This document shows, piece by piece, positions 1-64,000 of a stretch of DNA of 64,000 nt. Every line of letters begins with the position of its first letter. Positions within the stretch are counted from its first letter, which is position 1. The translations under genes and the position numbers were made by a program. This stretch comes from a virus. The notes under the pieces were generated by a model, which ran no database searches, was not told the origin of the DNA, and saw only the letters and a list, made by a program, of their open reading frames with translations. Location of the stretch: positions 1 through 64,000 of the IMG/VR virus record IMGVR_UViG_3300021142_000008; one strand, 5' to 3'.

Positions 1-115
1 AGAAGATTCCAGGTTTAGCATCTTTAGCTGGTGTAATCACACTCTCTGCTCCAGGGGCTAAATCCCAGTTGTCAATGTCTAGTTCAACCTCTTGAACACT
101 TTGATTCTTTGCCAT
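1..115 (-). CDS. N-terminal part of a virion/assembly protein (runs off window)
   Basis: An open frame starts with ATG at 115 and is still open at the window edge (38 codons visible, beginning MAKNQSVQEVELDID). The start follows an A-rich leader (ACAAAACAAAAAAACCC) typical of Bacteroidota genes. It lies just downstream of the portal gene in the leftward packaging block, where crAss-like phages carry capsid or scaffold genes; that role is inference from position only. Confidence 0.6.
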   Translation of the reverse strand, partial: MAKNQSVQEVELDIDNWDLAPGAESVITPAKDAKPGIF

Positions 116-145
116 ATCTTTTGTTGGGTTTTTTTGTTTTGTATC

Positions 146-164
146 TCTACACTATTAATATACG
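146..164 (-). promoter_or_regulatory. Candidate leftward late promoter motif
   Basis: Read on the minus strand: CGTATATTAATAGTGTAGA, then an A-rich leader containing ATACAAAA and the ATG at 115. Almost the same string (CGTATATTATATTGTAGA, then ATACAAAA) sits upstream of the leftward gene starting at 47775. Two matching leaders before virion-type genes suggest a phage-specific late promoter; only two copies support it. Confidence 0.35.
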
Positions 165-231
165 ATTTTAAACTATATATATTTAAAACCTTATAGGGTT
201 TTTATCTAAGCTACGGATAATAGAGCTATAA

Positions 232-2988
232 TTATTTCTTCTTACTTTCCTGTTTAGGTTTTGGTGTATCAAAACGATTTTTGTTCTCTCTAGCTATCTG
301 TAGTTCTATCTGAGCTTTTCTATCTTCTGTAGACATTTTTTCACGTTGCATATTACGTTGTTCTGATAAATGTGCGTTCTTGTTAACCTCTTGTTCTCTC
401 TTAAAGTTCATGGTGTCTTGATACTGTTGTTCTTTCTTTATAGACTCCATAGCATCAAGATAGTCGTTCTGTTGATTTTTGTTAACATCCGCGTTAGCAC
501 CCATACCAGCAGCTCTAATTTGAGCTTCAAGAATATGAGCTTCTCTATCTTTCTGGTTTTCATCAGCTTCAAACTGTTGTTTCTGTTGTAGATCTTGTTG
601 TTGAGCTTTAATCTGTTCTTGTTGCATTTGTTGTTCATGTTGCTGTTGTTCTTGTCTTTGAGCATTAGCTTTTTCTTCAGCTTTCTTAAGAACACTTGTA
701 AGCTCTGCGATACTCTCTGACTTGATAACATTACCAAGATCATATATAGAAGCTCCCATTGTGTTGTTCTTTATGGCCAACTGTTTAAGTTGTTCCATCA
801 CAGCACGAGAGTTTGTTTTAGTTGTACAGAAAATGTTTAAGTCTCTTAAGAGAAGAGACGTACCATTCATCTGAAAGTTTACCTTTTCATCAGCAGATGA
901 TATGTATTGTAGTCTAACACTAGGCTTTTTAGAATGATAATACTGAGCCAGGTCGGTTCTCATCTGATGTACACGAGGCATTAGGTTATCACTATGTTGT
1001 ATAAAATATTGTTCTGTTTGAGCATAAGAAGCATTAGCCGCTTGTTCTACACCTGTAGCGGTTTCTTCTTTAGCGATTTGCTCTCCCATACGTTGAGGGT
1101 TTAGTCCTATTACAGAAAACGCTTCATTCTTAAAATGTTCAGCCAACTTGATACGAGATAACAATCTGTTTGTTTGTTCTAGATTCAACACTTGATAGTG
1201 TTGGAAGTTTAACGGATTCTCTGTATTTGTGATTGATGTATCTAAAGGAAGCATCTGGAAGTTCTTCATAGCTACATAAGCCTTAGCCAAGTTATTTTTA
1301 CCCCAGTCTTCTCCAAGTGAGTGACGAGGTAAAGAGTTTTGGTCTAACATGATTACAGTTCCAAGCTCATCTACAAGTATATCAGCTATCTGATTGTTTA
1401 CAATGTTATATCCAATCTGATATGGCTTCATAAGATCGATCATAGCAATCGATCTGGTGTTTCTATCTCCAAATACAGCTCCTTCTACAGGAAGCTTACA
1501 TCCATAGATAGTGTTATCTCCTTTAAACTGAAAAGGAACACGGCCTGGTTTACCACCGGCCAGACCAAGATATATAGGATTCAATCCTCCAGGATTATTC
1601 ATACCCCAGAATGTAGGACGGTTAGGACCTATTTTGATTCCACCCCAAACATCATTAATCCAGATCCAATCTATATGTTCACCATAAACAAGATTGTCTT
1701 TTGTTTTTTGTTTGTATGTTGATGTATCGTATTCTGGTTTGTCTGTCACTTTATAATCTTCACCCACAATATCTTGTATAAGTTCTCCTTCTTCTGATAT
1801 CTTAGTTAAGTGACCAATCATACGTTGACTCTTCCAATAGATTGTAGATACACGAAGCATGTGACTCTTACCAAAATCCTGAAGATCTTCAGAGTCGGAC
1901 ATGATCCATTCCACTATATCACCGGTACCAAGCTTTGCATCGTACATTGACATAAACTGACGATATGCTAAAGAAGGCATCTGTGTATTCCACTCATGTG
2001 TTCTACTAGGATCATAATAAGTACCATCATTTTGATAACCCTGTACAGCATATCCAGCTGATCTAACAGGATAGATGACCTCCAAAGCTTTAAGTTGCTC
2101 AGCTGTCATCATCCACCCATACTTATCAATCACATCAGATATTGACATCATATCCATCTTGCCCACCCAGTTACCTTGAGATACATAACGTACATCAGGG
2201 CTTTTATGATAGAATGTAAGAAGAGGATTCCATAGTTCCACATCATAGTCATCTTCTCCCATGTTAAAATGCCAGAACTCTCTATCAGTGATAAGCATGT
2301 CTCTGAAAGCTCTTTCTTCCAATTCTTGCATCTTAAAACGTTCTTCGTCCACCTGCATCTGGTGAGAAGCCCATTGTTCTACCATCGACTTATAATCTTT
2401 CTTAAAGAATTGTTCTATTTCTGGAAGACTTTTAAGTTTTTCTGGAGCTAGTTGTTGTTGACCTTCATCAGACTTAGGATCCATACCCATGTCTATAAGT
2501 TGCATAGTTATCTTTTGCTGAGCTTCGGCTAAAAGAACTTGTTCAACCATGTCACGTTTTTGTTCCATCATTTCGTTGTACGAAATATCATCCACAGCTT
2601 TAAACATGATGCGTGAGCTTCTTTTGGAAAACTCATTACATAAAACGTTTATAACGTTAGGTATGATTGGATAGAACTTAAGCTCCAAAGCTGACTCATC
2701 TTGTTTAGTTAAAACATCTACAAGATCAGACATCTCATTGTCTTGTTCAACTATATAATCACTTTTATCAATAATTCCTTTAGCTAGCTTATAGTTTTTC
2801 ATAAGCCTACGCGCGTTTCTACGCAACATCTTCATCCCCTGGAATTCTAACCAGTCCAGGTTCCATGCACGCCACTCATCATCTTTCTCCTTTTCTGGAA
2901 GAAACTGTATTGGTTGCGTGAGGGTACCCATGCGATTATAGGATACTTTCTTACCGGCTTTAAGATCTAAAGCATTATATATCATCAT
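232..2988 (-). CDS. Portal protein, crAss-like
   Basis: 918 aa. Expected to form the dodecameric portal ring at the packaging vertex. The size, the place beside the terminase large subunit in the leftward packaging block, the N-terminal region with RAWNLDWLEFQG and paired basic residues, and the long C-terminal glutamine-rich coiled coil (about residues 760-900) fit the portal of crAss-like phages. A free-standing GIY-YIG gene ends 2 nt before its start. Alternative: another large structural protein. Identification rests on length, context and general look, not on a decisive motif. Confidence 0.68.
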   Translation of the reverse strand: MMIYNALDLKAGKKVSYNRMGTLTQPIQFLPEKEKDDEWRAWNLDWLEFQGMKMLRRNARRLMKNYKLAKGIIDKSDYIVEQDNEMSDLVDVLTKQDESALELKFYPIIPNVINVLCNEFSKRSSRIMFKAVDDISYNEMMEQKRDMVEQVLLAEAQQKITMQLIDMGMDPKSDEGQQQLAPEKLKSLPEIEQFFKKDYKSMVEQWASHQMQVDEERFKMQELEERAFRDMLITDREFWHFNMGEDDYDVELWNPLLTFYHKSPDVRYVSQGNWVGKMDMMSISDVIDKYGWMMTAEQLKALEVIYPVRSAGYAVQGYQNDGTYYDPSRTHEWNTQMPSLAYRQFMSMYDAKLGTGDIVEWIMSDSEDLQDFGKSHMLRVSTIYWKSQRMIGHLTKISEEGELIQDIVGEDYKVTDKPEYDTSTYKQKTKDNLVYGEHIDWIWINDVWGGIKIGPNRPTFWGMNNPGGLNPIYLGLAGGKPGRVPFQFKGDNTIYGCKLPVEGAVFGDRNTRSIAMIDLMKPYQIGYNIVNNQIADILVDELGTVIMLDQNSLPRHSLGEDWGKNNLAKAYVAMKNFQMLPLDTSITNTENPLNFQHYQVLNLEQTNRLLSRIKLAEHFKNEAFSVIGLNPQRMGEQIAKEETATGVEQAANASYAQTEQYFIQHSDNLMPRVHQMRTDLAQYYHSKKPSVRLQYISSADEKVNFQMNGTSLLLRDLNIFCTTKTNSRAVMEQLKQLAIKNNTMGASIYDLGNVIKSESIAELTSVLKKAEEKANAQRQEQQQHEQQMQQEQIKAQQQDLQQKQQFEADENQKDREAHILEAQIRAAGMGANADVNKNQQNDYLDAMESIKKEQQYQDTMNFKREQEVNKNAHLSEQRNMQREKMSTEDRKAQIELQIARENKNRFDTPKPKQESKKK

Positions 2989-2990
2989 GA

Positions 2991-3572
2991 TTATATCATT
3001 TTTAAATTGTTATGATTTCTTTTAATCCATCGTGTTATAGTAGTTTGATGTACTTTATAATATACCGCAGCATGACCTAACGATTTGAAAATATTAATAC
3101 CATCTGTAACTTCTTTTTTTAAAGAATCATGTAACTTTTTCATTACTATAGGATTTCTAGACTTACCAAGTTTTGATTTTGAAAGTTTATTTCGATACTC
3201 TTTAGAAAAAGTTTTACCAAACTGAGGGTTGTTTATTCCTCTCAATCTAATAGATCTTTTTTCTAATGTTTCTTTAGATGGAATACAACCAAGTGTTCCT
3301 TCTCCACCATTGGTTAAATTTACTAAACAACCTGTATTAGTATCTTTTCGTCCATAGAGTTTTATAAACTCTATTTCTTTCTTACAAGCATCTTCCCAAG
3401 AAAGATCATATAGAAGAATTTCTACATCGTATGATGTTTTACTTACAACTTTATTCCAAAGTTTACTTCTATTATGCTTACTATAAGCACGATTATAAGT
3501 TTCATCACTTCCTATACCAATATAAAAAGGTTCATTTTTATCAGATCTTATATGTCTATAAAGATAAGCCAT
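2991..3572 (-). CDS. GIY-YIG homing endonuclease, free-standing
   Basis: 193 aa. The N-terminus carries the GIY-YIG fold signature in variant form (AYLYRHIRSDK, then FYIGIGSDETYNRAYS), followed by conserved Arg and Glu positions. The middle has NUMOD-type DNA-binding repeats (GINNPQFGKTFSKEYRNKLS) and the end a helix-turn-helix-like segment (GHAAVYYKVHQTTITRWIKR). It overlaps the upstream gene by 17 nt and directly precedes portal, so it is probably a mobile gene inserted into the packaging operon. No intron signs were seen around it. Confidence 0.85.
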   Translation of the reverse strand: MAYLYRHIRSDKNEPFYIGIGSDETYNRAYSKHNRSKLWNKVVSKTSYDVEILLYDLSWEDACKKEIEFIKLYGRKDTNTGCLVNLTNGGEGTLGCIPSKETLEKRSIRLRGINNPQFGKTFSKEYRNKLSKSKLGKSRNPIVMKKLHDSLKKEVTDGINIFKSLGHAAVYYKVHQTTITRWIKRNHNNLKMI

Positions 3573-3894
3573 TGATGTTATTTGTTGTATTTAGTAGAGC
3601 AGGAGTTGTGGTTCCTGTTCCAGTTGTATTAATATATAAAGGACTTTGTTGATTCAAAATGTCTCCTACATATTGATTCCATGGTTGTCCTACATAAGGA
3701 GCTGGCCCAGGATGTGGCTTAGGCCAAGGTGTCATAGGACGTAATTGAGTTGGACCATACAATCGATTAGGATCTAAAGGTTGAATTTGTTCTTCCTCAT
3801 TAAGAAGAAGAAGACAATCTTCTAATGTAACAGCTTTTTCTTCTAATAATCTTGAAAGAAGAGCTATTTTTCTTTTATGTATTTCACTATTCAT
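3556..3894 (-). CDS. Hypothetical protein, proline-rich
   Basis: 112 aa. A charged helical N-terminus (about residues 1-38) is followed by a proline/tryptophan-rich stretch (RPMTPWPKPHPGPAPYVGQP) and a Thr/Asn-rich tail. It lies between terminase and portal, so a packaging or portal-associated role is possible. I do not recognise the family. Confidence 0.65.
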   Translation of the reverse strand: MNSEIHKRKIALLSRLLEEKAVTLEDCLLLLNEEEQIQPLDPNRLYGPTQLRPMTPWPKPHPGPAPYVGQPWNQYVGDILNQQSPLYINTTGTGTTTPALLNTTNNINGLSL

Positions 3895-3900
3895 ATCTTA

Positions 3901-6099
3901 TTATCGAATATTTTTAAAAGCGTTTCTTCTAGGAGCTGCCATACCACCACTCGTTTGGCTACCACCAATATGTCTAAAAGGACTCATATTAAATCTACTG
4001 AAATTTTTAGAGACCTCCAAATTAGTTTTGGTGGTTTCAACCCTTTTTGTTATACCACGGTTAGACTGTTGGACTTTAGCAAAAGCTATTAGCGCAGCAA
4101 AAGACACTAGTCTATCCACGTTCACCCCATCCTGGTATCCCTGCATTTCCTTTAGAAGCATAGGATCAGGGATACGTTCCACTCCATAGATTGTTTTGAC
4201 AATGGTCCCATCGGCCAGAGTTTCCTGATCAAGTTCTTCTTTAAGGTATTCTATGGCATAAGATAAGATGGTTCCTTTAAACAGTGTACCCACGTTCTTC
4301 CAGCCATATTCTTGAAACACGTTAGCATTGGCTCCTATATCTTTTAGGAACAAAATCATGTTCTTAGGTACTAAATATTTTTGTTTCTTTTTAGAAATCA
4401 TATACTGGATGAACAAAGCTACGTTGTTTTCCACCACAGTCCAGGCGTTATACCATTCTATAAGCATCTCTAGACGTTCATGTGTTTTTGTAAGATCATC
4501 AAACCGTCCACACCAGGAAGCTACGATTCCGTCACGTTCCATAGAGCTTTCAATCTTTCCCGACCCATCATCTTTAATCACTTGTGTAGGACTCTTGTAT
4601 ATGTATATAGAACATAAAGAATCTGATGTTGTTGTTTTACCCTCAGCAACAGGATCGACTGAAGCATAATACATGCCAAATACAGCATCTTTAACAGGAC
4701 GTTCATATACACATATAACTCCTTCTTTGTCTACAGTGTTTTTAGTGATCGGCCACTCAGTGATGGGAATCTTTCTAGATGGTTTATCTATTATTTTACC
4801 ATCAGCATTTCTGGAAAGATCTAGATACTCAACAGAATATTCTTTCTCAGCAATACGTTGTAACTGTTTGGCTATTAAGTGTGGAGGAAATATAGAAAGC
4901 TTTCTTGTAGCAAAAGCTTCTTCTATAGAACGAGGATGCTGAGATACCATTAACTGATAGGCAGCTGGCTCAAGATTCTTTTTAGCTTTATCAAACTCCT
5001 CCTGTAAAGCATCTAAAGCTTCTTTAACAAGAGAGTTACCGTGTGGATCTATATATGGAGGCATACTCCATTGTTCGGGAATAAATAACCCTGTGATTCC
5101 TATTGTGTGATCTTTATCTATAAGATCTGTTTCTATTCCATAGAAGCCATTAGCGTCTGGATTAAGGATGTATTCTTTCAATGGACCACACTGATCAAGG
5201 TCACCGACAGATCCTGCAGCTATAAACTGACCAGTGATAAGATGACCTGATTTAAGAGCTGGTCTCATGAATCCATATGTATCATTCATCTTAGGAGCGA
5301 TACCAGCTTCCTCGTGAAAGAAATATGTTACCGGTCCACCGACACCATTTGTAGGATCTTTTTCAAATGAATAAGAGTTGATTGTACTCTTAAGTCCTTT
5401 GTAAGTATCTCTACCATTTATTCTCACCTTGATTTGTTGTTGCCAAGCACCCACTTTATCAGGCTCAGCTGGACGATACCAAGCTGTGTGTTCGTTTAAG
5501 AAGTTCTTATATTCGTTTAGAAACTTCCAAGATCCTTTCTCATTGATGTAGTCTTTAAGACTGGCGCCAAGTTTTAACACAGCTCCTTGTTCAAAGTACC
5601 ACTGATTAATAAACTTAGCCATGTGATAATAAGAACTGGCTATCTGACGTTTCTTTAGAATGATGGCGTGTTTATCATGAAGCTCAGCCAAGAGTTCATA
5701 AAGCGCCAGATGGTACTGAGCATCCCTGATCTTTGCAAAAGCAAATCGTTTTTCTTCTTTGTCATATATAGGTAGGAAGTTAAGCCACATGTAATATTCT
5801 CTTGGAATATACCACGTATTAAACTCATCCTTTACAATCAACCCATTACGACACTTAGCTTTTTGGTCGTCCCAGTATTTTATAAAGTCTTTTGTTTTTA
5901 ATGGAGCTGAACAATAAAACCCTTGTTTTTCAAACCTACGACCCTCAGCGTTAAATATAGCTGAGGTGACATTGTTTAAGTTATACTCTCCAGGGGTTTT
6001 AAATAAGGGAATAAGGAAGTCTCGGAACTCTTCTTTTGTATCAAAGGTAGTGGTGAGCCAAGCTCCACAATCATATGTGGGGATTTCTATAAAGGGCAT
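3901..6099 (-). CDS. terL: Terminase large subunit
   Basis: 732 aa. The ATP-driven DNA packaging motor with a headful nuclease. A deviant Walker A-like region is at about residues 149-156 (KKRQIASS), Walker B at about 258-266 (TYFFHEEAG, with adjacent acidic residues), and the RNase H-like nuclease begins near 478 (YASVDPVAEGKTTTSD supplies the first catalytic Asp). C-terminal Asp/Glu-rich strands follow. Length fits the large terminases of crAss-like phages. The basic C-terminal tail (APRRNAFKNIR) is typical. Confidence 0.88.
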   Translation of the reverse strand: MPFIEIPTYDCGAWLTTTFDTKEEFRDFLIPLFKTPGEYNLNNVTSAIFNAEGRRFEKQGFYCSAPLKTKDFIKYWDDQKAKCRNGLIVKDEFNTWYIPREYYMWLNFLPIYDKEEKRFAFAKIRDAQYHLALYELLAELHDKHAIILKKRQIASSYYHMAKFINQWYFEQGAVLKLGASLKDYINEKGSWKFLNEYKNFLNEHTAWYRPAEPDKVGAWQQQIKVRINGRDTYKGLKSTINSYSFEKDPTNGVGGPVTYFFHEEAGIAPKMNDTYGFMRPALKSGHLITGQFIAAGSVGDLDQCGPLKEYILNPDANGFYGIETDLIDKDHTIGITGLFIPEQWSMPPYIDPHGNSLVKEALDALQEEFDKAKKNLEPAAYQLMVSQHPRSIEEAFATRKLSIFPPHLIAKQLQRIAEKEYSVEYLDLSRNADGKIIDKPSRKIPITEWPITKNTVDKEGVICVYERPVKDAVFGMYYASVDPVAEGKTTTSDSLCSIYIYKSPTQVIKDDGSGKIESSMERDGIVASWCGRFDDLTKTHERLEMLIEWYNAWTVVENNVALFIQYMISKKKQKYLVPKNMILFLKDIGANANVFQEYGWKNVGTLFKGTILSYAIEYLKEELDQETLADGTIVKTIYGVERIPDPMLLKEMQGYQDGVNVDRLVSFAALIAFAKVQQSNRGITKRVETTKTNLEVSKNFSRFNMSPFRHIGGSQTSGGMAAPRRNAFKNIR

Positions 6100-6293
6100 T
6101 AGCTAATAGTTTTTAGAAACTCTTTATCTAGAGTTACTTTTTCAGCAAGTTCTATCACTGTAGAAAGTTGTGAAGATCTTATAATATCCGGACAACTGTA
6201 GTTGTTAAAGTAAGATTCCACTTTATCTCTAGGGATGGCGGCCCAATTACCGTCAAGTCCTTTGTGGAATAACCAATCGTATAACTCTGTCAT
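6099..6293 (-). CDS. Hypothetical protein
   Basis: 64 aa starting MTELYDWLFHKGLDG. This start was chosen because it comes just after the stop of the upstream gene (6295); a start at 6335 would overlap that gene. The stop overlaps the first base of the terminase start, so the two are translationally coupled. Function unknown. Confidence 0.6.
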   Translation of the reverse strand: MTELYDWLFHKGLDGNWAAIPRDKVESYFNNYSCPDIIRSSQLSTVIELAEKVTLDKEFLKTIS

Positions 6294-6294
6294 A

Positions 6295-6570
6295 TTATTT
6301 AGTTTTATATTTTTTATAATCACTACGTTTACCATACTTTATTTTATCCATCTTTATAAGTATTTTACCTAAAACTTTTTCCATTGGATCACTAGAATCA
6401 GCTAATATAGTGAGATCAATATCAGGACAAATAAACATGTCTTTAAAAGATATTTCTGTTTCTTTAATACCTATTTCTTTTTCTAAAGTATCTAAACAGT
6501 TAGCTACTATTAAAGCTTTATCTATAGATTTTATTTGACAGTTTTCGATATGTATTTTTCCTTTTTTCAT
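6295..6570 (-). CDS. Hypothetical protein
   Basis: 91 aa starting MKKGKIHIENC at 6570, one base after the upstream stop codon; a start at 6603 would overlap the upstream gene. Predicted mixed alpha/beta. It sits in the packaging operon; function unknown. Confidence 0.6.
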   Translation of the reverse strand: MKKGKIHIENCQIKSIDKALIVANCLDTLEKEIGIKETEISFKDMFICPDIDLTILADSSDPMEKVLGKILIKMDKIKYGKRSDYKKYKTK

Positions 6571-6571
6571 A

Positions 6572-7090
6572 TTATAAATCATCGTAAGCTCTGTTCTGTC
6601 CACCTCTTACAGTGGTTTGTTGTTCTTCCATAAGATCTTTATACACTCCTTTGTAAGATTGTCTCACCGCGTCAAACTTTTCAGCTATACGTAATATCGC
6701 TGCTGCAGACCCATCACGACCAAATGTAGGCACCTCTGTGGCTAACACCTTACCAAGGTTATCTAAGGCTGTCTTGATCCCGTAATAGGCTCTAGAGGTT
6801 TCTGTTTCATACATACTTCTACATCTCATAAGCGCATGTACTATATCATCATCTTCTGTAGAAAAATCAGCTCCTATTTCTTCCAGGATAACTTCTTCTT
6901 TCTCATCTTCTTTAAAATGAAAAAAAGGATTTAAGTCCGGGTTAGGACAAGTCATATAATAAAGATATGCATAGATCTGAAGATAGTCTTCAGGATGGTT
7001 ATCCATAATCTTCTTAAGAAATCTTAAAGAGTAACAATGTTCAGTCGGTATCACCTTTCCACCGGCTATATCAAATAGTCTTATCATCAT
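6572..7090 (-). CDS. Hypothetical protein of the packaging block
   Basis: 172 aa, starting MMIRLFDIAGGKVIP. Mostly helical, acidic in the middle (EDEKEEVILEEIGADFSTED), with a conserved-looking C-terminal half (GRDGSAAAILRIAEKFDAVRQ). Overlaps the upstream gene by 20 nt. Comparable proteins sit between terminase and the nuclease gene in crAss-like phages, but I cannot give a function. Confidence 0.7.
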   Translation of the reverse strand: MMIRLFDIAGGKVIPTEHCYSLRFLKKIMDNHPEDYLQIYAYLYYMTCPNPDLNPFFHFKEDEKEEVILEEIGADFSTEDDDIVHALMRCRSMYETETSRAYYGIKTALDNLGKVLATEVPTFGRDGSAAAILRIAEKFDAVRQSYKGVYKDLMEEQQTTVRGGQNRAYDDL

Positions 7091-7418
7091 CTAGTTTTTT
7101 GATTCGTTCTTTATATGTATCAACTCCTGTTTGTGTTTTTTCCCAATCAGTCCATGTATAATCACCATCTATAGATAAGATTCTTCTTTTATGAAAGTCT
7201 TTTAAATAGAGTTTAAACATGGTCCATTGAGAAATCTTTGTACAGGTTTTGGTTTCACTTTCACAAGTGAAGGCTTCTATAAACTCTTTCTCTTCTTTTT
7301 TAGCATAATACCTATCAATAAGATTTTTAAAGAAACCTTTATTTCCTACTCCAGACTGAATGTTTCTTTTAAAGTTTTCTCTAATAGTATATCTTTTATC
7401 AAAGTCTCCTTGTCCCAT
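7071..7418 (-). CDS. Hypothetical protein
   Basis: 115 aa, charged (MGQGDFDKRYTIRENFKRN), no recognised domain. Shares one base (7418) with the upstream nuclease gene and overlaps the downstream gene by 20 nt, so it is part of one polycistron. Confidence 0.68.
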   Translation of the reverse strand: MGQGDFDKRYTIRENFKRNIQSGVGNKGFFKNLIDRYYAKKEEKEFIEAFTCESETKTCTKISQWTMFKLYLKDFHKRRILSIDGDYTWTDWEKTQTGVDTYKERIKKLDDDKTI

Positions 7419-8254
7419 TAGTGTTTAGGTTTAAGTTTGTGTTTATTATCTTCCAACCAGTGAATGATCTTTATAGCTTCAGCTTTCAAATAAGGAACCT
7501 CATAAGGAATAACATCCTTCACTATAGGATCACCATTACTATCTAAAGCTGTGATTGGGTTGTCATATTCATCTCTACCAGCTTCTTCAAATATAATGTG
7601 GTGAAGAGTCATCACTCCCGGCTTAAGCTTTGGATTGTGTTTAAGAATCATATACATATACATAGAAAGCTGTAAAGCATAATGTATATAGTTACAATCA
7701 TCCAGATGAGATAGAGGACTTTCCATCTTTTGTGTTTTACCATCCCAGCTTGTAAATCCTTCTGTCTTAATCTCTTTGTTTGTTTTATAATCAGTGATGT
7801 GAACATCACCTTTTACAACTTCCACAAGGTCACTCTGTCCACATATACCTGCAGATCTAAGATAGACTAAATGTTCTGGATATACACCATCACTAATCTT
7901 TTGATCAGGAGAATACTTGATTCCCATTAGTTCGATCGGTTTATAAATAGGAACAGTTACATCTTGTCTTTCTATAGTGGTGAAAGAACAAAGATCTTTC
8001 TCACGTTCATTATGATACCATGTACCAAGAGTGGTGGCTCTATTAGCTTCAGCTTTCCAAGCTGCTCTAATATCTTCTGGTGTCATACCATACCACTTAC
8101 TCTTTTTGTTCTTAGATGACTTCTGCGACATCTTCTCCGCGTCAAATCCTTGTTTAAACTGACTGATCAAACTGGTTACTGATAACCATTCTTCTTCTGG
8201 GTTGTCGATTGTTGTGTACTTGTGGTCATCTGCTGTAAATCTTAATATACTCAT
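7418..8254 (-). CDS. PD-(D/E)XK nuclease
   Basis: 278 aa. Motifs fit the RecB/Cas4-type nuclease fold: an early His-containing helix (TTLGTWYHNERE, near residue 77), the Asp of GQSDLVEV (near 138) and the catalytic DYKTNKE (near 154), then a Gln/Tyr helix (HYALQLSMYMYMI). A nuclease of this class near terminase is usual in crAss-like phages and could process packaging or recombination ends. Four-base overlap with the upstream gene. Confidence 0.75.
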   Translation of the reverse strand: MSILRFTADDHKYTTIDNPEEEWLSVTSLISQFKQGFDAEKMSQKSSKNKKSKWYGMTPEDIRAAWKAEANRATTLGTWYHNEREKDLCSFTTIERQDVTVPIYKPIELMGIKYSPDQKISDGVYPEHLVYLRSAGICGQSDLVEVVKGDVHITDYKTNKEIKTEGFTSWDGKTQKMESPLSHLDDCNYIHYALQLSMYMYMILKHNPKLKPGVMTLHHIIFEEAGRDEYDNPITALDSNGDPIVKDVIPYEVPYLKAEAIKIIHWLEDNKHKLKPKH

Positions 8255-8529
8255 ATAGGTAATTTTAATGTGTGTCTATGTATACGTTTATACCACTTCT
8301 TATGTTGACGATTGTAATACCAATCATATAAATAACAAATGCCATCAAAAATATTTTTTGGATAGTAAAAATAAAAAGGAAAGATTGTTCTTGGAGTAAC
8401 AACTAAACCCATACCTGCTATCCAAAGAAGCCATCTTTTGTTTTTTTTACTTTGAAATAATACCCATCCATATAAAGGTTTATTTGTACTACCTATTTTA
8501 CCTGTTCTATTATCATAGAATGTTCTCAT
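8251..8529 (-). CDS. Hypothetical basic protein
   Basis: 92 aa, rich in Trp, Tyr and Lys (FQSKKNKRWLLWIAGMG, then YLYDWYYNRQHKKWYKRI). One short hydrophobic segment near residues 33-55 may be a membrane anchor. Short overlaps with both neighbours. Function unknown. Confidence 0.62.
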   Translation of the reverse strand: MRTFYDNRTGKIGSTNKPLYGWVLFQSKKNKRWLLWIAGMGLVVTPRTIFPFYFYYPKNIFDGICYLYDWYYNRQHKKWYKRIHRHTLKLPI

Positions 8530-8861
8530 ATTGCTAGTTTTTGTTTTAGTTGATCTTCTTCAGCCTGGGTTAGTTCTGCGTCCCAATGTTCTTTAGGACA
8601 TGATGAAGAAAGACTTCTGGTTTTATATTCTAAAGAACATCCACATCCACCTTTGTCAATATCACAACATGGAGCTGTTCTGTCAACTATACATCCTCCA
8701 GAAGTATTGTATAGTTTGGAAGGACACTGTTGACATATTCTTAAACGCTCATGAGCTATCTGCTCAACATCTTCACGTTTAAATATACTATTAGTTACAC
8801 CTTCTAGGATTTGTCCTTTAGTTTTCCAAATCCTTATTATGTTCTTTTTGCTTAATTTCAT
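8526..8861 (-). CDS. Cysteine-rich, probably zinc-binding protein
   Basis: 111 aa. After a basic N-terminus it has clustered cysteines (CQQCPSKLYNTSGGC, then PCCDIDKGGCGC and a last Cys near residue 90), spaced like one or two zinc sites. Overlaps the HU/IHF-like gene by 44 nt. Probably nucleic-acid binding, by inference. Confidence 0.7.
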   Translation of the reverse strand: MKLSKKNIIRIWKTKGQILEGVTNSIFKREDVEQIAHERLRICQQCPSKLYNTSGGCIVDRTAPCCDIDKGGCGCSLEYKTRSLSSSCPKEHWDAELTQAEEDQLKQKLAI

Positions 8862-9231
8862 AGTCTAGTTGTTTTGTCACTTTAACGATTTCTTTTCTAT
8901 CTTTTTCCTCATCTATCAACCTCTTCATGTTTCGTAAAGCAAAAAGGTTTTCAGCTGTCTTAAACCTCGCGGTCATCTGTTGCATACCTTTTTGTTTATT
9001 ACTCTCTTCAAACTTCTCATGCTTATCAATCATATCATCAAGCTTCCAGTGTTTGATTGTAAAGTCTCCAAGGTTTGTTATGTGAACTCGTGGATATGAT
9101 AGAGACGATAGTGTTCTTCTCACTTCTCTCCAATAATAATCCACTACGTCTTTTACAACACTTTCAGGAAGATCCACTTCTTGTGCTACAACCCCAACAT
9201 CTCTTTTAGCTTTCTTAGGATGGAGTAACAA
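8818..9231 (-). CDS. HU/IHF-like DNA-bending protein
   Basis: 137 aa. The first ~90 residues follow the HU/IHF plan: helical N-terminus (VGVVAQEVDLPESVVKDVVD), then WREVRRTLSSLSYPRVHI and NLGDFTIKHWKLDD, where the G-x-F strand leads to the DNA-binding arm. The C-terminus is a charged coiled coil. IHF-like genes next to packaging genes are a hallmark of crAss-like phages. It may help packaging or condense DNA. Confidence 0.7.
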   Translation of the reverse strand: MLLHPKKAKRDVGVVAQEVDLPESVVKDVVDYYWREVRRTLSSLSYPRVHITNLGDFTIKHWKLDDMIDKHEKFEESNKQKGMQQMTARFKTAENLFALRNMKRLIDEEKDRKEIVKVTKQLDYEIKQKEHNKDLEN

Positions 9232-9583
9232 CGCTTAAGAATTGATAGTTTAACAATATATTACCCTCACTCTGTATGTTTAATACAGGGTTTATATAAA
9301 TCTTCTTTTTGTTTTTTCCTTCCTTCACAAGGAGGTTTTTCTTTTCAGCTTTTGTAAGACAGTTGCGCACACTCTGTATAGAGGAGAATATCTTTTTATC
9401 ATTAGCTTTGTTACAGAAGGATGTTAGTTCCTGGTCCCCTTCCATCGCAAGAAGTGTCAGACATTCTAAGTCCGCGTCACTCACTTGTACCTTGTATAGA
9501 TAACAATAAGTTAGTAGTTGGAACTTAACTATGTCCCATCTAGCCATCTTCATTCGTTTATCTACTTTGTTTACTATTGCCAT
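9215..9583 (-). CDS. Hypothetical protein, winged-helix-like
   Basis: 122 aa. Helical N-terminus (ARWDIVKFQLLTYCYLYKVQ) and a later part resembling a winged helix with a recognition helix (SSIQSVRNCLTKAEKKNLL) and wing (VKEGKNKKKIYIN). Overlaps the HU/IHF-like gene by 17 nt. Possibly a DNA-binding partner; inference only. Confidence 0.65.
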   Translation of the reverse strand: MAIVNKVDKRMKMARWDIVKFQLLTYCYLYKVQVSDADLECLTLLAMEGDQELTSFCNKANDKKIFSSIQSVRNCLTKAEKKNLLVKEGKNKKKIYINPVLNIQSEGNILLNYQFLSVVTPS

Positions 9584-9603
9584 TGGTTTTCTTTTTTAAT
9601 CTA

Positions 9604-9628
9604 TGAGGGAGTGGATTTCGCCACTCCC
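9604..9628 (-). terminator. Intercistronic hairpin
   Basis: A strong inverted repeat (GGGAGTGG / CCACTCCC, loop ATTTCG) lies between two leftward genes. It has no U-run on the minus strand, so it may be an RNA-processing or mRNA-stability hairpin rather than a full terminator. Confidence 0.45.
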
Positions 9629-9637
9629 TTAGATCCC

Positions 9638-10021
9638 TTAATCAACTTTTTTTAAAGAGCGCTTAGACTTTTCTTTTGCATCAAGCTCAGCTTTAGCTAC
9701 TTGCTCTTGTGTTGGTATCATCACTTGATCACCAACTTTTAATCCTTCATCAACAAGCTCTGGATTGTTATCAAGATCTTCTTGTGTGATGGTGTGTAAA
9801 TTACCTGGAGGTGTTTGTTGTTTAGGACCAGCCATAGCTTGACCAATAAATCCTAACGCTTCAATCTCTTTGGCTCTACATACAGCAAGTTCCATATTAG
9901 CCTTAGCTAAACGAACTTGTAACTCTTTCACTTCTATTTGATCATTTAGCATTGCTATGATCTCTTCTTTACTAGGAGCCTTTGATTCTTCAGGCTTGTC
10001 TAAAAATTGTCCTTCTGACAT
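9638..10021 (-). CDS. Hypothetical protein with coiled coil
   Basis: 127 aa. N-terminal acidic/proline stretch, a helical coiled coil (IEVKELQVRLAKANMELAVC) at about residues 29-60, a Gln/Pro linker, and a charged Lys-rich end. Small virion or assembly protein by context; not recognised. Confidence 0.68.
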   Translation of the reverse strand: MSEGQFLDKPEESKAPSKEEIIAMLNDQIEVKELQVRLAKANMELAVCRAKEIEALGFIGQAMAGPKQQTPPGNLHTITQEDLDNNPELVDEGLKVGDQVMIPTQEQVAKAELDAKEKSKRSLKKVD

Positions 10022-10032
10022 ATGTGTTGGTT

Positions 10033-10323
10033 TTATAATTCTAAATCTTTTTCTTTTCCTACAGATCCTTCAGTCATGTATTCAAACCAGATTTTTTCAA
10101 ACTTCTTATACGGTGTGTCTATAATAAAAGATCTTGTATCCATATAAATAGTTGTGCATCCATAGTTCCAATCATCAGGATCATCTGATGTCAACTTAAT
10201 AACAGTGACGGTGTCCAGAAGAAAAGCAAATGGAAGCCATACACTAGAACTCTGTCCTAACAATTGTTCTGTAGCTTCATCATGGCGGCTACACTCGGCC
10301 TTACAGCGATGTATCATTAGCAT
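10033..10323 (-). CDS. Hypothetical protein
   Basis: 96 aa, with His/Cys residues near the N-terminus (MIHRCKAECSRHDEATEQ) and an alpha/beta body. An alternative start at the second Met (10317) would reduce the 23-nt overlap with the upstream gene. Function unknown. Confidence 0.6.
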   Translation of the reverse strand: MLMIHRCKAECSRHDEATEQLLGQSSSVWLPFAFLLDTVTVIKLTSDDPDDWNYGCTTIYMDTRSFIIDTPYKKFEKIWFEYMTEGSVGKEKDLEL

Positions 10324-10522
10324 TCTTTTTATGAGATGTGTGATATTGGTTATAAGATATAAACTGACTTACACTCGATCGTCTTATAATGCTTTCAGCT
10401 AAAAGACGCTCACCGATTCCATCACGGACATCGATTACTGGGACATTTATAGGATCCCCATTTCTGTTGGTTGTCTGGCGGTAGTGACTTAGTTTACCTT
10501 CCATACCTGTTGATGTATTCAT
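10301..10522 (-). CDS. Hypothetical protein, first gene of the leftward packaging unit
   Basis: 73 aa (MNTSTGMEGKLSHYRQTTNR). It is the most upstream gene of the leftward block and follows a TAnnTTTG promoter at 10554-10561. No domain recognised. Confidence 0.6.
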   Translation of the reverse strand: MNTSTGMEGKLSHYRQTTNRNGDPINVPVIDVRDGIGERLLAESIIRRSSVSQFISYNQYHTSHKKNANDTSL

Positions 10523-10553
10523 ACTATAATATACTTAAAAAGTTTAAACTTAG

Positions 10554-10561
10554 CAAATTTA
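10554..10561 (-). promoter_or_regulatory. Bacteroidota-type -7 promoter box
   Basis: Minus strand TAAATTTG, a perfect TAnnTTTG box, about 30 nt before the ATG at 10522. The -33 region is T-rich but lacks a clean TTTG. Likely drives the leftward packaging unit. Confidence 0.5.
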
Positions 10562-10608
10562 TATATATTAAAGTTATCTTTAGAAAGATTGTTTCCACAT
10601 GGGTGTGG

Positions 10609-10648
10609 ATAAAAATAAAAAGTCAAGTATCCTATACAGAATACTTGA
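10609..10648 (-). terminator. Rho-independent terminator of the tRNA cluster
   Basis: Minus strand: TCAAGTAT and ATACTTGA form a perfect 8-bp stem, immediately followed by CTTTTTATTTTT. It lies directly after the last tRNA (His) of the leftward cluster. Confidence 0.8.
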
Positions 10649-10655
10649 CAAATAG

Positions 10656-10727
10656 GGTGACTAGCCGGAACCGAACCGGCACCTTTAGCGCCACAAGCTA
10701 ACACTCTTCCCGTTGAGCTATAGCCAC
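10656..10727 (-). tRNA. tRNA-His (GTG)
   Basis: Full cloverleaf: acceptor GTGGCTA/TAGTCAC, anticodon stem TTAGC/GCTAA with loop TTGTGGC (anticodon GTG), T-loop TTCGGTT. Discriminator C73 as expected for histidine. No encoded CCA. Last tRNA of the six-gene leftward cluster. Confidence 0.88.
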
Positions 10728-10729
10728 AG

Positions 10730-10801
10730 TTCTTCCACTTTGAATCGAACAAAGACTAAGAGCTCCAAAAACTCCTGTACTAACCATTATACCATGGAAG
10801 A
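10730..10801 (-). tRNA. tRNA-Gln (TTG)
   Basis: Acceptor TCTTCCA/TGGAAGA, anticodon arm GGAGT-TTTTGGA-GCTCT with anticodon TTG, T-loop TTCGATT. Two nt from tRNA-His. Confidence 0.85.
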
Positions 10802-10808
10802 ATATAAG

Positions 10809-10880
10809 AGCCTCCTCCGGTACTCGAACCCGGTTTTCCTCTTTACAAGAGAGGCACATCACCGTATATGCTTAGGAGGC
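10809..10880 (-). tRNA. tRNA-Thr (TGT)
   Basis: Acceptor GCCTCCT/AGGAGGC, anticodon stem CCTCT/AGAGG with loop CTTGTAA (anticodon TGT), T-loop TTCGAGT. Odd points: position 8 is A instead of T, and the last T-stem pair is G-A. Confidence 0.8.
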
Positions 10881-10887
10881 GTGTGTT

Positions 10888-10963
10888 GTGGTGAATGTTG
10901 GAATCGAACCTAACTCCTCTGGTTTTTCAGACCAGTGCTTCTACCAAGTTAGCTTATTCACCA
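10888..10963 (-). tRNA. tRNA-Phe (GAA)
   Basis: Acceptor TGGTGAA/TTCACCA, anticodon arm CTGGT-CTGAAAA-ACCAG with anticodon GAA, T-loop TTCGATT. Third gene of the transcript. Confidence 0.85.
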
Positions 10964-10966
10964 TAG

Positions 10967-11038
10967 AGAGAAGTGTTTGAATCGAACAAACGTAGATGGT
11001 TTTGCAGACCATCACCTAAACCACTCGGTCAACCTCTC
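10967..11038 (-). tRNA. tRNA-Cys (GCA)
   Basis: Acceptor GAGAGGT/ACTTCTC, anticodon arm ATGGT-CTGCAAA-ACCAT with anticodon GCA, T-loop TTCGATT. Confidence 0.85.
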
Positions 11039-11047
11039 TTATATTTG

Positions 11048-11119
11048 TAGGGTGGACAGGACTCGAACCTGCACGCACTTGCTCCCAAAGCAAGGGACCT
11101 ACCATTGGTCAACCACCCT
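11048..11119 (-). tRNA. tRNA-Pro (TGG)
   Basis: Acceptor AGGGTGG/CCACCCT, anticodon arm CTTGC-TTTGGGA-GCAAG with anticodon TGG, T-loop TTCGAGT. First gene of the leftward tRNA transcript. Confidence 0.88.
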
Positions 11120-11129
11120 AAATTAAAAA

Positions 11130-11157
11130 TCCCCGGCTCATTTCTGAACCAGGGACA
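11130..11157 (-). terminator. Hairpin ahead of the tRNA cluster
   Basis: Minus strand: CCTGGTTC / GAGCCGGG (loop AGAAAT, with G-T pairs), then GATTTTTAATTT. It lies between the promoter at 11257-11287 and tRNA-Pro, so it could be an attenuator or the end of a short leader RNA. Confidence 0.5.
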
Positions 11158-11256
11158 TATCTTTCACACATATATACACTAGTTCATCATCGTCTTGTAA
11201 AACAAGGCGTTGTCGGAAACTGTTGTGTATGTTGTGTATTCTTTTTCATTACATTA

Positions 11257-11287
11257 CAAAGATAAGGGTATATCTTTTCTCCACCAA
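11257..11287 (-). promoter_or_regulatory. Promoter of the tRNA cluster
   Basis: Minus strand TTTG (11284-11287), 19-nt spacer, TATCTTTG (11257-11264): the full Bacteroidota -33/-7 arrangement. It points toward the six tRNAs. Confidence 0.72.
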
Positions 11288-11314
11288 ATCTTTTTTTATT
11301 TTTCTAAAAAAAAT

Positions 11315-11443
11315 GCCTTCTCAAAGGAAGTGAGACCTCTAAGAAGACAAGTGGTTCTTTACCAGGGGCTAAACTTACATACAGGTTGATGATGCACTGT
11401 TCTACACCACCCTTTTCAATACAGCTTACTCTCTAATAAAGGC
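11315..11443. ncRNA. Candidate structured RNA in the divergent control region
   Basis: Three nested helices can form: GCCTT (11315-11319)/AAGGC (11439-11443); AGTGAG/CTTACT with one wobble; and GTGGT (11351-11355)/ACCAC (11406-11410). Strand unresolved. It lies in the gene-free divergent region between tRNA-Pro and 11995. Confidence 0.35.
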
Positions 11444-11840
11444 GGCCACCACTTACAATATACAAAAATTTTTTTACCCCCTAAAAAAAGATCTTGTAAT
11501 AGAGGATGTTAAGACCCCCCAAGTCAGAAGCCCCGGCTCGGAACTCGCGACCCTGACCCCCTATCAAGTTCAGGGAAAGTCTTTTGAAACAAAACTCCTT
11601 TAGTCTTTGGGAAGGTTTTGGAAGTTTCGCATGTTTCTGAGCTGAGAGTTTTTGTCCTTTAATAATTTAGGAGAAAATCATACAAGATAATCTCTGTAGG
11701 TTGATTCAACATTACGGATCAATACAACTACATATAGAAATGTCAGGGGGAGGGTTATAATGCCGCTTACCCATTTACAAAAGGTTTTCTCTTATAACTT
11801 TGAGATGTAATACCACAACAGCCTTAGTCGGCACCACAAT
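11444..11840. other. Gene-free divergent control region
   Basis: No convincing open frame on either strand. Contents: a C-rich tract around 11510-11560, a perfect hairpin CCCTGA/TCAGGG (11551-11575), and a leader-like GTCCTTTAATAA string near 11655 that recurs before the next two genes. Leftward and rightward transcription diverge here, so control sites or an origin are possible; nothing shown proves either. Confidence 0.4.
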
Positions 11841-11868
11841 AAGCTCCCTTAATTGGGAGCTTACTTTT
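11841..11868 (+). terminator. Terminator-like hairpin before the first rightward gene
   Basis: AAGCTCCC-ttaatt-GGGAGCTT, an 8-bp perfect stem followed by ACTTTTGTTT. It is followed at once by the repeated leader motif at 11881. Confidence 0.65.
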
Positions 11869-11880
11869 GTTTATACGAAC

Positions 11881-11912
11881 ATTCCACTCGCTTTCAGCGA
11901 ACTCCTTTATAA
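11881..11912 (+). promoter_or_regulatory. Repeated leader motif, copy 1
   Basis: ATTCCACT, hairpin CGCT-TTC-AGCG, then ACTCCTTTATAA. The second copy at 12299 keeps both flanks and the loop, while the stem is replaced by CTGC/GCAG, so all four pairs covary. Both copies follow a terminator hairpin and precede a gene by 80-110 nt. Likely an RNA element or processing site. Confidence 0.5.
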
Positions 11913-11994
11913 GCTTAGATATGTTCTGTTTATATTAGATATGTCTTTTAACAAATTAGATATGTCCTTTAACAAATCAACTAAATATATACAC

Positions 11995-12255
11995 ATGTCA
12001 GATCAATATTTTTGTCCTAACTGCGAAAAGATAACAGAAAGACTTCCTCATGAAGCTATAAATACTGAGACTATTTGTATTGAATGTAACGATACATATT
12101 ATATAGAAGATAGTTTATTTCGTCAAAGAACATCCAGAAACATTAAACAACAACAAGCTAACTATCTAAACTCAAAAGATTATTTACAAATGAAAAAGTT
12201 AAAACAAAAAGCTATAGAGATGCGCGTTTTAAATAAAGGGTTAGTAAGCAACTAA
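11995..12255 (+). CDS. Small zinc-finger-like protein
   Basis: 86 aa, starting MSDQYFCPNCEK. Four cysteines in CxxC pairs (CPNC at 7-10, CIEC near 31-34) form a likely zinc ribbon, followed by a basic Gln/Lys-rich helix. A longer frame opens at 11800 but would run through the leader motif, so 11995, after an A/T-rich leader, is preferred. Possibly a transcription-associated factor; inference. Confidence 0.7.
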   Translation: MSDQYFCPNCEKITERLPHEAINTETICIECNDTYYIEDSLFRQRTSRNIKQQQANYLNSKDYLQMKKLKQKAIEMRVLNKGLVSN

Positions 12256-12257
12256 AC

Positions 12258-12288
12258 AAAGAGGAGCCCACAAAGCTCCTCTTTCCTT
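12258..12288 (+). terminator. Rho-independent-type hairpin
   Basis: AAAGAGGAG/CTCCTCTTT, 9 bp, directly after the 11995-12255 gene and before the second copy of the leader motif. The U-run is short. Confidence 0.65.
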
Positions 12289-12298
12289 AGCGGATATA

Positions 12299-12330
12299 TT
12301 CCACTCTGCTTCGCAGCACTCCTTTATAAA
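12299..12330 (+). promoter_or_regulatory. Repeated leader motif, copy 2
   Basis: ATTCCACT, hairpin CTGC-TTC-GCAG, then CACTCCTTTATAA. Same design as copy 1 at 11881 with compensatory changes in every stem pair. Both are later followed by GTCCTTTAACAA and an A-rich leader. Confidence 0.5.
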
Positions 12331-12422
12331 ATTAGGCTTCCGAGTATCTTCTGTTGTAATCAGTGATATAGGTTGTCCTTTAACAAGTCAATTATTTTTA
12401 TTCATATCTAAAACATTTAAAC

Positions 12423-12995
12423 ATGTCAAAGAGAACAAACACACTAAAGATTGTAGGCGTAAACAACTTTAGTCAGACCATTAATGGTAGAGAATACGCT
12501 ATGGTAGAATGTACCACTTCGGACAACAAAACTGTCGAAGTTGCTTTAACTCACAACTTTCTCGAAAGAAAGGGGGTTGACCTAACATTGTTAGATGAAC
12601 TGACAGGTTCATCAATAACAATAGGTAAAGACGAATATCGCGCGGGCGGTACAGGTATTGCTGTCATCACTTCAGCTGAAGACAGAATCGCTAACGTTGT
12701 AGAAGGTAAAACTTATACAGCAGCTAATGGAGATGAAAAGACTTATTCTTTCATCTTGACTAACTCTAATAACATTAGTAACTTTGTAAAAGGCGAGATT
12801 TACAAAGACGCTACTGTTAATATTGTTTCTTCCACTCTTGCAAAAGTTAAAATCGAAGAGAAAAGACTTAAAGGTATAGCAGCTACCAAAGCTAATGCTG
12901 AAAAGCTAAGAGCTCTTAGCGAAAATACTACTAAGCCTGTCGAAGAGAAAGAAGAAGAGTTTGAAGAAGAAATCAAAGAAGAACCTGCGTTCTAA
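12423..12995 (+). CDS. Hypothetical protein with acidic tail
   Basis: 190 aa. Beta-rich N-terminal ~150 residues (INGREYAMVECTTSDNKTVE) and a strongly acidic C-terminus (EEKEEEFEEEIKEEPAF). An acidic tail after a beta-rich domain recalls phage ssDNA-binding proteins or DNA mimics, but no OB-fold signature is certain. Preceded by the second leader motif and followed by a terminator. Confidence 0.75.
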   Translation: MSKRTNTLKIVGVNNFSQTINGREYAMVECTTSDNKTVEVALTHNFLERKGVDLTLLDELTGSSITIGKDEYRAGGTGIAVITSAEDRIANVVEGKTYTAANGDEKTYSFILTNSNNISNFVKGEIYKDATVNIVSSTLAKVKIEEKRLKGIAATKANAEKLRALSENTTKPVEEKEEEFEEEIKEEPAF

Positions 12996-13012
12996 TTTAA
13001 AAGAACACTTAG

Positions 13013-13048
13013 AAGAGCCTAATCTATATGGATTGGGCTCTTTCTTTA
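13013..13048 (+). terminator. Rho-independent terminator
   Basis: AAGAGCC-t-AATC pairs with GATT-g-GGCTCTT, followed by TCTTT. Lies 18 nt after the 12423-12995 gene. Confidence 0.7.
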
Positions 13049-13050
13049 AG

Positions 13051-13134
13051 TTTCACACAACACATCTCGCATATCAGACGAACACAGCTACGCTGTTGAC
13101 GAACACGGAAACGTGTGCCATGTGACATGTGAAA
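13051..13134 (+). ncRNA. Candidate structured RNA
   Basis: Closing stem TTTCACA (13051-13057)/TGTGAAA (13128-13134). Inside are two hairpins, ACAGC-TAC-GCTGT and ACACG-GAAA-CGTGT (a GNRA tetraloop), each introduced by GACGAACAC, a direct repeat. No protein frame covers it convincingly. Confidence 0.48.
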
Positions 13135-13150
13135 TCTGTCTTCTGAAAAT

Positions 13151-13181
13151 ACATAACTCACTGAAAACCAAGGAGTTATGT
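13151..13181 (+). ncRNA. Long hairpin
   Basis: Perfect 9-bp stem ACATAACTC/GAGTTATGT with a 13-nt loop, 17 nt after the previous RNA and about 120 nt before the ParB-like gene. May belong to the same transcript or to the leader of that gene. Confidence 0.4.
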
Positions 13182-13303
13182 GTCTGTGAGAGGGTGGGAA
13201 ACAACACGTCCTCTGTTTCATCAACATATAAAAAGCCTAAGAAAAACCACAAAAAACGCGGATCAGTATAGCTATAACAATAACACATCAAAAAAAAAAG
13301 ACA

Positions 13304-14053
13304 ATGAACATTACAAACTTATTAGGTCAGATTTGTACATTAGGTACAAAAAGCAAACAAGGTTTTAGAATGCTAGAGGGTATTAACAGGAAGGTGATAC
13401 CCAGTCGTGTGACAATGCTAGCTCAATCTGTTGAACAAATGGGTATATGTAGACCTGTTATCGTGGCGCAGATAGACTTTCTTCCTATTCCAGGGCTATA
13501 TGTCATAGATGGTCAGCATCTGTTTCATGCGCTCTTAAGACTTGGTTGTGATATACCATATGTAAAGATGGAGATTAAAACTAAGGAACAACTTGTAGAG
13601 AACTTGGCGCTGTTAAACAATAGTTCTAAGTCTTGGACTCTTGTTGACTATGCCACTGTATGGGCGTATATCAATCCTGATTATAGTAAGCTACTAAAAT
13701 ATCATAGTATATATGATGTGGAGCTTAGTGTATTAGCTAATATACTAAACAGATCTCCAAGACTTTTTGTATTAGGGAGTGTGATAAAGAAAGGTACATT
13801 GGTTATTAAGAATGAGGCCGAGGCGCTTATGATTTTAGATTATCTGACAGATATACTAAGAATCATTCCTAAGAGAAACGTTCATCATGACAATCGTAAA
13901 ATAATTGAAGCCTATGTACAGTTTGTTATGACTAACATATCTACATACAATCATAAGAAGTTTACTAAGTATTTAACTAAGAACCTATCAAGGTTAGAGT
14001 TTGCTAATGTAGACGAAGAGGTTTATGTGGATTTCTTCTCTAAAGGATTATAA
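13304..14053 (+). CDS. ParB/Srx-like domain protein
   Basis: 249 aa. The N-terminal third resembles the ParB/sulfiredoxin fold: an early strand with VIPSRVTMLAQSVEQMG, then RPVIVAQ, and the signature-like VIDGQHLFHALLRLG (near residues 67-81) in place of GxxR. The middle contains SKSWTLVDYATVW, the usual next helix of ParB-like phage proteins. The C-terminus is helical and unassigned. Could bind DNA or act as a nucleotide-dependent regulator. Confidence 0.72.
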   Translation: MNITNLLGQICTLGTKSKQGFRMLEGINRKVIPSRVTMLAQSVEQMGICRPVIVAQIDFLPIPGLYVIDGQHLFHALLRLGCDIPYVKMEIKTKEQLVENLALLNNSSKSWTLVDYATVWAYINPDYSKLLKYHSIYDVELSVLANILNRSPRLFVLGSVIKKGTLVIKNEAEALMILDYLTDILRIIPKRNVHHDNRKIIEAYVQFVMTNISTYNHKKFTKYLTKNLSRLEFANVDEEVYVDFFSKGL

Positions 14054-14071
14054 CATCCGCGACAAAGGATA

Positions 14072-14195
14072 ACGAGCTTTTTGTGTATATCCCCGACTTG
14101 AGAAATCGGGAAGGGGATAATACCTAAACATAGCAAGAGGATGGGTTTGAGGAACCTGTCAAATCTAGAGACTTTAATAAGTCATCAAAGCTCGT
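14072..14195 (+). ncRNA. Candidate structured RNA, four-way junction
   Basis: Closing stem ACGAGCTTT (14072-14080)/AAAGCTCGT (14187-14195), 9 bp. Inner arms: TATCCCC/GGGGATA (7 bp), TTTGA/TCAAA, and GACTT-TAAT-AAGTC. The region 14054-14400 has no protein frame, so this RNA and the next one explain it. Confidence 0.55.
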
Positions 14196-14237
14196 GAAGT
14201 TCGAGTGTAAAAAGGTGTAATCCCTTCTATTTTTTCT

Positions 14238-14298
14238 CACGCATATCTATGTGTGGTTTAAAAGAGCGTGTGTAGGACCAGAGGTCACAAGCTACACA
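14238..14298 (+). ncRNA. Candidate structured RNA
   Basis: CACGC/GCGTG, and a long arm TGTGTAG/CTACACA enclosing GACC-AGA-GGTC. The first two helices share bases, so they may be alternative folds. A terminator follows at 14338. Confidence 0.42.
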
Positions 14299-14337
14299 AA
14301 GAATTTAAACAAAGTGTTCGATTATAGTGAGCATATA

Positions 14338-14363
14338 AGAGGGTGACTATTCCCTCTATTTTT
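14338..14363 (+). terminator. Rho-independent terminator
   Basis: AGAGGG-tgactatt-CCCTCT followed by ATTTTT. Ends the RNA block that begins after the ParB-like gene. Confidence 0.72.
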
Positions 14364-14400
14364 AACATTGTTTTTCATCACCAAAAAAATATATAACACA

Positions 14401-14547
14401 ATGAAAAAGTATTGGGTAATGTTAGGAGCTCAGGTATTTATTATCGGTTCCACAATGAATCTGTCTGCAGGAGAAAAACTCTTTGTAAAAGGAACAGAAG
14501 TAACTGTTGTAGAGAAAGTCTACGTACAGAAAAACCTATTTATTTAA
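14401..14547 (+). CDS. Small secreted or membrane protein
   Basis: 48 aa (MKKYWVMLGAQVFIIGSTMN). Basic start and hydrophobic residues 4-19 resemble a signal peptide or anchor, followed by a short beta-like segment. Leader ATATATAACACA-ATG. Function unknown. Confidence 0.55.
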   Translation: MKKYWVMLGAQVFIIGSTMNLSAGEKLFVKGTEVTVVEKVYVQKNLFI

Positions 14548-14548
14548 T

Positions 14549-14605
14549 GTATTCTTAGATGTGAGCCCTAACATAGACTATTTGTCTACAGGGCTTATGT
14601 CTTTG
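14549..14605 (+). terminator. Hairpin between small genes
   Basis: GAGCCCT/AGGGCTT stem with an inner TAGAC/GTCTA helix; only short T stretches follow. Terminator or processing hairpin. Confidence 0.5.
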
Positions 14606-14624
14606 ACTAAAAACACATCAGTTT

Positions 14625-14747
14625 ATGTGGGAAACATTGAAACAAGGGATTAAAAACAATCCTAAAGTCGCGGCAGCTGGTCTGTCATTAGTATTGACGC
14701 TAGTAGTCTTCTACTGGTTATTATGTAACTTCTTAATTATCGAGTAA
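14625..14747 (+). CDS. Small single-pass membrane protein
   Basis: 40 aa. Residues ~16-38 form one hydrophobic helix (AAAGLSLVLTLVVFYWLLCN). The stop overlaps the next start as TAATG, so translation is coupled to the following lipoprotein. Confidence 0.6.
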   Translation: MWETLKQGIKNNPKVAAAGLSLVLTLVVFYWLLCNFLIIE

Positions 14748-14896
14748 TGAAAAGAAACACAGCGTACAGTCTTTTGTACATATTAACATTATTGGTTGTA
14801 GCAGCTATTATGGCTAGCTGTAACCCAATGATATCCGGTAACACGGGTGGAAGAAATTGTGGAGTGTGGTTTCCAAAACACTTTCACAGAAGATAA
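14747..14896 (+). CDS. Small lipoprotein
   Basis: 49 aa. N-terminal signal with lipobox (LLVVAAIMASC), giving a mature peptide of about 25 residues with two more Cys/Trp-containing turns. Coupled to the membrane peptide before it. May act at the host envelope; inference. Confidence 0.62.
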   Translation: MKRNTAYSLLYILTLLVVAAIMASCNPMISGNTGGRNCGVWFPKHFHRR

Positions 14897-14906
14897 GCAT
14901 TCCTAA

Positions 14907-14952
14907 TAAGAACACGGGCCTGGATTTCTATCCTGGGCTCTTATCTTTTATT
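14907..14952 (+). terminator. Terminator hairpin
   Basis: CGGGCCTGGA pairs with TCCTGGGCTC (some wobble) and is followed by TTATCTTTTATTATT, directly after the lipoprotein gene. Confidence 0.6.
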
Positions 14953-14974
14953 ATTAACACAAAAAACAATAGCT

Positions 14975-15268
14975 ATGTTATTTAGCGTTTACCTGGCTAC
15001 TGAGCCTAATGCATTCAGTGAAACTGTTTGTCAACCGCGCGAGTTCGTAGGAACTGTAGAAGCGGAAACTGTAGGTGTGGCTTATCATAAGACACAAAAC
15101 CTTACAGAAACATGGAACAAAGAAAAACCATGTAGAAGTGTTTCAGTTGGTGACGTCTTAGTAGACGAAAAGTTCAACAAACTAATGGTTATAGGTGTAG
15201 GATTCAGAGATATAACAAGAGAAATATGTCCTGAAACGGACATCACAAGAGATAATATGGCTGGGTAG
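14975..15268 (+). CDS. Hypothetical protein
   Basis: 97 aa, beta-rich (MLFSVYLATEPNAFSETVCQ; later GDVLVDEKFNKLMVIGVGFR). Three to four cysteines. Typical A-rich leader. No domain recognised. Confidence 0.68.
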   Translation: MLFSVYLATEPNAFSETVCQPREFVGTVEAETVGVAYHKTQNLTETWNKEKPCRSVSVGDVLVDEKFNKLMVIGVGFRDITREICPETDITRDNMAG

Positions 15269-15339
15269 ACGACTGGACGTGGAGCGATTTCCCATAGTTA
15301 TTCCCTACCTGGCATATTTTTTAACAAGATTAATGGTGA

Positions 15340-15458
15340 GAAAACCCGGAAGCTTCGGCTGATGGGTTTCCCTAAGACAGCTCATATTTGAGCTCCTATC
15401 ATACTCAATATATAATATATCTATATACTAGTATGATTAGAGCTCATATTTGAGCTCT
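15340..15458 (+). repeat. Array of hairpins with a repeated palindrome
   Basis: AAACCC-GAAGCTTC-GGGTTT is followed by two copies of the palindrome AGCTCATATTTGAGCT (15379-15394 and 15441-15456). Between them a perfect 8-bp inverted repeat, ATCATACT (15398-15405)/AGTATGAT (15430-15437), encloses an AT-only loop. The array fills the gap before the tandem paralogues. Confidence 0.6.
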
Positions 15459-15493
15459 CTTAGTCTCATTATAGTCACAAAATGAGCTTTATT

Positions 15494-15859
15494 ATGAAAG
15501 CTGAAGAACTGGTAATAGGGAATAAGTATGTTCCTATAAAGAAGTCTATTGGTCAACCATTTATGAAAGAAGATGGTGCTTGGTATAAAGCTGTTGGCAA
15601 AGGTCAAAACTTTTTGTATTACCTTGGACCAACTAACGGTGGTAAAAAACATGTTTTTAGTCATGAACAACCGTTTAGTCTTGGTGGAAGAAAAATAGGA
15701 GAATGGTATAACCCTGAAGATGTGGTTGAATATCCTATTATTCACTCATATAAGCCCGATAGAGCCTTTTTAAAAGAAATCTGGAGTATATCTACAGATG
15801 AAGAGAAAAAAGAGCTAGAATCGAAGTTTCCTCATCTTATGTTAAACTACCTTATATGA
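15494..15859 (+). CDS. Tandem paralogue 1, unknown family
   Basis: 121 aa from MKAEELVIGNKYVPIKK; this start (rather than 15482) matches the start of the paralogue that follows. Shared pattern: VxGxKYVPxxKSxG, WxKAxxKGQxFLY, PEDxxxY, FLKEI, KFP near the end. The two genes overlap by ATGA. Function unknown. Confidence 0.72.
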   Translation: MKAEELVIGNKYVPIKKSIGQPFMKEDGAWYKAVGKGQNFLYYLGPTNGGKKHVFSHEQPFSLGGRKIGEWYNPEDVVEYPIIHSYKPDRAFLKEIWSISTDEEKKELESKFPHLMLNYLI

Positions 15860-16224
15860 AAGCACAAGACATAGTAGTGGGAGGAAAATATGTTCCTTTA
15901 CGTAAAAGTGTAGGAGATTCAGAGTTATATGTACATCCTATGGGTGAATGGGCTAAAGCTCAAGCTAAAGGACAACCGTTTCTTTACGCTATAACGAAGT
16001 ATTGGAATACACATACAAATAGTAATATTATAGTATTATCTGTTGAAAATCCAAAGATGGTAGATTACCCTATATCGGATGGTTATGCTCCAGAAGACTT
16101 AATACCTTATACAGAATATTACCCGGACGAAGTATTTCTAAAAGAGATATATGCTATAGTTGATGAGAATCAGCGTCAAGACATGGAGGAAAAGTTTCCT
16201 CTTATTTTTAAACAAACAATCTAA
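15856..16224 (+). CDS. Tandem paralogue 2, unknown family
   Basis: 122 aa (MKAQDIVVGGKYVPLRKSVG). Clearly homologous to 15494-15859 over its full length (KGQPFLY, YAPEDLIPY, VFLKEIYAI, KFPLIFK). Probably from a local duplication; the copies have diverged, so both are probably in use. Confidence 0.75.
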   Translation: MKAQDIVVGGKYVPLRKSVGDSELYVHPMGEWAKAQAKGQPFLYAITKYWNTHTNSNIIVLSVENPKMVDYPISDGYAPEDLIPYTEYYPDEVFLKEIYAIVDENQRQDMEEKFPLIFKQTI

Positions 16225-16245
16225 GTGGTTGTAAATCAACGAGTT

Positions 16246-16551
16246 ATGAATTGGAAACACACAGTGACAGGTAAAGTGATAGATGATTATGACTATCAAG
16301 AACTACCTGCTCAAGAGAAAAAGTATTATGTCAGAACAGCTAACTCTGTAACTGACGATGATGATGACGATCTTTCTATAGGAAACTTGTTTTCTGTAGA
16401 ACAAGATGATCTTCCGTCCTCGTTTACTGTCCCTGACAATGACGATCCACAAGATTCTTTCCAAGGATTTGGTGGTGGAAGTTCAGGTGGCGGTGGAGCT
16501 ACAGATTCATGGGATGATGATGACGATAGCTCTGATGATTCAGATGATTAA
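16246..16551 (+). CDS. Acidic low-complexity protein
   Basis: 101 aa from MNWKHTVTGKVIDDYDYQ; a GTG start at 16225 is also possible. Contains a run of six Asp in the middle, a Gly/Ser-rich linker and a terminal Asp/Ser tail (SWDDDDDSSDDSDD). Such tails occur in DNA-mimic and single-strand-binding proteins; no specific function can be assigned. Confidence 0.6.
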   Translation: MNWKHTVTGKVIDDYDYQELPAQEKKYYVRTANSVTDDDDDDLSIGNLFSVEQDDLPSSFTVPDNDDPQDSFQGFGGGSSGGGGATDSWDDDDDSSDDSDD

Positions 16552-16555
16552 ACTA

Positions 16556-16636
16556 TTTGGGGATTTAAAGGATAGAACCTTTTACAGGAAGTACAACTGA
16601 TGGATCACTGGCTATATAGCAAAGACCAACCCCAAA
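16556..16636 (+). ncRNA. Candidate structured RNA
   Basis: Closing stem TTTGGGG (16556-16562)/CCCCAAA (16630-16636). Inner arms AAAGG-ATAGAA-CCTTT and the palindrome GCTATATAGC. Starts 5 nt after a stop codon; no protein frame. Confidence 0.5.
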
Positions 16637-16641
16637 CCAAT

Positions 16642-16705
16642 TGTTAAGAAACACATTAGAGGTGATGTGGGCTGAAGATTTGGGAAAGTCTTTAGCTTCT
16701 TAACA
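16642..16705 (+). ncRNA. Candidate structured RNA, three-way junction
   Basis: Closing stem TGTTAAGAA/TTCTTAACA (9 bp, perfect). Two arms fill the inside: CACAT/ATGTG (loop 8) and GCTGAAGA/TCTTTAGC (8 bp with one G-T). Nearly all of the 64 nt is paired, which makes chance unlikely. Confidence 0.58.
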
Positions 16706-16736
16706 CAATAACATAACAAACAAAACAATAAACAAC

Positions 16737-17513
16737 ATGGTGTTAGGTAGTATAAACGAGATCGTAGTTGATCTTACAGAACCTATGGAGATAAAGATGC
16801 AGACGTTAACCTATAGACAAATAAACTTGTTTGCAGGACAAAACGGATCTGGTAAGAGTTTCTTACTTATTAAGGTTTTCTGTTTACAAACAGCGCTAGG
16901 TGTATATGCAGCTCTTCCTATTGATCAGGTTATTCCTGATGTGTTAAAGAGAAAAGTGGCCCAGGAAATCTGGGACGGGTCTTTTACAGACCAAAACTTA
17001 AATGGAACCATAGAAGGACGCTATGACCATGGGGTATCACTTAAAGTGACGTTTGTTAAGGGTGATGTAACTGATGTACAATATTCAGACCTAACAAAAA
17101 TAACAGCAGTGGCGCCTGTGATATACATGTCTTCTCATATGAGAACATTTGAGAGTATTAAGATGTATCTGAAGATGAGAAAGATATTTAAAGAGAGCTC
17201 ACAACCAACACATGAGTTTGGAGCTGATCTTGCTACTAAGCTTGTAAAGGATGGGTTCAAGCTTTATGATATATTGTGTATTGAGCGACTTATATCTAAG
17301 ATGCCAATATTAGATACTGTAGAGATATGTAAGACGTTATCTAACTTTGAACCTAATGATCAAGTGTTCAATGATATAGCTTCATTTGATGTCGACTACG
17401 ACAGATGTGATTTCTTGTATAGATCAAAAGCTACAGGTAATGCTGTATATCTTACAAGTCTTCCAAAAGGACATCAAAGCCTTATAAATATGGTTTTGTG
17501 TTCTATTCCTTAG
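16737..17513 (+). CDS. ABC/AAA-type ATPase fragment without Walker B
   Basis: 258 aa. Walker A is intact (AGQNGSGKSFLL, near residues 33-44), and the C-terminus holds an ABC-signature-like LPKGHQSLINM (near 241-251). The protein stops seven residues later, so the Walker B, D-loop and switch His normally found after the signature are missing. Either a non-catalytic nucleotide-binding protein, or the 3' part was lost. Confidence 0.7.
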   Translation: MVLGSINEIVVDLTEPMEIKMQTLTYRQINLFAGQNGSGKSFLLIKVFCLQTALGVYAALPIDQVIPDVLKRKVAQEIWDGSFTDQNLNGTIEGRYDHGVSLKVTFVKGDVTDVQYSDLTKITAVAPVIYMSSHMRTFESIKMYLKMRKIFKESSQPTHEFGADLATKLVKDGFKLYDILCIERLISKMPILDTVEICKTLSNFEPNDQVFNDIASFDVDYDRCDFLYRSKATGNAVYLTSLPKGHQSLINMVLCSIP

Positions 17514-17538
17514 TTTTTTCACGCTTAAAAATAATAAA

Positions 17539-17982
17539 ATGGCGAAGTTAACAAGAAGAGGTCAGAATGACTCTCAAACAGTAAACAATTTTACTTTAAA
17601 CCTTACAAAAGGTAATGACGCGATCAAAGGTGATCGTGCAAGAGTGGCGTGTTCTTCAGCTGAAAGATCACAAAGAAAAATCATCGATGAAATCATCGAC
17701 AGACAAGACAAGTTGTTGTTAGAAAGAGAGAACTTAAGTGATCTTTCTCCTCGTAACACTACAAGTCTTGTGTTTGCCGGTGGTAACTTTGATGGAGACA
17801 AATGGGCTAGACGTATGCAAGACATCGAGCTTCAGTTGGTAAACATTGAAGTGGAGCTTGAAGTGGCTGAAGGTCTTTATGAAAAGTGGTTTGCTCCAGT
17901 AGAAGCTCCAGCTCCTAAAGCTACTCGTTCTGGAAATGGTAAAAGAGCTACAGCTGCTGCAGCTCAAGAAGGAGGAGAGTAA
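17539..17982 (+). CDS. Hypothetical protein with coiled coil
   Basis: 147 aa. Helical and charged (residues ~45-115 with LERENLSDLS, then DIELQLVNIEVELEVAEGL), and an Ala/Pro/Lys-rich tail. Ends with GGE just before the next ATG. Unknown function. Confidence 0.7.
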   Translation: MAKLTRRGQNDSQTVNNFTLNLTKGNDAIKGDRARVACSSAERSQRKIIDEIIDRQDKLLLERENLSDLSPRNTTSLVFAGGNFDGDKWARRMQDIELQLVNIEVELEVAEGLYEKWFAPVEAPAPKATRSGNGKRATAAAAQEGGE

Positions 17983-17984
17983 TC

Positions 17985-19031
17985 ATGCGGATCTACATAA
18001 GTGGATCACAAGCAGGAGACGCATCTATTCCTAGAAAAGTGGGAAACTACTTATCCGAGAAATATGAAGATGGGGTGGAGATAATCTACCCTAAGCTTTC
18101 TTGGACAAATAAGTCTGAAGAAGAGATGTTAGCTTGTGATATATTAATTATTTGCCCACCTGACTCTACAAACTACAACGAAAATATAAACGTAGGAAAA
18201 GGTCAGTATGAGATGGTTAACAAGTTTTACGATAAGCCAAACTCGGCCGGTATATTTGTTATCAACCATCTTCAAGAAGAAGATGATGAGATTGATTACA
18301 TCGAAGCCACTGTTGTGGAGGAATACCCTAGTGGAAATATAACTTTTCAAAATAGTGCTGATCGTCCAAACTGGCAAAACAACTATGGTTGGATACATAC
18401 TAGTGATGAAGGAGCTGTGTCTTTAGATGAACTGATGGAAAAATCTGGTGTATCGTTTAAGAAACATGAAACTTTGTTTCAGATTGGTAAATGGTACCGT
18501 CATTTTGAAAATAAAAATATTTTCTTTAAGTATGAATCAATCAAAAAAACAACTGGTGGTATCAAGTATATTTACGCTAGTGAATTTATTTCATCTGATC
18601 GTGTTTACACTTCTACGGGCCGTGGTATGGGAACACTCGATAATTATAAAAGTAAGATCGTATTACTTCCTCAAAGTGAACTTGATAATTTTTTACCTAC
18701 AGATCATGAGGATAGAAAAACCCAATCTGTTACTATAGATTCTTGGTGTGTAAAAGTTACAAGAGAAAACTATGATGTAGTTAAAAAATGGTTAGGTAAT
18801 AATCATGTTTCTTTAGCTGCAAATGATACACAACCTGGACATATAGTGGGTATTACAAAAAAAGGTGATAAAACCTATTTTGGAACTCATTGTGCTAAAG
18901 AATATTTTTCTAAGATTATTTCTACAAAAGACTTTTATACGAAAATTGGACATGTTGAGAAATCAACCACACCAATAGCTCCGTCTTATAAACCAACAAT
19001 CCATCTAGCCTGTATAAGGCTTATTCGTTAA
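17985..19031 (+). CDS. Nucleoside deoxyribosyltransferase/SLOG-like N-terminal domain protein
   Basis: 348 aa. Residues 1-~75 look like a small Rossmann domain of the nucleoside 2-deoxyribosyltransferase/DUF4406 type: MRIYISGSQAGDA, then CDILIICPP and NVGKGQYEMV with a candidate catalytic Glu. The remaining ~220 residues contain two similar-looking beta segments (WYRHFENKNIFFKY and later WCVKVTRENYDVV) of unknown fold. Could act on nucleosides or on ADP-ribose-like ligands; inference. Confidence 0.62.
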   Translation: MRIYISGSQAGDASIPRKVGNYLSEKYEDGVEIIYPKLSWTNKSEEEMLACDILIICPPDSTNYNENINVGKGQYEMVNKFYDKPNSAGIFVINHLQEEDDEIDYIEATVVEEYPSGNITFQNSADRPNWQNNYGWIHTSDEGAVSLDELMEKSGVSFKKHETLFQIGKWYRHFENKNIFFKYESIKKTTGGIKYIYASEFISSDRVYTSTGRGMGTLDNYKSKIVLLPQSELDNFLPTDHEDRKTQSVTIDSWCVKVTRENYDVVKKWLGNNHVSLAANDTQPGHIVGITKKGDKTYFGTHCAKEYFSKIISTKDFYTKIGHVEKSTTPIAPSYKPTIHLACIRLIR

Positions 19032-19051
19032 TTATTAAAAATCTTTTAGTT

Positions 19052-19765
19052 ATGACAACTAAAAAAGTAAACAATGAGCTTGCTATAAGTCAACAAGACT
19101 TAAACGAAGAGGGTATAAAAACCCAGCTTAATCAAAATGACCTATTAGAGGTCTTAGTTACTGAGCGCTTAGACGCTATCGATGCTGAATGTGCAGCTAT
19201 CACGGCTGAATACATGGCTATCCGAGAACAAGCTATTGAACAAGAAAACTTGATGAAAGAACAAGTTAAAAAAGAAGCTATTAAAGCTTTAAAAAAGCTT
19301 GGTATTATCTTTGGCGAAGACCAGAAGTTAAACTTTTCTATATATGTTAAAGGTGATAAAGATCGTTATGATGTGTTCAACGTTTATAAAAAATCAATTA
19401 TTAAAGGTCATGATAATGTTTTTAGAGAACGTTACAATCACACAGAGGTGTTAAAAACCTCTGGTGTTATTACTGGATATGTACTTATTCAGGTAAAAGA
19501 TGTGTTAACTTCAGAAGTAACATCTACACACGAATACAAGGTTAATGTTTCGTTCACTTATAAGAACAAAAGTAAAGAGATTGTTGAACGTATAGGTAAA
19601 CATAATGATAATGTAGATGCTTACACTGAAAAGATGGCTGGTGTTAACATAAACTACAACTCTGTACTTAAGAATATGAGAGTTACGTTTAACAAAAAAC
19701 TTATAGCAACCGGGTCGCCTAATCTTCGTAAGAAGATATTAGAATGCTTTGGATTGTCTATCTAA
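19052..19765 (+). CDS. Hypothetical protein with N-terminal coiled coil
   Basis: 237 aa. A helical first part (ERLDAIDAECAAITAEYMAI) is followed by a beta-rich segment of about 130 residues (KLNFSIYVKGDKDRYDVFNV). Directly upstream of the tRNA-Thr. No family recognised. Confidence 0.7.
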   Translation: MTTKKVNNELAISQQDLNEEGIKTQLNQNDLLEVLVTERLDAIDAECAAITAEYMAIREQAIEQENLMKEQVKKEAIKALKKLGIIFGEDQKLNFSIYVKGDKDRYDVFNVYKKSIIKGHDNVFRERYNHTEVLKTSGVITGYVLIQVKDVLTSEVTSTHEYKVNVSFTYKNKSKEIVERIGKHNDNVDAYTEKMAGVNINYNSVLKNMRVTFNKKLIATGSPNLRKKILECFGLSI

Positions 19766-19771
19766 TAAGGT

Positions 19772-19845
19772 TCTCCTGTAGCTCAGTTGGTTAGAGCGCT
19801 TCTTTTGTAAGGAGTAGGTCATTGGTTCAAATCCATTCAGGAGAG
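19772..19845 (+). tRNA. tRNA-Thr (TGT)-like, weak anticodon stem
   Basis: Acceptor TCTCCTG/CAGGAGA is perfect, D-arm GCTC/GAGC and T-arm ATTGG-TTCAAAT-CCATT are mostly good. Anticodon loop TTTGTAA gives TGT, but the stem CTTCT/GGAGT has one mismatch and two G-T pairs. A second Thr(TGT) exists at 10809-10880. Begins 6 nt after the preceding CDS. Confidence 0.75.
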
Positions 19846-19853
19846 CATAATAT

Positions 19854-20002
19854 ACGGGGATAGCTTAAAGAAACCTGGTTGATAGACACTATACGATGTC
19901 TACATATTATGTGTACACGATTGTATATCCGTAATAAAAGATGGTGGGTAGAGCGTTGGAATATAGATTCCAGAGATAAAGGTTCAATTCCTTTTCTTCG
20001 TA
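19854..20002 (+). tRNA. tRNA-like RNA with a ~74-nt insertion in the D-arm
   Basis: The ends are tRNA: acceptor ACGGGGA/TCTTCGT (7 bp with two G-T) and T-arm AAAGG-TTCAATT-CCTTT. After TAGCTTAA about 74 extra nt occur, including TAGACA/TGTCTA and GTGTACAC, before the second half of a D-arm (GGTGGGTAGAGC). The anticodon arm TTGGA-ATATAGA-TTCCA is imperfect (would read ATA). A second RNA of the same build is at 27691. Expressed form unknown. Confidence 0.5.
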
Positions 20003-20089
20003 CTTTTTCATATTGCGTAAAGCACAATCGTTAAGCTCTTGTATTTCTATATGGGAGCTCTATTTTTTCACACATTAAAACAAACAACA

Positions 20090-21232
20090 ATGGAGAACAT
20101 ATCTCTAAAAACAATACCGGACGATGTCCGAAACTTCCTTGACATGGAAGATGGTGTTCGTAAGAACATAAAGTATCGTAAAGATATGATAGGTATTTTG
20201 TGGCTTGACACAAATTTGTGTATAAAAGACGATGGTACCATTCATTATTCAGAGGTTACAAGAAATATTAGTAAAGCACAAAAGTATTATACCAAACAAG
20301 TGAAGAAAATAGGTTTCACTTTTACAACTAAGAAAAAACTTGAATTTTGGTTTAACACATCTGTCAATAGTTTTATAGCTGACGCTTCTACTATATTCAA
20401 AGCTTTAAAGATTGATTGGTGGACGAATGAATATTCTCAGTTTTTGACAAAAGGTCTTATGGAAAAAGTGATAGCTGGTAAAATAACAAACCCTACAGAT
20501 TTTGCTCGGGCTGTTCTTAAACTCTACAGAGTTAAGAACGGGTCACATAAACTTCTGTTGAAAGCTATACCTATACATGATTTTACCAAACGTAAAATGT
20601 TACGAGGTCTTCAAGTATCTAAAAACTTTAATCACTATTTAGAGTTTTTCTTAGCAAAAGAGCTTGATCAGGAAAAAAGAAACATTTGGTCGATTCTACA
20701 AGACATGGAAGAACAAGCATTACAGCTTGAATGTAAGATAGACTATACGTGGAGTATTAAACGTATTCACAATGAACATACTAAGATGACCATGGAAATC
20801 ATGAACTATCTTGGTCAAGAACTTAGTGATACACCTTTAGAACATCTGCTTGAGCTGAAAGAAGCTATACCTGTTCTTCCTAATATGAGACTACTTGTAT
20901 CAGAAAAAGAAGCGTTTATAGAAGGATTCACAATGAATCATTGTGTATACACTAACTACTGGCATCGTGTTGTAGATCGTCAATACCTCATCTTTCATAT
21001 AAAAATGAATGATGTTGACTGGACGTTAGGTCTTAATCTTGTACAAGGTCTTAAATATGGATTGTATTGGAATCAGCTATATGGTTATAAGAACGCCTGG
21101 CCGCCAGATGACGTATCTAACACTATAAGAAAGTGGTTTGATGATATAAGAGATGATAAAAAGATTAAGCAGGTATGTAAGAAGCTGGCTCATATTGATA
21201 CAAACTCTTATGTAGCATTGGATGACATTTAA
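20090..21232 (+). CDS. PcfJ-like protein
   Basis: 380 aa starting MENISLKTIPDDV; a start at 20039 would extend into the preceding RNA region. The C-terminal third follows the PcfJ pattern: FIEGFTMNHCVYTNYWHRVV, then a beta strand pair and QLYGYKNAWP. PcfJ-like proteins are common on plasmids and phages and have no settled biochemical role. The N-terminal two thirds are helical and lysine-rich. Confidence 0.75.
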   Translation: MENISLKTIPDDVRNFLDMEDGVRKNIKYRKDMIGILWLDTNLCIKDDGTIHYSEVTRNISKAQKYYTKQVKKIGFTFTTKKKLEFWFNTSVNSFIADASTIFKALKIDWWTNEYSQFLTKGLMEKVIAGKITNPTDFARAVLKLYRVKNGSHKLLLKAIPIHDFTKRKMLRGLQVSKNFNHYLEFFLAKELDQEKRNIWSILQDMEEQALQLECKIDYTWSIKRIHNEHTKMTMEIMNYLGQELSDTPLEHLLELKEAIPVLPNMRLLVSEKEAFIEGFTMNHCVYTNYWHRVVDRQYLIFHIKMNDVDWTLGLNLVQGLKYGLYWNQLYGYKNAWPPDDVSNTIRKWFDDIRDDKKIKQVCKKLAHIDTNSYVALDDI

Positions 21233-21241
21233 ACAAAGTAT

Positions 21242-21370
21242 ATGGAAAACGAACCAACTCCTGTAGAGGAGGTCGATGGTAAAAAACTTTACATCATCGA
21301 AGATTATAAAATATGGGCCGAGAACTATACACAAGCTCTCGAACTATTAGCTATGATAAAAGCATTTTAG
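21242..21370 (+). CDS. Small acidic protein
   Basis: 42 aa (MENEPTPVEEVDGKKLYIIE), ending in a short helix (ALELLAMIKAF). Seven nt after the PcfJ-like gene stop, one nt before the next start. Unknown. Confidence 0.55.
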   Translation: MENEPTPVEEVDGKKLYIIEDYKIWAENYTQALELLAMIKAF

Positions 21371-21371
21371 T

Positions 21372-21551
21372 ATGAAAAATATTTTTAAAAAGAAAACAAC
21401 ACCCAAACAAGAAAGCTGTTTACCAAAGCCGGGAGACATTAGAATACAATCTAGTGTTTTTCCGGCTAAACAGCCAGATTACAATCAATGGGTGGCGTCT
21501 GTTGGATTTGGCTCAGCCTATCCTAGGACAAAGACAAAAATCATTTATTAA
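21372..21551 (+). CDS. Small basic protein
   Basis: 59 aa (MKNIFKKKTTPKQESCLPKP). Basic, proline-containing, no membrane segment. Follows the 42-aa gene by one base, so they are likely co-translated. Unknown. Confidence 0.55.
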   Translation: MKNIFKKKTTPKQESCLPKPGDIRIQSSVFPAKQPDYNQWVASVGFGSAYPRTKTKIIY

Positions 21552-21576
21552 AAGATTGCTTTGAGAAATCAGAGTA

Positions 21577-21734
21577 ACGTACAGATGTTGTATGAGCGCG
21601 GGAGTGATCAACCCATACATCTATTGTGGTAATCCACACCTGGTAGGAAGTTAAAAATCCTCTTATGAGTCAGTATTGTAGGTGATTGTATGTAGGCTTA
21701 CGAGTGCTATGTATAACCACCAAATCTTCTACAA
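21577..21734 (+). ncRNA. Candidate structured RNA
   Basis: AGATG-(TTG bulge)-TATG pairs with CATA-CATCT (21583-21622); TGTGG-TAAT-CCACA follows; then AGGA/TCCT and TTGTAG (21676-21681)/CTACAA (21729-21734). The 240-nt gap holds no protein frame and ends in a clear terminator, which supports a stand-alone transcript. Confidence 0.5.
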
Positions 21735-21766
21735 CAACAGGTAGGTAAAACCTGTTATTTTTTTCT
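21735..21766 (+). terminator. Rho-independent terminator
   Basis: AACAGG/CCTGTT, loop of nine, followed by ATTTTTTT. Ends the RNA at 21577-21734. Confidence 0.8.
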
Positions 21767-21794
21767 CATTATTTAAAAACAAAAAAAAAGGTTT

Positions 21795-22430
21795 ATGAAC
21801 CAAAATTATTTAGTCACTTGTGACGCAGACCACAACGCTAAGTACATGAACGATTGTTTCAGTGTTTCACCAGCGATGTCTCAAAAGTTAAGACACATGA
21901 TTTTCTTTGTGTTTGTTAGTAATCATATGAAATCTGAAGAACTCTATGATGATAGAGATTTAGCGCCACGCGAGCTAACCACTGTAACAGGTGATCTTGT
22001 TCAGTTTCTTAAGATGACAGAAACCCAACAAGAATATGAGTGGGGGTTGTTAAACTTTATGCATCTACATGAGATGGCTCAAGCTGCTTATGGGAAGTAT
22101 AAGATAAACACTAACGACTTAAACTCTTTTGATCCTGAAGAAAGAGATAGGGTTAAAAAGATCCGTGCTATGGATAAGTTCAAAGATATGTTGGAAGAAC
22201 TTCGTGATAGTTTTCATGATAAAGAAAATGATGATTATGATGTAGAACCTGAAGATGAAGGTGCTATCAGCATGAAGTTTATGACTAACAAGTGTGTACC
22301 ATATGTAAAAAAGAGTAAATATCACTTTCCTACGTATTACAAGATGGCCACAGGTAAAACTTTAGCTTCAGAACAAGGTTTTCTTGATGATGTATTAAGC
22401 ATCGCGAACACTCCTGATCCTGATTTGTAA
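21795..22430 (+). CDS. Hypothetical protein
   Basis: 211 aa. Largely helical with an acidic patch (KENDDYDVEPEDEGAISM). Clean A-rich leader (AAAAACAAAAAAAAAGG) before ATG. No domain recognised. Confidence 0.7.
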   Translation: MNQNYLVTCDADHNAKYMNDCFSVSPAMSQKLRHMIFFVFVSNHMKSEELYDDRDLAPRELTTVTGDLVQFLKMTETQQEYEWGLLNFMHLHEMAQAAYGKYKINTNDLNSFDPEERDRVKKIRAMDKFKDMLEELRDSFHDKENDDYDVEPEDEGAISMKFMTNKCVPYVKKSKYHFPTYYKMATGKTLASEQGFLDDVLSIANTPDPDL

Positions 22431-22440
22431 GATATATTCC

Positions 22441-22448
22441 TATATTTG
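22441..22448 (+). promoter_or_regulatory. Bacteroidota-type -7 promoter box
   Basis: TATATTTG, 26 nt before the ATG at 22474; no clean -33 TTTG at the standard distance. Likely promoter of the helix-turn-helix gene and the RNAs after it. Confidence 0.5.
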
Positions 22449-22473
22449 CGTCACAAAACACACACACAAATGC

Positions 22474-22761
22474 ATGAGATATCACAATCCGCGTCTAGAC
22501 AAAGGGTTTGGACAAGTTAGCAACGTTGCTATGAGAGATCCTGAGCTTTCTTTAAAAGAAAAAGCTCTTTACGCTTATCTTTCTACATACGTTGATAACA
22601 ATACAAACGAAACAACGGTGGCTGTATCTCGTATGGCTGATGAGTGTGGAGTTTCAGAAGCAACGATAAAGAGATCTTTAAGTATTCTGGAAGAAAAAGG
22701 ATATATCAGTAGACAGTTTCGTAAATACGGAACAAGTAGAACTACTGTATTACTAAAATAA
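22474..22761 (+). CDS. Winged-helix DNA-binding protein
   Basis: 95 aa. Clear helix-turn-helix: ALYAYLSTYVDN, then SRMADECGVSEATIKRSLSI and the wing EKGYISRQFRKYG. This is the pattern of replication-initiator/DnaD-type helix-turn-helix proteins. Has its own promoter. Likely a regulator or initiator accessory protein. Confidence 0.8.
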   Translation: MRYHNPRLDKGFGQVSNVAMRDPELSLKEKALYAYLSTYVDNNTNETTVAVSRMADECGVSEATIKRSLSILEEKGYISRQFRKYGTSRTTVLLK

Positions 22762-22770
22762 CTATTGTTT

Positions 22771-22841
22771 CAGGGCGATGGTGGCGGCTTACAGTTGTAG
22801 GTTTTTTAACGCTATTAACCCAGCCGAGTCATCGCGCCCTG
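22771..22841 (+). ncRNA. Candidate structured RNA
   Basis: Closing stem CAGGGCG (22771-22777)/CGCCCTG (22835-22841), extended by ATG/CAT across a CG bulge. Inner CGGC/GCCG and GGTT/AACC helices. Begins 9 nt after the helix-turn-helix gene stop. Confidence 0.52.
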
Positions 22842-22856
22842 GAACTAAATCATTAA

Positions 22857-22950
22857 AGTCTCAGAAAAGAGAGGTGCTGGATCTTTGGTTTGGGGAATCC
22901 TTTCGCTCAAGCTAGCGGAATAGGCGCTCTCCCCTCTGAGACTATTTTTA
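22857..22950 (+). ncRNA. Candidate structured RNA with terminator-like end
   Basis: Closing stem AGTCTCAGA (22857-22865)/TCTGAGACT (22935-22943), 9 bp, followed by ATTTTTATT. Inside: GAGAG/CTCTC, then arms GGAT/ATCC and CGCT-CAAGCT-AGCG. A compact three-arm RNA with its own 3' end. Confidence 0.55.
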
Positions 22951-22975
22951 TTCATTAACAAAACAATGTCGAGAC

Positions 22976-23167
22976 ATGAACAAGTCAACGAAGCATTTTA
23001 ATGGGACGCCTCAAGCGAGGGTTAGAAGAACAAACGCTATGCAGCGTTTAGAAGTTCAACTGAAAAGTGGGATAAAGAACTATGGTGGTAATCCTACAGA
23101 ACCACTTACTGATGATGACGTTAAACGTATCAACAAAGAGATTGAAATCATTAAAACACGTATATAA
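22976..23167 (+). CDS. Small basic protein
   Basis: 63 aa (MNKSTKHFNGTPQARVRRTN). Basic N-terminus and helical C-terminus. Followed after one base by the AT-hook-like gene, so the two are probably co-translated. Unknown. Confidence 0.6.
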   Translation: MNKSTKHFNGTPQARVRRTNAMQRLEVQLKSGIKNYGGNPTEPLTDDDVKRINKEIEIIKTRI

Positions 23168-23168
23168 C

Positions 23169-23552
23169 ATGGCAAAGATTACGCCTTCAAAAAGAAAAGG
23201 TCCGGGTAGACCTGCAGGTTCTAAAAACAGAACTACACCCATCGTAAAAGCTAAGAACGTAAAGAAAGACGATTCTAAAGCTGAAAAAGCAAAAACTGTC
23301 AAAGAAAAGTTTGAAAAGCTTATAATGGCTGAGCTTGAAACTAAGATGAACGAAGTGCTTGTTTCTTTTGCGAAAGAGACAACAAGTATTAGTTCTTTCT
23401 GTAAGAAAGCAGCTCAATATCATCTTAAGAAAGTGAAAGAAACAACCGGTGAAATCACTGAAGAAGATATCACTTATGTTCTTAATTTGGGACACAGAAT
23501 GATAAAACATCACTGTGATCAAGCTGAAGTAGAAGTTGTTAAAAAACAATAA
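23169..23552 (+). CDS. Small protein with AT-hook-like motif
   Basis: 127 aa from MAKITPSKRKGPGRPAGSKN. KRKGPGRPAGSK is an AT-hook-like minor-groove motif; the rest is a Lys-rich helix followed by a helical C-terminal domain. Likely binds DNA. Its stop codon touches the next RNA stem. Confidence 0.68.
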   Translation: MAKITPSKRKGPGRPAGSKNRTTPIVKAKNVKKDDSKAEKAKTVKEKFEKLIMAELETKMNEVLVSFAKETTSISSFCKKAAQYHLKKVKETTGEITEEDITYVLNLGHRMIKHHCDQAEVEVVKKQ

Positions 23553-23654
23553 CACGTTTGATAAAGACAGAAATGGGGATAAAATCGCTCCTTCCGTAAA
23601 GGATTCCAACGGACGCAGAGTCTTTGCGGAATCCCGTAGCCGAGTTCAACGTGT
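23552..23654 (+). ncRNA. Candidate structured RNA, domain 1
   Basis: Closing stem ACACGTT (23552-23558)/AACGTGT (23648-23654) and a central arm GGATTCC (23601-23607)/GGAATCC (23628-23634) with a further GCA/TGC at its tip. Confidence 0.5.
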
Positions 23655-23796
23655 GTGTATCCTTGGGCAGGAACCTATATGGAGTATGCAGTTAGGGAAA
23701 GGAGGATAAACAATGGGCTTAGATCGCGATTAGGAATATTATTCCGAAAGTGATATACACATTTTCCTGTACTCCACAAGGATACACTTTTTTTTA
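23655..23796 (+). ncRNA. Candidate structured RNA with pseudoknot and terminator
   Basis: Closing stem GTGTATCCTT (23655-23664)/AAGGATACAC (23778-23787), 10 bp, directly followed by nine T, so it doubles as an intrinsic terminator. Inside, CAGGAA (23668-23673) pairs with TTCCTG (23764-23769), and GGAGTA (23681-23686) pairs with TACTCC (23770-23775): these helices cross, giving a pseudoknot. A further hairpin GGAAT-ATT-ATTCC lies between. Confidence 0.6.
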
Positions 23797-23803
23797 AATT
23801 ATT

Positions 23804-23925
23804 GATTGATCAGGAGAACTATTCTGGAAAGAAACAAGTAGAAAGCGTTGGGTTGTGGAATGGCTAAAGCAACTTTAGGACGTTTTCTAAGTGTAGACAT
23901 CTAGTTGAACACTTCTGATAATCAC
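23804..23925 (+). ncRNA. Candidate structured RNA
   Basis: Outer pairing TGATTgATCAG with CTGATaATCA, inner AGTGT/ACACT and GTTG/CAAC. Located between the terminator at 23796 and the next gene at 23938; may be a 5' leader rather than a separate RNA. Confidence 0.4.
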
Positions 23926-23937
23926 AAAACAAAAAAC

Positions 23938-24156
23938 ATGAGTCAAAAGAAATTTTTCCTTCACATTGAAGCTGTAGAAGCTGAAGAAGGTAAAGCAACT
24001 GGTCTCGTTCAAGCTGAGGTAGATGCTCCAGCAGAGATGATGATCCAAGTATTAGCGGATATCTTTACAAAGAATCCTCCGTTATTAATCATGTTTAAAG
24101 CTGCTATAGCTTACATGGAGTTGAAAGATGAAGACGAAGACGATTCTGAGGAATAA
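23938..24156 (+). CDS. Small acidic protein
   Basis: 72 aa from MSQKKFFLHIEAVEAEEGKA. Short helical core and acidic tail (ELKDEDEDDSEE). The start follows an A-rich leader (ACAAAACAAAAAAC). Unknown. Confidence 0.65.
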   Translation: MSQKKFFLHIEAVEAEEGKATGLVQAEVDAPAEMMIQVLADIFTKNPPLLIMFKAAIAYMELKDEDEDDSEE

Positions 24157-24164
24157 AAAACAAC

Positions 24165-24310
24165 AACATTTGATCCCAGGTGCCGTGTCGTATTAATAAG
24201 ATGTCACAGCGGGTGAGTTAGTACCCGAAAAGATGGAGAGAAACCACTGAGTAAGCGAATCCTACAAGATTGAATTCTGACTTAGAAACATAATCCCTGG
24301 GGTAAATGTT
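24165..24310 (+). ncRNA. Candidate structured RNA, cloverleaf-like
   Basis: Long closing helix: AACATTT (24165-24171)/AAATGTT (24304-24310) plus CCCAGG/CCTGGG. Inside are CGGGT-(8)-ACCCG and CTGAGT/ACTTAG with AATC/GATT at its tip, plus a weak GTG/CAC arm. No tRNA T-loop is present. The 3' end abuts a promoter (24312) for the next gene. Confidence 0.58.
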
Positions 24311-24311
24311 G

Positions 24312-24319
24312 TATATTTG
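24312..24319 (+). promoter_or_regulatory. Bacteroidota-type -7 promoter box
   Basis: TATATTTG 24 nt before ATG at 24343, immediately after a structured RNA. No clear -33 match. Confidence 0.5.
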
Positions 24320-24342
24320 TAAACTTTTAAAGTACAGAAAGT

Positions 24343-24672
24343 ATGGCTTCAAAAACTTATCACATAGGTGATAGAGAAGAAAAACTAGATCATGACTATA
24401 CGATAGTTGTGACTGAGAATGATAATAACACCACGTATGTTTTATCCAGAAGTGAAAGCTCACACTGGAGTGAACATGCGCGTGGTGAAGAACTTCTCAC
24501 TCTTGTAGATGATGGAAATGGCTACAAGTTTAAAGAAAAGATCGGTAGGGCAGTGGATTACGCTCAGTTCGCTGAGTTGTATATTCTTATACAGTTTATC
24601 AATAAGATGTATAGTAACAAACCTGTCTATATCGGAACCATTTCCGAAACAACCTTCATTACGGATTTTTAA
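24343..24672 (+). CDS. Hypothetical protein
   Basis: 109 aa, beta-rich N-terminal half (DHDYTIVVTENDNNTTYVLS) and a helical C-terminal half. First gene of a unit that continues into the membrane-protein cluster. Unknown. Confidence 0.68.
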   Translation: MASKTYHIGDREEKLDHDYTIVVTENDNNTTYVLSRSESSHWSEHARGEELLTLVDDGNGYKFKEKIGRAVDYAQFAELYILIQFINKMYSNKPVYIGTISETTFITDF

Positions 24673-24681
24673 AACACATAT

Positions 24682-24939
24682 ATGAAGAATTATCTTTACT
24701 GGCTCGGAAGAGTCTTTGAGCTGGGCTTATTAGCTGTGCTCACATTGTTAGTAATTAAAGCTGGCTTTGGCTTTATGAGTAAGAAAGACACGTTATTGAA
24801 CATAGCGGGTACTTTTATTGTTCTGTTTGGTTGTTTATCAAGTGGTTTTTACGCTTGGTGGGTGGCACATAGAATACTTATTCGTATAGAAAAAAGCGAA
24901 AAAGAGGAAGAAGGAGGACCTGATAAATCATGTTTGTAA
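24682..24939 (+). CDS. Two-pass membrane protein
   Basis: 85 aa. Hydrophobic helices at about residues 12-30 and 38-62, with a charged C-terminus (RIEKSEKEEEGGPDKS). Overlaps the next membrane gene by 10 nt. Part of a four-gene envelope cluster around an SPFH protein. Confidence 0.7.
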   Translation: MKNYLYWLGRVFELGLLAVLTLLVIKAGFGFMSKKDTLLNIAGTFIVLFGCLSSGFYAWWVAHRILIRIEKSEKEEEGGPDKSCL

Positions 24940-25184
24940 TCCTTTACCTTATTATATCAGCCATGTTTTTAGGAATATCTATCACTGTGTTAAAACATAA
25001 CATAGACAATGATAAATATTTTTATGAAGATAGTTGGGGTTCTTTTAAGAAAGATGGTCTTGATTATCAAATACGTTGGTACGTTGTGATATGTTTAGTA
25101 TTACTAGTATTAGCATGGCCTTTCTTCATTCCTTGTTATTTATTTTATCTTTTTGGAGCTAAGCTGGCCAAGAAGTTTTTATAA
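24930..25184 (+). CDS. Two-pass membrane protein
   Basis: 84 aa. Hydrophobic helices at the N-terminus (LYLIISAMFLGISITVL) and near residues 52-75 (YVVICLVLLVLAWPFFIPC). Same envelope cluster. Confidence 0.7.
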   Translation: MFVILYLIISAMFLGISITVLKHNIDNDKYFYEDSWGSFKKDGLDYQIRWYVVICLVLLVLAWPFFIPCYLFYLFGAKLAKKFL

Positions 25185-25230
25185 AAAAAGAAGCTTAATT
25201 ATTTATTAATCATCAAAAACAAAACAAAAG

Positions 25231-26094
25231 ATGAAAAAGTTTGGATCGTTATTAGTGTTAATCGCTGTTATATTTACAGCTTGTACAAATGTTGGACCTA
25301 CAGAAGTTGGGTTCATGATCAGTAATTCAGGAAACTATCGTGGTATCGACAGTCTTCCTACCGTTAGTGGCTGGAATTTTTACACTCCAGGGTTTAACCA
25401 CATAGTGACTATGCCTACAACACAACAGCATGTTGTTTGGAGTGAAGGAGCTGGTGAAGGTGAAGCTGAAGGACAGCACATCACTGTAGCTTGTTCTGGT
25501 GGCGCGGGCTTTAAGATGGACGTAGGTCTTAACTATAGACTTAATCCATTCAAAGCTTCTAAAGTTTATCTTAAGTATAAAACAGATGATTTAGAAAAGA
25601 TAACTGAAGGATATTTACGTAATGTTGTTAGAGGAAGTATGCAGGACATATCTGGTCATATAACAGTGGATAGTATATTAACAAATCTACCTGGATATGA
25701 ACAAGCTGTAAGAGATCTTGTTGGTAAACGTTTTGAATCTGAAGGATTTATATTAGATAACTTTAGTATTCTTAAACAACCTACACCTACAGATCCTGAT
25801 CTGGCTAAAATGATTGGTGAAAAGATCAAAGCTAAACAAGATGCTGAAAAGAGTGTTACCGAGTTACAGAAGAGTGTAGCGGAAGCTAATAAAAAGATAG
25901 CTGATGCAAGAGGTGACTCTGCTTCAAGAGTTATTAGAGCTCAGTCTGAAGCTAAAGAAATCTTAGTGAAGCAAGAAGCTTTAAGACAATCACCACAGTA
26001 TGTAGAACTTGTTAAAGCGCAACGCTGGGATGGACATTTGAGTGCTGTACAAGGAGGTGGATCTGGTATGATACTTCAACTTAAACAACCTTAA
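25231..26094 (+). CDS. SPFH/prohibitin-like lipoprotein
   Basis: 287 aa. Signal peptide with lipobox (LLVLIAVIFTAC, Cys near residue 18), then an SPFH (Band 7) domain: GPTEVGFMISN, GWNFYTPGFN, beta strands with MDVGLNYRLNP, and a helical stretch (KIKAKQDAEKSVTELQKSV) rich in Ala/Lys/Glu, as in prohibitin coiled coils. SPFH proteins form membrane-bound ring scaffolds. Its neighbours are small membrane proteins. Possible roles are envelope protection or modulation of host membrane proteases; inference. Confidence 0.78.
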   Translation: MKKFGSLLVLIAVIFTACTNVGPTEVGFMISNSGNYRGIDSLPTVSGWNFYTPGFNHIVTMPTTQQHVVWSEGAGEGEAEGQHITVACSGGAGFKMDVGLNYRLNPFKASKVYLKYKTDDLEKITEGYLRNVVRGSMQDISGHITVDSILTNLPGYEQAVRDLVGKRFESEGFILDNFSILKQPTPTDPDLAKMIGEKIKAKQDAEKSVTELQKSVAEANKKIADARGDSASRVIRAQSEAKEILVKQEALRQSPQYVELVKAQRWDGHLSAVQGGGSGMILQLKQP

Positions 26095-26096
26095 TC

Positions 26097-26372
26097 ATGG
26101 GAGTAGCAGCGTTTATTATTACAGTCATCCTGGTTCTTGGATTCTTATGGAAAGTATATAAGACACCAACCTGGAGAAAAAAGTTTGTAGAAAATCTTGA
26201 AGAGTTTGATGCTCCTCTTGGAGCTATTGTAGTTCTAATAGGTATTATATATGCTTTAGTACTTCTTACATTATTTTTCCCTGTGTTTATGATTTCTTTA
26301 TTTATCCTCGCATTTGTTGGAGGATATATGGGGTATAAGATTCATAAGAAACACGAAGAAGAAAATAATTAA
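26097..26372 (+). CDS. Two- to three-pass membrane protein
   Basis: 91 aa. Hydrophobic helices at residues 4-20 and in the second half (LGAIVVLIGIIYALVLLTLF, followed by a third segment). Two nt after the SPFH gene, so coupled to it; followed by a terminator. Confidence 0.72.
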   Translation: MGVAAFIITVILVLGFLWKVYKTPTWRKKFVENLEEFDAPLGAIVVLIGIIYALVLLTLFFPVFMISLFILAFVGGYMGYKIHKKHEEENN

Positions 26373-26375
26373 TCA

Positions 26376-26403
26376 AAACCTGGGCTAAAATCCGGGTTTT
26401 ACA
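26376..26403 (+). terminator. Terminator hairpin
   Basis: AAAACCtGG / CCgGGTTTT around GCTAAAAT, just after the SPFH cluster. The T-run is the 3' arm itself. Confidence 0.6.
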
Positions 26404-26415
26404 ATCTATAAAAAG

Positions 26416-26649
26416 ATGTTCCAACCAAAGAAATCAAAGATTGAACACTTAAACGAGCGTTCAGAGAACGTTATCAATGTGTTCACCGAGACAGTTAATA
26501 GTTTAAAAACTATCAACGAAGAAATTGACAGCCATAAAGCTGAAAAGCTCGCTGAAAAAGCTAAGCTTGAATCTCATATAGAAACTCTGGAAGAAAGATC
26601 TAAGGCTAATACCCTTGTGATAAACAACATCCAGAAGATATTTTCGTAA
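26416..26649 (+). CDS. Small coiled-coil protein
   Basis: 77 aa. Almost entirely a charged coiled coil (EEIDSHKAEKLAEKAKLESH). Unknown. Confidence 0.65.
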   Translation: MFQPKKSKIEHLNERSENVINVFTETVNSLKTINEEIDSHKAEKLAEKAKLESHIETLEERSKANTLVINNIQKIFS

Positions 26650-26653
26650 GAAT

Positions 26654-26713
26654 AAGAACACGTTAATACCGAATTAACTAAAAGGGCGGGAGAGTGATCT
26701 CTCGTTCTTTTCT
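26654..26713 (+). ncRNA. Candidate small structured RNA
   Basis: Closing stem AAGAAC (26654-26659)/GTTCTT (26704-26709), with two hairpins GTTAAT/ATTAAC and GAGAG-TGAT-CTCTC; TTTT follows. Starts 4 nt after a stop codon. Confidence 0.5.
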
Positions 26714-26937
26714 ATTTTCCCTGCTGATAAGCAAACAGATGATAACAAATGTTAAACGATGGATAGTAGATAAGTGCCCCATCATCTATTTATATAGAAA
26801 ATGCTGAACAGGATTACTAGAATCTACATCAAGAGTAGAGCTGTTTATAGTGGACAGATGTGGTTAAGGCTACTCTTATGGAGTGACGGATGAAATATCT
26901 CCCCACACATTCAGAATCTTGAACTGACAGGGAAAAT
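26714..26937 (+). ncRNA. Large candidate structured RNA
   Basis: Perfect 10-bp closing stem ATTTTCCCTG (26714-26723)/CAGGGAAAAT (26928-26937). Inner elements: GAGTAG/CTACTC with CTGT/ACAG inside, GGAG/CTCC, and possibly crossing helices near 26758-26788 (GATGG/CCATC with TAGAT/ATCTA). At 224 nt it is the largest of the folded RNAs in this region. Confidence 0.55.
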
Positions 26938-26950
26938 TTCTTAAGGGAAA

Positions 26951-27004
26951 TTAAGGTGGAGATGGATCCATCAGTTGTCTAAAGTTCTCATTAAGACACC
27001 CTTA
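26951..27004 (+). ncRNA. Candidate small structured RNA
   Basis: TAAGG-TG pairs with CA-CCTTA (one bulge), enclosing GATGgatcCATC and a TGTCT/AGACA helix. Followed 35 nt later by the initiator-like tRNA. Confidence 0.42.
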
Positions 27005-27039
27005 TTAGGTTTGGCCCACTTGTACCTTGAACAGGTGTC

Positions 27040-27111
27040 CGGGGAGTAGCGCAGCGGTAGCGCAGGGCCCGGATAAGGCCTTGGTGGTAGGTTCGACTCC
27101 TACCTCCCCAA
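27040..27111 (+). tRNA. Initiator-like tRNA with abnormal anticodon loop
   Basis: Acceptor CGGGGAG/CTCCCCA with the unpaired C1-A72 that marks bacterial initiator tRNAs; D-arm GCGC/GCGC; T-arm GTAGG-TTCGACT-CCTAC. The anticodon stem GGGCC/GGCCT pairs, but the loop is CGGATAA: position 33 is G rather than the universal T, and the anticodon position reads GAT instead of CAT. Sense decoding looks doubtful. Confidence 0.65.
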
Positions 27112-27237
27112 CGATATGTTCGTCTTTTTTTTGAGAACAGCTCCTTCTATTCTTAGAGGGAGCTCTATTTTAAAAAGATGAAAAAGAAATAGGTTTGCTC
27201 AGCGTGTACCTTAAACATGACCTCAGAAAAGGGGATA

Positions 27238-27307
27238 TACACATTAGCTCAGTTGGTTAGAGTATCGCTCATCGCGAGGGTCTTTGGTTCGAGTCCAAGA
27301 TGTCTAT
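27238..27307 (+). tRNA. tRNA-Met-like (CAT) with shortened anticodon arm
   Basis: Acceptor TACACAT/ATGTCTA (one mismatch), D-arm GCTC/GAGT, T-arm TTTGG-TTCGAGT-CCAAG, variable GGGTC. The anticodon arm is TCGC-TCATC-GCGA: four pairs and a five-nt loop instead of 5+7, i.e. four nt short. CAT lies in the loop. May be degenerate or have a non-decoding role. Confidence 0.6.
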
Positions 27308-27339
27308 CGAATTATTTTTTAACAACAAAAACAAAATCT

Positions 27340-27585
27340 ATGTTAGATGATGTAACAACAAAAAGACTTGTATGGAACACCATACTTTTCTTACTACTAA
27401 GCACAGTTATGGCTTACATCCCTTTATGGGGAACAGACTATCCGTATGTATGGATAACAATGACTATTATAATGGTTATGATTCTTGGTGTCTGTATTGG
27501 TGAGCTTCTTGTAAGATGGAAGTTTGCGTATAAAGAACACAAAAAAAAACAAAGGGAAAGTAACCCTATTCTAAAGAAAGTATAA
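27340..27585 (+). CDS. Two-pass membrane protein
   Basis: 81 aa from MLDDVTTKRLVWNTILFLLL; an upstream frame to 27217 runs through the tRNA and is rejected. Hydrophobic helices at ~12-30 and ~37-60, then a basic tail (YKEHKKKQRESN). Confidence 0.68.
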   Translation: MLDDVTTKRLVWNTILFLLLSTVMAYIPLWGTDYPYVWITMTIIMVMILGVCIGELLVRWKFAYKEHKKKQRESNPILKKV

Positions 27586-27649
27586 GAATATAAGGACACA
27601 TTATTAAAAATCAAACAGTTTAGTCTTGGCTCGGTTAAAGTGGATTCTT

Positions 27650-27680
27650 TTTGGGTGTGTCCTTTTTTCTTTTATCTTTG
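27650..27680 (+). promoter_or_regulatory. Promoter of the tRNA-like/tmRNA unit
   Basis: TTTG (27650-27653), 19 nt, TATCTTTG (27673-27680): full match to the Bacteroidota promoter. The RNA at 27691 begins 10 nt later. Confidence 0.75.
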
Positions 27681-27690
27681 TATTCTAAAT

Positions 27691-27817
27691 GGGGGATTAG
27701 CTTAATTGGTAAACGTTCTATCCGATGTATATCGTTGCAAAAGGTCTACGATTGGATAAGCATGGAGAGCGCAGGTGTGAAATCCTGAGATAAATGGTTC
27801 GACTCCTTTGTTCCCCA
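27691..27817 (+). tRNA. tRNA-like RNA with enlarged D-arm
   Basis: Acceptor GGGGGAT/GTTCCCC (two wobble pairs) and T-loop TTCGACT with stem AATGG/CCTTT (one mismatch). Between TAGCTTAATTGG and the distal D-arm (GGAGAGC) are about 50 extra nt forming TATCC...ATCGT/ACGAT...GGATA. The anticodon-like arm CAGG-TGTGAAAT-CCTG has an 8-nt loop. Same design as the RNA at 19854. Directly behind a strong promoter and ahead of the tmRNA. Confidence 0.5.
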
Positions 27818-27887
27818 CACAGCTGTTAGCAAGGTTTAGCTTATAAGAAAAAACCAAGCGGTTGGTAGTTCCGATAACTACCGTCAT

Positions 27888-28657
27888 GGGCCAGTCAGGC
27901 ATTTGATCCGGGTACGAAGGGTAGTATTACATGTAGAGATATGGCGTTGATTCTCTTTAATCGTTACGCAAAAGTTAAATGACAACACAGTTGATCATCA
28001 AGAAATGGGAGCTAAAATCATCAACATGGCCTTCGCTGGTCGTAGAGTGATGGCAGCAGCCTAATATCCCCAGGGATATTTTCTTCCCCTGCCAACTTGG
28101 GTGGAACAGTAAGTTGGAAAAATTGAGGACTCCCTTAATAGTCTTGGCTGACCAAGAACGTCTTAGTTAGTGATATAGGGGGTGAAACACTAACAAAAAG
28201 TTTGTGAGTTCTAAAACTCTCTGGTGGATGTTGTACTAACCAGTACAGCCCTTTACTAATCAGTAGCAGTGATCCGGATTTATCCGTACAGGTCTGACAG
28301 ATTAACCTCATGCTTCTGTGGACAGATAAGCTAAACATGTGAGACGTTGGTATTATTGCTTTTACGCGGAGACACGGGTTGAGTTGAGCCCCTTATAACA
28401 GGAATGTTGTATGAAACACTGGATGAATTGCTGGAAAGCCTAGGGTTGTGAACCTAGGTCAATCAGCAGCCAAGCGTAAGATACATCTTACGAAGGTTCA
28501 ACGACTACTGGAGAGATATAGTTCTCTTAATAACCAGAATAGCGTCCAGCACCCAGAACGGGTGAAGATATAGTCTAATCCTCTAGGTAACTAGAGATAG
28601 TTTTTTTAAACATGGAGCTTACTAAAAAAACTTATAAGTCGACTCCCGTCTGGTCCA
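27888..28657 (+). ncRNA. ssrA: Phage tmRNA (split by a group I intron)
   Basis: Transfer-messenger RNA, which rescues stalled ribosomes and tags their products. 5' end GGGCCAG (27888-27894) pairs with CTGGTCC (28650-28656), A73 at 28657. A reading frame of 27 codons follows the conserved GTTAAA (resume codon probably GAC at 27981, stop TAA at 28062-28064); the tag ends VMAAA, matching the AA-ended degrons of bacterial tags. Downstream are the usual hairpin/pseudoknot-like segments and the AAACATG string, then the T-arm ACGGG-T | TCGACT-CCCGT, whose loop is interrupted by an intron (28380-28638). Confidence 0.78.
28380..28638 (+). ncRNA. Group I intron in the tmRNA T-loop
   Basis: 259 nt, no open frame. 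Starts after a U (exon end ...ACGGGT, 28379) and ends in G (28638), as group I introns do. Core present: P4-like ATTGCTGGAAAGCC, then CAGCAGCCAAGC, P7 5' strand in GAAGGTTCAACGACTA and P7 3' strand in GAAGATATAGTC. Removal restores a perfect TTCGACT T-loop. Confidence 0.85.
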
Positions 28658-28663
28658 CACTTC

Positions 28664-28694
28664 AGCCTGGGAGGTATTCTTCCAGGCTTTTTTA
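28664..28694 (+). terminator. Rho-independent terminator of the tmRNA unit
   Basis: AGCCTGG/CCAGGCT stem followed by TTTTTT, seven nt after the tmRNA 3' end. Confidence 0.82.
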
Positions 28695-28709
28695 TTAAAC
28701 CTATATAAA

Positions 28710-29225
28710 ATGATTTTACAAATCGTATTCGTTCTTCTAAGCTTTAAAAACGAAGTGAAAACAGAAGAAATCAAAAAAGAGATTGAGTCTTATTATAAGA
28801 CTTCGGTGACTGTTGTTAATGATCAGTTACCAACAACAGCTTATTATAAACCACGTAATAGGTATAGAGCTGATGAAATCCTAAAATACTTAACTAAAAA
28901 GTATAAAGGAAAAAGAGTGGTGGCTCTTACATCACAAGATATATCTACATCAGGATATGGTGTATATGATTGGGGTGTATTTGGGCTTGGTAGTATTACC
29001 AACAAAGTGTCTATAACATCTACATATAGATTAAAATCTAATAATCTTAAAAACAGAGTGATAAAAGTGTTACTACATGAGATAGGTCATTCGTATGGTT
29101 TATTACATTGTAAGTCTAAGTATCCATGTTTTATGAAAGCTGGAGATCATTCTATCAAAGCTGTAGATAAAGAACCCATGTTTATGTGTTCAGAGTGTAA
29201 AAAAGTATTTTATCATCAAAAATAA
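28710..29225 (+). CDS. Archaemetzincin-like zinc protease
   Basis: 171 aa. Zinc-protease signature HEIGHSYGLLHC (near residues 129-140), followed by C-F-M and a C-terminal CSEC, i.e. the archaemetzincin arrangement HExxHxxGxxHC...CxM...CxxC, with five rather than four residues between the first two Cys. The N-terminus (ILQIVFVLLSF) is hydrophobic and could be a short signal. Archaemetzincins are small metzincin proteases; substrate here unknown. Confidence 0.82.
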   Translation: MILQIVFVLLSFKNEVKTEEIKKEIESYYKTSVTVVNDQLPTTAYYKPRNRYRADEILKYLTKKYKGKRVVALTSQDISTSGYGVYDWGVFGLGSITNKVSITSTYRLKSNNLKNRVIKVLLHEIGHSYGLLHCKSKYPCFMKAGDHSIKAVDKEPMFMCSECKKVFYHQK

Positions 29226-29230
29226 CGTAT

Positions 29231-29764
29231 ATGACGTTCAAAAAAGGCTCCATAGCGAGCGAAACTCAGTTTTATGTAGTGAAAGATGTGACTTCTAAAG
29301 GTCTTGTTCTTATCACAGATAGTAAAGATGAAATAGTAGTTACCCCAGGGTACGCTGCGAAACATCTAGTGTCAGCGGATGCATTCTCTGAAGAGAAAGT
29401 GTTAACGAGAACAGAGATAGCTGATCTGTTTTCTCATTCGACTGGTGTGGCTTTAACAATTAATTTCAACAAACAAGTTAAAGAAGCCGATGTATTAGCT
29501 AGTATCAATGATACGTATCAGAATAGTACACCTGCTGAGCTTCAGAAGAAGCTGAAGAAAGTGGTTAAAGCTGCTTTAGAAGGTGAAGAACGTACAATGA
29601 AAGGTAGACATTTTGGTGGAACCGATGGCTTTGGTCGTATTCATTTCATCGACATGGATGTTGAGTATGATGTGGCAGCTAAAAACGATGCTCGTATGAG
29701 ACTCGTAGATCCGCGTACTATTCAATGGATGATTTTAAGAGGTGTTAAGTACACTGTAAAATAA
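29231..29764 (+). CDS. Hypothetical protein
   Basis: 177 aa. N-terminal beta domain (KKGSIASETQFYVVKDVT), helical middle (AELQKKLKKVVKAALEGEER), C-terminal RHFGGTDGFGRIHFIDMDVE. Five nt after the protease gene. The last part recalls proteins seen repeatedly in large phages, but I cannot name the family. Confidence 0.72.
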   Translation: MTFKKGSIASETQFYVVKDVTSKGLVLITDSKDEIVVTPGYAAKHLVSADAFSEEKVLTRTEIADLFSHSTGVALTINFNKQVKEADVLASINDTYQNSTPAELQKKLKKVVKAALEGEERTMKGRHFGGTDGFGRIHFIDMDVEYDVAAKNDARMRLVDPRTIQWMILRGVKYTVK

Positions 29765-29786
29765 TATTCTGTAGACTATTCAGGCT

Positions 29787-29993
29787 ATGACTAAAATCTT
29801 TAGAATATTCTTTCAAACTATATTCATCATAGCGCTGGTTGTTCTCTTGTTATATCTCATCATTAAAGGATGTATATTCTTTCTGATGTTTTTAATCGGA
29901 GTGTTCACCAGCAAGTTCTTCTGGACTATGATGATGTGGTTTATTATAGGAATAATAGGAATCAGTATTACAGGAGAAAAACCATGGAAATAA
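29787..29993 (+). CDS. Small membrane protein
   Basis: 68 aa, hydrophobic for most of its length (IFIIALVVLLLYLIIKGCIF and a second segment to residue ~62). Six nt before the next ATG. Holin-like in size, but not near the lysozyme gene. Confidence 0.65.
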   Translation: MTKIFRIFFQTIFIIALVVLLLYLIIKGCIFFLMFLIGVFTSKFFWTMMMWFIIGIIGISITGEKPWK

Positions 29994-29999
29994 AAGCTT

Positions 30000-30539
30000 A
30001 TGACAAACGAAGTGTATCAAGATCTTAAACAAAATCATATCAACCATGTATTAAAGATGGTGGGAAAAACCGGTGGGGTCTATCCACATGTAACTATTCT
30101 ATGTGAAAGAGACGGGGAAGAGAAACCAACTGTTGTTCATATTCCTATCCCAGCCAAGTTTATGCAGAACGATGAGACTAAAGATCAGCTCATCAACATT
30201 GTTTTTCCTGAGATATTGGAAGAACTAAAAACAAAGAAACTTATAGTGAAAGCTGTATGTTTCGCGTCCGAAATATGGATAAGAAGATCCACTCCTGAAG
30301 AATATGAAGAAGTGGAAGACTACCACGACATTCCAGTTGATGACGAGGGTATTATTATCATTATTGACGATGAAATAGAAAGCACCACCTACTCATACAA
30401 GCTCGTAAGAGAACAAATGTCTGTTGGTGATGAAGGACTTCAAGGAAAAGTGACAGTTGAAGAAATGGAAAAACCTAAAGTTCTTCCACAAGGACAGGCT
30501 CAAGGTCGCTTTGCGAACCTATATTCACACTTTGCTTAG
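30000..30539 (+). CDS. Hypothetical protein
   Basis: 179 aa, alpha/beta, with an acidic stretch (YEEVEDYHDIPVDDEGIIII). No domain recognised. Confidence 0.7.
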   Translation: MTNEVYQDLKQNHINHVLKMVGKTGGVYPHVTILCERDGEEKPTVVHIPIPAKFMQNDETKDQLINIVFPEILEELKTKKLIVKAVCFASEIWIRRSTPEEYEEVEDYHDIPVDDEGIIIIIDDEIESTTYSYKLVREQMSVGDEGLQGKVTVEEMEKPKVLPQGQAQGRFANLYSHFA

Positions 30540-30571
30540 TATTTTTTAACAATCAAAATAGAAAAAGTACC

Positions 30572-30907
30572 ATGAGTACAACTACTAGAGTTTCGACAGA
30601 GAAACAAAGAGAAATCAACCAGGGGTTGATAGCAGGTGAGTCTATTAAAGATGTAGCTGCTAAAACAGGTGAAACGTACAACGTTGTAGCAAGTTTTCGT
30701 AGAAAATTAGCTGACGCTAAGATTGTTCCACAATTGTATAAAGCCAAAGCTGATCGTAACCAGCCTATAGCAAAAGCTAAAAGAGTGTGGAAAACAGAAG
30801 CTCCAACCAACGGATTGGTGTTGAAGGTGAATGGTGTAGTTTTTAATATCAACGATGCTACGAGCGTTAACGTTAGCAAAGATGGTGTGGAAGTAACAAC
30901 TAATTAA
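30572..30907 (+). CDS. Helix-turn-helix-like protein
   Basis: 111 aa. Residues ~10-46 read as a resolvase/Myb-type helix-turn-helix (QREINQGLIAGESIKDVAAK, then NVVASFRRKLADAKI); the rest is a small beta domain (VLKVNGVVFNINDATSVNVS). Probably DNA-binding regulator. Confidence 0.68.
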   Translation: MSTTTRVSTEKQREINQGLIAGESIKDVAAKTGETYNVVASFRRKLADAKIVPQLYKAKADRNQPIAKAKRVWKTEAPTNGLVLKVNGVVFNINDATSVNVSKDGVEVTTN

Positions 30908-30920
30908 ACCTTAGGCGCTT

Positions 30921-31082
30921 ATGTTGAAATGGTTGAGAAAAAGATTGTCAAGTGAGGAAGTCATTCAACTAAGAAAAAGAGTGGTGGAACTTGAAGAAAA
31001 GCTTGTGGAAAGTCAAAAAAACATTGACCGAACCAACGCTTATTGGAAAAGAAAGTATTTTGCTGTTAGCAAAAAAAGCTAG
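30921..31082 (+). CDS. Small coiled-coil protein
   Basis: 53 aa (MLKWLRKRLSSEEVIQLRKR). Basic amphipathic helix followed by a coiled coil (VVELEEKLVESQKNIDRTN). Unknown. Confidence 0.55.
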   Translation: MLKWLRKRLSSEEVIQLRKRVVELEEKLVESQKNIDRTNAYWKRKYFAVSKKS

Positions 31083-31170
31083 TTATAGCTCTATAATCCG
31101 CTGATTATCAAGTAGATACAACGTTATATTAAGATGTTAGTTAACTTTGGTTAACCAAAACTTAAAAAAC

Positions 31171-31434
31171 ATGTTGTACCAACTACCAAGCGGAAAGGTC
31201 ATAGAAATGAGTGTTGAACAATATTTAGATATGTCTGACGAACAGCTTCAAAACTTAATAGCTCACAATCACGGTGAGGTGTTAGAAGATCCATGGTTTG
31301 GATCTACGTTGACAAAGATGGTTTTATCTGCTGCTGAAGATGAAGACTATCTTGCTGATCTGACAGATCTACCTAATGTTGAAAAATATACAGATCTTGA
31401 CATAGACTACACAATAACTGGTTTAGAAGATTAA
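31171..31434 (+). CDS. Small acidic protein
   Basis: 87 aa from MLYQLPSGKVIEMSVEQYLD, after an A-rich leader; a TTG start at 31147 is less likely. Acidic, helical. Followed by a strong terminator. Confidence 0.65.
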   Translation: MLYQLPSGKVIEMSVEQYLDMSDEQLQNLIAHNHGEVLEDPWFGSTLTKMVLSAAEDEDYLADLTDLPNVEKYTDLDIDYTITGLED

Positions 31435-31437
31435 CAC

Positions 31438-31466
31438 AAGCCCCGGAAGTCTCTGGGGCTTTTTTA
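31438..31466 (+). terminator. Rho-independent terminator
   Basis: AAGCCCC-ggaagtctct-GGGGCTT followed by TTTTATT. Confidence 0.82.
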
Positions 31467-31486
31467 TTAACCAAGCTTTGTAAATT

Positions 31487-31951
31487 ATGAGTAAAGTTGT
31501 AATTAAAGCGGACAAACAGGGAAGCATTATTAATGTATATCCTAATAAGCCCGAGTATGGGTCTATCCGCGTAGAACAAATACTTCTTGTTATAAATGAC
31601 AGGGGGTGGTTACGCAAAGCTAAAAGATCAGCTTTTATCAAAGGTAAAATTGAAGATCTTTTAGAGTGTAACTATAAAGATGGTGATAAAGTGAACGGTA
31701 AAATCGTAGTTGTAGAGTCATTGATACCCCCACAACCAGACTCTCCAGAGAAAAATCTTAAGATGGCTGGAGATACTGGTGTAGTGTGTACTATTGATGG
31801 ACAACCGATTTATAGAGAATGTTACTTTACACCTAACGAAGACGCTCGAGATGAGTTTATCGCGCATGATAACTCAACCGAGATAAAACAAGCCCAATCA
31901 GCATCTAAAACAATGAGTCTTTTAAGTAAGAACATTGACGCAGATCTATAG
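31487..31951 (+). CDS. Hypothetical protein
   Basis: 154 aa, beta-rich N-terminal two thirds (KADKQGSIINVYPNKPEYGS; DKVNGKIVVVESLIP) and a helical end. OB-like in appearance, but unproven. Flanked by terminators on both sides, so transcribed alone. Confidence 0.7.
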   Translation: MSKVVIKADKQGSIINVYPNKPEYGSIRVEQILLVINDRGWLRKAKRSAFIKGKIEDLLECNYKDGDKVNGKIVVVESLIPPQPDSPEKNLKMAGDTGVVCTIDGQPIYRECYFTPNEDARDEFIAHDNSTEIKQAQSASKTMSLLSKNIDADL

Positions 31952-31968
31952 GCGTATTATTTATTTGA

Positions 31969-32001
31969 AAAAGGCTCTATAACACATAGAGCCTTTTTAT
32001 T
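31969..32001 (+). terminator. Rho-independent terminator
   Basis: AAAAAGGCTCTAT / ATAGAGCCTTTTT with a short AACAC loop. Confidence 0.85.
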
Positions 32002-32026
32002 TCTCACACATTATAAAAAGAATATT

Positions 32027-32557
32027 ATGAATCCGAACAAAACAATCTCGGCTTCGGCTACAGGCGTACTTATATGTTACGCAGATTCACAGAAACATCA
32101 GTGGATGTATTATGATAACAAAACCAACCCAAACAATAAACACTATCCAGCTAAGGGCGTGTCTAAGTATCAACAATTAGAGTTTAAAAGCTTTAATAAA
32201 ACACAACAACAACTTTATAATCAGGTTGTTTATGGGTTGAGTAGTTATTCTGAATCAGAATTAGCGGAGTTATCTCCAGCTAAAAAGAGAAAGATAACTG
32301 ACTTGTTTAATAAGACACAAATCCTTTTAAATCTTTGGAAACAAGAAATCATTAACGAAAGTGTTAATAGCTTTCTTAGTAAGATGTTTCCTAACAGTAG
32401 AGTTGTAAAAGACTTAGCTGAAATGAAGGATGTTGATAACAAGATCAAGAACAAAATGTCTTTTAAAGAACTTAAGATTACACGAGTGATGATCGCCACC
32501 AGACTTGTGGAAGCTAAAATCCTTCCTGTAAACTTTTTTAATTTAGGCGTATGTTAA
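32027..32557 (+). CDS. Hypothetical protein
   Basis: 176 aa. N-terminal ~50 residues beta-like (SASATGVLICYADSQKHQWM), then helical and basic (PAKKRKITDLFNKTQILLNL). Overlaps the HNH gene by 7 nt. Unknown. Confidence 0.68.
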   Translation: MNPNKTISASATGVLICYADSQKHQWMYYDNKTNPNNKHYPAKGVSKYQQLEFKSFNKTQQQLYNQVVYGLSSYSESELAELSPAKKRKITDLFNKTQILLNLWKQEIINESVNSFLSKMFPNSRVVKDLAEMKDVDNKIKNKMSFKELKITRVMIATRLVEAKILPVNFFNLGVC

Positions 32558-32970
32558 GTAAACTTAAAATGTGTACCGGTTGTAACAAACTCAAACACAT
32601 CTGGAAGTCTCTTGGGAAAAAAGAAAAACTATGTCAGGAGTGCTGGAGTAACATCCAGCCTCCCAAAAGTATTGATAGATCTACTACCAAAATAGCTCCA
32701 GTTAGCAAGAAAAAGAAAGAAGAACTATCTGTATACAGTAAGCTTAGAGAAGCTTTCCTTGTAGCTAAGCCTCATTGTGAAGCTAAGCTTGTAGGATGCA
32801 CAGGTATTTCCACTGATGTTCACCATAAAAAAGGCCGTGGTGAATATATGTTGAAGGTTGGTACATGGTTAGCTGCATGTAGATCTTGTCATACATACAT
32901 CGAGCTTCACCCTGAAGAAGCTAAAGAGTTGGGTCTTAGTGAATCACGTTTAAACAAAGAAGATGAATAA
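32551..32970 (+). CDS. HNH nuclease-like protein with zinc ribbons
   Basis: 139 aa. N-terminal zinc ribbon (CTGCNKL, CQEC), middle helix, then an HNH-type core: CEAKLVGCTGISTDVHHKKG (the HH of the first strand) and CRSCHTYIELHPEEAKELG. Similar phage proteins are annotated as HNH/NinG-like recombination endonucleases; here it is in an operon and need not be a homing enzyme. Confidence 0.75.
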   Translation: MLSKLKMCTGCNKLKHIWKSLGKKEKLCQECWSNIQPPKSIDRSTTKIAPVSKKKKEELSVYSKLREAFLVAKPHCEAKLVGCTGISTDVHHKKGRGEYMLKVGTWLAACRSCHTYIELHPEEAKELGLSESRLNKEDE

Positions 32971-33214
32971 GATAGAAAAAGAACATTACTATATAGCTGA
33001 AGATTATCATACAGATAATAATTGTGAAAGTGAGGCTTTAGAAAATTTAGAAGTAACCTTAAAACACATGAAAGGTTTTGCTGAGTATGTTGCTGAACAT
33101 TATTATGGTTATGTTATCAATAGTGAGATAAAATGGACAAAAAAGTTTGGTCAACTACTAGATGTTCTTTTTACCACAGAAGAACTTATTAAAGAATACA
33201 TTAAAACATTATAA
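32963..33214 (+). CDS. Hypothetical protein
   Basis: 83 aa, helical and acidic (EHYYIAEDYHTDNNCESEAL). Overlaps the HNH gene by 8 nt. Unknown. Confidence 0.65.
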   Translation: MNKIEKEHYYIAEDYHTDNNCESEALENLEVTLKHMKGFAEYVAEHYYGYVINSEIKWTKKFGQLLDVLFTTEELIKEYIKTL

Positions 33215-33217
33215 ATC

Positions 33218-33457
33218 ATGTCTAAAAGAAGAAACCTTAGTGGTATATACATCTTCCACAAATTTGAAGATGAAGACAGAAGAAAGCCTACGTGCTTTGA
33301 AGACTGTCCTATAGAAAAGCAAGATGAGTGGTTAAGCTCTCTTGATCCAGAAGCAGTTAAAAACCTAGCTAAACATTTAGCTGGTACAATAAAAGAAATT
33401 GGTAATCAACTAGACCTAGTAAGAGGGGATAGTACAACTGAAGATGATGAGTATTAA
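33218..33457 (+). CDS. Hypothetical protein
   Basis: 79 aa, charged helical (MSKRRNLSGIYIFHKFEDED). Starts 3 nt after the previous stop. Unknown. Confidence 0.62.
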   Translation: MSKRRNLSGIYIFHKFEDEDRRKPTCFEDCPIEKQDEWLSSLDPEAVKNLAKHLAGTIKEIGNQLDLVRGDSTTEDDEY

Positions 33458-33716
33458 AATACCAACAGCTAAAGATTTCCTTTTTACAATCAAAGAAGAT
33501 TGGAAAAAGAATACACCTGCTACAGAACAAACCACTGTAGCTGATGTTTTAAAAGGTGTTCAGTATAGAGCTATGATAGAGTTTGCTCAGATGCATGTTA
33601 AAGCTGCTGTAAAAGAACAAATACGAGTAGAAAACAGACCAATGAGTGATGAAGATCTTAATGAACTTACAGAAGAAGCTTTGAAGAACACATATCCATT
33701 AACTAATATTGTTTAA
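33444..33716 (+). CDS. Hypothetical protein
   Basis: 90 aa, helical (PTAKDFLFTIKEDWKKNTPA). Overlaps the preceding gene by 14 nt; a start at the second Met reduces this. Unknown. Confidence 0.62.
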   Translation: MMSIKIPTAKDFLFTIKEDWKKNTPATEQTTVADVLKGVQYRAMIEFAQMHVKAAVKEQIRVENRPMSDEDLNELTEEALKNTYPLTNIV

Positions 33717-33718
33717 CT

Positions 33719-33937
33719 ATGATACTAACATTAGGTGCATTAAAAGAACAAGTGGATCGTGCTATAGAACAGAATGAGAGAAACTCAAAGCTTATGGTTT
33801 GTATTCCTAATAACAAAGGTGGAATGGGTGGTACTCAAGTCACTGGAGTGGTTAATGCAAGAAAAGGCTTTGATTGGGACAATGGTAAATTTATAATATA
33901 TCCAGAGGTTCCTATGATTGAACAAACAAAACATTAA
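33719..33937 (+). CDS. Hypothetical protein
   Basis: 72 aa, small alpha/beta (LKEQVDRAIEQNERNSKLMV; GTQVTGVVNARKGFDW). Eight nt upstream of the NAD module and probably co-transcribed with it. Unknown. Confidence 0.62.
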   Translation: MILTLGALKEQVDRAIEQNERNSKLMVCIPNNKGGMGGTQVTGVVNARKGFDWDNGKFIIYPEVPMIEQTKH

Positions 33938-33945
33938 CAAAAGTT

Positions 33946-34752
33946 ATGAAACAGATAGATCTGAACCACCAACAAAGGGTTAGCTTAAAGCTTTTTCCGG
34001 ACAATCAACCTCATGTCAATGTTATAGACGTAAACGAGGGAGATGAAGTAGAGGTTAGTTGCGCCTTAAGAAGCAGCTTAGATATGATGCATCTACTCGA
34101 AGTGAGTAATGCGTTGGATCACCTATTCGCTAAGAAGAAGGTGTTAGTTATTCCCTATCTTATAGCCGCGCGCTTTGATAGAGTGATGGAAGATGGAGAC
34201 TCTTGTGACCTGGAAGTGGTTGCTGAGTTGATCAACATGTGTAAGTTTGAAAAGGTCGTGTTATATGATGTGCACTCTGATGTAGCTAAAGCTCTCATCA
34301 AGAACAGTGTAAACATCTCAAACAAGGTTTTAGTAGATGCTTATAACAAACCAGATTCTATACTCATCTGTCCAGATGCTGGCGCTGTAAAGAAAGTGGG
34401 AAAATACTTAGAATGGAACAAGAACATCGTTGATGTTGTCTATTGTACAAAAACAAGAGACTTAAGCAATGGAAAGATTGATCTTAAAGTGTTGGAGCCT
34501 GAAAAGTGTACAGGAAAAAATTGTGTCATCATTGATGACTTATGTGACGGAGGCGGCACCTTTGTTGGTATAGCCAGTCAGATAAAACCAGCGTTTCTTA
34601 CACTGATAGTGACTCATGGTATATTCTCTAAAGGATTTAAAACTCTTTCAGAGCACGATATAAACCATATCATCACATCTGATAGTTATCGTTTTACCAA
34701 TAGTAATAGTTTTATCACCACAATACCTTTTACACCATGTATAACGAAATAG
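33946..34752 (+). CDS. PRPP-synthetase-like pyrophosphokinase (Prs- or Adps-type)
   Basis: 268 aa, shorter than cellular ribose-phosphate pyrophosphokinase (~310). Family motifs in order: AARFDRV (residues 74-80, matching the ARQDR loop), LYDVHSD (106-112, matching LDLHS), CPDAGAVKK (142-150), and the ribose-phosphate binding loop IIDDLCDGGGTF (195-206). It could make PRPP for the NAMPT-like enzyme two genes on. Alternatively it could be an ADP-ribose pyrophosphokinase of the phage NAD+ reconstitution pathway NARP1, whose enzymes belong to this family. Sequence reading alone cannot decide. Overlaps the macro-domain gene by 16 nt. Confidence 0.82.
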   Translation: MKQIDLNHQQRVSLKLFPDNQPHVNVIDVNEGDEVEVSCALRSSLDMMHLLEVSNALDHLFAKKKVLVIPYLIAARFDRVMEDGDSCDLEVVAELINMCKFEKVVLYDVHSDVAKALIKNSVNISNKVLVDAYNKPDSILICPDAGAVKKVGKYLEWNKNIVDVVYCTKTRDLSNGKIDLKVLEPEKCTGKNCVIIDDLCDGGGTFVGIASQIKPAFLTLIVTHGIFSKGFKTLSEHDINHIITSDSYRFTNSNSFITTIPFTPCITK

Positions 34753-35204
34753 AAGGTGATTTGATAAAGCTGGCTAAAGAAGGACACTTTGATGTCATTG
34801 CCCACGGATGTAACTGTTTCTGTAGGATGAAACGAGGAATCGCTCCACAGATGGCTGCAGCTTTTGGTTGTGATGTATTCAAGCTGGAAGATGTTAAATA
34901 CTCTGGTGATATAAACAAGCTTGGACAAATAGACGTTGTCTTAATATCTAGAAAAGATCTAGCTAAAGCAGTGTATGTTGTCAACGCTTATACACAATAT
35001 CAGTGGAGTACAGAGACAAAACCTTTTGATTATGAAGCGTTTACGCTTTGTATGAGAAAGATGAACGCTATCTTTAGAGGAAAACACATTGGTCTTCCTC
35101 AAATTGGCTCCCATTTGGCCGGGGGGAATTGGGATCTTATCAAACCTATTATTGAAAAAGAACTAAGAAACTGTGATGTCACAGTTGTTATTTACAAACC
35201 ATAA
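34737..35204 (+). CDS. Macro-domain protein (ADP-ribose binding or processing)
   Basis: 155 aa, a single macro domain: GDLIKLAKEGHFDVIAHGCN (residues 8-27, with the adenine-binding Asp and the substrate Asn), then RGIAPQM, and the phosphate loop GLPQIGSHLAGGNW (near 116-129). It resembles ADP-ribose-1''-phosphate phosphatases (Poa1 type). Located between, and tightly coupled to, the Prs-like and NAMPT-like genes, so its ligand is probably an ADP-ribose derivative arising in that pathway. Confidence 0.85.
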   Translation: MYNEIEGDLIKLAKEGHFDVIAHGCNCFCRMKRGIAPQMAAAFGCDVFKLEDVKYSGDINKLGQIDVVLISRKDLAKAVYVVNAYTQYQWSTETKPFDYEAFTLCMRKMNAIFRGKHIGLPQIGSHLAGGNWDLIKPIIEKELRNCDVTVVIYKP

Positions 35205-35215
35205 AAATATTTAAT

Positions 35216-36925
35216 ATGAATCCATTGTTATTAACAGATGGTTATAAGACAGGACATCATCAACAATATCCTGAAGGAACAAGTTTGGTGTTTTCTAATT
35301 TTACTCCAAGAAGTAATAAATACGCTCCAAAAGGGTGTGATAAAGTTGTATCTTTTGGTCAACAAATGATTGTTAAACAGATATACGAAGCTTTTGATAA
35401 TGATTTTTTCTCTAAACCAAAAGAAGAAGTTTGTGGAGAAATGAAAAGAGAGCTTTCTATGTATCTAAATACAAACTATGATGTTTCTCATTTTGAAGCT
35501 TTACATGATCTTGGGTATTTACCTGTTGAAATCAGAGCTATAGAAGAAGGAAACTTTGTAGATATTAGAGTGCCTGTGTTATGTATACATAACACTCACT
35601 CAGACTTTTATTGGGTTACTAATTATTTAGAAACAATCATTTCTAATCTATTATGGAAACCACTTACATCAGCTACTATAGCTAGTACATATCGTAAGGT
35701 GTTAACTAGTTGGATGGAAAAAACTGATAAAGAAAAAGCTTGGTTTATTGACTGGCAAGGACATGACTTTTCTATGAGAGGAATGGATTCAGTTGATGCT
35801 GTAATCAGCTCAGGTTTGGGTCACGCTACATCATTTAAAGGATCAGACTCACTTCCTGTTATACATGGTGCTAGAAAGTATTATGGAGAAACTGGAGTGG
35901 TAGTTGGATCTGTTAATGCTACTGAACACTCAGTAATGTGTGCGGGAAGCAAAGATGATGAAATAGAAACCTTTAGTAGACTATTAGAAACCTATCCTAC
36001 GGGGATATTATCAATAGTATCAGATACTTGGGATCTATGGAAAGTATGTACTGAGCATATTGTAACGTTGAAAGAAGAGATTTTAGCACGTGATGGTAAA
36101 CTAGTTATTCGCCCTGACTCAGGAGATCCGGTTGATATTATTTGTGGTGAAAATGAATCATATCGTGTAATTTCTAAAGAAGATATAGATAAACCATATA
36201 TCTTACCAGAAGGACAGAAATTTATTTTTATTGAAGAATCTTCAGATACAAATCAATCTTTTTATACCAAAACAAAAGATGGATATATCCCTTATGAAAG
36301 ATTATCAAAAAATAAAGGAGTAATAGAACTACTTTGGGAAGTATTTGGAGGTACTATAACTGATCAAGGTTATAAAGTACTAGATCCACATATTGGAGCT
36401 ATTTATGGTGATAGTATCACTATTGATAGAGCAAACGAAATCTGTAAACGTTTAGAAGCTAAAGGATTTGCTTCAACAAATATTGTATTAGGTGTTGGTT
36501 CATTTACCTATCAGTATAACACTAGAGATACATTTGGTTTTGCGATGAAAGCTACTTATGTAGAAGTTTTAGAACGTACAGGAAGATGTTCTATGGGTGG
36601 AATCAATGCTCATAACGGTTGTCCAGATCATGGTAATGGGGAAATATGTGGAGATTTTGAAGAAACATGTGTGTCTCCAGATTATAAACTTGTTGGTAGA
36701 GAAATCTTTAAAGATCCTATCACTGATGATGGTGTTAAGAAAAGCGCTAAAGGTTTATTAATGGTTACACAAGATGCTGATGGACATTACATCCTTAAAG
36801 ATCAGGTGTCTTGGGCCGATGTAAACTCTTCAGAAAATAAGCTGCAGGTCATCTTTAAAGATGGAAAGTTCTACAACGAAACAACGCTTACAGCTATCCG
36901 CCAAAGACTTGGTATAACCGCATAA
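35216..36925 (+). CDS. Nicotinamide phosphoribosyltransferase-like enzyme (NAMPT/NadV or Namat type)
   Basis: 569 aa, somewhat longer than NAMPT (~490). Family motifs: LTDGYKTGHHQQYP (6-19), GHDFSMRG, VNATEHSVMC, IRPDSGDP (near 300), GGTITDQGYKVL, and a C-terminal GREIFKDPITDDG. Cellular enzymes join nicotinamide to PRPP to give NMN. The phage NARP1 variant (Namat) instead joins nicotinamide to ADPR-pyrophosphate, giving NAD+ directly. No NMN adenylyltransferase gene was seen in the window, which favours the second possibility slightly. An insertion around residues 315-365 is phage-specific. Confidence 0.85.
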   Translation: MNPLLLTDGYKTGHHQQYPEGTSLVFSNFTPRSNKYAPKGCDKVVSFGQQMIVKQIYEAFDNDFFSKPKEEVCGEMKRELSMYLNTNYDVSHFEALHDLGYLPVEIRAIEEGNFVDIRVPVLCIHNTHSDFYWVTNYLETIISNLLWKPLTSATIASTYRKVLTSWMEKTDKEKAWFIDWQGHDFSMRGMDSVDAVISSGLGHATSFKGSDSLPVIHGARKYYGETGVVVGSVNATEHSVMCAGSKDDEIETFSRLLETYPTGILSIVSDTWDLWKVCTEHIVTLKEEILARDGKLVIRPDSGDPVDIICGENESYRVISKEDIDKPYILPEGQKFIFIEESSDTNQSFYTKTKDGYIPYERLSKNKGVIELLWEVFGGTITDQGYKVLDPHIGAIYGDSITIDRANEICKRLEAKGFASTNIVLGVGSFTYQYNTRDTFGFAMKATYVEVLERTGRCSMGGINAHNGCPDHGNGEICGDFEETCVSPDYKLVGREIFKDPITDDGVKKSAKGLLMVTQDADGHYILKDQVSWADVNSSENKLQVIFKDGKFYNETTLTAIRQRLGITA

Positions 36926-36939
36926 AAATCGTACATTTG
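36909..36939 (+). promoter_or_regulatory. Bacteroidota-type promoter
   Basis: TTG (36909-36911), 20 nt, TACATTTG (36932-36939). Lies at the 3' end of the NAMPT-like gene and points to the helicase unit. Confidence 0.62.
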
Positions 36940-36945
36940 TAGACT

Positions 36946-37059
36946 ATGAGTAATAAGCGCGAGCAAGTACAAAATGAGTCTCTCGAGATAGCTTTAGAAA
37001 ATCCAAGATGTACTATTGCTTTGTCGATGGGTTTATTTGTAAAAGTAAATAAAAAGTGA
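36946..37059 (+). pseudogene. Truncated duplicate of the helicase N-terminus
   Basis: 37-codon frame. KREQVQNESLEIALENPRCT continuing to IALSMG aligns with the start of the adjacent helicase (TREDIQNECLQIMLDTPRAT, AAVSMG), up to the first half of Walker A. It then diverges to LFVKVNKK and stops. The stop overlaps the helicase start as GTGA. It could be a remnant of a duplication or replacement, or now a leader peptide that couples translation. Confidence 0.6.
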
Positions 37060-38168
37060 AAATTAAAAAAACTAGAGAAGATATTCAAAATGAATGTTTA
37101 CAAATAATGTTAGATACCCCAAGAGCTACTGCGGCAGTCTCCATGGGAGTTGGTAAAACTCTTGTAGGACTGAGATATTTACAGAGTTTATGGCTCACAA
37201 AAAAGATTCGTAAAAAAATCTTGATTGTGGGCCCTAAACTATCTGTATTCCAAACCTGGAAAGACGAAGCTGCTAAACATAATGTTCTAAAAGACATCAT
37301 GGATAACATAGACTTTGTCACTTACATCTCTCTTAAGAAACAAAATCCAAATGATTATAGTGTTGTTGTGTTCGATGAGGTTCACAATCTTCTCTATTCA
37401 CATCTATCTTTTCTAACATTCTACACTGGAAGAATACTGGGACTAACCGGTACTCCGCCACGATATGAAAACGGTGAGAAAGGAAAGATGGTGGCTAGCG
37501 CATGTCCTGTTAAATATACGTATATAACAGATGACGCTATAGATGATCAGATTTTAAATGACTATCGTATCATCGTTCACAGAATGTCGCTGTCTTCAGC
37601 AAAGACAATCAAGGTGATGAAGAAAGACGGTGGGCATTTCTATAAGTCTGAAGTGAACGACTATAACTATTGGAGTGACACTATATTGGCTGCTACTAGT
37701 AAAAAAGCTTCACAGATAGCTACTATCATGCGCATGAAGAGTTTAATGAGCGGGCCCACAAAAGAAGCCTATGCTAAAAAACTAGCCCTAAGTATTGATG
37801 AAAAGTGTCTAATATTTTGTAACACACAAGAACAAGCTGAAAGACTCTCTCCATATCCTATACATGCTAATCATGAAGACAGTGATGTCAATCTTGAGAA
37901 GCTAAAGAATGGAGATATTAACCAGGCTTCTTGTGTTCTTCAGCTTAATGAGGGTGTAAATATTCCTAACCTTCGCGCAGGTATCATTCTACATGCGTAC
38001 GGAAACGAACGTAAGAGTGCACAGCGTATAGGTAGGTTTCTAAGACTTAATCCTAAAGACATGGCCGTGATTCACATATTGTGTTATAAAGATACAGTGG
38101 ATGATCTATGGGTAAAAGAAGCTTTAAAAGGCTTTGATTCAACAAAAATAAAATACTTCGATGTATGA
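37056..38168 (+). CDS. Superfamily 2 DNA helicase
   Basis: 370 aa, GTG start overlapping the preceding stop (GTGA). Motif I SMGVGKT (29-35), motif II VVFDEVHNLL, motif III LGLTGTPP, motif IV LIFCNTQEQAERL, motif VI QRIGRFLR. Short compared with Snf2-type enzymes; typical phage replication/recombination helicase. Overlaps the next gene by 4 nt. Confidence 0.88.
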   Translation: MKIKKTREDIQNECLQIMLDTPRATAAVSMGVGKTLVGLRYLQSLWLTKKIRKKILIVGPKLSVFQTWKDEAAKHNVLKDIMDNIDFVTYISLKKQNPNDYSVVVFDEVHNLLYSHLSFLTFYTGRILGLTGTPPRYENGEKGKMVASACPVKYTYITDDAIDDQILNDYRIIVHRMSLSSAKTIKVMKKDGGHFYKSEVNDYNYWSDTILAATSKKASQIATIMRMKSLMSGPTKEAYAKKLALSIDEKCLIFCNTQEQAERLSPYPIHANHEDSDVNLEKLKNGDINQASCVLQLNEGVNIPNLRAGIILHAYGNERKSAQRIGRFLRLNPKDMAVIHILCYKDTVDDLWVKEALKGFDSTKIKYFDV

Positions 38169-38560
38169 CTGGATATTTTAACGGAAAGATGCGAAAGAAA
38201 AGAGGACGCTTAGAGTTTATATCTCTCGCGCTCTCAAAACAATTCGAGTTGTTTGTTTCCAAAGTGGAGGAGGGACAGATAGTTGAGTTCTTCTATGAAG
38301 CAACTCATGATGATGGAACCCTTCCACAATTGGCTAAGATTCACGCTATGTTAAAAACACTGTCAATACATACTGGAATCTCTGTAGAAGATCTTAAGCT
38401 TATGATAAAAGATCAAGCCGGACTTTGTCTAGCCCGGGAAGTATCCGGTAAAGAATACTTCCTAGCTAAATCATTCGGTGATTGTTCTAAAGAAGAACTA
38501 TCTCTAGCAATACAGGCGGCTATAGATCTGGGAGTACAGACGAACTGTCCTCTTCTATAG
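38165..38560 (+). CDS. Hypothetical protein, helicase-linked
   Basis: 131 aa. Basic N-terminus (NGKMRKKRGRLEFIS), then helical (LKTLSIHTGISVEDLKLMIK) ending with a short alpha/beta unit. ATGA overlap with the helicase suggests a recombination role, possibly NinB-like, but no motif confirms it. Its 3' end overlaps a convergent gene by 41 nt. Confidence 0.68.
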   Translation: MTGYFNGKMRKKRGRLEFISLALSKQFELFVSKVEEGQIVEFFYEATHDDGTLPQLAKIHAMLKTLSIHTGISVEDLKLMIKDQAGLCLAREVSGKEYFLAKSFGDCSKEELSLAIQAAIDLGVQTNCPLL

Positions 38561-38807
38561 TGAGGTTGTTTTTAATAGCTTCAGTTTCTATCTCTTTTAG
38601 TAGAGAAGCTATTGTAAGTATGTTAAACATCCAGGGTTCTAGCTCAGCATGATTTTGTTCTGTAGCTAGTTTATAAAACTTAGCTGTTTCTTCAGGTGTT
38701 CTACCTGAAGACAGATTGACTAACGTTTTCTGTAAAACCTCTATGAAACCTGTACCTAATGTGATGGTCACTTTAGCATCTTTCTTTATCGTAGTTACTT
38801 TTGACAT
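38520..38807 (-). CDS. Hypothetical protein, lone antisense gene
   Basis: 95 aa from MSKVTTIKKDAKVTITLGTG; a start at 38903 would run through the uracil-DNA glycosylase start and is rejected. Helical second half. Own promoter at 38822-38829. The only leftward gene between 11 and 44 kb. Confidence 0.62.
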   Translation of the reverse strand: MSKVTTIKKDAKVTITLGTGFIEVLQKTLVNLSSGRTPEETAKFYKLATEQNHAELEPWMFNILTIASLLKEIETEAIKNNLTIEEDSSSVLPDL

Positions 38808-38821
38808 AATAATTATTTCTA

Positions 38822-38829
38822 CAAAGATA
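38822..38829 (-). promoter_or_regulatory. -7 promoter box of the antisense gene
   Basis: Minus strand TATCTTTG, 15 nt before the ATG at 38807. Its first base overlaps the ATG (38829) of the divergent uracil-DNA glycosylase gene, so the two starts compete for the same 25 nt. Confidence 0.55.
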
Positions 38830-39545
38830 TGATAGAACAACCAAATCTCGAAGAGATCAAAGAAAAACTTATAGAAAAGCTTAAACCCACAGGCTGGGCC
38901 CATAAGCTAAAAGGATTTATCCAAAGTTCCGACTTTGATAAGATTATTAAGAAGCTCTATGATTTACGACAAGAAGGATTGAGATTTACTCCTCCTCTTA
39001 AGTATGTCTTTAGAGCGTTCGAGGAATGTCCTCTAGATCAACTTAAGGTTGTAATAGTGGGACAGGATCCATATCCGGGAATAAATATTTCCGATGGTAT
39101 GGCTTTTTCATGTGGTTTCACTGGTATTCCTCAGCCAAGTTTGAAAGAAATATTCAAACAACTGGAGAAGACAGTGTTTGAGGAATGGCCAACAAATCAG
39201 GATCCTAATCTGAAACGCTGGGCTAATCAGGGAGTGTTGTTATTAAACAGCGCTTTAACATGTCAGATTGACAAGCCTGGATCACATACAGCTATATGGA
39301 AAGACTTCGTTTCTTACACTATAGATATGCTGAATCTAACAAACAGTGGATTGGTTTTCATCTTATTAGGAAAACAAGCTCAAGAGCTTGAAGATATAAT
39401 AGGACAAAATCACCACATATTAAAAGCCAGTCATCCCGCATCAGCTGGGTATTCTGGTAAAGATTGGGACTGTAATAACGTCTTTAACGCTTGTAACAAG
39501 CTTATTAAAGGTATGAACGGACCAAGCTTTTGTATTAATTGGTAA
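38829..39545 (+). CDS. ung: Uracil-DNA glycosylase, family 1
   Basis: 238 aa. Catalytic water-activating loop GQDPYPG (78-84), LLLNSALTC, and the Leu-intercalation/His loop ASHPASAGYS near the C-terminus, all as in cellular Ung. Removes uracil from DNA. Ung is common in crAss-like phages. Confidence 0.93.
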   Translation: MIEQPNLEEIKEKLIEKLKPTGWAHKLKGFIQSSDFDKIIKKLYDLRQEGLRFTPPLKYVFRAFEECPLDQLKVVIVGQDPYPGINISDGMAFSCGFTGIPQPSLKEIFKQLEKTVFEEWPTNQDPNLKRWANQGVLLLNSALTCQIDKPGSHTAIWKDFVSYTIDMLNLTNSGLVFILLGKQAQELEDIIGQNHHILKASHPASAGYSGKDWDCNNVFNACNKLIKGMNGPSFCINW

Positions 39546-39562
39546 ATTTTTAAACAACAAAC

Positions 39563-39916
39563 ATGATAGAGGAAAAAATCGAGAAGGTGCAAATCACCGC
39601 GCAAGATCTTTTAGAAGATTTGAAAAATCGTTTAACTTGGTTAAAGAAAAACGATGTTGGTTTTGGTAGTATACAAGAAAAGTATAACGCTCCAGAAAGT
39701 CAACTTGAGTCTATTAAAAAACATCCGTTATTAAAAGATGCACAAACAAGTGCTAAGATCTTTGTAATAATAGATGACAGTAAGAAAGCTTCTGCAGAAG
39801 AAAAAAAAGCTCCAATCGTAGTGGATGTTCAAAACATTGACATCCCGGTATCTCCAAGTGAACATCACGTTACAGCTCAAGAGCAAAGTAGCGCTGATAG
39901 TTTTGCAGCGTTGTAA
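39563..39916 (+). CDS. Hypothetical protein
   Basis: 117 aa. Helical N-terminal half (KVQITAQDLLEDLKNRLTWL), polar C-terminal half. Three nt before the next gene. Unknown. Confidence 0.65.
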   Translation: MIEEKIEKVQITAQDLLEDLKNRLTWLKKNDVGFGSIQEKYNAPESQLESIKKHPLLKDAQTSAKIFVIIDDSKKASAEEKKAPIVVDVQNIDIPVSPSEHHVTAQEQSSADSFAAL

Positions 39917-39919
39917 GCT

Positions 39920-40363
39920 ATGAGTAGGGTTTCAAGACCTTCCCCAAGTCAATCAGCTGCAGCCACTCCAGTTGGAACCATCATGAAAGGTAATGATGGT
40001 TTCAACTATAAAGTGGTGACTACATTACGTGGTGTACATAGATGGTTAAGAACTATACCTTTACCAGAAGAACCACCACCATCTGTTGCCAAGTTTAAAA
40101 AGGGAGACAGAGTGAAGATTGTAAATTCCGGGTTGGGTTGTCATCCTGATTTGAAAGGTCAAATCGTCACGATTGATAAGTGTATAGAACAAAATCCTGT
40201 AATTGGTTGGGAATATACAATCGAAAGACAACATTTATATCTTACTAAGAATGGACGACACGCTGGTACAAGTGATACTATTGGCGAAAAGTCCTTTGAG
40301 CTACTAGCAGATTACTCTGCTCTCGATATAGAGAAAATTATTAAACAACAAAAAGTAAAAAAC
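39920..40363 (+). CDS. KOW/SH3-like domain, in frame with MoxR
   Basis: 148 codons from MSRVSRPSPSQSAAATP that run without a stop into the MoxR frame (ATG at 40364). Contains a beta-barrel-like segment KFKKGDRVKIVNSGLG, DLKGQIVTIDKC. Either the N-terminal domain of a long MoxR isoform (535 aa after splicing) or a separate gene whose stop has been lost. The A-rich leader in front of 40364 suggests that both starts are used. Confidence 0.6.
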
Positions 40364-40527
40364 ATGAGTACGACTCAACAGCCAAAAGCAAGATTATTGA
40401 CAAAGAGAGCAGCACAAGAAGTAAGAACCATCGAAACTTCTTTGATAAACAAAGAAGAAGTATTTAAAATGCTAGCTTTAGCTGAAGCAACAGGCCTTCC
40501 TTGTTTGTTAGTGGGTAATCCGGGCGT
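40364..40527 (+). CDS. MoxR-family AAA+ ATPase, exon 1
   Basis: Codons 1-54 plus two bases: MSTTQQPKARLLTKRAAQEV up to GNPGV, the first half of Walker A. The unspliced frame ends a few codons into the intron. Joined to exon 2 at 41592 it gives GNPGVAKTKT, a normal MoxR Walker A. Total spliced length 1164 nt (387 aa), a multiple of three. Confidence 0.85.
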
Positions 40528-41591
40528 TTCTACAAAATAATTTTTGTAAAGTCTTGTAAACATTGTATATTTATAATATATATAAACTAATATATTATGA
40601 TTATACATAAAAACTGGAATAAGATTTCAGGTATTTACAAGATAACAGTAAAAGGAAAAGATAAAGAGTATTTTTATATAGGAAGTAGTATTAATATTTA
40701 TAGTAGATTACATGATCACAAGTCTCATCTACTAAACAATAAACATACCAATCCTATAATGCAAAACCTATATAATAAACATGGGTTAAAAGCTTTTAGA
40801 TGTGATATATTAGAACAATGTGAAGAAAAAATTCTTACTCAAAAAGAACAATCTTATATTAATCTAACAAATCCATCTATAAACATAACCAAAGAAGTTA
40901 TAAGAAATACTCCTTCTAAGGAATCCGCTATTAAAATAGCTAAAACTTTAAAAGATAAAAGAAAAAAAGGTATAATAAAACATACAGGATCTCCTTGTAA
41001 AAAAGTAGATGTGTATAATTTAGAAGGAAACTTACTAGATACTTGTGAATCTATTACTAAAGCATCTCAAAAATATGCTAATAATAATACAGGAAAAGTA
41101 TCTAAAGTTTGTCAAAATGATGGAAGATTAAGTAGTCATGGTTATCAATTTAGATACCATGGTGAGCCTTTTATTCCTGTTGATAAACAATCTAAAAGTA
41201 GAATAATGACTAAATATAATAATATATCTGTTCATATAAAAGAAACAGAAGAAACCATTTTATTTACATCTATCTCTATGTTATATACTTTTTTATCAAA
41301 AAATCTTTATCTTTTTCCTAATCTGACTTATGAGATTAAGCTAGCGCCCGTTAAACAGGATGAATTTCTGGAAACTCTTGATGTGAAACAAGACAATCAG
41401 AAGCCAAGCTTGAGTAGTAATACTCTTGAAGGTTCAACGACTAATAGCCGAGTCCTATCAACTAATGTTGAGGATGGTAATGCTAACACGAGCGTCCTGC
41501 CCAGAGAAATCTGGTGATGATATAGTCTGAACTATACGTATATATAAAGGTATAGATCTATAGGATAAAGAGCCTATAGGATAACATATTG
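40528..41591 (+). ncRNA. Group I intron with GIY-YIG gene, inside MoxR Walker A
   Basis: 1064 nt. Exon 1 ends in U (40527), intron ends in G (41591). The 3' part has the core: GAAGGTTCAACGACTA (P3/P7 5' strand) and GATGATATAGTC (P7 3' strand). Insertion point is between the G and K codons of the P-loop, a highly conserved site, as expected for homing introns. Confidence 0.88.
40597..41517 (+). CDS. Intron-encoded GIY-YIG homing endonuclease
   Basis: 306 aa. GIY-YIG motif: SGIYKITVKG, then YFYIGSSINIYSRLHDH, with later Glu (EQSYINLTNP). C-terminal NUMOD1-type DNA-binding segment (KKVDVYNLEGNLLDTCESIT). Its last ~40 codons overlap the catalytic core of the intron, so RNA structure and protein coding share sequence. 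Confidence 0.9.
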   Translation: MIIHKNWNKISGIYKITVKGKDKEYFYIGSSINIYSRLHDHKSHLLNNKHTNPIMQNLYNKHGLKAFRCDILEQCEEKILTQKEQSYINLTNPSINITKEVIRNTPSKESAIKIAKTLKDKRKKGIIKHTGSPCKKVDVYNLEGNLLDTCESITKASQKYANNNTGKVSKVCQNDGRLSSHGYQFRYHGEPFIPVDKQSKSRIMTKYNNISVHIKETEETILFTSISMLYTFLSKNLYLFPNLTYEIKLAPVKQDEFLETLDVKQDNQKPSLSSNTLEGSTTNSRVLSTNVEDGNANTSVLPREIW

Positions 41592-42591
41592 TGCTAAAAC
41601 CAAAACTATTATAGAATATGCCAAGGCTTGGCTAAACAGAGCTGGTAACATGAGTGCCGAAGACTTCGCGAACAAGATTTACATCTTAGAAACTGATGAA
41701 GGTACTAAGGCTAGTGAAATTAAAGGTATGCCCGATTTGGAAGAGCTGTTCACCCATAACAAGTATGCGTTAAACACTCCGATCGCTGACGCAGAGATTG
41801 TTATCATCAATGAGGTGGATAAAGCTTCTTCAGCTATCCGTAACGCGATGTTAGGTGTAATGAACGAGAAGTTCTTGTTTAATGGTAAACACAAAATCCC
41901 TTGTAAGTGGAAACTGTTTGTAGCCACTTGTAATGAGATTCCTAAAGAAGAAGTGGGAAGTCCTTTCTGGGACAGATTTATGTTGAAAATGACCGTTAAC
42001 CGTGTATCTGCCGGTGAATTGGTTAAGTATTTCGACAAAGGAGCTCGTAACTATCGTGAAAGATTTGCTATCGGTGTTCCTAGTAAAGATGAGATGGCCA
42101 CTCTTACTATCCCAAGCAACAAGCTTGAGAAGTATTTAGAAGTGGGTTATCAACATAGCTCAGACAGAACGTTAACCTTCGTTCCTGGCTTGGCTAAAGC
42201 TGTTTCTTTCATCTGGGATATCAGCATTGATAAGGCTCTTGTAAAGACAGCCCAAATCATGATCTCTCAAGCTGCAGGTTCAGAGCTTCAGAACAAACTG
42301 ATGTCTCCTGAAGTGAAAGCTATCATGAGTAAAGTGGAAATGTTAGCTTCTTATACAACCAACGAGCAGCTTGAATTAGCTATCGCTGAGATAGAAGCTG
42401 GTATCAACGCGTATTCTACTCGTGGTATCATGGATCAAAATCAAGTGGAAGAAATCGAAACATCTATTCAGTACATCTTACAAAGCCATCCAGCTCGTAA
42501 AGATTACAACGTAGAAGATTTTGACACTTTGATGGGTGAATTAAGTGGTGGGAGCGCTGATGCTGCAAAAGCTATTAACAACCCTTTCTAA
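41592..42591 (+). CDS. MoxR-family AAA+ ATPase, exon 2
   Basis: Begins with the second half of Walker A (AKTKT after splicing). Walker B VIINEVDKA, sensor 1 LFVATCNE, arginine-finger region GSPFWDRFML. C-terminal helical lid. MoxR ATPases work with VWA proteins as chaperones; a VWA gene follows 91 nt downstream. Without splicing, a start at 41650 could give only a P-loop-less fragment. Confidence 0.88.
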
Positions 42592-42627
42592 ATCAGGATT
42601 TTTTACCAATCAGCTTATAAGTTACTG

Positions 42628-42660
42628 AAGCAGAGGCCACTAGCCTCTGCTTCTCTTTTA
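42628..42660 (+). terminator. Terminator hairpin between MoxR and VWA genes
   Basis: AAGCAGAGGC-cacta-GCCTCTGCTT followed by CTCTTTT. Likely partial terminator or stabiliser between the pair. Confidence 0.7.
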
Positions 42661-42682
42661 AAAATCCTAAAAAACGGTCAAT

Positions 42683-44227
42683 ATGGCAAACTTACGTAGT
42701 CTGAGTACAGGTCAGAAGTTACAAACGGGTAGTACTAAGAAGGATATTAAAAATCCTTACACCATCTTAGAGAAAGTGAAAAAAGGTGAGATCACATCTC
42801 ACTATAAAGACAAAGGTGGTTTGTTTGACAAGGTGAGCTTTTATAAAAAAGCTGATCTTATCAAGCCGCATATGCACTATATCGATGAAAATCGTTTACA
42901 AAACATATGTGACACATATATAAAAGATGCTAACAACGTTAAAGAAGCGTTCGAGAGTATGATAAAGAGTAAGGCTGGCCAAAGTATCCCACAGGATAAG
43001 AAACCAGATCTTAATGCTTTTACCAAAAAGATGGAAGAAAACTATAAAAAGTTTCCTGCCCATATGAAGAACGACATCTTTAAGATGTATTATCATAAGA
43101 TGAATCAGATGGAGTTCACAGAACGCACTGATAAAAACTATGCACAATACAAGTTTTTAGAGAGAGCTAATAACCCTGTCGGTAAGATTATGTCTGAAAC
43201 TAGTAATCTAAAGAGTTCCATCTTCACAAGAAATGTGTTACAATATTTCTTGAGTCAGATGACTCTTCTGGAGTATATAGATTCGGATAAACATGATCAG
43301 ATGATGGATGGGTTGAATGGAGATGGATCCAATAATCCAGGATTGGATCAGATTATGAAAGACATGTTGGACAACCAACAGTCTAAGAACCAAATGGAAA
43401 AAGCTATACAACAAGCACAGGATCTGTGTAAGAGTATAGACCAGGCCATGGACAAACCTACACAAGAAGGTATGTTTGATAATGCACAGGGTGGACAAGG
43501 TGCCGCTAAGCTGGATCCAGGAGAGATGAAACGTGTAGCTGACAAGCTAGCTCGTATCAATCTTTCTATGGGATCTCTTAAGGAAAACATCAAGAAGCTG
43601 ATGGATAGATCTAAAAACTATTTTTCTTCTAAACAGGAGACTAAGTATGAAGACTTATTCAACACTGACAACATCGCTGGTATTGATGACTATCTGTTTT
43701 TACATCCTAAGCTAAGAAAGTTTATGATAGAAGATGTGCAGGTGAAGGATACAAAGAATATTGGTAAGATTAACATCTATATCGATATCTCTGGTTCTAT
43801 GTCCGGTACATGTGGTGTGAAAGATGTTAATGGAAACAACATCGATAAGCTTGATTTTTGTAAAGCTTTTGCATATAAGCTTCAACAAATGGATCTCTTA
43901 AACAAGATCTTTGTCTTTAACGACAGGGTTACAGAGTTGAATCCAAATATCTTTAGTATCGCGGGAATCGGTTTGAATGGTGGTACTAGCATCGACAAAG
44001 TATTAGATCACATATCTAAGAACGATGACAATGCGCTCATCATCACAGATGCTGAAGATAATTGTAGTATTTATTCAGAGAAGGCTTTCTTCATTGGTGT
44101 AGAAGGTTGTAGATTTGGTTCTTTCATAGCCGAAACTATAGCTAAATATGCTGATAGAGGACAAGCTGTAATGTTTGATGGCCACAAGATCTTTAAGGTG
44201 AATACCAAAGGAAAAGTTGTTAGATAA
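42683..44227 (+). CDS. VWA-domain protein, MoxR partner
   Basis: 514 aa. The C-terminal VWA domain has an intact metal site: DISGSMSG, then NGGTSIDKVL (the Thr) and IITDAEDN (the Asp). The N-terminal 340 residues are helical, charged and Gln-rich (DMLDNQQSKNQMEKAIQQAQ). Forms the expected MoxR/VWA pair with the upstream ATPase. Target unknown; in bacteria such pairs remodel or metallate protein complexes. Confidence 0.85.
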   Translation: MANLRSLSTGQKLQTGSTKKDIKNPYTILEKVKKGEITSHYKDKGGLFDKVSFYKKADLIKPHMHYIDENRLQNICDTYIKDANNVKEAFESMIKSKAGQSIPQDKKPDLNAFTKKMEENYKKFPAHMKNDIFKMYYHKMNQMEFTERTDKNYAQYKFLERANNPVGKIMSETSNLKSSIFTRNVLQYFLSQMTLLEYIDSDKHDQMMDGLNGDGSNNPGLDQIMKDMLDNQQSKNQMEKAIQQAQDLCKSIDQAMDKPTQEGMFDNAQGGQGAAKLDPGEMKRVADKLARINLSMGSLKENIKKLMDRSKNYFSSKQETKYEDLFNTDNIAGIDDYLFLHPKLRKFMIEDVQVKDTKNIGKINIYIDISGSMSGTCGVKDVNGNNIDKLDFCKAFAYKLQQMDLLNKIFVFNDRVTELNPNIFSIAGIGLNGGTSIDKVLDHISKNDDNALIITDAEDNCSIYSEKAFFIGVEGCRFGSFIAETIAKYADRGQAVMFDGHKIFKVNTKGKVVR

Positions 44228-44232
44228 AAATG

Positions 44233-44259
44233 AAATAGGGGCTTACGAGCCCCTATTTT
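44233..44259. terminator. Bidirectional terminator
   Basis: AAATAGGGGC-ttacga-GCCCCTATTT with A-rich and T-rich flanks on both sides, between the rightward VWA gene and the leftward lysis block. It overlaps the stop codon of the leftward gene. Confidence 0.8.
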
Positions 44260-44378
44260 CCTTGTCCAATATACTTGGAAACTTTCTTATCTTTTGGTCC
44301 GGAAGACTTCTTTGCCTTCCCACCTTTACGCGACCCAAAGGTCACTTTGTTAGCGTTAGTTACACTACCTTTAGCCAT
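44253..44378 (-). CDS. Small basic protein
   Basis: 41 aa, starting MAKGSVTNANKVTFGSRKGG, ending KKVSKYIGQGK. Highly basic, Gly/Lys-rich, of a type often seen in Bacteroidota phages. Probably nucleic-acid binding or a structural DNA protein; not assigned. Confidence 0.65.
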   Translation of the reverse strand: MAKGSVTNANKVTFGSRKGGKAKKSSGPKDKKVSKYIGQGK

Positions 44379-44379
44379 G

Positions 44380-44916
44380 TTAAGAGTATTTAATTGAGTT
44401 AAGACGGTTTATCCATCCTGCATAAAATTTATTTTGTGAAGCGTTGTTAGCTACAATCGCTTTATATCTTTCATATCTTTTAGCATACAACTGGTTAAAT
44501 GTAGCTTTACCCTGGTCAATCTTTATTCTGTCCAGTAGAAACTGAAAACTTTTAGGTCCGAAGTGTCCGTCCACTTCTACACCTAGAAGGTTCTGTATGT
44601 ATTTGACAATTAAAACGCGGCCTTGGTTAAGCCCAGAGTCAACTATGAATTCAGCTAAGCTTTGTTCAGGTATATCATCAGCTTTAAAATAGTCCCAGTA
44701 AAGTTTCTTAAGTACACTATGAGCTTGTTCTCTTGATATAGCCTTGACGTCTTCACAGTTAAACACACCGTTATGATCGGTATCTAATATGAATTCTTTA
44801 AGATCGTCTAGTGTAAGTCCAAACTTGGTGCAGCCTCCTGTATCACCTGGAACATTTTCATAAGCGGATCCTTCAAAAGCTACTTCTTTAGGAAAGTATA
44901 AGTCAAAATTAGCCAT
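44380..44916 (-). CDS. Endolysin, GH108-type lysozyme
   Basis: 178 aa from MANFDLYFPKEV; a start at 44967 would overlap the upstream gene more deeply. Glycoside hydrolase 108 signature FEGSAYENVPGDTGGCTKFG (catalytic Glu near residue 15, then GG-x-TKFG), and the C-terminal peptidoglycan-binding segment GVEVDGHFGPKSFQFLLD. Cleaves the cell-wall glycan at lysis. Lies in the leftward lysis block. Confidence 0.9.
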   Translation of the reverse strand: MANFDLYFPKEVAFEGSAYENVPGDTGGCTKFGLTLDDLKEFILDTDHNGVFNCEDVKAISREQAHSVLKKLYWDYFKADDIPEQSLAEFIVDSGLNQGRVLIVKYIQNLLGVEVDGHFGPKSFQFLLDRIKIDQGKATFNQLYAKRYERYKAIVANNASQNKFYAGWINRLNSIKYS

Positions 44917-45328
44917 GGGATTTAGTAGTTTTTTTGATTTTCTTAATCTCAGATAAGATCTTAGCATGTTCTCTGATAGCTTGTCTATCTAAAGCTAGAT
45001 CTTCTTCTAGTTTTACAAGAAGTATCATCATTGATTGTAGTATTTCTTTAGACTCCTGGTCAACTTTAAGATCTTTAAGTAGTTCTTCTCTATCTTTAAT
45101 AGCTTGTCTATTGGAACTCATTAGAATCATTGGGGTGGCATAAGCTGCCTGGGCTGATAATAACAAGTTCATCAGGATAAAAGGATATGGATCAAAGTTG
45201 CTAAAGTGTAAAACATTTACAGCTCCCCATATAACGAGGATCACTGTCTGCCAGATTATAAAAGTCCAGCTTCCTACAAAAGAAGCTACGCCATCAGCTA
45301 GGTTAATACCAAAATTTTTCCAGTTCAT
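44909..45328 (-). CDS. DUF1003-like membrane protein
   Basis: 139 aa from MNWKNFGINLADG; the start shares one base with the upstream stop (TGATG). Pattern of DUF1003: FVGSWTFIIWQTVILVIWGA, FDPYPFILMNLLLSAQAAYA, PMILMSSNRQ, then a coiled coil. Two membrane helices. Next to endolysin, so a holin-like or regulatory lysis role is possible. Confidence 0.8.
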   Translation of the reverse strand: MNWKNFGINLADGVASFVGSWTFIIWQTVILVIWGAVNVLHFSNFDPYPFILMNLLLSAQAAYATPMILMSSNRQAIKDREELLKDLKVDQESKEILQSMMILLVKLEEDLALDRQAIREHAKILSEIKKIKKTTKSHG

Positions 45329-45957
45329 CAATGTTTAAGTTTAATCTTCCAATAATATCCACCACCAACAGAAAGAGCACCGTTATACATAACACCAATA
45401 GTAAAAACCTGATCACGTTTATCTTTATAGATAAACCCCACTTGAGCAGCGCTAAGTGGATCAAACTTGCCAGTAAACAAGCTACCACCAAAATAAAGCT
45501 GTCGCTTAGGTTCATCAGGTATTGTTTTAGTTATGGTGAATGTATCGTGGAATTCCGGTATTTTAAGACTATCTATAGCCACTGTAGCAACTAACGAGTT
45601 AGAAACTATTGAGTCGTATACAGTGATAGATCCATAGTTCTTTATAGGAAACTTGGTTTTATATGTGTTGAGACGGAAGTATTTATCTCCCAGCTCATCA
45701 TATTGTTTTAACAGATTATTATAATCTTCACTTGGAGTGTAAGCTGTATCATGTAACCATGTTGTATCACGTTTACCTGGAAGTCTGATTATAGCTCCCT
45801 TGGTAGTATCGTGAATAGGTACATACACAATAACATGTTTCTTTGATAGCGTATCTATAGTTTCTTTAGGAAGATCTACAGATTTACAACTACGTTGTAG
45901 AAATATAACGATTACTAACACCGCTATCACTATATAAGGAAGAAGGTTTTTGTTCAT
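45328..45957 (-). CDS. Membrane-anchored protein, spanin-like position
   Basis: 209 aa. N-terminal membrane helix (LLPYIVIAVLVIVIFLQRSC), then a periplasmic part with coiled-coil-like YNNLLKQYDELGDKYFRLNT and a C-terminal beta domain (FGGSLFTGKFDPLSAAQVG). Such single-anchor proteins occur next to endolysins in Bacteroidota phages. Function inferred from position. Confidence 0.72.
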   Translation of the reverse strand: MNKNLLPYIVIAVLVIVIFLQRSCKSVDLPKETIDTLSKKHVIVYVPIHDTTKGAIIRLPGKRDTTWLHDTAYTPSEDYNNLLKQYDELGDKYFRLNTYKTKFPIKNYGSITVYDSIVSNSLVATVAIDSLKIPEFHDTFTITKTIPDEPKRQLYFGGSLFTGKFDPLSAAQVGFIYKDKRDQVFTIGVMYNGALSVGGGYYWKIKLKH

Positions 45958-45958
45958 A

Positions 45959-46240
45959 TTACACTTGTGGAGAAATAGCTGTTTCTAAAACAGCTGCAGC
46001 TACTTCGGGATTATTTTCTGTTACAACAGTGGTTACAGATTCTTCTTTAACTTCTTCACCGAAAAAGTTAGAAGCTGTTTTAGCAACCACACCGGCTATA
46101 AACACAACAGTACCTGTAATAGGATGTCCATTTAAAGAAGCTATAGATCCAGCGAATACACTGGCACCTACTATAGCATCAGCTAGTTGTACAATTTTCT
46201 TAGGGGTAACACTAAAGTAGTGTTGAGGTCCAAATTTCAT
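45959..46240 (-). CDS. Small membrane protein, candidate holin
   Basis: 93 aa from MKFGPQHYFSVTPKKIVQLA; a start at 46267 would overlap the upstream gene. Two hydrophobic helices (ADAIVGASVFAGSIASL and GTVVFIAGVVAKTASNF) followed by an acidic tail. Size and place fit a holin. Confidence 0.66.
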   Translation of the reverse strand: MKFGPQHYFSVTPKKIVQLADAIVGASVFAGSIASLNGHPITGTVVFIAGVVAKTASNFFGEEVKEESVTTVVTENNPEVAAAVLETAISPQV

Positions 46241-46259
46241 ATAGAGTATTTTTAAAGGT

Positions 46260-46793
46260 TTATCCAATTCTCCAAGTGTTTAGATTAGCACTTGCTGATG
46301 CAGGTGTTATAGGGTTTGTTCCAGCGACTGTAGGTGTAAGAGATACTCCAGCAGCTGCAGCCCACCAACATATTTGAATATAATCACCAGCATTTACAGT
46401 GATAATATCTTCTAAGTTGGCTAATGTTTGGTTGTTTTGAGCTCCAGTTGTTGTAAAAGTATATGCTGTTCCTGGTACATCAACTCCATTTTTTCTATAC
46501 CAAACAGTGATGTTATAGTTACTAGCTCCACCTGTAAAGAAAAACTGACCAAGAAAGTTGATAAGATAGGTTCCAGGATTCGTGTATGTTATATGAGAGT
46601 TAGATACAATAGATACACCATTAGATTGTGATGTACTGTTAAATGTAACTACGTTTACAGATGTAATACCTGCGCTAGACTGTGTGGTGCTATCTTCAAA
46701 AGAACCTTGATAAGGAATAGGTACTAGTCTTAAAATAATATTCATTTGTTTTGTAAGCCAATCTATTGACTCAAATAATCCTCTATATGCCAT
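46260..46793 (-). CDS. Virion surface protein, C1q/TNF-like fold
   Basis: 177 aa. Gly/Asn/Thr-rich beta sheets with the recurring pattern of trimeric phage tail-fibre tips: TYTNPGTYLINFLGQFFFTG, VWYRKNGVDVPGTAY, ITVNAGDYIQICWWAAAAGV. Probably a receptor-binding or decoration protein. Start overlaps the preceding gene by one base. Confidence 0.72.
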   Translation of the reverse strand: MAYRGLFESIDWLTKQMNIILRLVPIPYQGSFEDSTTQSSAGITSVNVVTFNSTSQSNGVSIVSNSHITYTNPGTYLINFLGQFFFTGGASNYNITVWYRKNGVDVPGTAYTFTTTGAQNNQTLANLEDIITVNAGDYIQICWWAAAAGVSLTPTVAGTNPITPASASANLNTWRIG

Positions 46794-47134
46794 TATAAGG
46801 TTGTTTTGTTGATGATTTTAACTACTAGTTCTCTTTCATCAGGTTTGGTAGCTATCACTCTTGTAAAAAGAGGAGCGCTATCTTTAGGAGGTTCTGAAGG
46901 AATGTTCTGTTCAGACTTAACTAAACGTGGTTGTTTATACACTACAGCTTCTAACTTATTCACTCTGTTTTCCAGATTGGTTATATTAGCTTTATCTGTA
47001 GTTGTTTGATTAGTTGCGTTTGCTAACGTTGTTTTAATAGTTTGTAGGTCGGTCCAAATCATTAAACCGAGAACACTTACAAGTCCATTAAAAGACCAGG
47101 CTTTTATCTTTTCAGCTAATGGGGTTGTCGCCAT
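46793..47134 (-). CDS. Single-pass membrane protein
   Basis: 113 aa. One hydrophobic helix (FNGLVSVLGLMIWTDL), then a coiled coil (ITNLENRVNKLEAVVYK) and a charged end. Lies between the two virion surface genes. Possibly another lysis-block protein. Confidence 0.65.
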   Translation of the reverse strand: MATTPLAEKIKAWSFNGLVSVLGLMIWTDLQTIKTTLANATNQTTTDKANITNLENRVNKLEAVVYKQPRLVKSEQNIPSEPPKDSAPLFTRVIATKPDERELVVKIINKTTL

Positions 47135-47154
47135 CAGAAGGAGGTTTTAAAGGA

Positions 47155-47775
47155 TTAAGATACTGTTCCAGTCACTGAGAAAGTTACTGGAGTAACAACT
47201 GTATGAGAGCTTAAAGTTATTGTTTCTGTATAAGAAGCAACTGATAAACCAGCTTTTAATCTTATATAAAGATTAGCAACACTTGGATCTGTAGTTCCAA
47301 CAGTATATGTCACACTTCCTGTAGTCCAAGTTACACCATCAGTAGATATTTCAAAGTTGGTATTAGTATGAGAAACAGTAACAATCTCACCCGGAGCTAT
47401 ATGGTAGAAAGAAATACCCTGCGTAACTGTTGACGAAGGACCTGCACCGGTGTAGTCTAAACCTGTAGTAATATTACCTATAGGATGGATACCTGGAGCA
47501 TTGTAAAACACTTTAAGTTCCCACCACAATCCAGCAGGTTGTGTTGTACTTAAGAACAATGTATTCGGAATAATGTCTCCATTAGCTAGTTTACGAACAA
47601 AATAACGAATTCCACCTGGGTGAACACGTTGTTGTTGGTATACACCTGGAGTGTATGTTTGCGGAAGAATAGCGAATGTATTCTTCGGAATAGGCAAAGG
47701 AGCCGTTGTAAACATCATTGTACCTGGTATTGGAAAACCTAGGTGATCTTGTTGGGCATAGAAGTTTCTAGACAT
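47155..47775 (-). CDS. Virion appendage protein with Ig-like end
   Basis: 206 aa from MSRNFYAQQDHLGFPIPGTM; a longer frame to 47829 crosses the probable promoter and is rejected. The N-terminal part is an adapter-like, proline-rich region; the C-terminal ~85 residues form an Ig-like/BACON-type domain (NFEISTDGVTWTTGSVTYTV, then NLYIRLKAGLSVASYTETI) seen on Bacteroidota surface proteins. First gene of the leftward block. Confidence 0.7.
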   Translation of the reverse strand: MSRNFYAQQDHLGFPIPGTMMFTTAPLPIPKNTFAILPQTYTPGVYQQQRVHPGGIRYFVRKLANGDIIPNTLFLSTTQPAGLWWELKVFYNAPGIHPIGNITTGLDYTGAGPSSTVTQGISFYHIAPGEIVTVSHTNTNFEISTDGVTWTTGSVTYTVGTTDPSVANLYIRLKAGLSVASYTETITLSSHTVVTPVTFSVTGTVS

Positions 47776-47857
47776 ATATAAAGCTTTTGTATTTAATCTA
47801 CAATATAATATACGGTTTTTTGAGTACAAAAATATCTATTCACATAAATATTTTATC
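47776..47857. other. Divergent AT-rich spacer, origin candidate
   Basis: 82 nt separate the leftward virion block from the rightward replication block. It is very AT-rich, lies directly upstream of a DnaA domain IV-like gene, and contains CTATTCACA, two mismatches from the DnaA box TTATCCACA. This is suggestive only; no repeated boxes were found. Confidence 0.3.
47797..47814 (-). promoter_or_regulatory. Candidate leftward late promoter motif
   Basis: Minus strand CGTATATTATATTGTAGA, followed by ATACAAAA and ATG at 47775. Matches the motif before the leftward gene at 115. No standard TAnnTTTG box is present here. Confidence 0.38.
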
Positions 47858-48400
47858 ATGGATACAGCTACGCTATACGCGTATAACATGGAAAAGAAAC
47901 TTATCACTAAGTTCCGTAGTGAGTTTCATGAGAAGATGGGATACTACCCCATAGTGATTGGTAAGGAAAATCTACCTACAAATGACACAGGAATCATAAG
48001 TTTAAAAGATCTTAAAGATGTTTTTATACCTTTTCTTCCTATGCGTTATGGTAGACAGCTTCATCTTCACAATAAAAGTAGACAAAGAGACCTTGTCGAG
48101 CTAAGAAACATATATTGTTTCATGGCTAAAAGAATGAAATATAGCTTAAAAACTATAGGACACTCTATAGGAAATCGGGATCATACCACTGTCATACACA
48201 ATCTAAGGTCTTTTGCTGATAGGATGGACACAGAAGAAACATTCAGAGCAAAATATCAGATGATTGATAGACATCTTAGAGAAACATTAAATATAGAAAC
48301 CGATGAGTCACCAATTGTGGACGAATCTGATCAGATATCAGATAAGTCCGAATCAGCTATACTTTCTGGATTGTTGCAGGTGGAAGATCAAACCATCTAA
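47858..48400 (+). CDS. DnaA domain IV-like protein
   Basis: 180 aa. Residues ~85-125 match the DNA-binding domain of DnaA: ELRNIYCFMAKRMKYSLKTI, then GHSIGNRDHTTVIHNLRSF, containing the DHTTV signature that contacts DnaA boxes. No AAA+ domain: the N-terminal 80 residues are different and the C-terminus acidic. Probably recognises an origin and helps load the phage DnaB encoded two genes on. Confidence 0.82.
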   Translation: MDTATLYAYNMEKKLITKFRSEFHEKMGYYPIVIGKENLPTNDTGIISLKDLKDVFIPFLPMRYGRQLHLHNKSRQRDLVELRNIYCFMAKRMKYSLKTIGHSIGNRDHTTVIHNLRSFADRMDTEETFRAKYQMIDRHLRETLNIETDESPIVDESDQISDKSESAILSGLLQVEDQTI

Positions 48401-48881
48401 GATAGTCAATGTAGAGGAAGAATATAAGCTCGCTCGTGCCAAGGGGTTTATTGATGAACATGGAGTATTAAGTCATGAAGCTATGAACATCCTGGAAGAA
48501 TTTGAAACATTCTTAGTAAAAACTAAAAAAGCTGTCACCTCATCCGTTCTAGGAGAAGACTTTTTAGGAAAACTAAACGAATATAGAGAGTTGTTTCCTG
48601 TAGGAAAGTTTCCATCTGGCGAAGTGGCTAGACAAACCGTACGAGAGCTTAAGGACAAATTTGTTTGGTTTTTCAAAACCTATCCAGAGTTTTCCTGGGA
48701 CCTTGTTTTAGATGCTACCCAGTATTATCTTATGCAGAAACAGCTTACAGCCTATCAGTATACGATGACTAGTTCATACTTCATAAAGAAGATGGACGTA
48801 CATAAGAATGTTACATCTAAACTGGCGGATTATTGTCAAATGATACAAGATGATCCAACAATTTTAACACGAGCTTACTAA
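48303..48881 (+). CDS. Hypothetical replication protein, start uncertain
   Basis: The only in-frame ATG (48303) overlaps the DnaA-like gene by 98 nt, and the first ~30 residues (rich in Trp, Cys and Leu) look non-native. Protein-like sequence begins near KIVNVEEEYKLARAKGFIDE (about 48394). Either a rare start codon near there, or frameshifting from the upstream gene. Helical, about 160 residues. Between DnaA-like and DnaB genes, so a helicase loader is a reasonable guess. Confidence 0.65.
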   Translation: MSHQLWTNLIRYQISPNQLYFLDCCRWKIKPSKIVNVEEEYKLARAKGFIDEHGVLSHEAMNILEEFETFLVKTKKAVTSSVLGEDFLGKLNEYRELFPVGKFPSGEVARQTVRELKDKFVWFFKTYPEFSWDLVLDATQYYLMQKQLTAYQYTMTSSYFIKKMDVHKNVTSKLADYCQMIQDDPTILTRAY

Positions 48882-48889
48882 AGATTTTT

Positions 48890-48921
48890 TTTGTTTATAA
48901 CACATCAAAGATCTATATTTG
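48890..48921 (+). promoter_or_regulatory. Bacteroidota-type promoter of dnaB
   Basis: TTTG (48890-48893), 20 nt, TATATTTG (48914-48921), 24 nt before the ATG at 48946. A textbook match in both boxes and spacing. Confidence 0.78.
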
Positions 48922-48945
48922 TAAGCTCAAAATCTCTAAGAGCAT

Positions 48946-49959
48946 ATGGAAAAAAACCCGTTTGGGGCGAGACGATATTCAGAAATCCTTAGAGAGGGTC
49001 TGATATATATAGAAGATAGAAAGAAAGGACGTAACGTGTCTTTCAAAACTCCATGGGCCGGGATTAACGCTTCCGGTGTCAATGGTTTAGAATGGGGCTC
49101 CCTATGGACGATAGGTGCTAGACCCGGATCTGGCAAAACAATGATCGTAAGTCAGATACTTAGAGAATCTCGAATGTTAAACCCTGGGGTGGATTTTAAC
49201 ATCTTGGAGTTTCAGTTTGAGATGGGAACTAAACAGTATGCGTCAAGAGCTTTCGCTGCAGAGACAGCTTTAGATTACAACACTGTTCTTAGCGCCTACT
49301 CTGAGTTGCAAGACTTCGCTCATAAACAGATGATCCAACACATGCATGACACATTAGCTTTAGAAAAGCTAGGAGTTATGCGTTACTTGATTAGCGACTC
49401 TATGACACATCTTGAGATGGAGAAAGCTATCCACCATTATTATAATGCGTTGGGTGGTAAGCCTCTCATCGTCACGATAGACCATAGTTGGTTAATCAAA
49501 CAGTCCGTTTCAGAAAGAGAAAAGATGAACACTTTGTACAACACTGGTGAAACTTTAGTTAGAGTAAAAAGAGATCTCCCTATTATTGTTATTATGTTAA
49601 GTCAACTTAACAGAAGTATTGATGAAGCCGTAAGAAAAATACCAGGAAATATAGGTAACTATCCAACTAGTAGTGATATCTTTGGTGGTGATTGTCTAAT
49701 GCAGTGTTCAGACATGGTGTCTGTGATGAACCGCCCTTACATAGCTGATGTACCTGTATATGGTCCCCATGGTTATGTGATGACTAGTGATGACATCGCC
49801 ATGCATATTATTAAGTCTAGAAATAGTCCTAATAGTTCTAACATTGTATTCATGAAAGCAGAGTTTAACAAGGGTTGTATGAGGGAATCAATGCCTCCAA
49901 CCGTTTCCAATCCTACAGGTGGTGGATCTGGAAAGGCTCCAAGATGGAGAACCACCTAA
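48946..49959 (+). CDS. dnaB: Replicative DNA helicase, DnaB family
   Basis: 337 aa, RecA-type C-terminal domain only (no N-terminal DnaB domain). Walker A GARPGSGKT (57-65), Walker B LIVTIDHSW, then IVIMLSQLNRSIDEA as in DnaB motif H3, and a C-terminal basic Arg region. Unwinds DNA at the phage fork. Own promoter. Confidence 0.88.
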   Translation: MEKNPFGARRYSEILREGLIYIEDRKKGRNVSFKTPWAGINASGVNGLEWGSLWTIGARPGSGKTMIVSQILRESRMLNPGVDFNILEFQFEMGTKQYASRAFAAETALDYNTVLSAYSELQDFAHKQMIQHMHDTLALEKLGVMRYLISDSMTHLEMEKAIHHYYNALGGKPLIVTIDHSWLIKQSVSEREKMNTLYNTGETLVRVKRDLPIIVIMLSQLNRSIDEAVRKIPGNIGNYPTSSDIFGGDCLMQCSDMVSVMNRPYIADVPVYGPHGYVMTSDDIAMHIIKSRNSPNSSNIVFMKAEFNKGCMRESMPPTVSNPTGGGSGKAPRWRTT

Positions 49960-49991
49960 CAAACACATTTTTCACAACAAACACACGACAC

Positions 49992-50615
49992 ATGTCAGGA
50001 GTTTACGATGGCTTCGCAACAGAAGCAGACTACAAAGCGCATCAGCTTGCAGTTATTAGAAAGGATCACGATGATTTAATCCGTGACCTAGGTATAACAC
50101 CCAACGATTTTCAGATGAAGATGGGGTTTTATACTAACACAGGTAAGAATGTAGGTAAAACCGTAGTGGGGATTTTTCCCTCTGAGTTCAAAAGGCCCAA
50201 TGGGTTGTTCTTTGAGCTGATCGATCGAGACTATAAACCGGCTTCTCCCGAAAGAACGGTTTACCGTGTACCTTACAATCCTCACTTTGAAGAAGAATAT
50301 GAGATGAACGAAAGAGGTTCATTCTATGTTCCTTTAGAAGAGTTGAGAGTTGTTAATCCAACTAGCGCAGCAATAGCTAAGACAGCTGCAGCTACAAGTA
50401 GTGATAAGTTTTTAGAAAGTGAGAGGAAGCAAGAAAAGAAAGAAACAGGTAAAGCTGTCACTTTCTTCAAAACTCCGGTGCAAGCTCCAGCTTTAGCATC
50501 TGAGGCTGACGCTCCTTATTCTGAGATGACTATCCGGGACTACTATGCCATACATACAGGAAACCCTGTATCGTTCAAGTCTTGGTTAAACGATTTAATC
50601 AAAAATCAAAAGTAA
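49992..50615 (+). CDS. Hypothetical protein
   Basis: 207 aa from MSGVYDGFATEADYKAHQLA after an AC-rich leader; a start at 49944 would overlap dnaB. Beta-rich middle (KTVVGIFPSEFKRPNGLFFE) and helical, Ala-rich C-terminus. Between DnaB and the Sak4-like ATPase. Unknown. Confidence 0.7.
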   Translation: MSGVYDGFATEADYKAHQLAVIRKDHDDLIRDLGITPNDFQMKMGFYTNTGKNVGKTVVGIFPSEFKRPNGLFFELIDRDYKPASPERTVYRVPYNPHFEEEYEMNERGSFYVPLEELRVVNPTSAAIAKTAAATSSDKFLESERKQEKKETGKAVTFFKTPVQAPALASEADAPYSEMTIRDYYAIHTGNPVSFKSWLNDLIKNQK

Positions 50616-50625
50616 AAAAAGTATC

Positions 50626-51309
50626 ATGGCTAGAGGAGTATTAGTTATTGCGGAGAGTGGCTCCGGCAAAAGTACAAGTATCGAAAACCTTAATCCAAAG
50701 GAAACTTTTATTATTAACGTTGCTAACAAACCTCTTCCATTCAAAGGATGGAAGAATAGATATGTTGGTTGGAGTAAAGAAAACCCAACAGGTAACATCA
50801 TTAATAAGAGTGACGCGGAAAGTATCGAAGCTTGTATACGTTATGTAAGCGAAAAACGTCCTGAAATCAAAACTGTAGTGGTAGATGATTTTCAATACGT
50901 AAGTTCGTTTGAGTTCTTTGATAAAATAAATGAGAAAGGGTATGAAAAATTTAGTCAGATCGGAGGTAAATTAGCTCGATTGTCTAGACTTCCTCAGAAT
51001 TTAAGAGAAGATCTTACTATTTTTTATCTAACTCATTCAGAAGAAAGTGTTGATATTGAAGGAAGACGTAGAGTTAAAGCAAAGACAATTGGCAAACTTA
51101 TAGACGACAAGCTGACACTAGAAGGTTTGTTTTCCATTGTACTGTTTGGTAAAGTGAAAAAAGATAAAGAAGGACTACTTCGTTATGTTTTTGAAACCCA
51201 AACATCAGGAGATAATACCTGTAAGTCTCCGAGAGGTATGTTTCTAACATTGGAGATAGCCAATGATTTAGAAGTTGTAAGAAAAGCTATCATAGATTAC
51301 GAAAATTAA
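50626..51309 (+). CDS. Sak4-like RecA-fold ATPase
   Basis: 227 aa. Walker A AESGSGKST (9-17), Walker B TVVVDDFQYV, then IFYLTHSEE and FETQTSGDNTCKSPRGMF near the end. This is the phage nucleotide-binding family (AAA_24/Sak4) of single-strand annealing recombinases. It is followed by an SSB-like gene, the usual Sak4 partner. Confidence 0.82.
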   Translation: MARGVLVIAESGSGKSTSIENLNPKETFIINVANKPLPFKGWKNRYVGWSKENPTGNIINKSDAESIEACIRYVSEKRPEIKTVVVDDFQYVSSFEFFDKINEKGYEKFSQIGGKLARLSRLPQNLREDLTIFYLTHSEESVDIEGRRRVKAKTIGKLIDDKLTLEGLFSIVLFGKVKKDKEGLLRYVFETQTSGDNTCKSPRGMFLTLEIANDLEVVRKAIIDYEN

Positions 51310-51323
51310 TAAACCAATCCGGT

Positions 51324-51941
51324 ATGTTTAGTACACAAGGACAAGAAGTAAAAGGTGGTGGAGTACAAAAGAGTCTCCAACCAGGAGTAGTAAATGCCCA
51401 TATAGTAAGTGGCACAGTGAGAACGTCATCTAAAGGTGATAAAAAAGTGTTAGAGCTTGTTCTAGAAGGACCTGCTCTTCCAGACTTTGAAGGATGGGCG
51501 ATCGATAAGAACAACCCAGAAGGACCTAAGTTTAAAGGTCAAAGTAGTAAAGTGACAGCAACCTCTTGGACTGACCAGTTCAACGCACAAGAGCTTAACA
51601 AAAATGAGATCTTGAGTAAGATTGTTGTTATCGCTAACGAACTTGGCTTAAGAAAACAAGTGGATCAAATCAGCGCTTCTAACGAAGTGACTAGTATTGA
51701 ACAATGGGTTAGCTTGGCTATCGATGTTCTTAAAGGACATGATACCAACTGGTTCTTAAAAGGTACTGAAGAAGAGTATAATGGTAAAACCATTTTAAAA
51801 CTGTCTCTTCCTAAGTATAAGTTTGTAGCTGCTAATAAAGCTAAGCTGGATGTATTTGATAAGACTAACATCTATCATTTCAAACCATTAGCTCCAAGTC
51901 AGAAAGTGGCAAGCTTCGAGCCTAGTGAATTCGACATGTAA
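51324..51941 (+). CDS. Single-stranded DNA-binding-like protein
   Basis: 205 aa. Beta-rich (NAHIVSGTVRTSSKGDKKVL; NGKTILKLSLPKYKF) with a short acidic-aromatic end (FEPSEFDM), as in SSB tails. Lies directly after the Sak4-like ATPase and before primase. Assigned by context and composition, not by a clear OB motif. Confidence 0.6.
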   Translation: MFSTQGQEVKGGGVQKSLQPGVVNAHIVSGTVRTSSKGDKKVLELVLEGPALPDFEGWAIDKNNPEGPKFKGQSSKVTATSWTDQFNAQELNKNEILSKIVVIANELGLRKQVDQISASNEVTSIEQWVSLAIDVLKGHDTNWFLKGTEEEYNGKTILKLSLPKYKFVAANKAKLDVFDKTNIYHFKPLAPSQKVASFEPSEFDM

Positions 51942-51958
51942 TATTGTCGAGATATATT

Positions 51959-51990
51959 AAGGGGCTCTTAACAGGGCCCCTTATTTTTTT
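51959..51990 (+). terminator. Rho-independent terminator
   Basis: AAGGGGC / GCCCCTT hairpin followed by ATTTTTTT, after the SSB-like gene. Confidence 0.85.
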
Positions 51991-52002
51991 AAAAAAGTTT
52001 TT

Positions 52003-53028
52003 ATGTTTAACACTAAGAATCTTGTACACGATGTTAAATCGGTACCTGTTCCATGGATCTTTGAGCATTTTTGTAAGCTCAAAGAAAAGCTTACAGGCCA
52101 AGAGGTTAAGATAAAGAGTTTGTTTAATCCTAAAGAAAAGACTCCTAGCTTCACTATCTATTGTAATAGTGAATACAGGTATAAAGATTTTTCTACAGGA
52201 CGAGGCGGCTCAGCTGTAGATCTTGTAAAAGAACTACATCATATGTCTTTCCACGAAGCCTCACAGCTAATTATAGAAACATACAATGATTACGTCCTTC
52301 ATAACAATGGAGGATATGATATGCAAGACTTTAAAAAACACTCAAGGTACAAAGTTACCAGTGTTACGTTTAGAGATTGGACATCTAAAGATCAGTATTT
52401 ATGGACTCAGTTTAACATAGGATCAAAGCTACTAGCTGAATACAATGTAAGACCTCTTCAAAGTTATCTCATGGAGAAGAACACTGACGAAGGTCCTATA
52501 ACATTAACCATTTCCGGAAGTTATATATACGGATACTTTAGAAAGGATGGAACTCTGTATAAGATTTATCAACCTAAGACACTTGATAAAAAGTTTCTTA
52601 AGGTGAAAGATTATATACAAGGATCTGATCAGACAACAGGTAACCCATATCTACTCATCACATCTAGTCTCAAGGACATCATGGCCATAAAAAGTCTGAA
52701 GCTCCAGAAGCTGGATATTATTGCTCCTGATTCAGAGAACACTCTGATTAAACCAGGAGACATGGATAACTATGTGATGATGTATAAGAAGATACTTGTT
52801 CTGTTTGATAATGATGAACCAGGAATAGAAGCTATGAGAAAATATAAGGAAGTATATCCTTATGTAGAAGTGTGTCTTCTTCCTATGAGTAAAGATCCTT
52901 CAGATAGTATTCGTGACCACGGCCCGTTGTCTGTTAGAAATAGGATTGTTCCTATTATTAACAGTAAACTTATATCTTTGCAAAATGAAAGCGAAGAAGA
53001 AAGTGACAGCGAGGAAGCCCCGTGGTGA
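52003..53028 (+). CDS. DnaG-type primase (TOPRIM)
   Basis: 341 aa. N-terminal part resembles the zinc-binding domain of primase (IKSLFNPKEKTPSFTIY, then YKDFSTGRGGSAVDLVKEL) but lacks the full set of Cys/His ligands. TOPRIM segments: YLLITSSLKDIMAIKSL and KKILVLFDNDEPGIEAMRKY (the DxD motif), followed by an acidic end. Synthesises RNA primers for the phage fork with DnaB. Confidence 0.85.
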   Translation: MFNTKNLVHDVKSVPVPWIFEHFCKLKEKLTGQEVKIKSLFNPKEKTPSFTIYCNSEYRYKDFSTGRGGSAVDLVKELHHMSFHEASQLIIETYNDYVLHNNGGYDMQDFKKHSRYKVTSVTFRDWTSKDQYLWTQFNIGSKLLAEYNVRPLQSYLMEKNTDEGPITLTISGSYIYGYFRKDGTLYKIYQPKTLDKKFLKVKDYIQGSDQTTGNPYLLITSSLKDIMAIKSLKLQKLDIIAPDSENTLIKPGDMDNYVMMYKKILVLFDNDEPGIEAMRKYKEVYPYVEVCLLPMSKDPSDSIRDHGPLSVRNRIVPIINSKLISLQNESEEESDSEEAPW

Positions 53029-53392
53029 AAAAACTAGGGCTGGTGGTACAATGAGTGAAGCAGCTTATTGGACATTTATACGTAGTGCACTGAGACAAAA
53101 GAGTCGATGGTGGCCGCCTATAAGTCAAGCCAAACAAGAAGCTAGACGTCTTTATGTTGGACCTAATAAAAGACAGAAATACGAGTATCAATGTGCTCAT
53201 TGTAAAGGATGGTTTATAGAGAAGCTTATTAATGTGGATCACATCATAGGTGCCGGAGCGTTAAACTGTAGCGCTGATCTTGATGGATTCATCAGTAGAC
53301 TTTTCTGTGAAAAAAATAATTTACAAATTTTGTGTACCCATTGCCATGACAAAAAGACCAAAGATGATAGAGAAAAAAATAAACTTGTTTAA
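52985..53392 (+). CDS. HNH endonuclease
   Basis: 135 aa from MKAKKKVTARKPRGEKTRAG; an earlier ATG (52913) would lie deep inside primase. Zinc-stabilised HNH: CAHCKGWF, INVDHIIGAG, CTHCHDKKTKDD. Basic N-terminus. Overlaps the primase 3' end by 44 nt; TATCTTTG at 52973-52980 may give it a near-leaderless transcript. Likely a mobile or recombination nuclease. Confidence 0.8.
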   Translation: MKAKKKVTARKPRGEKTRAGGTMSEAAYWTFIRSALRQKSRWWPPISQAKQEARRLYVGPNKRQKYEYQCAHCKGWFIEKLINVDHIIGAGALNCSADLDGFISRLFCEKNNLQILCTHCHDKKTKDDREKNKLV

Positions 53393-53415
53393 TATGTCAT
53401 ATTTTCATATCTTTG
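53385..53415 (+). promoter_or_regulatory. Promoter of the GIY-YIG gene
   Basis: TTG (53385-53387), 20 nt, TATCTTTG (53408-53415), five nt before ATG at 53420. A private promoter for a mobile gene. Confidence 0.62.
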
Positions 53416-53419
53416 TTAT

Positions 53420-54124
53420 ATGGAAGACATAAACAAGAAATATTATCTTTATCAACATAGAAGACTAGACACCAATGTTATTTTTTACATTGGAAAAGGT
53501 ACTAAAAAGTCTAAAGGAAATATCTATCATAGAGCTTATACTAAAGATTCTAGAAATAACTATTGGTTGAATATTGTTAATAAGACTCCTTATAAAGTGG
53601 AGATACTTGAAGAGTTTGAAATAGAAAAAGAATGTTTATTAAAAGAAACAGAGTTGATTATTAAGTATGGATACTCTTGGAATAATACAGGAATATTATG
53701 TAACATAGTTAAAGATGATTCTGAAATAAAAGCTTTAGCTACAAAAGCATCTATTAATAAAAACTCTAAAGAAGTACATCAATACTCTTTATCTGGGGAT
53801 TATATACAATCTTTTAGTAGTATAGCAAAAGCTAAAAAACAATACTCCTGTGATATATACAATGCGGTAAATGGACGAACTCCTTCTGCAGGTGGTTACC
53901 AATGGAGATTTGTAAAATATGATAAGATTACTTCCTATTGTCCAAAAAGTTCTCGTATAAGTAAAAGTAAAACGATTTATCAATATGATAAACAAGGAAC
54001 TTTTATACAAAAATGGAGTGGTACAAAAGAACCTTCAGAACAATTAGGTATTTATAGAGGAGCTATTAGAAATTGTTTATCTGGGCTATCTAAAACAGCT
54101 GGAGGGTATAAGTGGAAACATTAA
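53420..54124 (+). CDS. GIY-YIG homing endonuclease
   Basis: 234 aa. YYLYQHRRLDT then VIFYIGKGTKKS, conserved Arg (HRAYTKDSRNNYWLNIV) and Glu (LLKETELIIKYG). Two NUMOD1-type DNA-binding repeats: KEVHQYSLSGDYIQSFSSIA and KTIYQYDKQGTFIQKWSGTK, each ending AGGYQW/AGGYKW. Free-standing. Confidence 0.9.
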   Translation: MEDINKKYYLYQHRRLDTNVIFYIGKGTKKSKGNIYHRAYTKDSRNNYWLNIVNKTPYKVEILEEFEIEKECLLKETELIIKYGYSWNNTGILCNIVKDDSEIKALATKASINKNSKEVHQYSLSGDYIQSFSSIAKAKKQYSCDIYNAVNGRTPSAGGYQWRFVKYDKITSYCPKSSRISKSKTIYQYDKQGTFIQKWSGTKEPSEQLGIYRGAIRNCLSGLSKTAGGYKWKH

Positions 54125-54132
54125 AACACAAA

Positions 54133-54348
54133 ATGATAGAAACCATGTCAGCATTCGTAGAAAATCCGATAGCTAAACATCAGGCTGATTATTATGAGAA
54201 AGAGCTCCATGAGGTTTATAGATTTATAGAACTCACTGAAGCTTTCACTACAGATAAAAGAACAGCTGATCGTATTCGTCTATTTTTAGAAGAAAAAGGA
54301 GTTTGGGAAAAACCAAAAAAAAATGAAGATGAGTCAACTAGTACTTAA
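54133..54348 (+). CDS. Hypothetical protein
   Basis: 71 aa from MIETMSAFVENPIAKHQADY, after AAACACAAA; a start at 54112 overlaps the GIY-YIG gene. Helical. Overlaps the next gene by 26 nt. Confidence 0.6.
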   Translation: MIETMSAFVENPIAKHQADYYEKELHEVYRFIELTEAFTTDKRTADRIRLFLEEKGVWEKPKKNEDESTST

Positions 54349-54730
54349 TAGAGTGTTTTGTAAAGCGTGTGGTAAAACAATAATGTCTATGCATAGACAC
54401 GACTATGTATTGTGTGGGTGTCCTAATGAAACCATGGCTGATGGAGGAACCGACTATATACGTTGTGGTGGAAAAGATATGACATTAGTTGAACCACGTC
54501 CCGTATATTTGTCAGATGGATTTGATCTTTGTCGTGGAGTTCCTATATGGGGAACCCGAGGTAAAGATGGAGATAAACCATTGAGATATATATCCCTATC
54601 AGAAATGAGCGATGGTCATATAAGAGCCATCGTAGATGTATACGAGATGCATCAGTGGAGAAAGAAACTATTTGAAGAAGAACTTGAATATCGTAAAAAA
54701 CAAAACATATCTATACAAGATGCTAGATGA
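54323..54730 (+). CDS. Zinc-ribbon protein
   Basis: 135 aa. RVFCKACGKTIMSMHRHDYV then CGCPNETMADGGTDYIRCGG: a zinc ribbon followed by the DGG-x-DY-x-R pattern common in small phage proteins (DUF7695-like; family from memory). The helical C-terminus overlaps the nuclease gene by 11 nt. Confidence 0.7.
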   Translation: MKMSQLVLNRVFCKACGKTIMSMHRHDYVLCGCPNETMADGGTDYIRCGGKDMTLVEPRPVYLSDGFDLCRGVPIWGTRGKDGDKPLRYISLSEMSDGHIRAIVDVYEMHQWRKKLFEEELEYRKKQNISIQDAR

Positions 54731-55733
54731 TTTATTAAGAGAGACGATGGAACATCTGGAAGATGAGTTCTATCAAAAGAAAATGGTGTTTAGTTATAGC
54801 TCGTTAAAACAGCTTATGTGGAACCCCGCCATTTTCTATCAGCTGTATGTGCTAGGAAACAAAGAGGAAAAACCAGAAAGTCATTTAGTTCAGGGACGAC
54901 TAGTCCATTGTCTTCTATTAGAAGAAGAAAACTTTGACAAGATGTTTCTGATCTCTTCCGAAATACTTCCTGCAGGTAATACGAGACAGGTGGTGGACAC
55001 TGTGTTTAGACAATACAGAGATGAGAACAGACTACTCCTTACAGAGTATGAAGCTGAGATCGTTCAAGTGTTGAAAGATATCAACCTACACCAGAAGTTA
55101 AATACAGATCAACAAAGGGTTGCCAAAATCATCACACCTGAAACCATTGCGTATTGGGAACATCTTAAGATGAAACAAGGAAAGATTCTTATATCTCAAG
55201 AAGATTATGACTATTGTAAAGGAGCCGTAGAGCTCATCAAACAAGATAAAAAAATATGTCAGCTTATTGGATGTAGTGTTTCTGAGTTTGATAATGTTGA
55301 AGTTCTTAATGAAACAGAGCTTCAAATGGAAGTGGTTGGAAAACCATTTGGTATAAAAGGTATTTTAGACAACATAGTTTTAGATCATGATAAGAAAGAG
55401 ATTCGTATTAACGATATCAAAACTACCAGTAAAGATCTAAAAGATTTTCCTGAAACAGTTGAGTTTTATTCATATTGGTTACAAGCAGTTATCTACTGTT
55501 CCTTAGTGGCTATGAGTTATTCTCATCTTATTGATGTAGGAGGTTATGATCTTAAGTTTCACTTTGTTGTTATAGACAAAACGTTCCAAACCTATGCGTT
55601 TCCAGTGAGTCAAACAACGCTAAACAGCTGGCTTGAAAGGATGCAAGACGTTCTAAAGAAAGCTGAGTGGCATTATATAAACAAAGACTTTACGCTTCCG
55701 TATGAATTTGCTACGGGAAACGTAGTCTTATAA
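54720..55733 (+). CDS. PD-(D/E)XK exonuclease (RecB/Cas4-like)
   Basis: 337 aa from MLDDLLRETMEHLEDEFYQK. N-terminal FSYSSLKQLMWNPAIFYQLY is the conserved start of this family; then LVQGRLVHCLLLE (His motif), GILDNIV (Asp) and INDIKTTSKD (catalytic D-x-K), then SYWLQAVIYCSLV. Likely the recombination exonuclease working with the Sak4-like ATPase. Confidence 0.82.
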   Translation: MLDDLLRETMEHLEDEFYQKKMVFSYSSLKQLMWNPAIFYQLYVLGNKEEKPESHLVQGRLVHCLLLEEENFDKMFLISSEILPAGNTRQVVDTVFRQYRDENRLLLTEYEAEIVQVLKDINLHQKLNTDQQRVAKIITPETIAYWEHLKMKQGKILISQEDYDYCKGAVELIKQDKKICQLIGCSVSEFDNVEVLNETELQMEVVGKPFGIKGILDNIVLDHDKKEIRINDIKTTSKDLKDFPETVEFYSYWLQAVIYCSLVAMSYSHLIDVGGYDLKFHFVVIDKTFQTYAFPVSQTTLNSWLERMQDVLKKAEWHYINKDFTLPYEFATGNVVL

Positions 55734-55742
55734 GAAAAACAT

Positions 55743-56294
55743 ATGATAACTAGCTTATACGGAAAGTATTTTCAAAAGTCAAGATCTTTTTTGTTTCCCG
55801 CACTTGGTATAAAGAAGATGAGTTTATTTAATCCAACAAGTGTCTATCTTTCAATAGAAGGAAAGATCTCTGTAGAGGATAGAAAGTTAATATGTGCGTA
55901 TAAAGCTGAAGATAGCGATATCTTCAAAACGTTTGAAAGTGATGTGTTAACATCCAATCCATTATTTGAATATGTTATAGACGCGGATGAGTTTAAACTG
56001 TATGTGTTTAACTTTGATAAGTGGGCTAACGACTGGAAACATTTCCTTGAAGGAAAGTATTCTAAGTTGTCCCGAGAGTTAAAACTCCTTATCAAAAATT
56101 ATTACGGTGAAACCTCGTCAGAGTATCAGTATATAGAGACCTATCTCTATCCCGAGAAGTTTATGGATGTATATGCTAAACTATTAGATGTGAGTGTAAA
56201 GTTACTCAAAGAAGTCGGTGAGTTGTGTGATAAATACAACTCTGAAAAAGAAACTTTGAGTATAAGAGAAAAAGAACTAGTTTTGCAAAACTAA
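55743..56294 (+). CDS. Hypothetical protein
   Basis: 183 aa. Beta N-terminus (VYLSIEGKISVEDRKLICAY) and long helical C-terminus. Nine nt after the exonuclease. Unknown. Confidence 0.68.
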   Translation: MITSLYGKYFQKSRSFLFPALGIKKMSLFNPTSVYLSIEGKISVEDRKLICAYKAEDSDIFKTFESDVLTSNPLFEYVIDADEFKLYVFNFDKWANDWKHFLEGKYSKLSRELKLLIKNYYGETSSEYQYIETYLYPEKFMDVYAKLLDVSVKLLKEVGELCDKYNSEKETLSIREKELVLQN

Positions 56295-56306
56295 ATATTT
56301 AGATGT

Positions 56307-56717
56307 ATGAAATCGATGTTGTTAATCACGTCCTCTTGGGGAGTTAGAAAAACCTTCAAGATGATTCCTGTGACAAACGATGCGCCTTATAACGAGGTGA
56401 TCTTTGATCCAGAAGATAAAGTGTTAGCTGTAATAGGAAAGGAAAAGAAAGAAACCTTTCATATGATGGCTAAGTTGAATGAATGGGGCGATCCTACTGT
56501 AATGAAGATAGGTAAACGCGCTAATGGTAAAGACTATGCGGAAGAAAGAAAAGCTCTCGAGACTTTCTATGAGTATTTCATAGGAGATCAAGATGAGATT
56601 AAAGCTTTCATCAACATGTTCGCTGTAAACGCTGATACGTTTAGTAATCTTACGATTCTGGACGAAGCGTTTAACCCACCTGCTGCAGCTCCAGCTAAGA
56701 CTATTGTCACAGTCTAA
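56307..56717 (+). CDS. Hypothetical protein
   Basis: 136 aa. Alpha/beta (FKMIPVTNDAPYNEVIFDPE), Ala/Pro-rich end. A terminator follows. Conserved-looking small replication-region protein; function unknown. Confidence 0.7.
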   Translation: MKSMLLITSSWGVRKTFKMIPVTNDAPYNEVIFDPEDKVLAVIGKEKKETFHMMAKLNEWGDPTVMKIGKRANGKDYAEERKALETFYEYFIGDQDEIKAFINMFAVNADTFSNLTILDEAFNPPAAAPAKTIVTV

Positions 56718-56731
56718 ATAAAACCAAAACC

Positions 56732-56764
56732 GGCTAAGAAGGAGACCTTGTGTCTCCTTTTTTG
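56732..56764 (+). terminator. Rho-independent terminator
   Basis: AAGGAG-accttgtgt-CTCCTT followed by TTTT. Confidence 0.78.
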
Positions 56765-56810
56765 GCCTTTATCTAAAACGGGGGAACAGCTTAACTGAAC
56801 AACTATATAT

Positions 56811-57386
56811 ATGGATAATGTAACATTAATATGCAACAATTGTAATATAGAAAAAGCTATAAAAGAGTTTCGTAAAGATCAATATAACAATACTGGTTAT
56901 ACAACTAGTTGTAACCAGTGTAATGCAGTAAAACAAAGAAAGTATAGAAAGGATAATCAAGTCTCTTATAATAGTAAAGCTTTAGACTACTATCACAAAA
57001 ATAAAGATAGAATAAATGCTATGCGTAGACTAAGAAAAAATGGTGTTTCGACTACTACTTTTCACAAGATAAAAGATCTTAACTCTTATTATCATCGCAA
57101 TGGATGGAAGAAAAACAAAGAAAAAATATGGAAAGAACGAGGAATTCTTGATATGACATATGATCGCTATGAAGAAATGCTTTGTCAACAAAATAACTGT
57201 TGTAAAATCTGTGATAAATCTACTGAAATAGTAGGTACTCTTCACGTTGATCATTGTCATAGTACAGGTAAAGTCAGAGGTCTCTTATGTAACAACTGTA
57301 ATAATGGTATAGGTAAACTAGCAGATTCTATACTACTTCTTCAAAAAGCTATAAACTACTTACAAGATGCAAACACAACAATCTAA
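56811..57386 (+). CDS. Endonuclease VII-like HNH endonuclease
   Basis: 191 aa. N-terminal zinc ribbon (CNNCNIEKAIKEFR; CNQC), then the endonuclease VII core: CCKICDKSTE, LHVDHCHSTGKVRGLLCNNC, NGIGKLADS. Overlaps the DNA polymerase start by 20 nt. Such genes directly before polymerase genes are usually mobile endonucleases; a Holliday-junction role is the alternative. Confidence 0.85.
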   Translation: MDNVTLICNNCNIEKAIKEFRKDQYNNTGYTTSCNQCNAVKQRKYRKDNQVSYNSKALDYYHKNKDRINAMRRLRKNGVSTTTFHKIKDLNSYYHRNGWKKNKEKIWKERGILDMTYDRYEEMLCQQNNCCKICDKSTEIVGTLHVDHCHSTGKVRGLLCNNCNNGIGKLADSILLLQKAINYLQDANTTI

Positions 57387-59310
57387 GGCATGCCATTGGG
57401 TGATGGATTACGAAACACTTGTCAATTGCTTTATCGGAGTGTTCGAGCATTACAAAGACGATGACATAGCTGAAGTTTTTATCATTAACAAAGATCAAAA
57501 TGATTTTCCAAAACTATTAGCTTTCTTACAAACTTGCGCAGAGAAAGGACAGTGGCACATCAGCTTTAACGGACTAGCTTTTGACGCTCAGATATCTGAA
57601 AAGATCATCAGAGAAAGACAAATGTTATCAGGTATGACTGGAGAACAAGTGGCTACCTGGCTTTATGGCTACGCACAGGATGTAATCAACCGTAAAAACA
57701 CGAACTCGTTTGCGGAGTTCAGTCCTAAGAAACTTAAGATAAAACAGATAGATCTGTTTAAGCTTAATCACTGGGATAATAAAGCAAAGATGTCTTCTCT
57801 TAAGTGGATACAATATTCCATGGATTGGTTTAACGTTGAAGAGATGCCTCATCATCACACCACTCCGGTGACCAGTAAAGAACAACTACAAGAGATTGTT
57901 AGTTATTGTATTAATGATGTACGAAGCACTAAGAAAGTGTTGAACCTATCTAAAGAACAGATCGCTTTACGTAAGCTTCTTACAAAAGATTATGGAATAG
58001 ATCTTTACTCTGCTTCAGAGCCGCGCATATCCAAAGAGTTGTTCTTACACTTCCTGAGTAAAAAACTTGGGATGGAAAAGAATGATATCAGAGACATGCG
58101 TACTCCTCGGACACATATAGTTTTAGCTGATTGTATACTTCCTTACGTTAAGTTTACAACACCAAACTTCCAAAAGCTTCATGACTTCTTTAAGAAGACT
58201 GTTATAACATCTACCAAGGACGGGTTTAAGTATTCCGTAACCAACCGCGGTGTTAAAACAGACTATGGCTTAGGTGGAATACATGGTGCTGCAGAGATGG
58301 GCGTATATGAAGCCAAACCTGGCTGGGTAATAATGACCTCAGATGTAACAAGTTATTATCCTAATTTAGCCATACGTAATGGTTTTCATCCAGAACATAT
58401 TAATCAGAAAGCTTTTTGTGAACAATATGAGTGGTTCTTTGATGAGAGAGTGAAGATTCCTAAGAGTGATCCTAAAAACTATGTGTATAAGATCATCCTG
58501 AATTCTACATACGGGTTATCTGGTGATGAGAATAGTTTCCTATATGATCCTAAGTTCACTATGCAGATTACTGTGAATGGTCAACTACTACTAAGTATGT
58601 TGTACGAGATGCTTTTAGAAGCTATCCCGGACGCCAGACCGCTGATGCAGAACACAGATGGCTTGGAGATGATGATTCCTATGAATGATGCATCAAAGTA
58701 TATGGCGATATGTCATCAGTGGGAGCTCCTAACTAAGCTGCAGCTAGAACATGACGAGTATACAAAGATGATTATTGGTGATGTAAATAATTATATGGCT
58801 GTTAACAAGAAAGGAAAGGTTAAGTGTAAAGGTAGATTTGAGTGGGAAGATCTGGATAAGAAAGCTGTGGCTACTCTTCATAAGAATAAGTCATTCTTGA
58901 TTATCCCTAAAGCTATCCACGCATATTTTATACACGGAACAAAACCAGAAGACTTCTTAGCAGCTAACCAAAACATCTTTGATTATTGTGCTGGTGTTAA
59001 AGCCAAAGGGGACTGGTGGTATGAAGGTAGAGACTTTATCAATAACCAGGAAGTAAAACACAAGCTTAAGAAGATTGTACGATATTATGTATCTAAACAA
59101 GGTACTAAACTATTGAAGTGTCATAACGATGGAAGAGAAATGCAGGTTGAAGCGGGTAAGTGGCGTCAGGTTGTAATGAATGAGCTTGTAAACAAACCCT
59201 TCCAGGATTATAACATAGATATGAGTTATTATTTAGAGTCTATCTACAAGGAGATAAATCAGATAGAAAAGGTGAAGAGTCGAGACTGTACCCAACTATC
59301 ATTATTTTAA
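57367..59310 (+). CDS. DNA polymerase, family B
   Basis: 647 aa, compact. 3'-5' exonuclease: ExoI DYET (14-17), ExoII FNGLAFD (67-73), ExoIII YCINDVRST (180-188). Polymerase: motif A DVTSYYPN (326-333), motif B KIILNSTYG (375-383), motif C NTDG (429-432), in which Asn replaces the first Asp of the usual DTD. The phage replicase. Confidence 0.92.
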   Translation: MQTQQSKACHWVMDYETLVNCFIGVFEHYKDDDIAEVFIINKDQNDFPKLLAFLQTCAEKGQWHISFNGLAFDAQISEKIIRERQMLSGMTGEQVATWLYGYAQDVINRKNTNSFAEFSPKKLKIKQIDLFKLNHWDNKAKMSSLKWIQYSMDWFNVEEMPHHHTTPVTSKEQLQEIVSYCINDVRSTKKVLNLSKEQIALRKLLTKDYGIDLYSASEPRISKELFLHFLSKKLGMEKNDIRDMRTPRTHIVLADCILPYVKFTTPNFQKLHDFFKKTVITSTKDGFKYSVTNRGVKTDYGLGGIHGAAEMGVYEAKPGWVIMTSDVTSYYPNLAIRNGFHPEHINQKAFCEQYEWFFDERVKIPKSDPKNYVYKIILNSTYGLSGDENSFLYDPKFTMQITVNGQLLLSMLYEMLLEAIPDARPLMQNTDGLEMMIPMNDASKYMAICHQWELLTKLQLEHDEYTKMIIGDVNNYMAVNKKGKVKCKGRFEWEDLDKKAVATLHKNKSFLIIPKAIHAYFIHGTKPEDFLAANQNIFDYCAGVKAKGDWWYEGRDFINNQEVKHKLKKIVRYYVSKQGTKLLKCHNDGREMQVEAGKWRQVVMNELVNKPFQDYNIDMSYYLESIYKEINQIEKVKSRDCTQLSLF

Positions 59311-59329
59311 AAACAAAAAAACAAACAAC

Positions 59330-60142
59330 ATGCCTGTTAAGATAGAATTCACAACAGAACAACTGATGCGACAGACACCTCTTCCACAACATGGGAAGAG
59401 TTACACAGTCATATCTCACGGGGACGTTATTGATCAAACCAGATCTCAGTTAAGTGCTGCAGGGTTTAACATCACTAACGAGCTCTATAAAACCAACTTG
59501 AACGGAGAAGTTGCTCAAGGTATATACCATCTAGATTATGGGAATGATCCTGATATGACTCTTATGTTTGGTTGGAGTAACTCTTACAACAAAACTATGG
59601 CCTTCAAATGTGCTATAGGTTCACAAGTGAGAGTTTGTATGAACGGTATGGTTGCCGGTGATCTGGCTAAATATCGTAAGAAACATCGTGGATCTCAAGC
59701 ATTATCTGAGGTGATAGCAACTATCGACTATCAGATATCCCATGCTAAAGAATATTATGAACAACTTGTGAAAGACAAAGAGATGCTAAAGAAGGTTATT
59801 CTATCTCCAGTAGAGAAAGCTAACATCATCGGCCAGCTATTTGTATCACAAGAAATCTTAACTCTTTCTCAGCTGGGCGTAGTGAAACGTGAGATGGATA
59901 ACCCGAGCCATATTTATGGATCAAAAGACTCAGCTTGGGATCTTTATAACCACGTTACATTTAGCTTGAAGGATTCACATCCTATGTCCTATCTGGACGA
60001 TCATCAGAAGGTGCACAAGTTCTTTATAGATGCATATGGTGGACTAGTAACTCCTCAAGTTACAGCTCCAATCATAGTTCCAAACTACGAAACTATAAAC
60101 ATCAAAGAGCATGCTCATGATCCTGGTGTAATATTTTTATAA
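59330..60142 (+). CDS. DUF932-like protein
   Basis: 270 aa. Features of the phage/plasmid DUF932 family: HGDVIDQTRSQLSAAGF, then MTLMFGWSNSYNKTMAFKCA and GSQVRVCMNGMVAGD, later HVTFSLKDSHPMSYLDD. Role not established. Downstream of DNA polymerase with an A-rich leader. Confidence 0.75.
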   Translation: MPVKIEFTTEQLMRQTPLPQHGKSYTVISHGDVIDQTRSQLSAAGFNITNELYKTNLNGEVAQGIYHLDYGNDPDMTLMFGWSNSYNKTMAFKCAIGSQVRVCMNGMVAGDLAKYRKKHRGSQALSEVIATIDYQISHAKEYYEQLVKDKEMLKKVILSPVEKANIIGQLFVSQEILTLSQLGVVKREMDNPSHIYGSKDSAWDLYNHVTFSLKDSHPMSYLDDHQKVHKFFIDAYGGLVTPQVTAPIIVPNYETINIKEHAHDPGVIFL

Positions 60143-60147
60143 ACACA

Positions 60148-60172
60148 TGGGGACTTCGGTCCCCTTTTTATT
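60148..60172 (+). terminator. Rho-independent terminator with UUCG loop
   Basis: GGGGAC-TTCG-GTCCCC followed by TTTTTATTTTT. The UUCG tetraloop makes it very stable. Confidence 0.88.
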
Positions 60173-60175
60173 TTT

Positions 60176-60550
60176 ATGGCCGAAGAATTAAGTGAAAACA
60201 GTGTCTCTAATCTATTCGCATGTGTATTAGAACATCTTAAGTGTATAGAGTTGAGGATAGAAGCGGCTAAAGGACTCACTAGTCAAAAGCAAAAGTATGC
60301 TTTAACTAAAGCATTACAAGCTGCTAGGTCGGCTATCAATCATGTATGTGATCTTATGCCGGATACAGCATCTGTAATGGAGGTTAAGAAGCATCTTGAT
60401 AGACCAGACCTTGTTTATCTAATGCTCATCACCGAAGAGATGTTCCGTCTTCCGGGTGAGGATGTAGAATATGTCATAGAAATGACTAGAGATCATATAG
60501 AAAAGAAGTATGGTAAAATACCCGAAGTGCCAGACAACAGGGAAAACTAG
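60176..60550 (+). CDS. Hypothetical protein
   Basis: 124 aa, helical (LFACVLEHLKCIELRIEAAK; EVKKHLDRPDLVYLMLITEE). Starts right after the terminator. Overlaps the next gene by 41 nt. Unknown. Confidence 0.68.
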   Translation: MAEELSENSVSNLFACVLEHLKCIELRIEAAKGLTSQKQKYALTKALQAARSAINHVCDLMPDTASVMEVKKHLDRPDLVYLMLITEEMFRLPGEDVEYVIEMTRDHIEKKYGKIPEVPDNREN

Positions 60551-60890
60551 ATACCCTACGCCTGGTGACGCGTTAACCGCGATAACACAATTAAAATCCA
60601 CTCCTCGTTATTACGACTATATGACCGGTAAGCGGTATAATCGTAGAAAAGGAAAGGTGGAACAATGTCGCTATTATTCATGTAGAGTTTGTCATGGTTA
60701 TCATCTAACCAAATGGGACAGCTTTAGTAGTGAGAGATATAGCAAAGATTATATGGACGGAAAAAAACGTTCCCGAGGACTCGTTGTGAGGACCACGGAA
60801 AAAGTAGTGGAAGACTGGAAAAAGGATTCTCTTCCTTTTCCAAAAGATTTAGTAATAGATAAAATGAATAACAATGAGCGTATTATATAA
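60510..60890 (+). CDS. Zinc-finger-like basic protein
   Basis: 126 aa. CQTTGKTRYPTPGDALTAIT at the start and YYSCRVCHGYHLTKW in the middle supply Cys/His ligands of a small zinc site; strongly basic. An alternative start lies downstream. Overlaps ligase by 17 nt. Likely binds nucleic acid. Confidence 0.7.
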   Translation: MVKYPKCQTTGKTRYPTPGDALTAITQLKSTPRYYDYMTGKRYNRRKGKVEQCRYYSCRVCHGYHLTKWDSFSSERYSKDYMDGKKRSRGLVVRTTEKVVEDWKKDSLPFPKDLVIDKMNNNERII

Positions 60891-61941
60891 AAAAGATTCA
60901 AAGGGTAAAATAAGAGTGTTACATATCACTGTAGAAGGTGATGAACTTGTGCAAAAATCAGGATTATTAGATGGAGCTTTAGTAGAAGCTAGAAAGAAGT
61001 GTACTTCAAAGAACGTAGGAAAGATAAATGAAACCACTCCAGAGCAACAAGCTGAGTTTGAAGCGAAGAGTAAAGTGTTTGAAAAGCTAAAAGAAGACTA
61101 TTTTGAAACAGTTGATGAAGCTATGAACATTCAGGTGATACTTCCTATGTTGGCTAAAGACTATAAGCTGTTAGGTAAAAAGATTAAATGGGGAACAGAT
61201 GATGTATATGGTCAACCAAAACTAGATGGTATGCGTGCTTTAGGAACAACTGGTCCTAACGCTACACTCACCAGTAGAGATGGTGGAAACATAACTACAT
61301 GTCCACACATCATCAGCGCCTTACAACAGATCCCTGCAGGACACACTCTTGATGGAGAGCTCTACGCTCATGGAGAATCTTTCCAGGAAAACATGAGACT
61401 TATTAAAAAGAATCGTGGAGCTGATACAGAGAAGGTGAAGTTTAACATCTATGATGTTGTTAAACCTACATGGAGCTTTAAGAACAGATATGAAACAAGT
61501 ATTTTTGAGAACATCCCACACTTGGTGAAGGTTCAAACAGTATTTCTTACATCTGAAGAAGATCTTAAAAGCTATCATGGTATTAATATCGCTACAGGAT
61601 ATGAAGGAACCATGGTGAGATGGGGAGAAGAAGGATATAAGCTTAACGGAAGAAGTGAAAATCTTTTGAAATACAAAGACTTCAAAGATATATCTTTGCC
61701 AATCAAAGACATCGAACCGGCATCAGCTAGACCTACATGGGGAGTTCCAGTGTTTCATTGGCCAGGCGCTCCAAACGATGAGCTTAGAGCTGGACTTAAG
61801 TTCTCTCACAAAGATCGTGAAGAGTTTTTGGCTAACAAACAAGCTTACATTGGTAAGACAGCTGAGCTTAGATTCTTTGAATACTCAGAAACAGGTGTAC
61901 CTAGGTTCCCTGTTATGGTTGGAATAAGACTTGATAAATAA
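60874..61941 (+). CDS. ATP-dependent DNA ligase
   Basis: 355 aa. N-terminal ~80 residues are WGR-like (RVLHITVEGDELVQKSGLLD; CTSKNVGKINETTPEQQAEF). Nucleotidyltransferase domain: motif I KLDGMR (116-121, Lys carries AMP), LTSRDGG, motif III TLDGELY, YEGTMVRW, motif V LLKYK. OB-like C-terminus. Seals nicks in phage DNA. Confidence 0.9.
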   Translation: MSVLYKKDSKGKIRVLHITVEGDELVQKSGLLDGALVEARKKCTSKNVGKINETTPEQQAEFEAKSKVFEKLKEDYFETVDEAMNIQVILPMLAKDYKLLGKKIKWGTDDVYGQPKLDGMRALGTTGPNATLTSRDGGNITTCPHIISALQQIPAGHTLDGELYAHGESFQENMRLIKKNRGADTEKVKFNIYDVVKPTWSFKNRYETSIFENIPHLVKVQTVFLTSEEDLKSYHGINIATGYEGTMVRWGEEGYKLNGRSENLLKYKDFKDISLPIKDIEPASARPTWGVPVFHWPGAPNDELRAGLKFSHKDREEFLANKQAYIGKTAELRFFEYSETGVPRFPVMVGIRLDK

Positions 61942-61953
61942 AAAACATACAAC

Positions 61954-62661
61954 ATGATTATTGGATTAAACTCTTATGGAGGTGTAGGAAAAGACACTGT
62001 AGGAAAGATTATACAACATCACTTATCTAAAGATAAAGATATCTCTATAGAAGAGATTCTAAAAAATCCTTTAGATCATAATTGGTGGTTAGAAGAACAA
62101 TCTGGATGGGAGATAAAGAAGTTTGCTGGAAAGCTAAAACAAATAGCTTCTATTCTTACAGGAATACCCGAACATATGTTTGAGGATCAGGACTTTAAGA
62201 AGACAAACCTTCCTAGTCAATGGGATAAGGTGATGTTAGAGAAAAGATTCTTTCCTAAAGAAACACTTCATGTAGAAGACATCCGACCCATGACAGTGAG
62301 ACAGTTTCTGCAGGAACTGGGAACTGATGCTATGAGAATGGGGTTACATGATAACGTATGGGTAAACGCACTCATGGCGGATTATCATTGTGTCCCAGCG
62401 GATTTAGCTCCAAATGGTTGGGATTGTCCAAACTGGATTATCACTGATACTAGGTTTCCTAATGAAGCTGAAGCTATAGAATCTAAGGGTGGAATTATTA
62501 TTCGTATAGATCGTCCTGGTGTTAAACCAATCAATAATCATCCAAGTGAAGTGGGACTGGACAATTGGAACTTTAAGTACAAGATACTTAATGGATCCGA
62601 TCTCACCAGTCTCGCCTTCACTGTGGAGAATATTTTAAAACAAGAAGGATTATGGCCTTAA
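61954..62661 (+). CDS. Deoxynucleoside monophosphate kinase
   Basis: 235 aa. P-loop GLNSYGGVGKDTVGK (4-18), later RPMTVRQFLQELGTDAMRMG and WIITDTRFPNEAEAI, the characteristic sequence of T4 gene 1-type dNMP kinases. Supplies dNTP precursors. Overlaps the next gene by 10 nt. Confidence 0.87.
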   Translation: MIIGLNSYGGVGKDTVGKIIQHHLSKDKDISIEEILKNPLDHNWWLEEQSGWEIKKFAGKLKQIASILTGIPEHMFEDQDFKKTNLPSQWDKVMLEKRFFPKETLHVEDIRPMTVRQFLQELGTDAMRMGLHDNVWVNALMADYHCVPADLAPNGWDCPNWIITDTRFPNEAEAIESKGGIIIRIDRPGVKPINNHPSEVGLDNWNFKYKILNGSDLTSLAFTVENILKQEGLWP

Positions 62662-62978
62662 CAAAACACACAGCTGCTGTGAATATATATCTCAAACAAA
62701 AAGCTACATGCGATGAGATATACCTATTCATACAAACTATAAATAAAAGACTAGCTCAAGGTTTTTCAGGAGAAGACACTTCCACTGTTGATTGGTCAGT
62801 TTTAGGAAGTAATCCAGATGGATTAAGTCCCTTAGTTATTTCTCATATACATAAACGTGAAAAGTTTAGCGCTGTAAAACAGCATAAGGATGAGACAGGT
62901 CTTGGTTTAAGAGAAGCTAAAGACTGTGTAGAAAGATATTGTGAAATAAATAAACTAGGTGAAACATGGGCGGGATAG
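62652..62978 (+). CDS. Small protein with ribosomal L7/L12 C-terminal-like fold
   Basis: 108 aa. The C-terminal AVKQHKDETGLGLREAKDCV closely follows the L7/L12 C-terminal signature TGLGLKEAK. N-terminal half unrelated. L7/L12-like modules turn up in other small bacterial proteins; here a decoy or translation-factor-binding role is speculative. Confidence 0.68.
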   Translation: MALTKHTAAVNIYLKQKATCDEIYLFIQTINKRLAQGFSGEDTSTVDWSVLGSNPDGLSPLVISHIHKREKFSAVKQHKDETGLGLREAKDCVERYCEINKLGETWAG

Positions 62979-63235
62979 GAAAAGATTATACAAATACAAA
63001 GGTGACCATGGCTGAAGAACAGTTTTGTATGTACAAACTGGGAATGACTGGGTCAGGTATAACAGCGTTGATAGACGCTATATTTAAACTCGATACACAA
63101 CATCGAGCTAAAATAGCTTTGGGTTTTCCAGAGCTGGTTACAGTGATTAACAGGTTTAACTTCGAGAATGGATATTGGAAAGATCTTGTTAGTCGTTGGA
63201 ATGAAGAAAACCACAACCATCAACTATTTGCCTAA
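62966..63235 (+). CDS. Hypothetical protein
   Basis: 89 aa, helical (ITALIDAIFKLDTQHRAKIA). An alternative start at MAEEQFCMYKLG (63008) would remove the 13-nt overlap with the previous gene. Stop and next start share one base. Unknown. Confidence 0.62.
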   Translation: MGGIGKDYTNTKVTMAEEQFCMYKLGMTGSGITALIDAIFKLDTQHRAKIALGFPELVTVINRFNFENGYWKDLVSRWNEENHNHQLFA

Positions 63236-63510
63236 TGGGTAAGCTAGATTCTTTAAATGATGTATATAAAGACACTTGTATAAAGGTGTATGATCCCGAG
63301 GCTACTCCTAAACTTATTGCTGTTTATGAAAACTTCAATAAAGCTGGGGGTCGCCTAGGTATTACGCCTAACTTAGTACAAAAGAAGTGTGTAAGTAAAA
63401 CAACAGTTTATTCACCAAACTTAGATAAGATGGTGAGTGTGAGACTAACGCGAACTCTTCCTGAAGATGTAGAGCGTATTGAAAAAACAAGAAAATATTT
63501 AAAACTATGA
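63235..63510 (+). CDS. Hypothetical protein, possible DNA-binding
   Basis: 91 aa. AVYENFNKAGGRLGITPNLV, then KKCVSKTTVYSPNLDKMVSV: a helix followed by a basic beta hairpin. Four-base overlap (ATGA) with the next gene. Unknown. Confidence 0.65.
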   Translation: MGKLDSLNDVYKDTCIKVYDPEATPKLIAVYENFNKAGGRLGITPNLVQKKCVSKTTVYSPNLDKMVSVRLTRTLPEDVERIEKTRKYLKL

Positions 63511-63926
63511 GTAGAGTGAGCTTTGACTTTGATAAGACGCTTAGTAAAGAGCATGTCCAGAAGTATGCTAAGGAGCTGATTATGCAAGGTCATGAGGTGT
63601 GGGTTACTACATCCAGATATGATGAAGCACATATACATCTCTACAATAGAGCAGACTGGACAGAAGCTGGACAAGAAGATCTTTGGGAAGTGGTGGATAG
63701 ACTTGGTATCCCAAGGTGGCATGTTAGATTTATGAACATGGAACCTAAGTGGACCTATTTAGATAGAACACACTTTGTATGGCATCTTGATGATGATGAA
63801 GTGGAACTCTCTAATGCAAGACACCATGGATGTAGTGTACCAATGATTCAAGTACAATCTGGTGGATGGAAACAAAAGTGTGACAGATTATTAAAAAAGA
63901 AAGATGGTAGCCAAACCACTGAGTAG
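63507..63926 (+). CDS. HAD-like phosphatase
   Basis: 139 aa. Motif I FDFDKTL (5-11) with nucleophile Asp, motif II VTTSRYDE (32-39), and an acidic motif IV HLDDDEVE near residue 94. Resembles phage HAD-fold phosphatases of the nucleotidase type. Overlaps the following gene. Confidence 0.78.
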   Translation: MSRVSFDFDKTLSKEHVQKYAKELIMQGHEVWVTTSRYDEAHIHLYNRADWTEAGQEDLWEVVDRLGIPRWHVRFMNMEPKWTYLDRTHFVWHLDDDEVELSNARHHGCSVPMIQVQSGGWKQKCDRLLKKKDGSQTTE

Positions 63927-64000
63927 AGAGTTTCTTTTAAACAGAGGATATTGTTGTAACAATGGTTGCACAAACTGTCCTTATAAAACTAAAAACATGG
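63904..64000 (+). CDS. DUF5522-like cysteine protein, N-terminal part
   Basis: Partial: 32 codons before the window ends. LSREFLLNRGYCCNNGCTNC followed by PY matches the short cysteine-rich DUF5522 signature (RGYCCGNGCKNCPY). Starts inside the HAD gene by 23 nt. Function unknown. Confidence 0.65.
   Translation, partial: MVAKPLSREFLLNRGYCCNNGCTNCPYKTKNM

What the first reader, a model, noticed from the sequence alone, without database searches (positions are those of the whole stretch)
13051..27004. A chain of about fifteen folded non-coding RNAs between small early genes
Seen: almost every gap in this stretch (13051, 14072, 14238, 16556, 16642, 21577, 22771, 22857, 23552, 23655, 23804, 24165, 26654, 26714, 26951) is closed by a 6-13 bp terminal stem with two or more inner arms. 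Several end in a U-run, and some are tightly bounded by stop codon and promoter. Such consistent closing stems are not expected from spacer DNA, and the other blocks of the phage have almost no spacers. Inference: a set of phage small RNAs acting in defence evasion, host control or virion function.
Basis: partly seen in the sequence, partly recalled or inferred. Interest (0 to 1): 0.82.

Follow-up and report, generated by a model that had tools for sequence, protein, structure and literature searches.

The report
Phage small RNAs sharing one handle
Between the genes of this virus of (probably) Bacteroidota bacteria lies a set of folded RNAs that match no known RNA family; at least one, and probably three, carry a base-paired handle that evolution has preserved in about 30 related viruses, which points to an unrecognised RNA system whose job is unknown.

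Summary
The observation largely holds. Whole gaps in this stretch fold better than shuffled sequence (mean z -3.25, 17 of 21 below -2; coding controls -0.97, 9 of 60). Some listed positions fail (23552, 26951), several are terminator-like hairpins, and "two or more inner arms" is often untrue. Relatives prove one element and unify others. Window 24166-24309 belongs to a new RNA family ("class A") found in about 30 related Crassvirales-like contigs, nearly always downstream of an HTH gene. Covariation is decisive (97.5% of cells paired, 32-50% when slid), and a model built without the window or its nearest relative finds it as top hit (E=7e-7). Its base is a long helix with a bulged G (U[G]AU / RUR). 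Four otherwise unlike RNA classes in relatives carry that handle; the window has two more copies, 23803-23924 (probable) and 26721-26853 (possible). 22857 and 23655 have structural homologues in one relative lineage. No Rfam match; relatives' RNA clusters match no annotated phage. Best reading: small RNAs cut from polycistronic transcripts, held by one protein through the common handle, with variable heads acting in trans. Function unknown; defence evasion is one unproven option.

The parts
24163..24312 (+). Class A RNA: handle helix with bulged G (U[G]AU/RUR), Q helix, bulged A, R helix, loop-E-like AGUA/GAA internal loop, variable head
   Evidence: Leave-out covariance model from other phages finds 24166-24309 as top hit in the window, E 7.1e-7; covariation 97.5% of cells paired against 32-50% slid; RNAalifold recovers the same helix
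23803..23924 (+). Probable second handle RNA (class A paralogue)
   Evidence: Same handle by unbiased bulge scan; fold z -4.8; only weak model score, E 0.14
26721..26853 (+). Possible third handle RNA
   Evidence: Handle found by bulge scan, but the gap as a whole does not fold better than shuffles
22857..22945 (+). Structured RNA element, long rod
   Evidence: z -3.5; same place, same topology (7-bp stem, bulged G, 3-bp stem, 4-nt loop) and replaced pairs in relative L131
23655..23793 (+). Structured RNA element with core GAUUAGGAAU..AUUCCGAAA
   Evidence: z -3.4; homologue in L006/L132 by sequence with a wholly replaced closing stem
22767..22845 (+). Structured element directly after the HTH gene
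   Evidence: z -3.8; structured gap at the same place in L131, homology not proven
22474..22761 (+). HTH_36 protein gene, conserved neighbour of the RNA cluster
   Evidence: Pfam PF13730 E 2.3e-11; 45 related loci
22441..22448 (+). TAnnTTTG promoter-like box ahead of the HTH gene and RNA cluster; another at 24312 just after class A
   Evidence: Pattern scan; promoter activity not tested
13051..13220 (+). Structured gap, unconfirmed by comparison
   Evidence: z -2.1 trimmed, -4.8 whole gap; only a weak 41-nt match elsewhere
14072..14300 (+). Structured gap with 9-bp closing stem at 14072 and hairpins at 14238; unconfirmed by comparison
   Evidence: z -5.3 and -2.7; no homologue found
16556..16702 (+). 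Two structured segments (16556 weak, 16642 strong); unconfirmed by comparison
   Evidence: z -1.95 and -5.1; no homologue found
26654..26712 (+). Terminator-like hairpin followed by U-rich sequence
   Evidence: z -4.5, single 14-bp hairpin

Best explanation
The stretch carries a cluster of small structured RNAs within polycistronic transcripts of a Crassvirales-like phage. The best-defined ones share a handle: two stacked helices separated by one bulged G in the context U[G]AU / RUR. Shown: conserved structure of class A and class C, the same handle in four RNA classes, position after the HTH gene, variable heads, reuse of a 35-nt head module. Inferred: the RNAs are cut out of the longer transcript, one handle-binding protein holds them, and the fast-changing head acts in trans on a host or phage target, as a decoy or by base pairing. 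The existence of the conserved RNAs is near certain (0.95); the number given is for the whole trans-acting mechanism.
For: Class A in 33 listed sequences; covariation 97.5% of cells paired, 97 double changes against 31 in shuffles; RNAalifold: 14 of 18 pairs with compensatory change; held-out model finds the window copy at E 7e-7 and unseen loci at the same gene position. Class C in 21 loci with its own covariation. Unbiased scan: of 40 long helices with a single-base 5' bulge (A- and G-register readings of the same helix counted once), 38 are U[G]A(U/C) opposite RUR. First downstream ORF in 15 clusters, against cis control. In five genomes class A begins within about 4 nt of the HTH stop codon, so it must be cut out there to act alone. 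Head module recurs in RNAs of different background.
Against: No transcript data: processing, a handle-binding protein and a target are all unproven. Heads show little detectable common structure. The HTH gene is a constant upstream neighbour, which a 3'-UTR role would also give; but the loci were collected through that gene, so this constancy is partly by construction. The protein at 21795, a candidate partner, is missing near several class A loci. P and Q pairing was demanded by my descriptor.
Confidence: 0.55

Rival explanations
1. The elements act in cis: processing, stability or translation-insulating structures in untranslated parts of a polycistronic mRNA, class A being a 3'-UTR element of the HTH gene, perhaps bound by the HTH protein as autoregulation.
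For: Class A abuts the HTH stop codon in five genomes and lies downstream of it in nearly all. Promoter boxes are found ahead of the HTH gene and again just after class A in the window.
Against: Other classes and even genes lie between HTH and class A in many genomes (up to 1.4 kb in the window). Several RNA classes in a row without genes between them are more than a UTR needs.
Confidence: 0.25
2. The structured gaps are ordinary: intrinsic terminators, tRNA remnants and spacer hairpins.
For: Some gaps are terminator-like (26654; the U-run at 21758) and the region holds tRNA genes.
Against: Class A and C have long-range closing helices of 100-224 and 55-77 nt with covariation and mostly no tight hairpin plus U-run architecture; no tRNA family match on them.
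Confidence: 0.08
3. The RNAs are self-cleaving or self-splicing elements, or parts of a mobile RNA element.
For: Group I introns are present in this phage; a head module recurs; a tRNA-like gene carries an insert.
Against: Class A occurs mostly once per locus at one fixed place, not scattered; no known ribozyme family in Rfam matches.
Confidence: 0.07

Closest known systems
GOLLD and ROOL RNAs (phage and prophage RNAs, PMC12286853)
   Same: Structured phage RNAs of unknown function, often near tRNA islands.
   Different: GOLLD and ROOL are single large RNAs (many GOLLD members exceed 800 nt); here several small classes of about 55-224 nt share a handle. No Rfam match to either family.
Y RNAs bound by Ro (TROVE) proteins (from general knowledge)
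   Same: Works like: a conserved bulged helix at the base binds the protein while the rest varies.
   Different: The bulge motif differs and no Ro/TROVE domain turned up among the window proteins scanned. A resemblance only.
Phage T4 RNAs C and D (stable RNAs of its tRNA cluster; from general knowledge)
   Same: Small stable phage RNAs of unknown role cut from a longer transcript that holds tRNAs.
   Different: No sequence relation shown; not compared directly here.

Membership tests
Any Rfam 15 family | Score above the family's gathering threshold | tested here: not met
   Only tRNA and group I intron reach threshold in the window; permissive search of 13000-29000 gives nothing credible on these elements; L103 and L105 nothing at E<=1
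GOLLD / ROOL | Match to the family covariance model and large ornate size | tested here: not met
   Both are Rfam families and neither was reported; class A is only 104-224 nt
tRNA or tRNA remnant | Cloverleaf match to RF00005 or ARAGORN call | tested here: not met
   tRNA hits lie elsewhere; class A and C architecture differs
Intrinsic terminator | Short GC-rich hairpin directly followed by a U-run | tested here: inconclusive
   Fits 26654 and the U-run at 21758; does not fit 24166-24309, whose closing arms are about 110 nt apart, although some class A copies in relatives are followed by U-runs
Trans-acting small RNA | Discrete stable transcript | not testable with these tools
   Needs RNA from infected cells
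Trans-acting small RNA | No constant downstream gene (cis target) | tested here: met
   First downstream ORF of class A falls into 15 clusters over 32 loci

The most novel reading that the evidence does not exclude
These phages run a handle-based RNA platform: several unrelated small RNA families share one protein-binding handle (bulged-G U[G]AU/RUR) and carry exchangeable heads, so that new effector RNAs arise by head swapping.
Probability: 0.35. Interest if true: 0.88.

Novelty: new variant of a known kind. Interest (0 to 1): 0.72.

Why it matters
Phage non-coding RNAs are poorly known, and none of the papers found with the searches made here describes such a set for crAss-like phages. A conserved handle shared by several RNA classes predicts a common binding protein, which makes the question directly testable by pull-down. 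If the heads act on host targets, this would be a modular RNA counterpart of the small-protein arsenals of phages.

Tried and rejected
Single-protein searches of IMG/VR with window proteins 13304 and 21795 found nothing; the SPFH-like protein and the terminase opened the family. DNA searches of annotated phages found nothing. The class A pattern in bacterial genomes gave 25 hits, fewer than my rough chance estimate of 60, and the model confirms none. Structure prediction plus fold search for two conserved neighbour proteins gave no PDB match. The 23655 core matched L096 weakly by BLAST, but the stretch there looked coding-like and lacks the core, so it was dropped. ARAGORN did not call the tmRNA even with the intron cut out in silico; Rfam called the intact homologue in the relative. 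A window hit at 14412-14580 with the class A model (E 0.011) covers a small gene and its handle pairs are partly broken; treated as chance. tRNA remnants were rejected for classes A and C.

Full report
Context. The window is 64 kb of a 128.7-kb virus record. Its terminase matches crAss-like and other Bacteroidota phages only distantly (about 25% identity), so I call it Crassvirales-like. TAnnTTTG promoter boxes in several gaps fit a Bacteroidota host, by general knowledge of that promoter type. No annotated phage is close at DNA level.

The observation. Trimmed segments and whole gaps were folded against dinucleotide shuffles. As a set the gaps are more structured than coding stretches of the same genome. 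Individually 23552 and 26951 fail, 21577 and 26714 are not significant, and some hits are terminator-like.

Relatives. The SPFH-like protein at 25231 led to G001 (IMGVR_UViG_3300032329_000471), whose terminase is 83-85% identical. Gene order is shared. After the HTH gene at 22474 both genomes carry structured gaps in the same order. At 24165 the closing stem AACAUUUGAUCCCAGG/CCCUGGGGUAAAUGUU of the window stands against ACGUUUGAUCUUGAG/CUCAAGAUAAACGU in G001, with many paired changes. The 95-aa HTH protein then retrieved 45 loci, most with the same RNA downstream.

Class A. The 33 listed sequences (32 loci, the window giving two) share a P helix, a bulged G between U and A-U (the alternative register bulges the A), a Q helix, a bulged A followed by G-C, an R helix, and in many of them AGUA opposite GAA, the signature of a loop-E/sarcin-ricin type internal loop (by general knowledge; not modelled). 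RNAalifold recovers the helix without being told. Pair counting with shuffled and slid controls is decisive. A model trained on ten sequences from other phages ranks 24166-24309 first in the window at E 7e-7. My descriptor demanded P and Q pairing, so their perfection is partly by construction; the R helix, the invariant linkers and the held-out hits do not depend on it. Several contigs are near copies, so the number of independent lineages is lower than 32.

The shared handle. A second class, C, of about 55-77 nt sits just upstream of class A in 21 loci and has its own covariation. Two further classes (D, for example L146 6384-6519; H, for example L140 4511-4588) were seen by eye and by scan. 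When 20 RNA clusters were scanned for any long helix with a single-base 5' bulge, whatever the base, practically all had U[G]A(U/C) opposite RUR. Four classes without other clear resemblance share that element, which is best explained by a common ligand, most likely a protein. In the window the same kind of scan, with slightly looser limits, gives 23803-23924, 24163-24312 and 26721-26853 with this handle, beside chance helices of other kinds; the last is the weakest, with ordinary folding energy.

Cis or trans. The first gene after class A falls into 15 clusters, so control of the next gene is unlikely. The HTH gene upstream is constant, though the loci were collected through it; in five genomes the helix starts within about 4 nt of its stop codon (one overlaps it), so there class A is part of the HTH mRNA until cut. 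A 35-nt head module recurs in class A RNAs of different background. I conclude, as inference, that the RNAs are processed units with a conserved base and variable head acting in trans (0.55), with a 3'-UTR role as main rival (0.25). Which target they have cannot be told from sequence.

Other window elements. 22857-22945 and 23655-23793 have homologues in the G001 lineage with replaced base pairs, so they are likely real RNAs, supported by two lineages only. 22771 has a structured counterpart in the same place but no proven homology. 13051, 14072, 16556 and 16642 have no convincing structured homologue in the loci searched (13051 has only a weak 41-nt match) and rest on folding energy alone.

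Known or new. No Rfam family matches; no annotated phage record matches the RNA clusters of two relatives; the literature searches found no description, within the limits of an open-access library without preprints. GOLLD and ROOL are the nearest in kind (PMC12286853), not in structure. I file it as a new variant of a known kind, phage structured RNAs of unknown function, with the shared handle as its new feature.

Noticed in passing
window 27888-28656: A phage tmRNA gene whose T-loop is split by a group I intron (28381-28639; exons ...CGGGUU | CGACUCCCG). The relative G001 has an uninterrupted homologue called as tmRNA by Rfam (L006 5658-6103 minus, E 3e-26); intron call RF00028. Readable tags GAKIINMAFAGRRVMAAA (window) and GAKIINMAFANARVAVAA (G001). 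T-loop introns in tmRNA are a known kind (PMC11915505).
   Followed up: partly
window 27691-27818 and 19857-20006; L006 about 6230-6113 (minus strand); L155 after 6486: tRNA-like genes with an inserted structured segment around the D or anticodon arm; default ARAGORN misses them, and with introns allowed it calls only the first (tRNA-Leu with a 35-nt insert). The others were seen by eye.
   Followed up: no
window 15370-15465: Near-palindromic element with GAGCTCATATTTGAGCTC arms, matched on one or both strands in several relatives; the whole gap has the strongest fold of all (z -6.3). Perhaps a bidirectional terminator, operator or origin.
   Followed up: no
window 27006 and 27190; L006 about 6606-6577 (minus strand): Conserved leader TTAGGTTTGGCYCACTTGTACCTT ahead of tRNA genes, 93% identical over 30 nt to the relative; contains a TAnnTTTG box, so it may be the tRNA promoter.
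   Followed up: no
window 41281-41548: A second group I intron (RF00028, E 3.7e-14), just after or overlapping the end of a gene for a GIY-YIG domain protein (40597-41517).
   Followed up: no
window 21795-22430 and 30000-30539: Two proteins of unknown function conserved around the RNA cluster in relatives; confident AlphaFold models without a significant PDB match. Candidates for RNA partners.
   Followed up: partly
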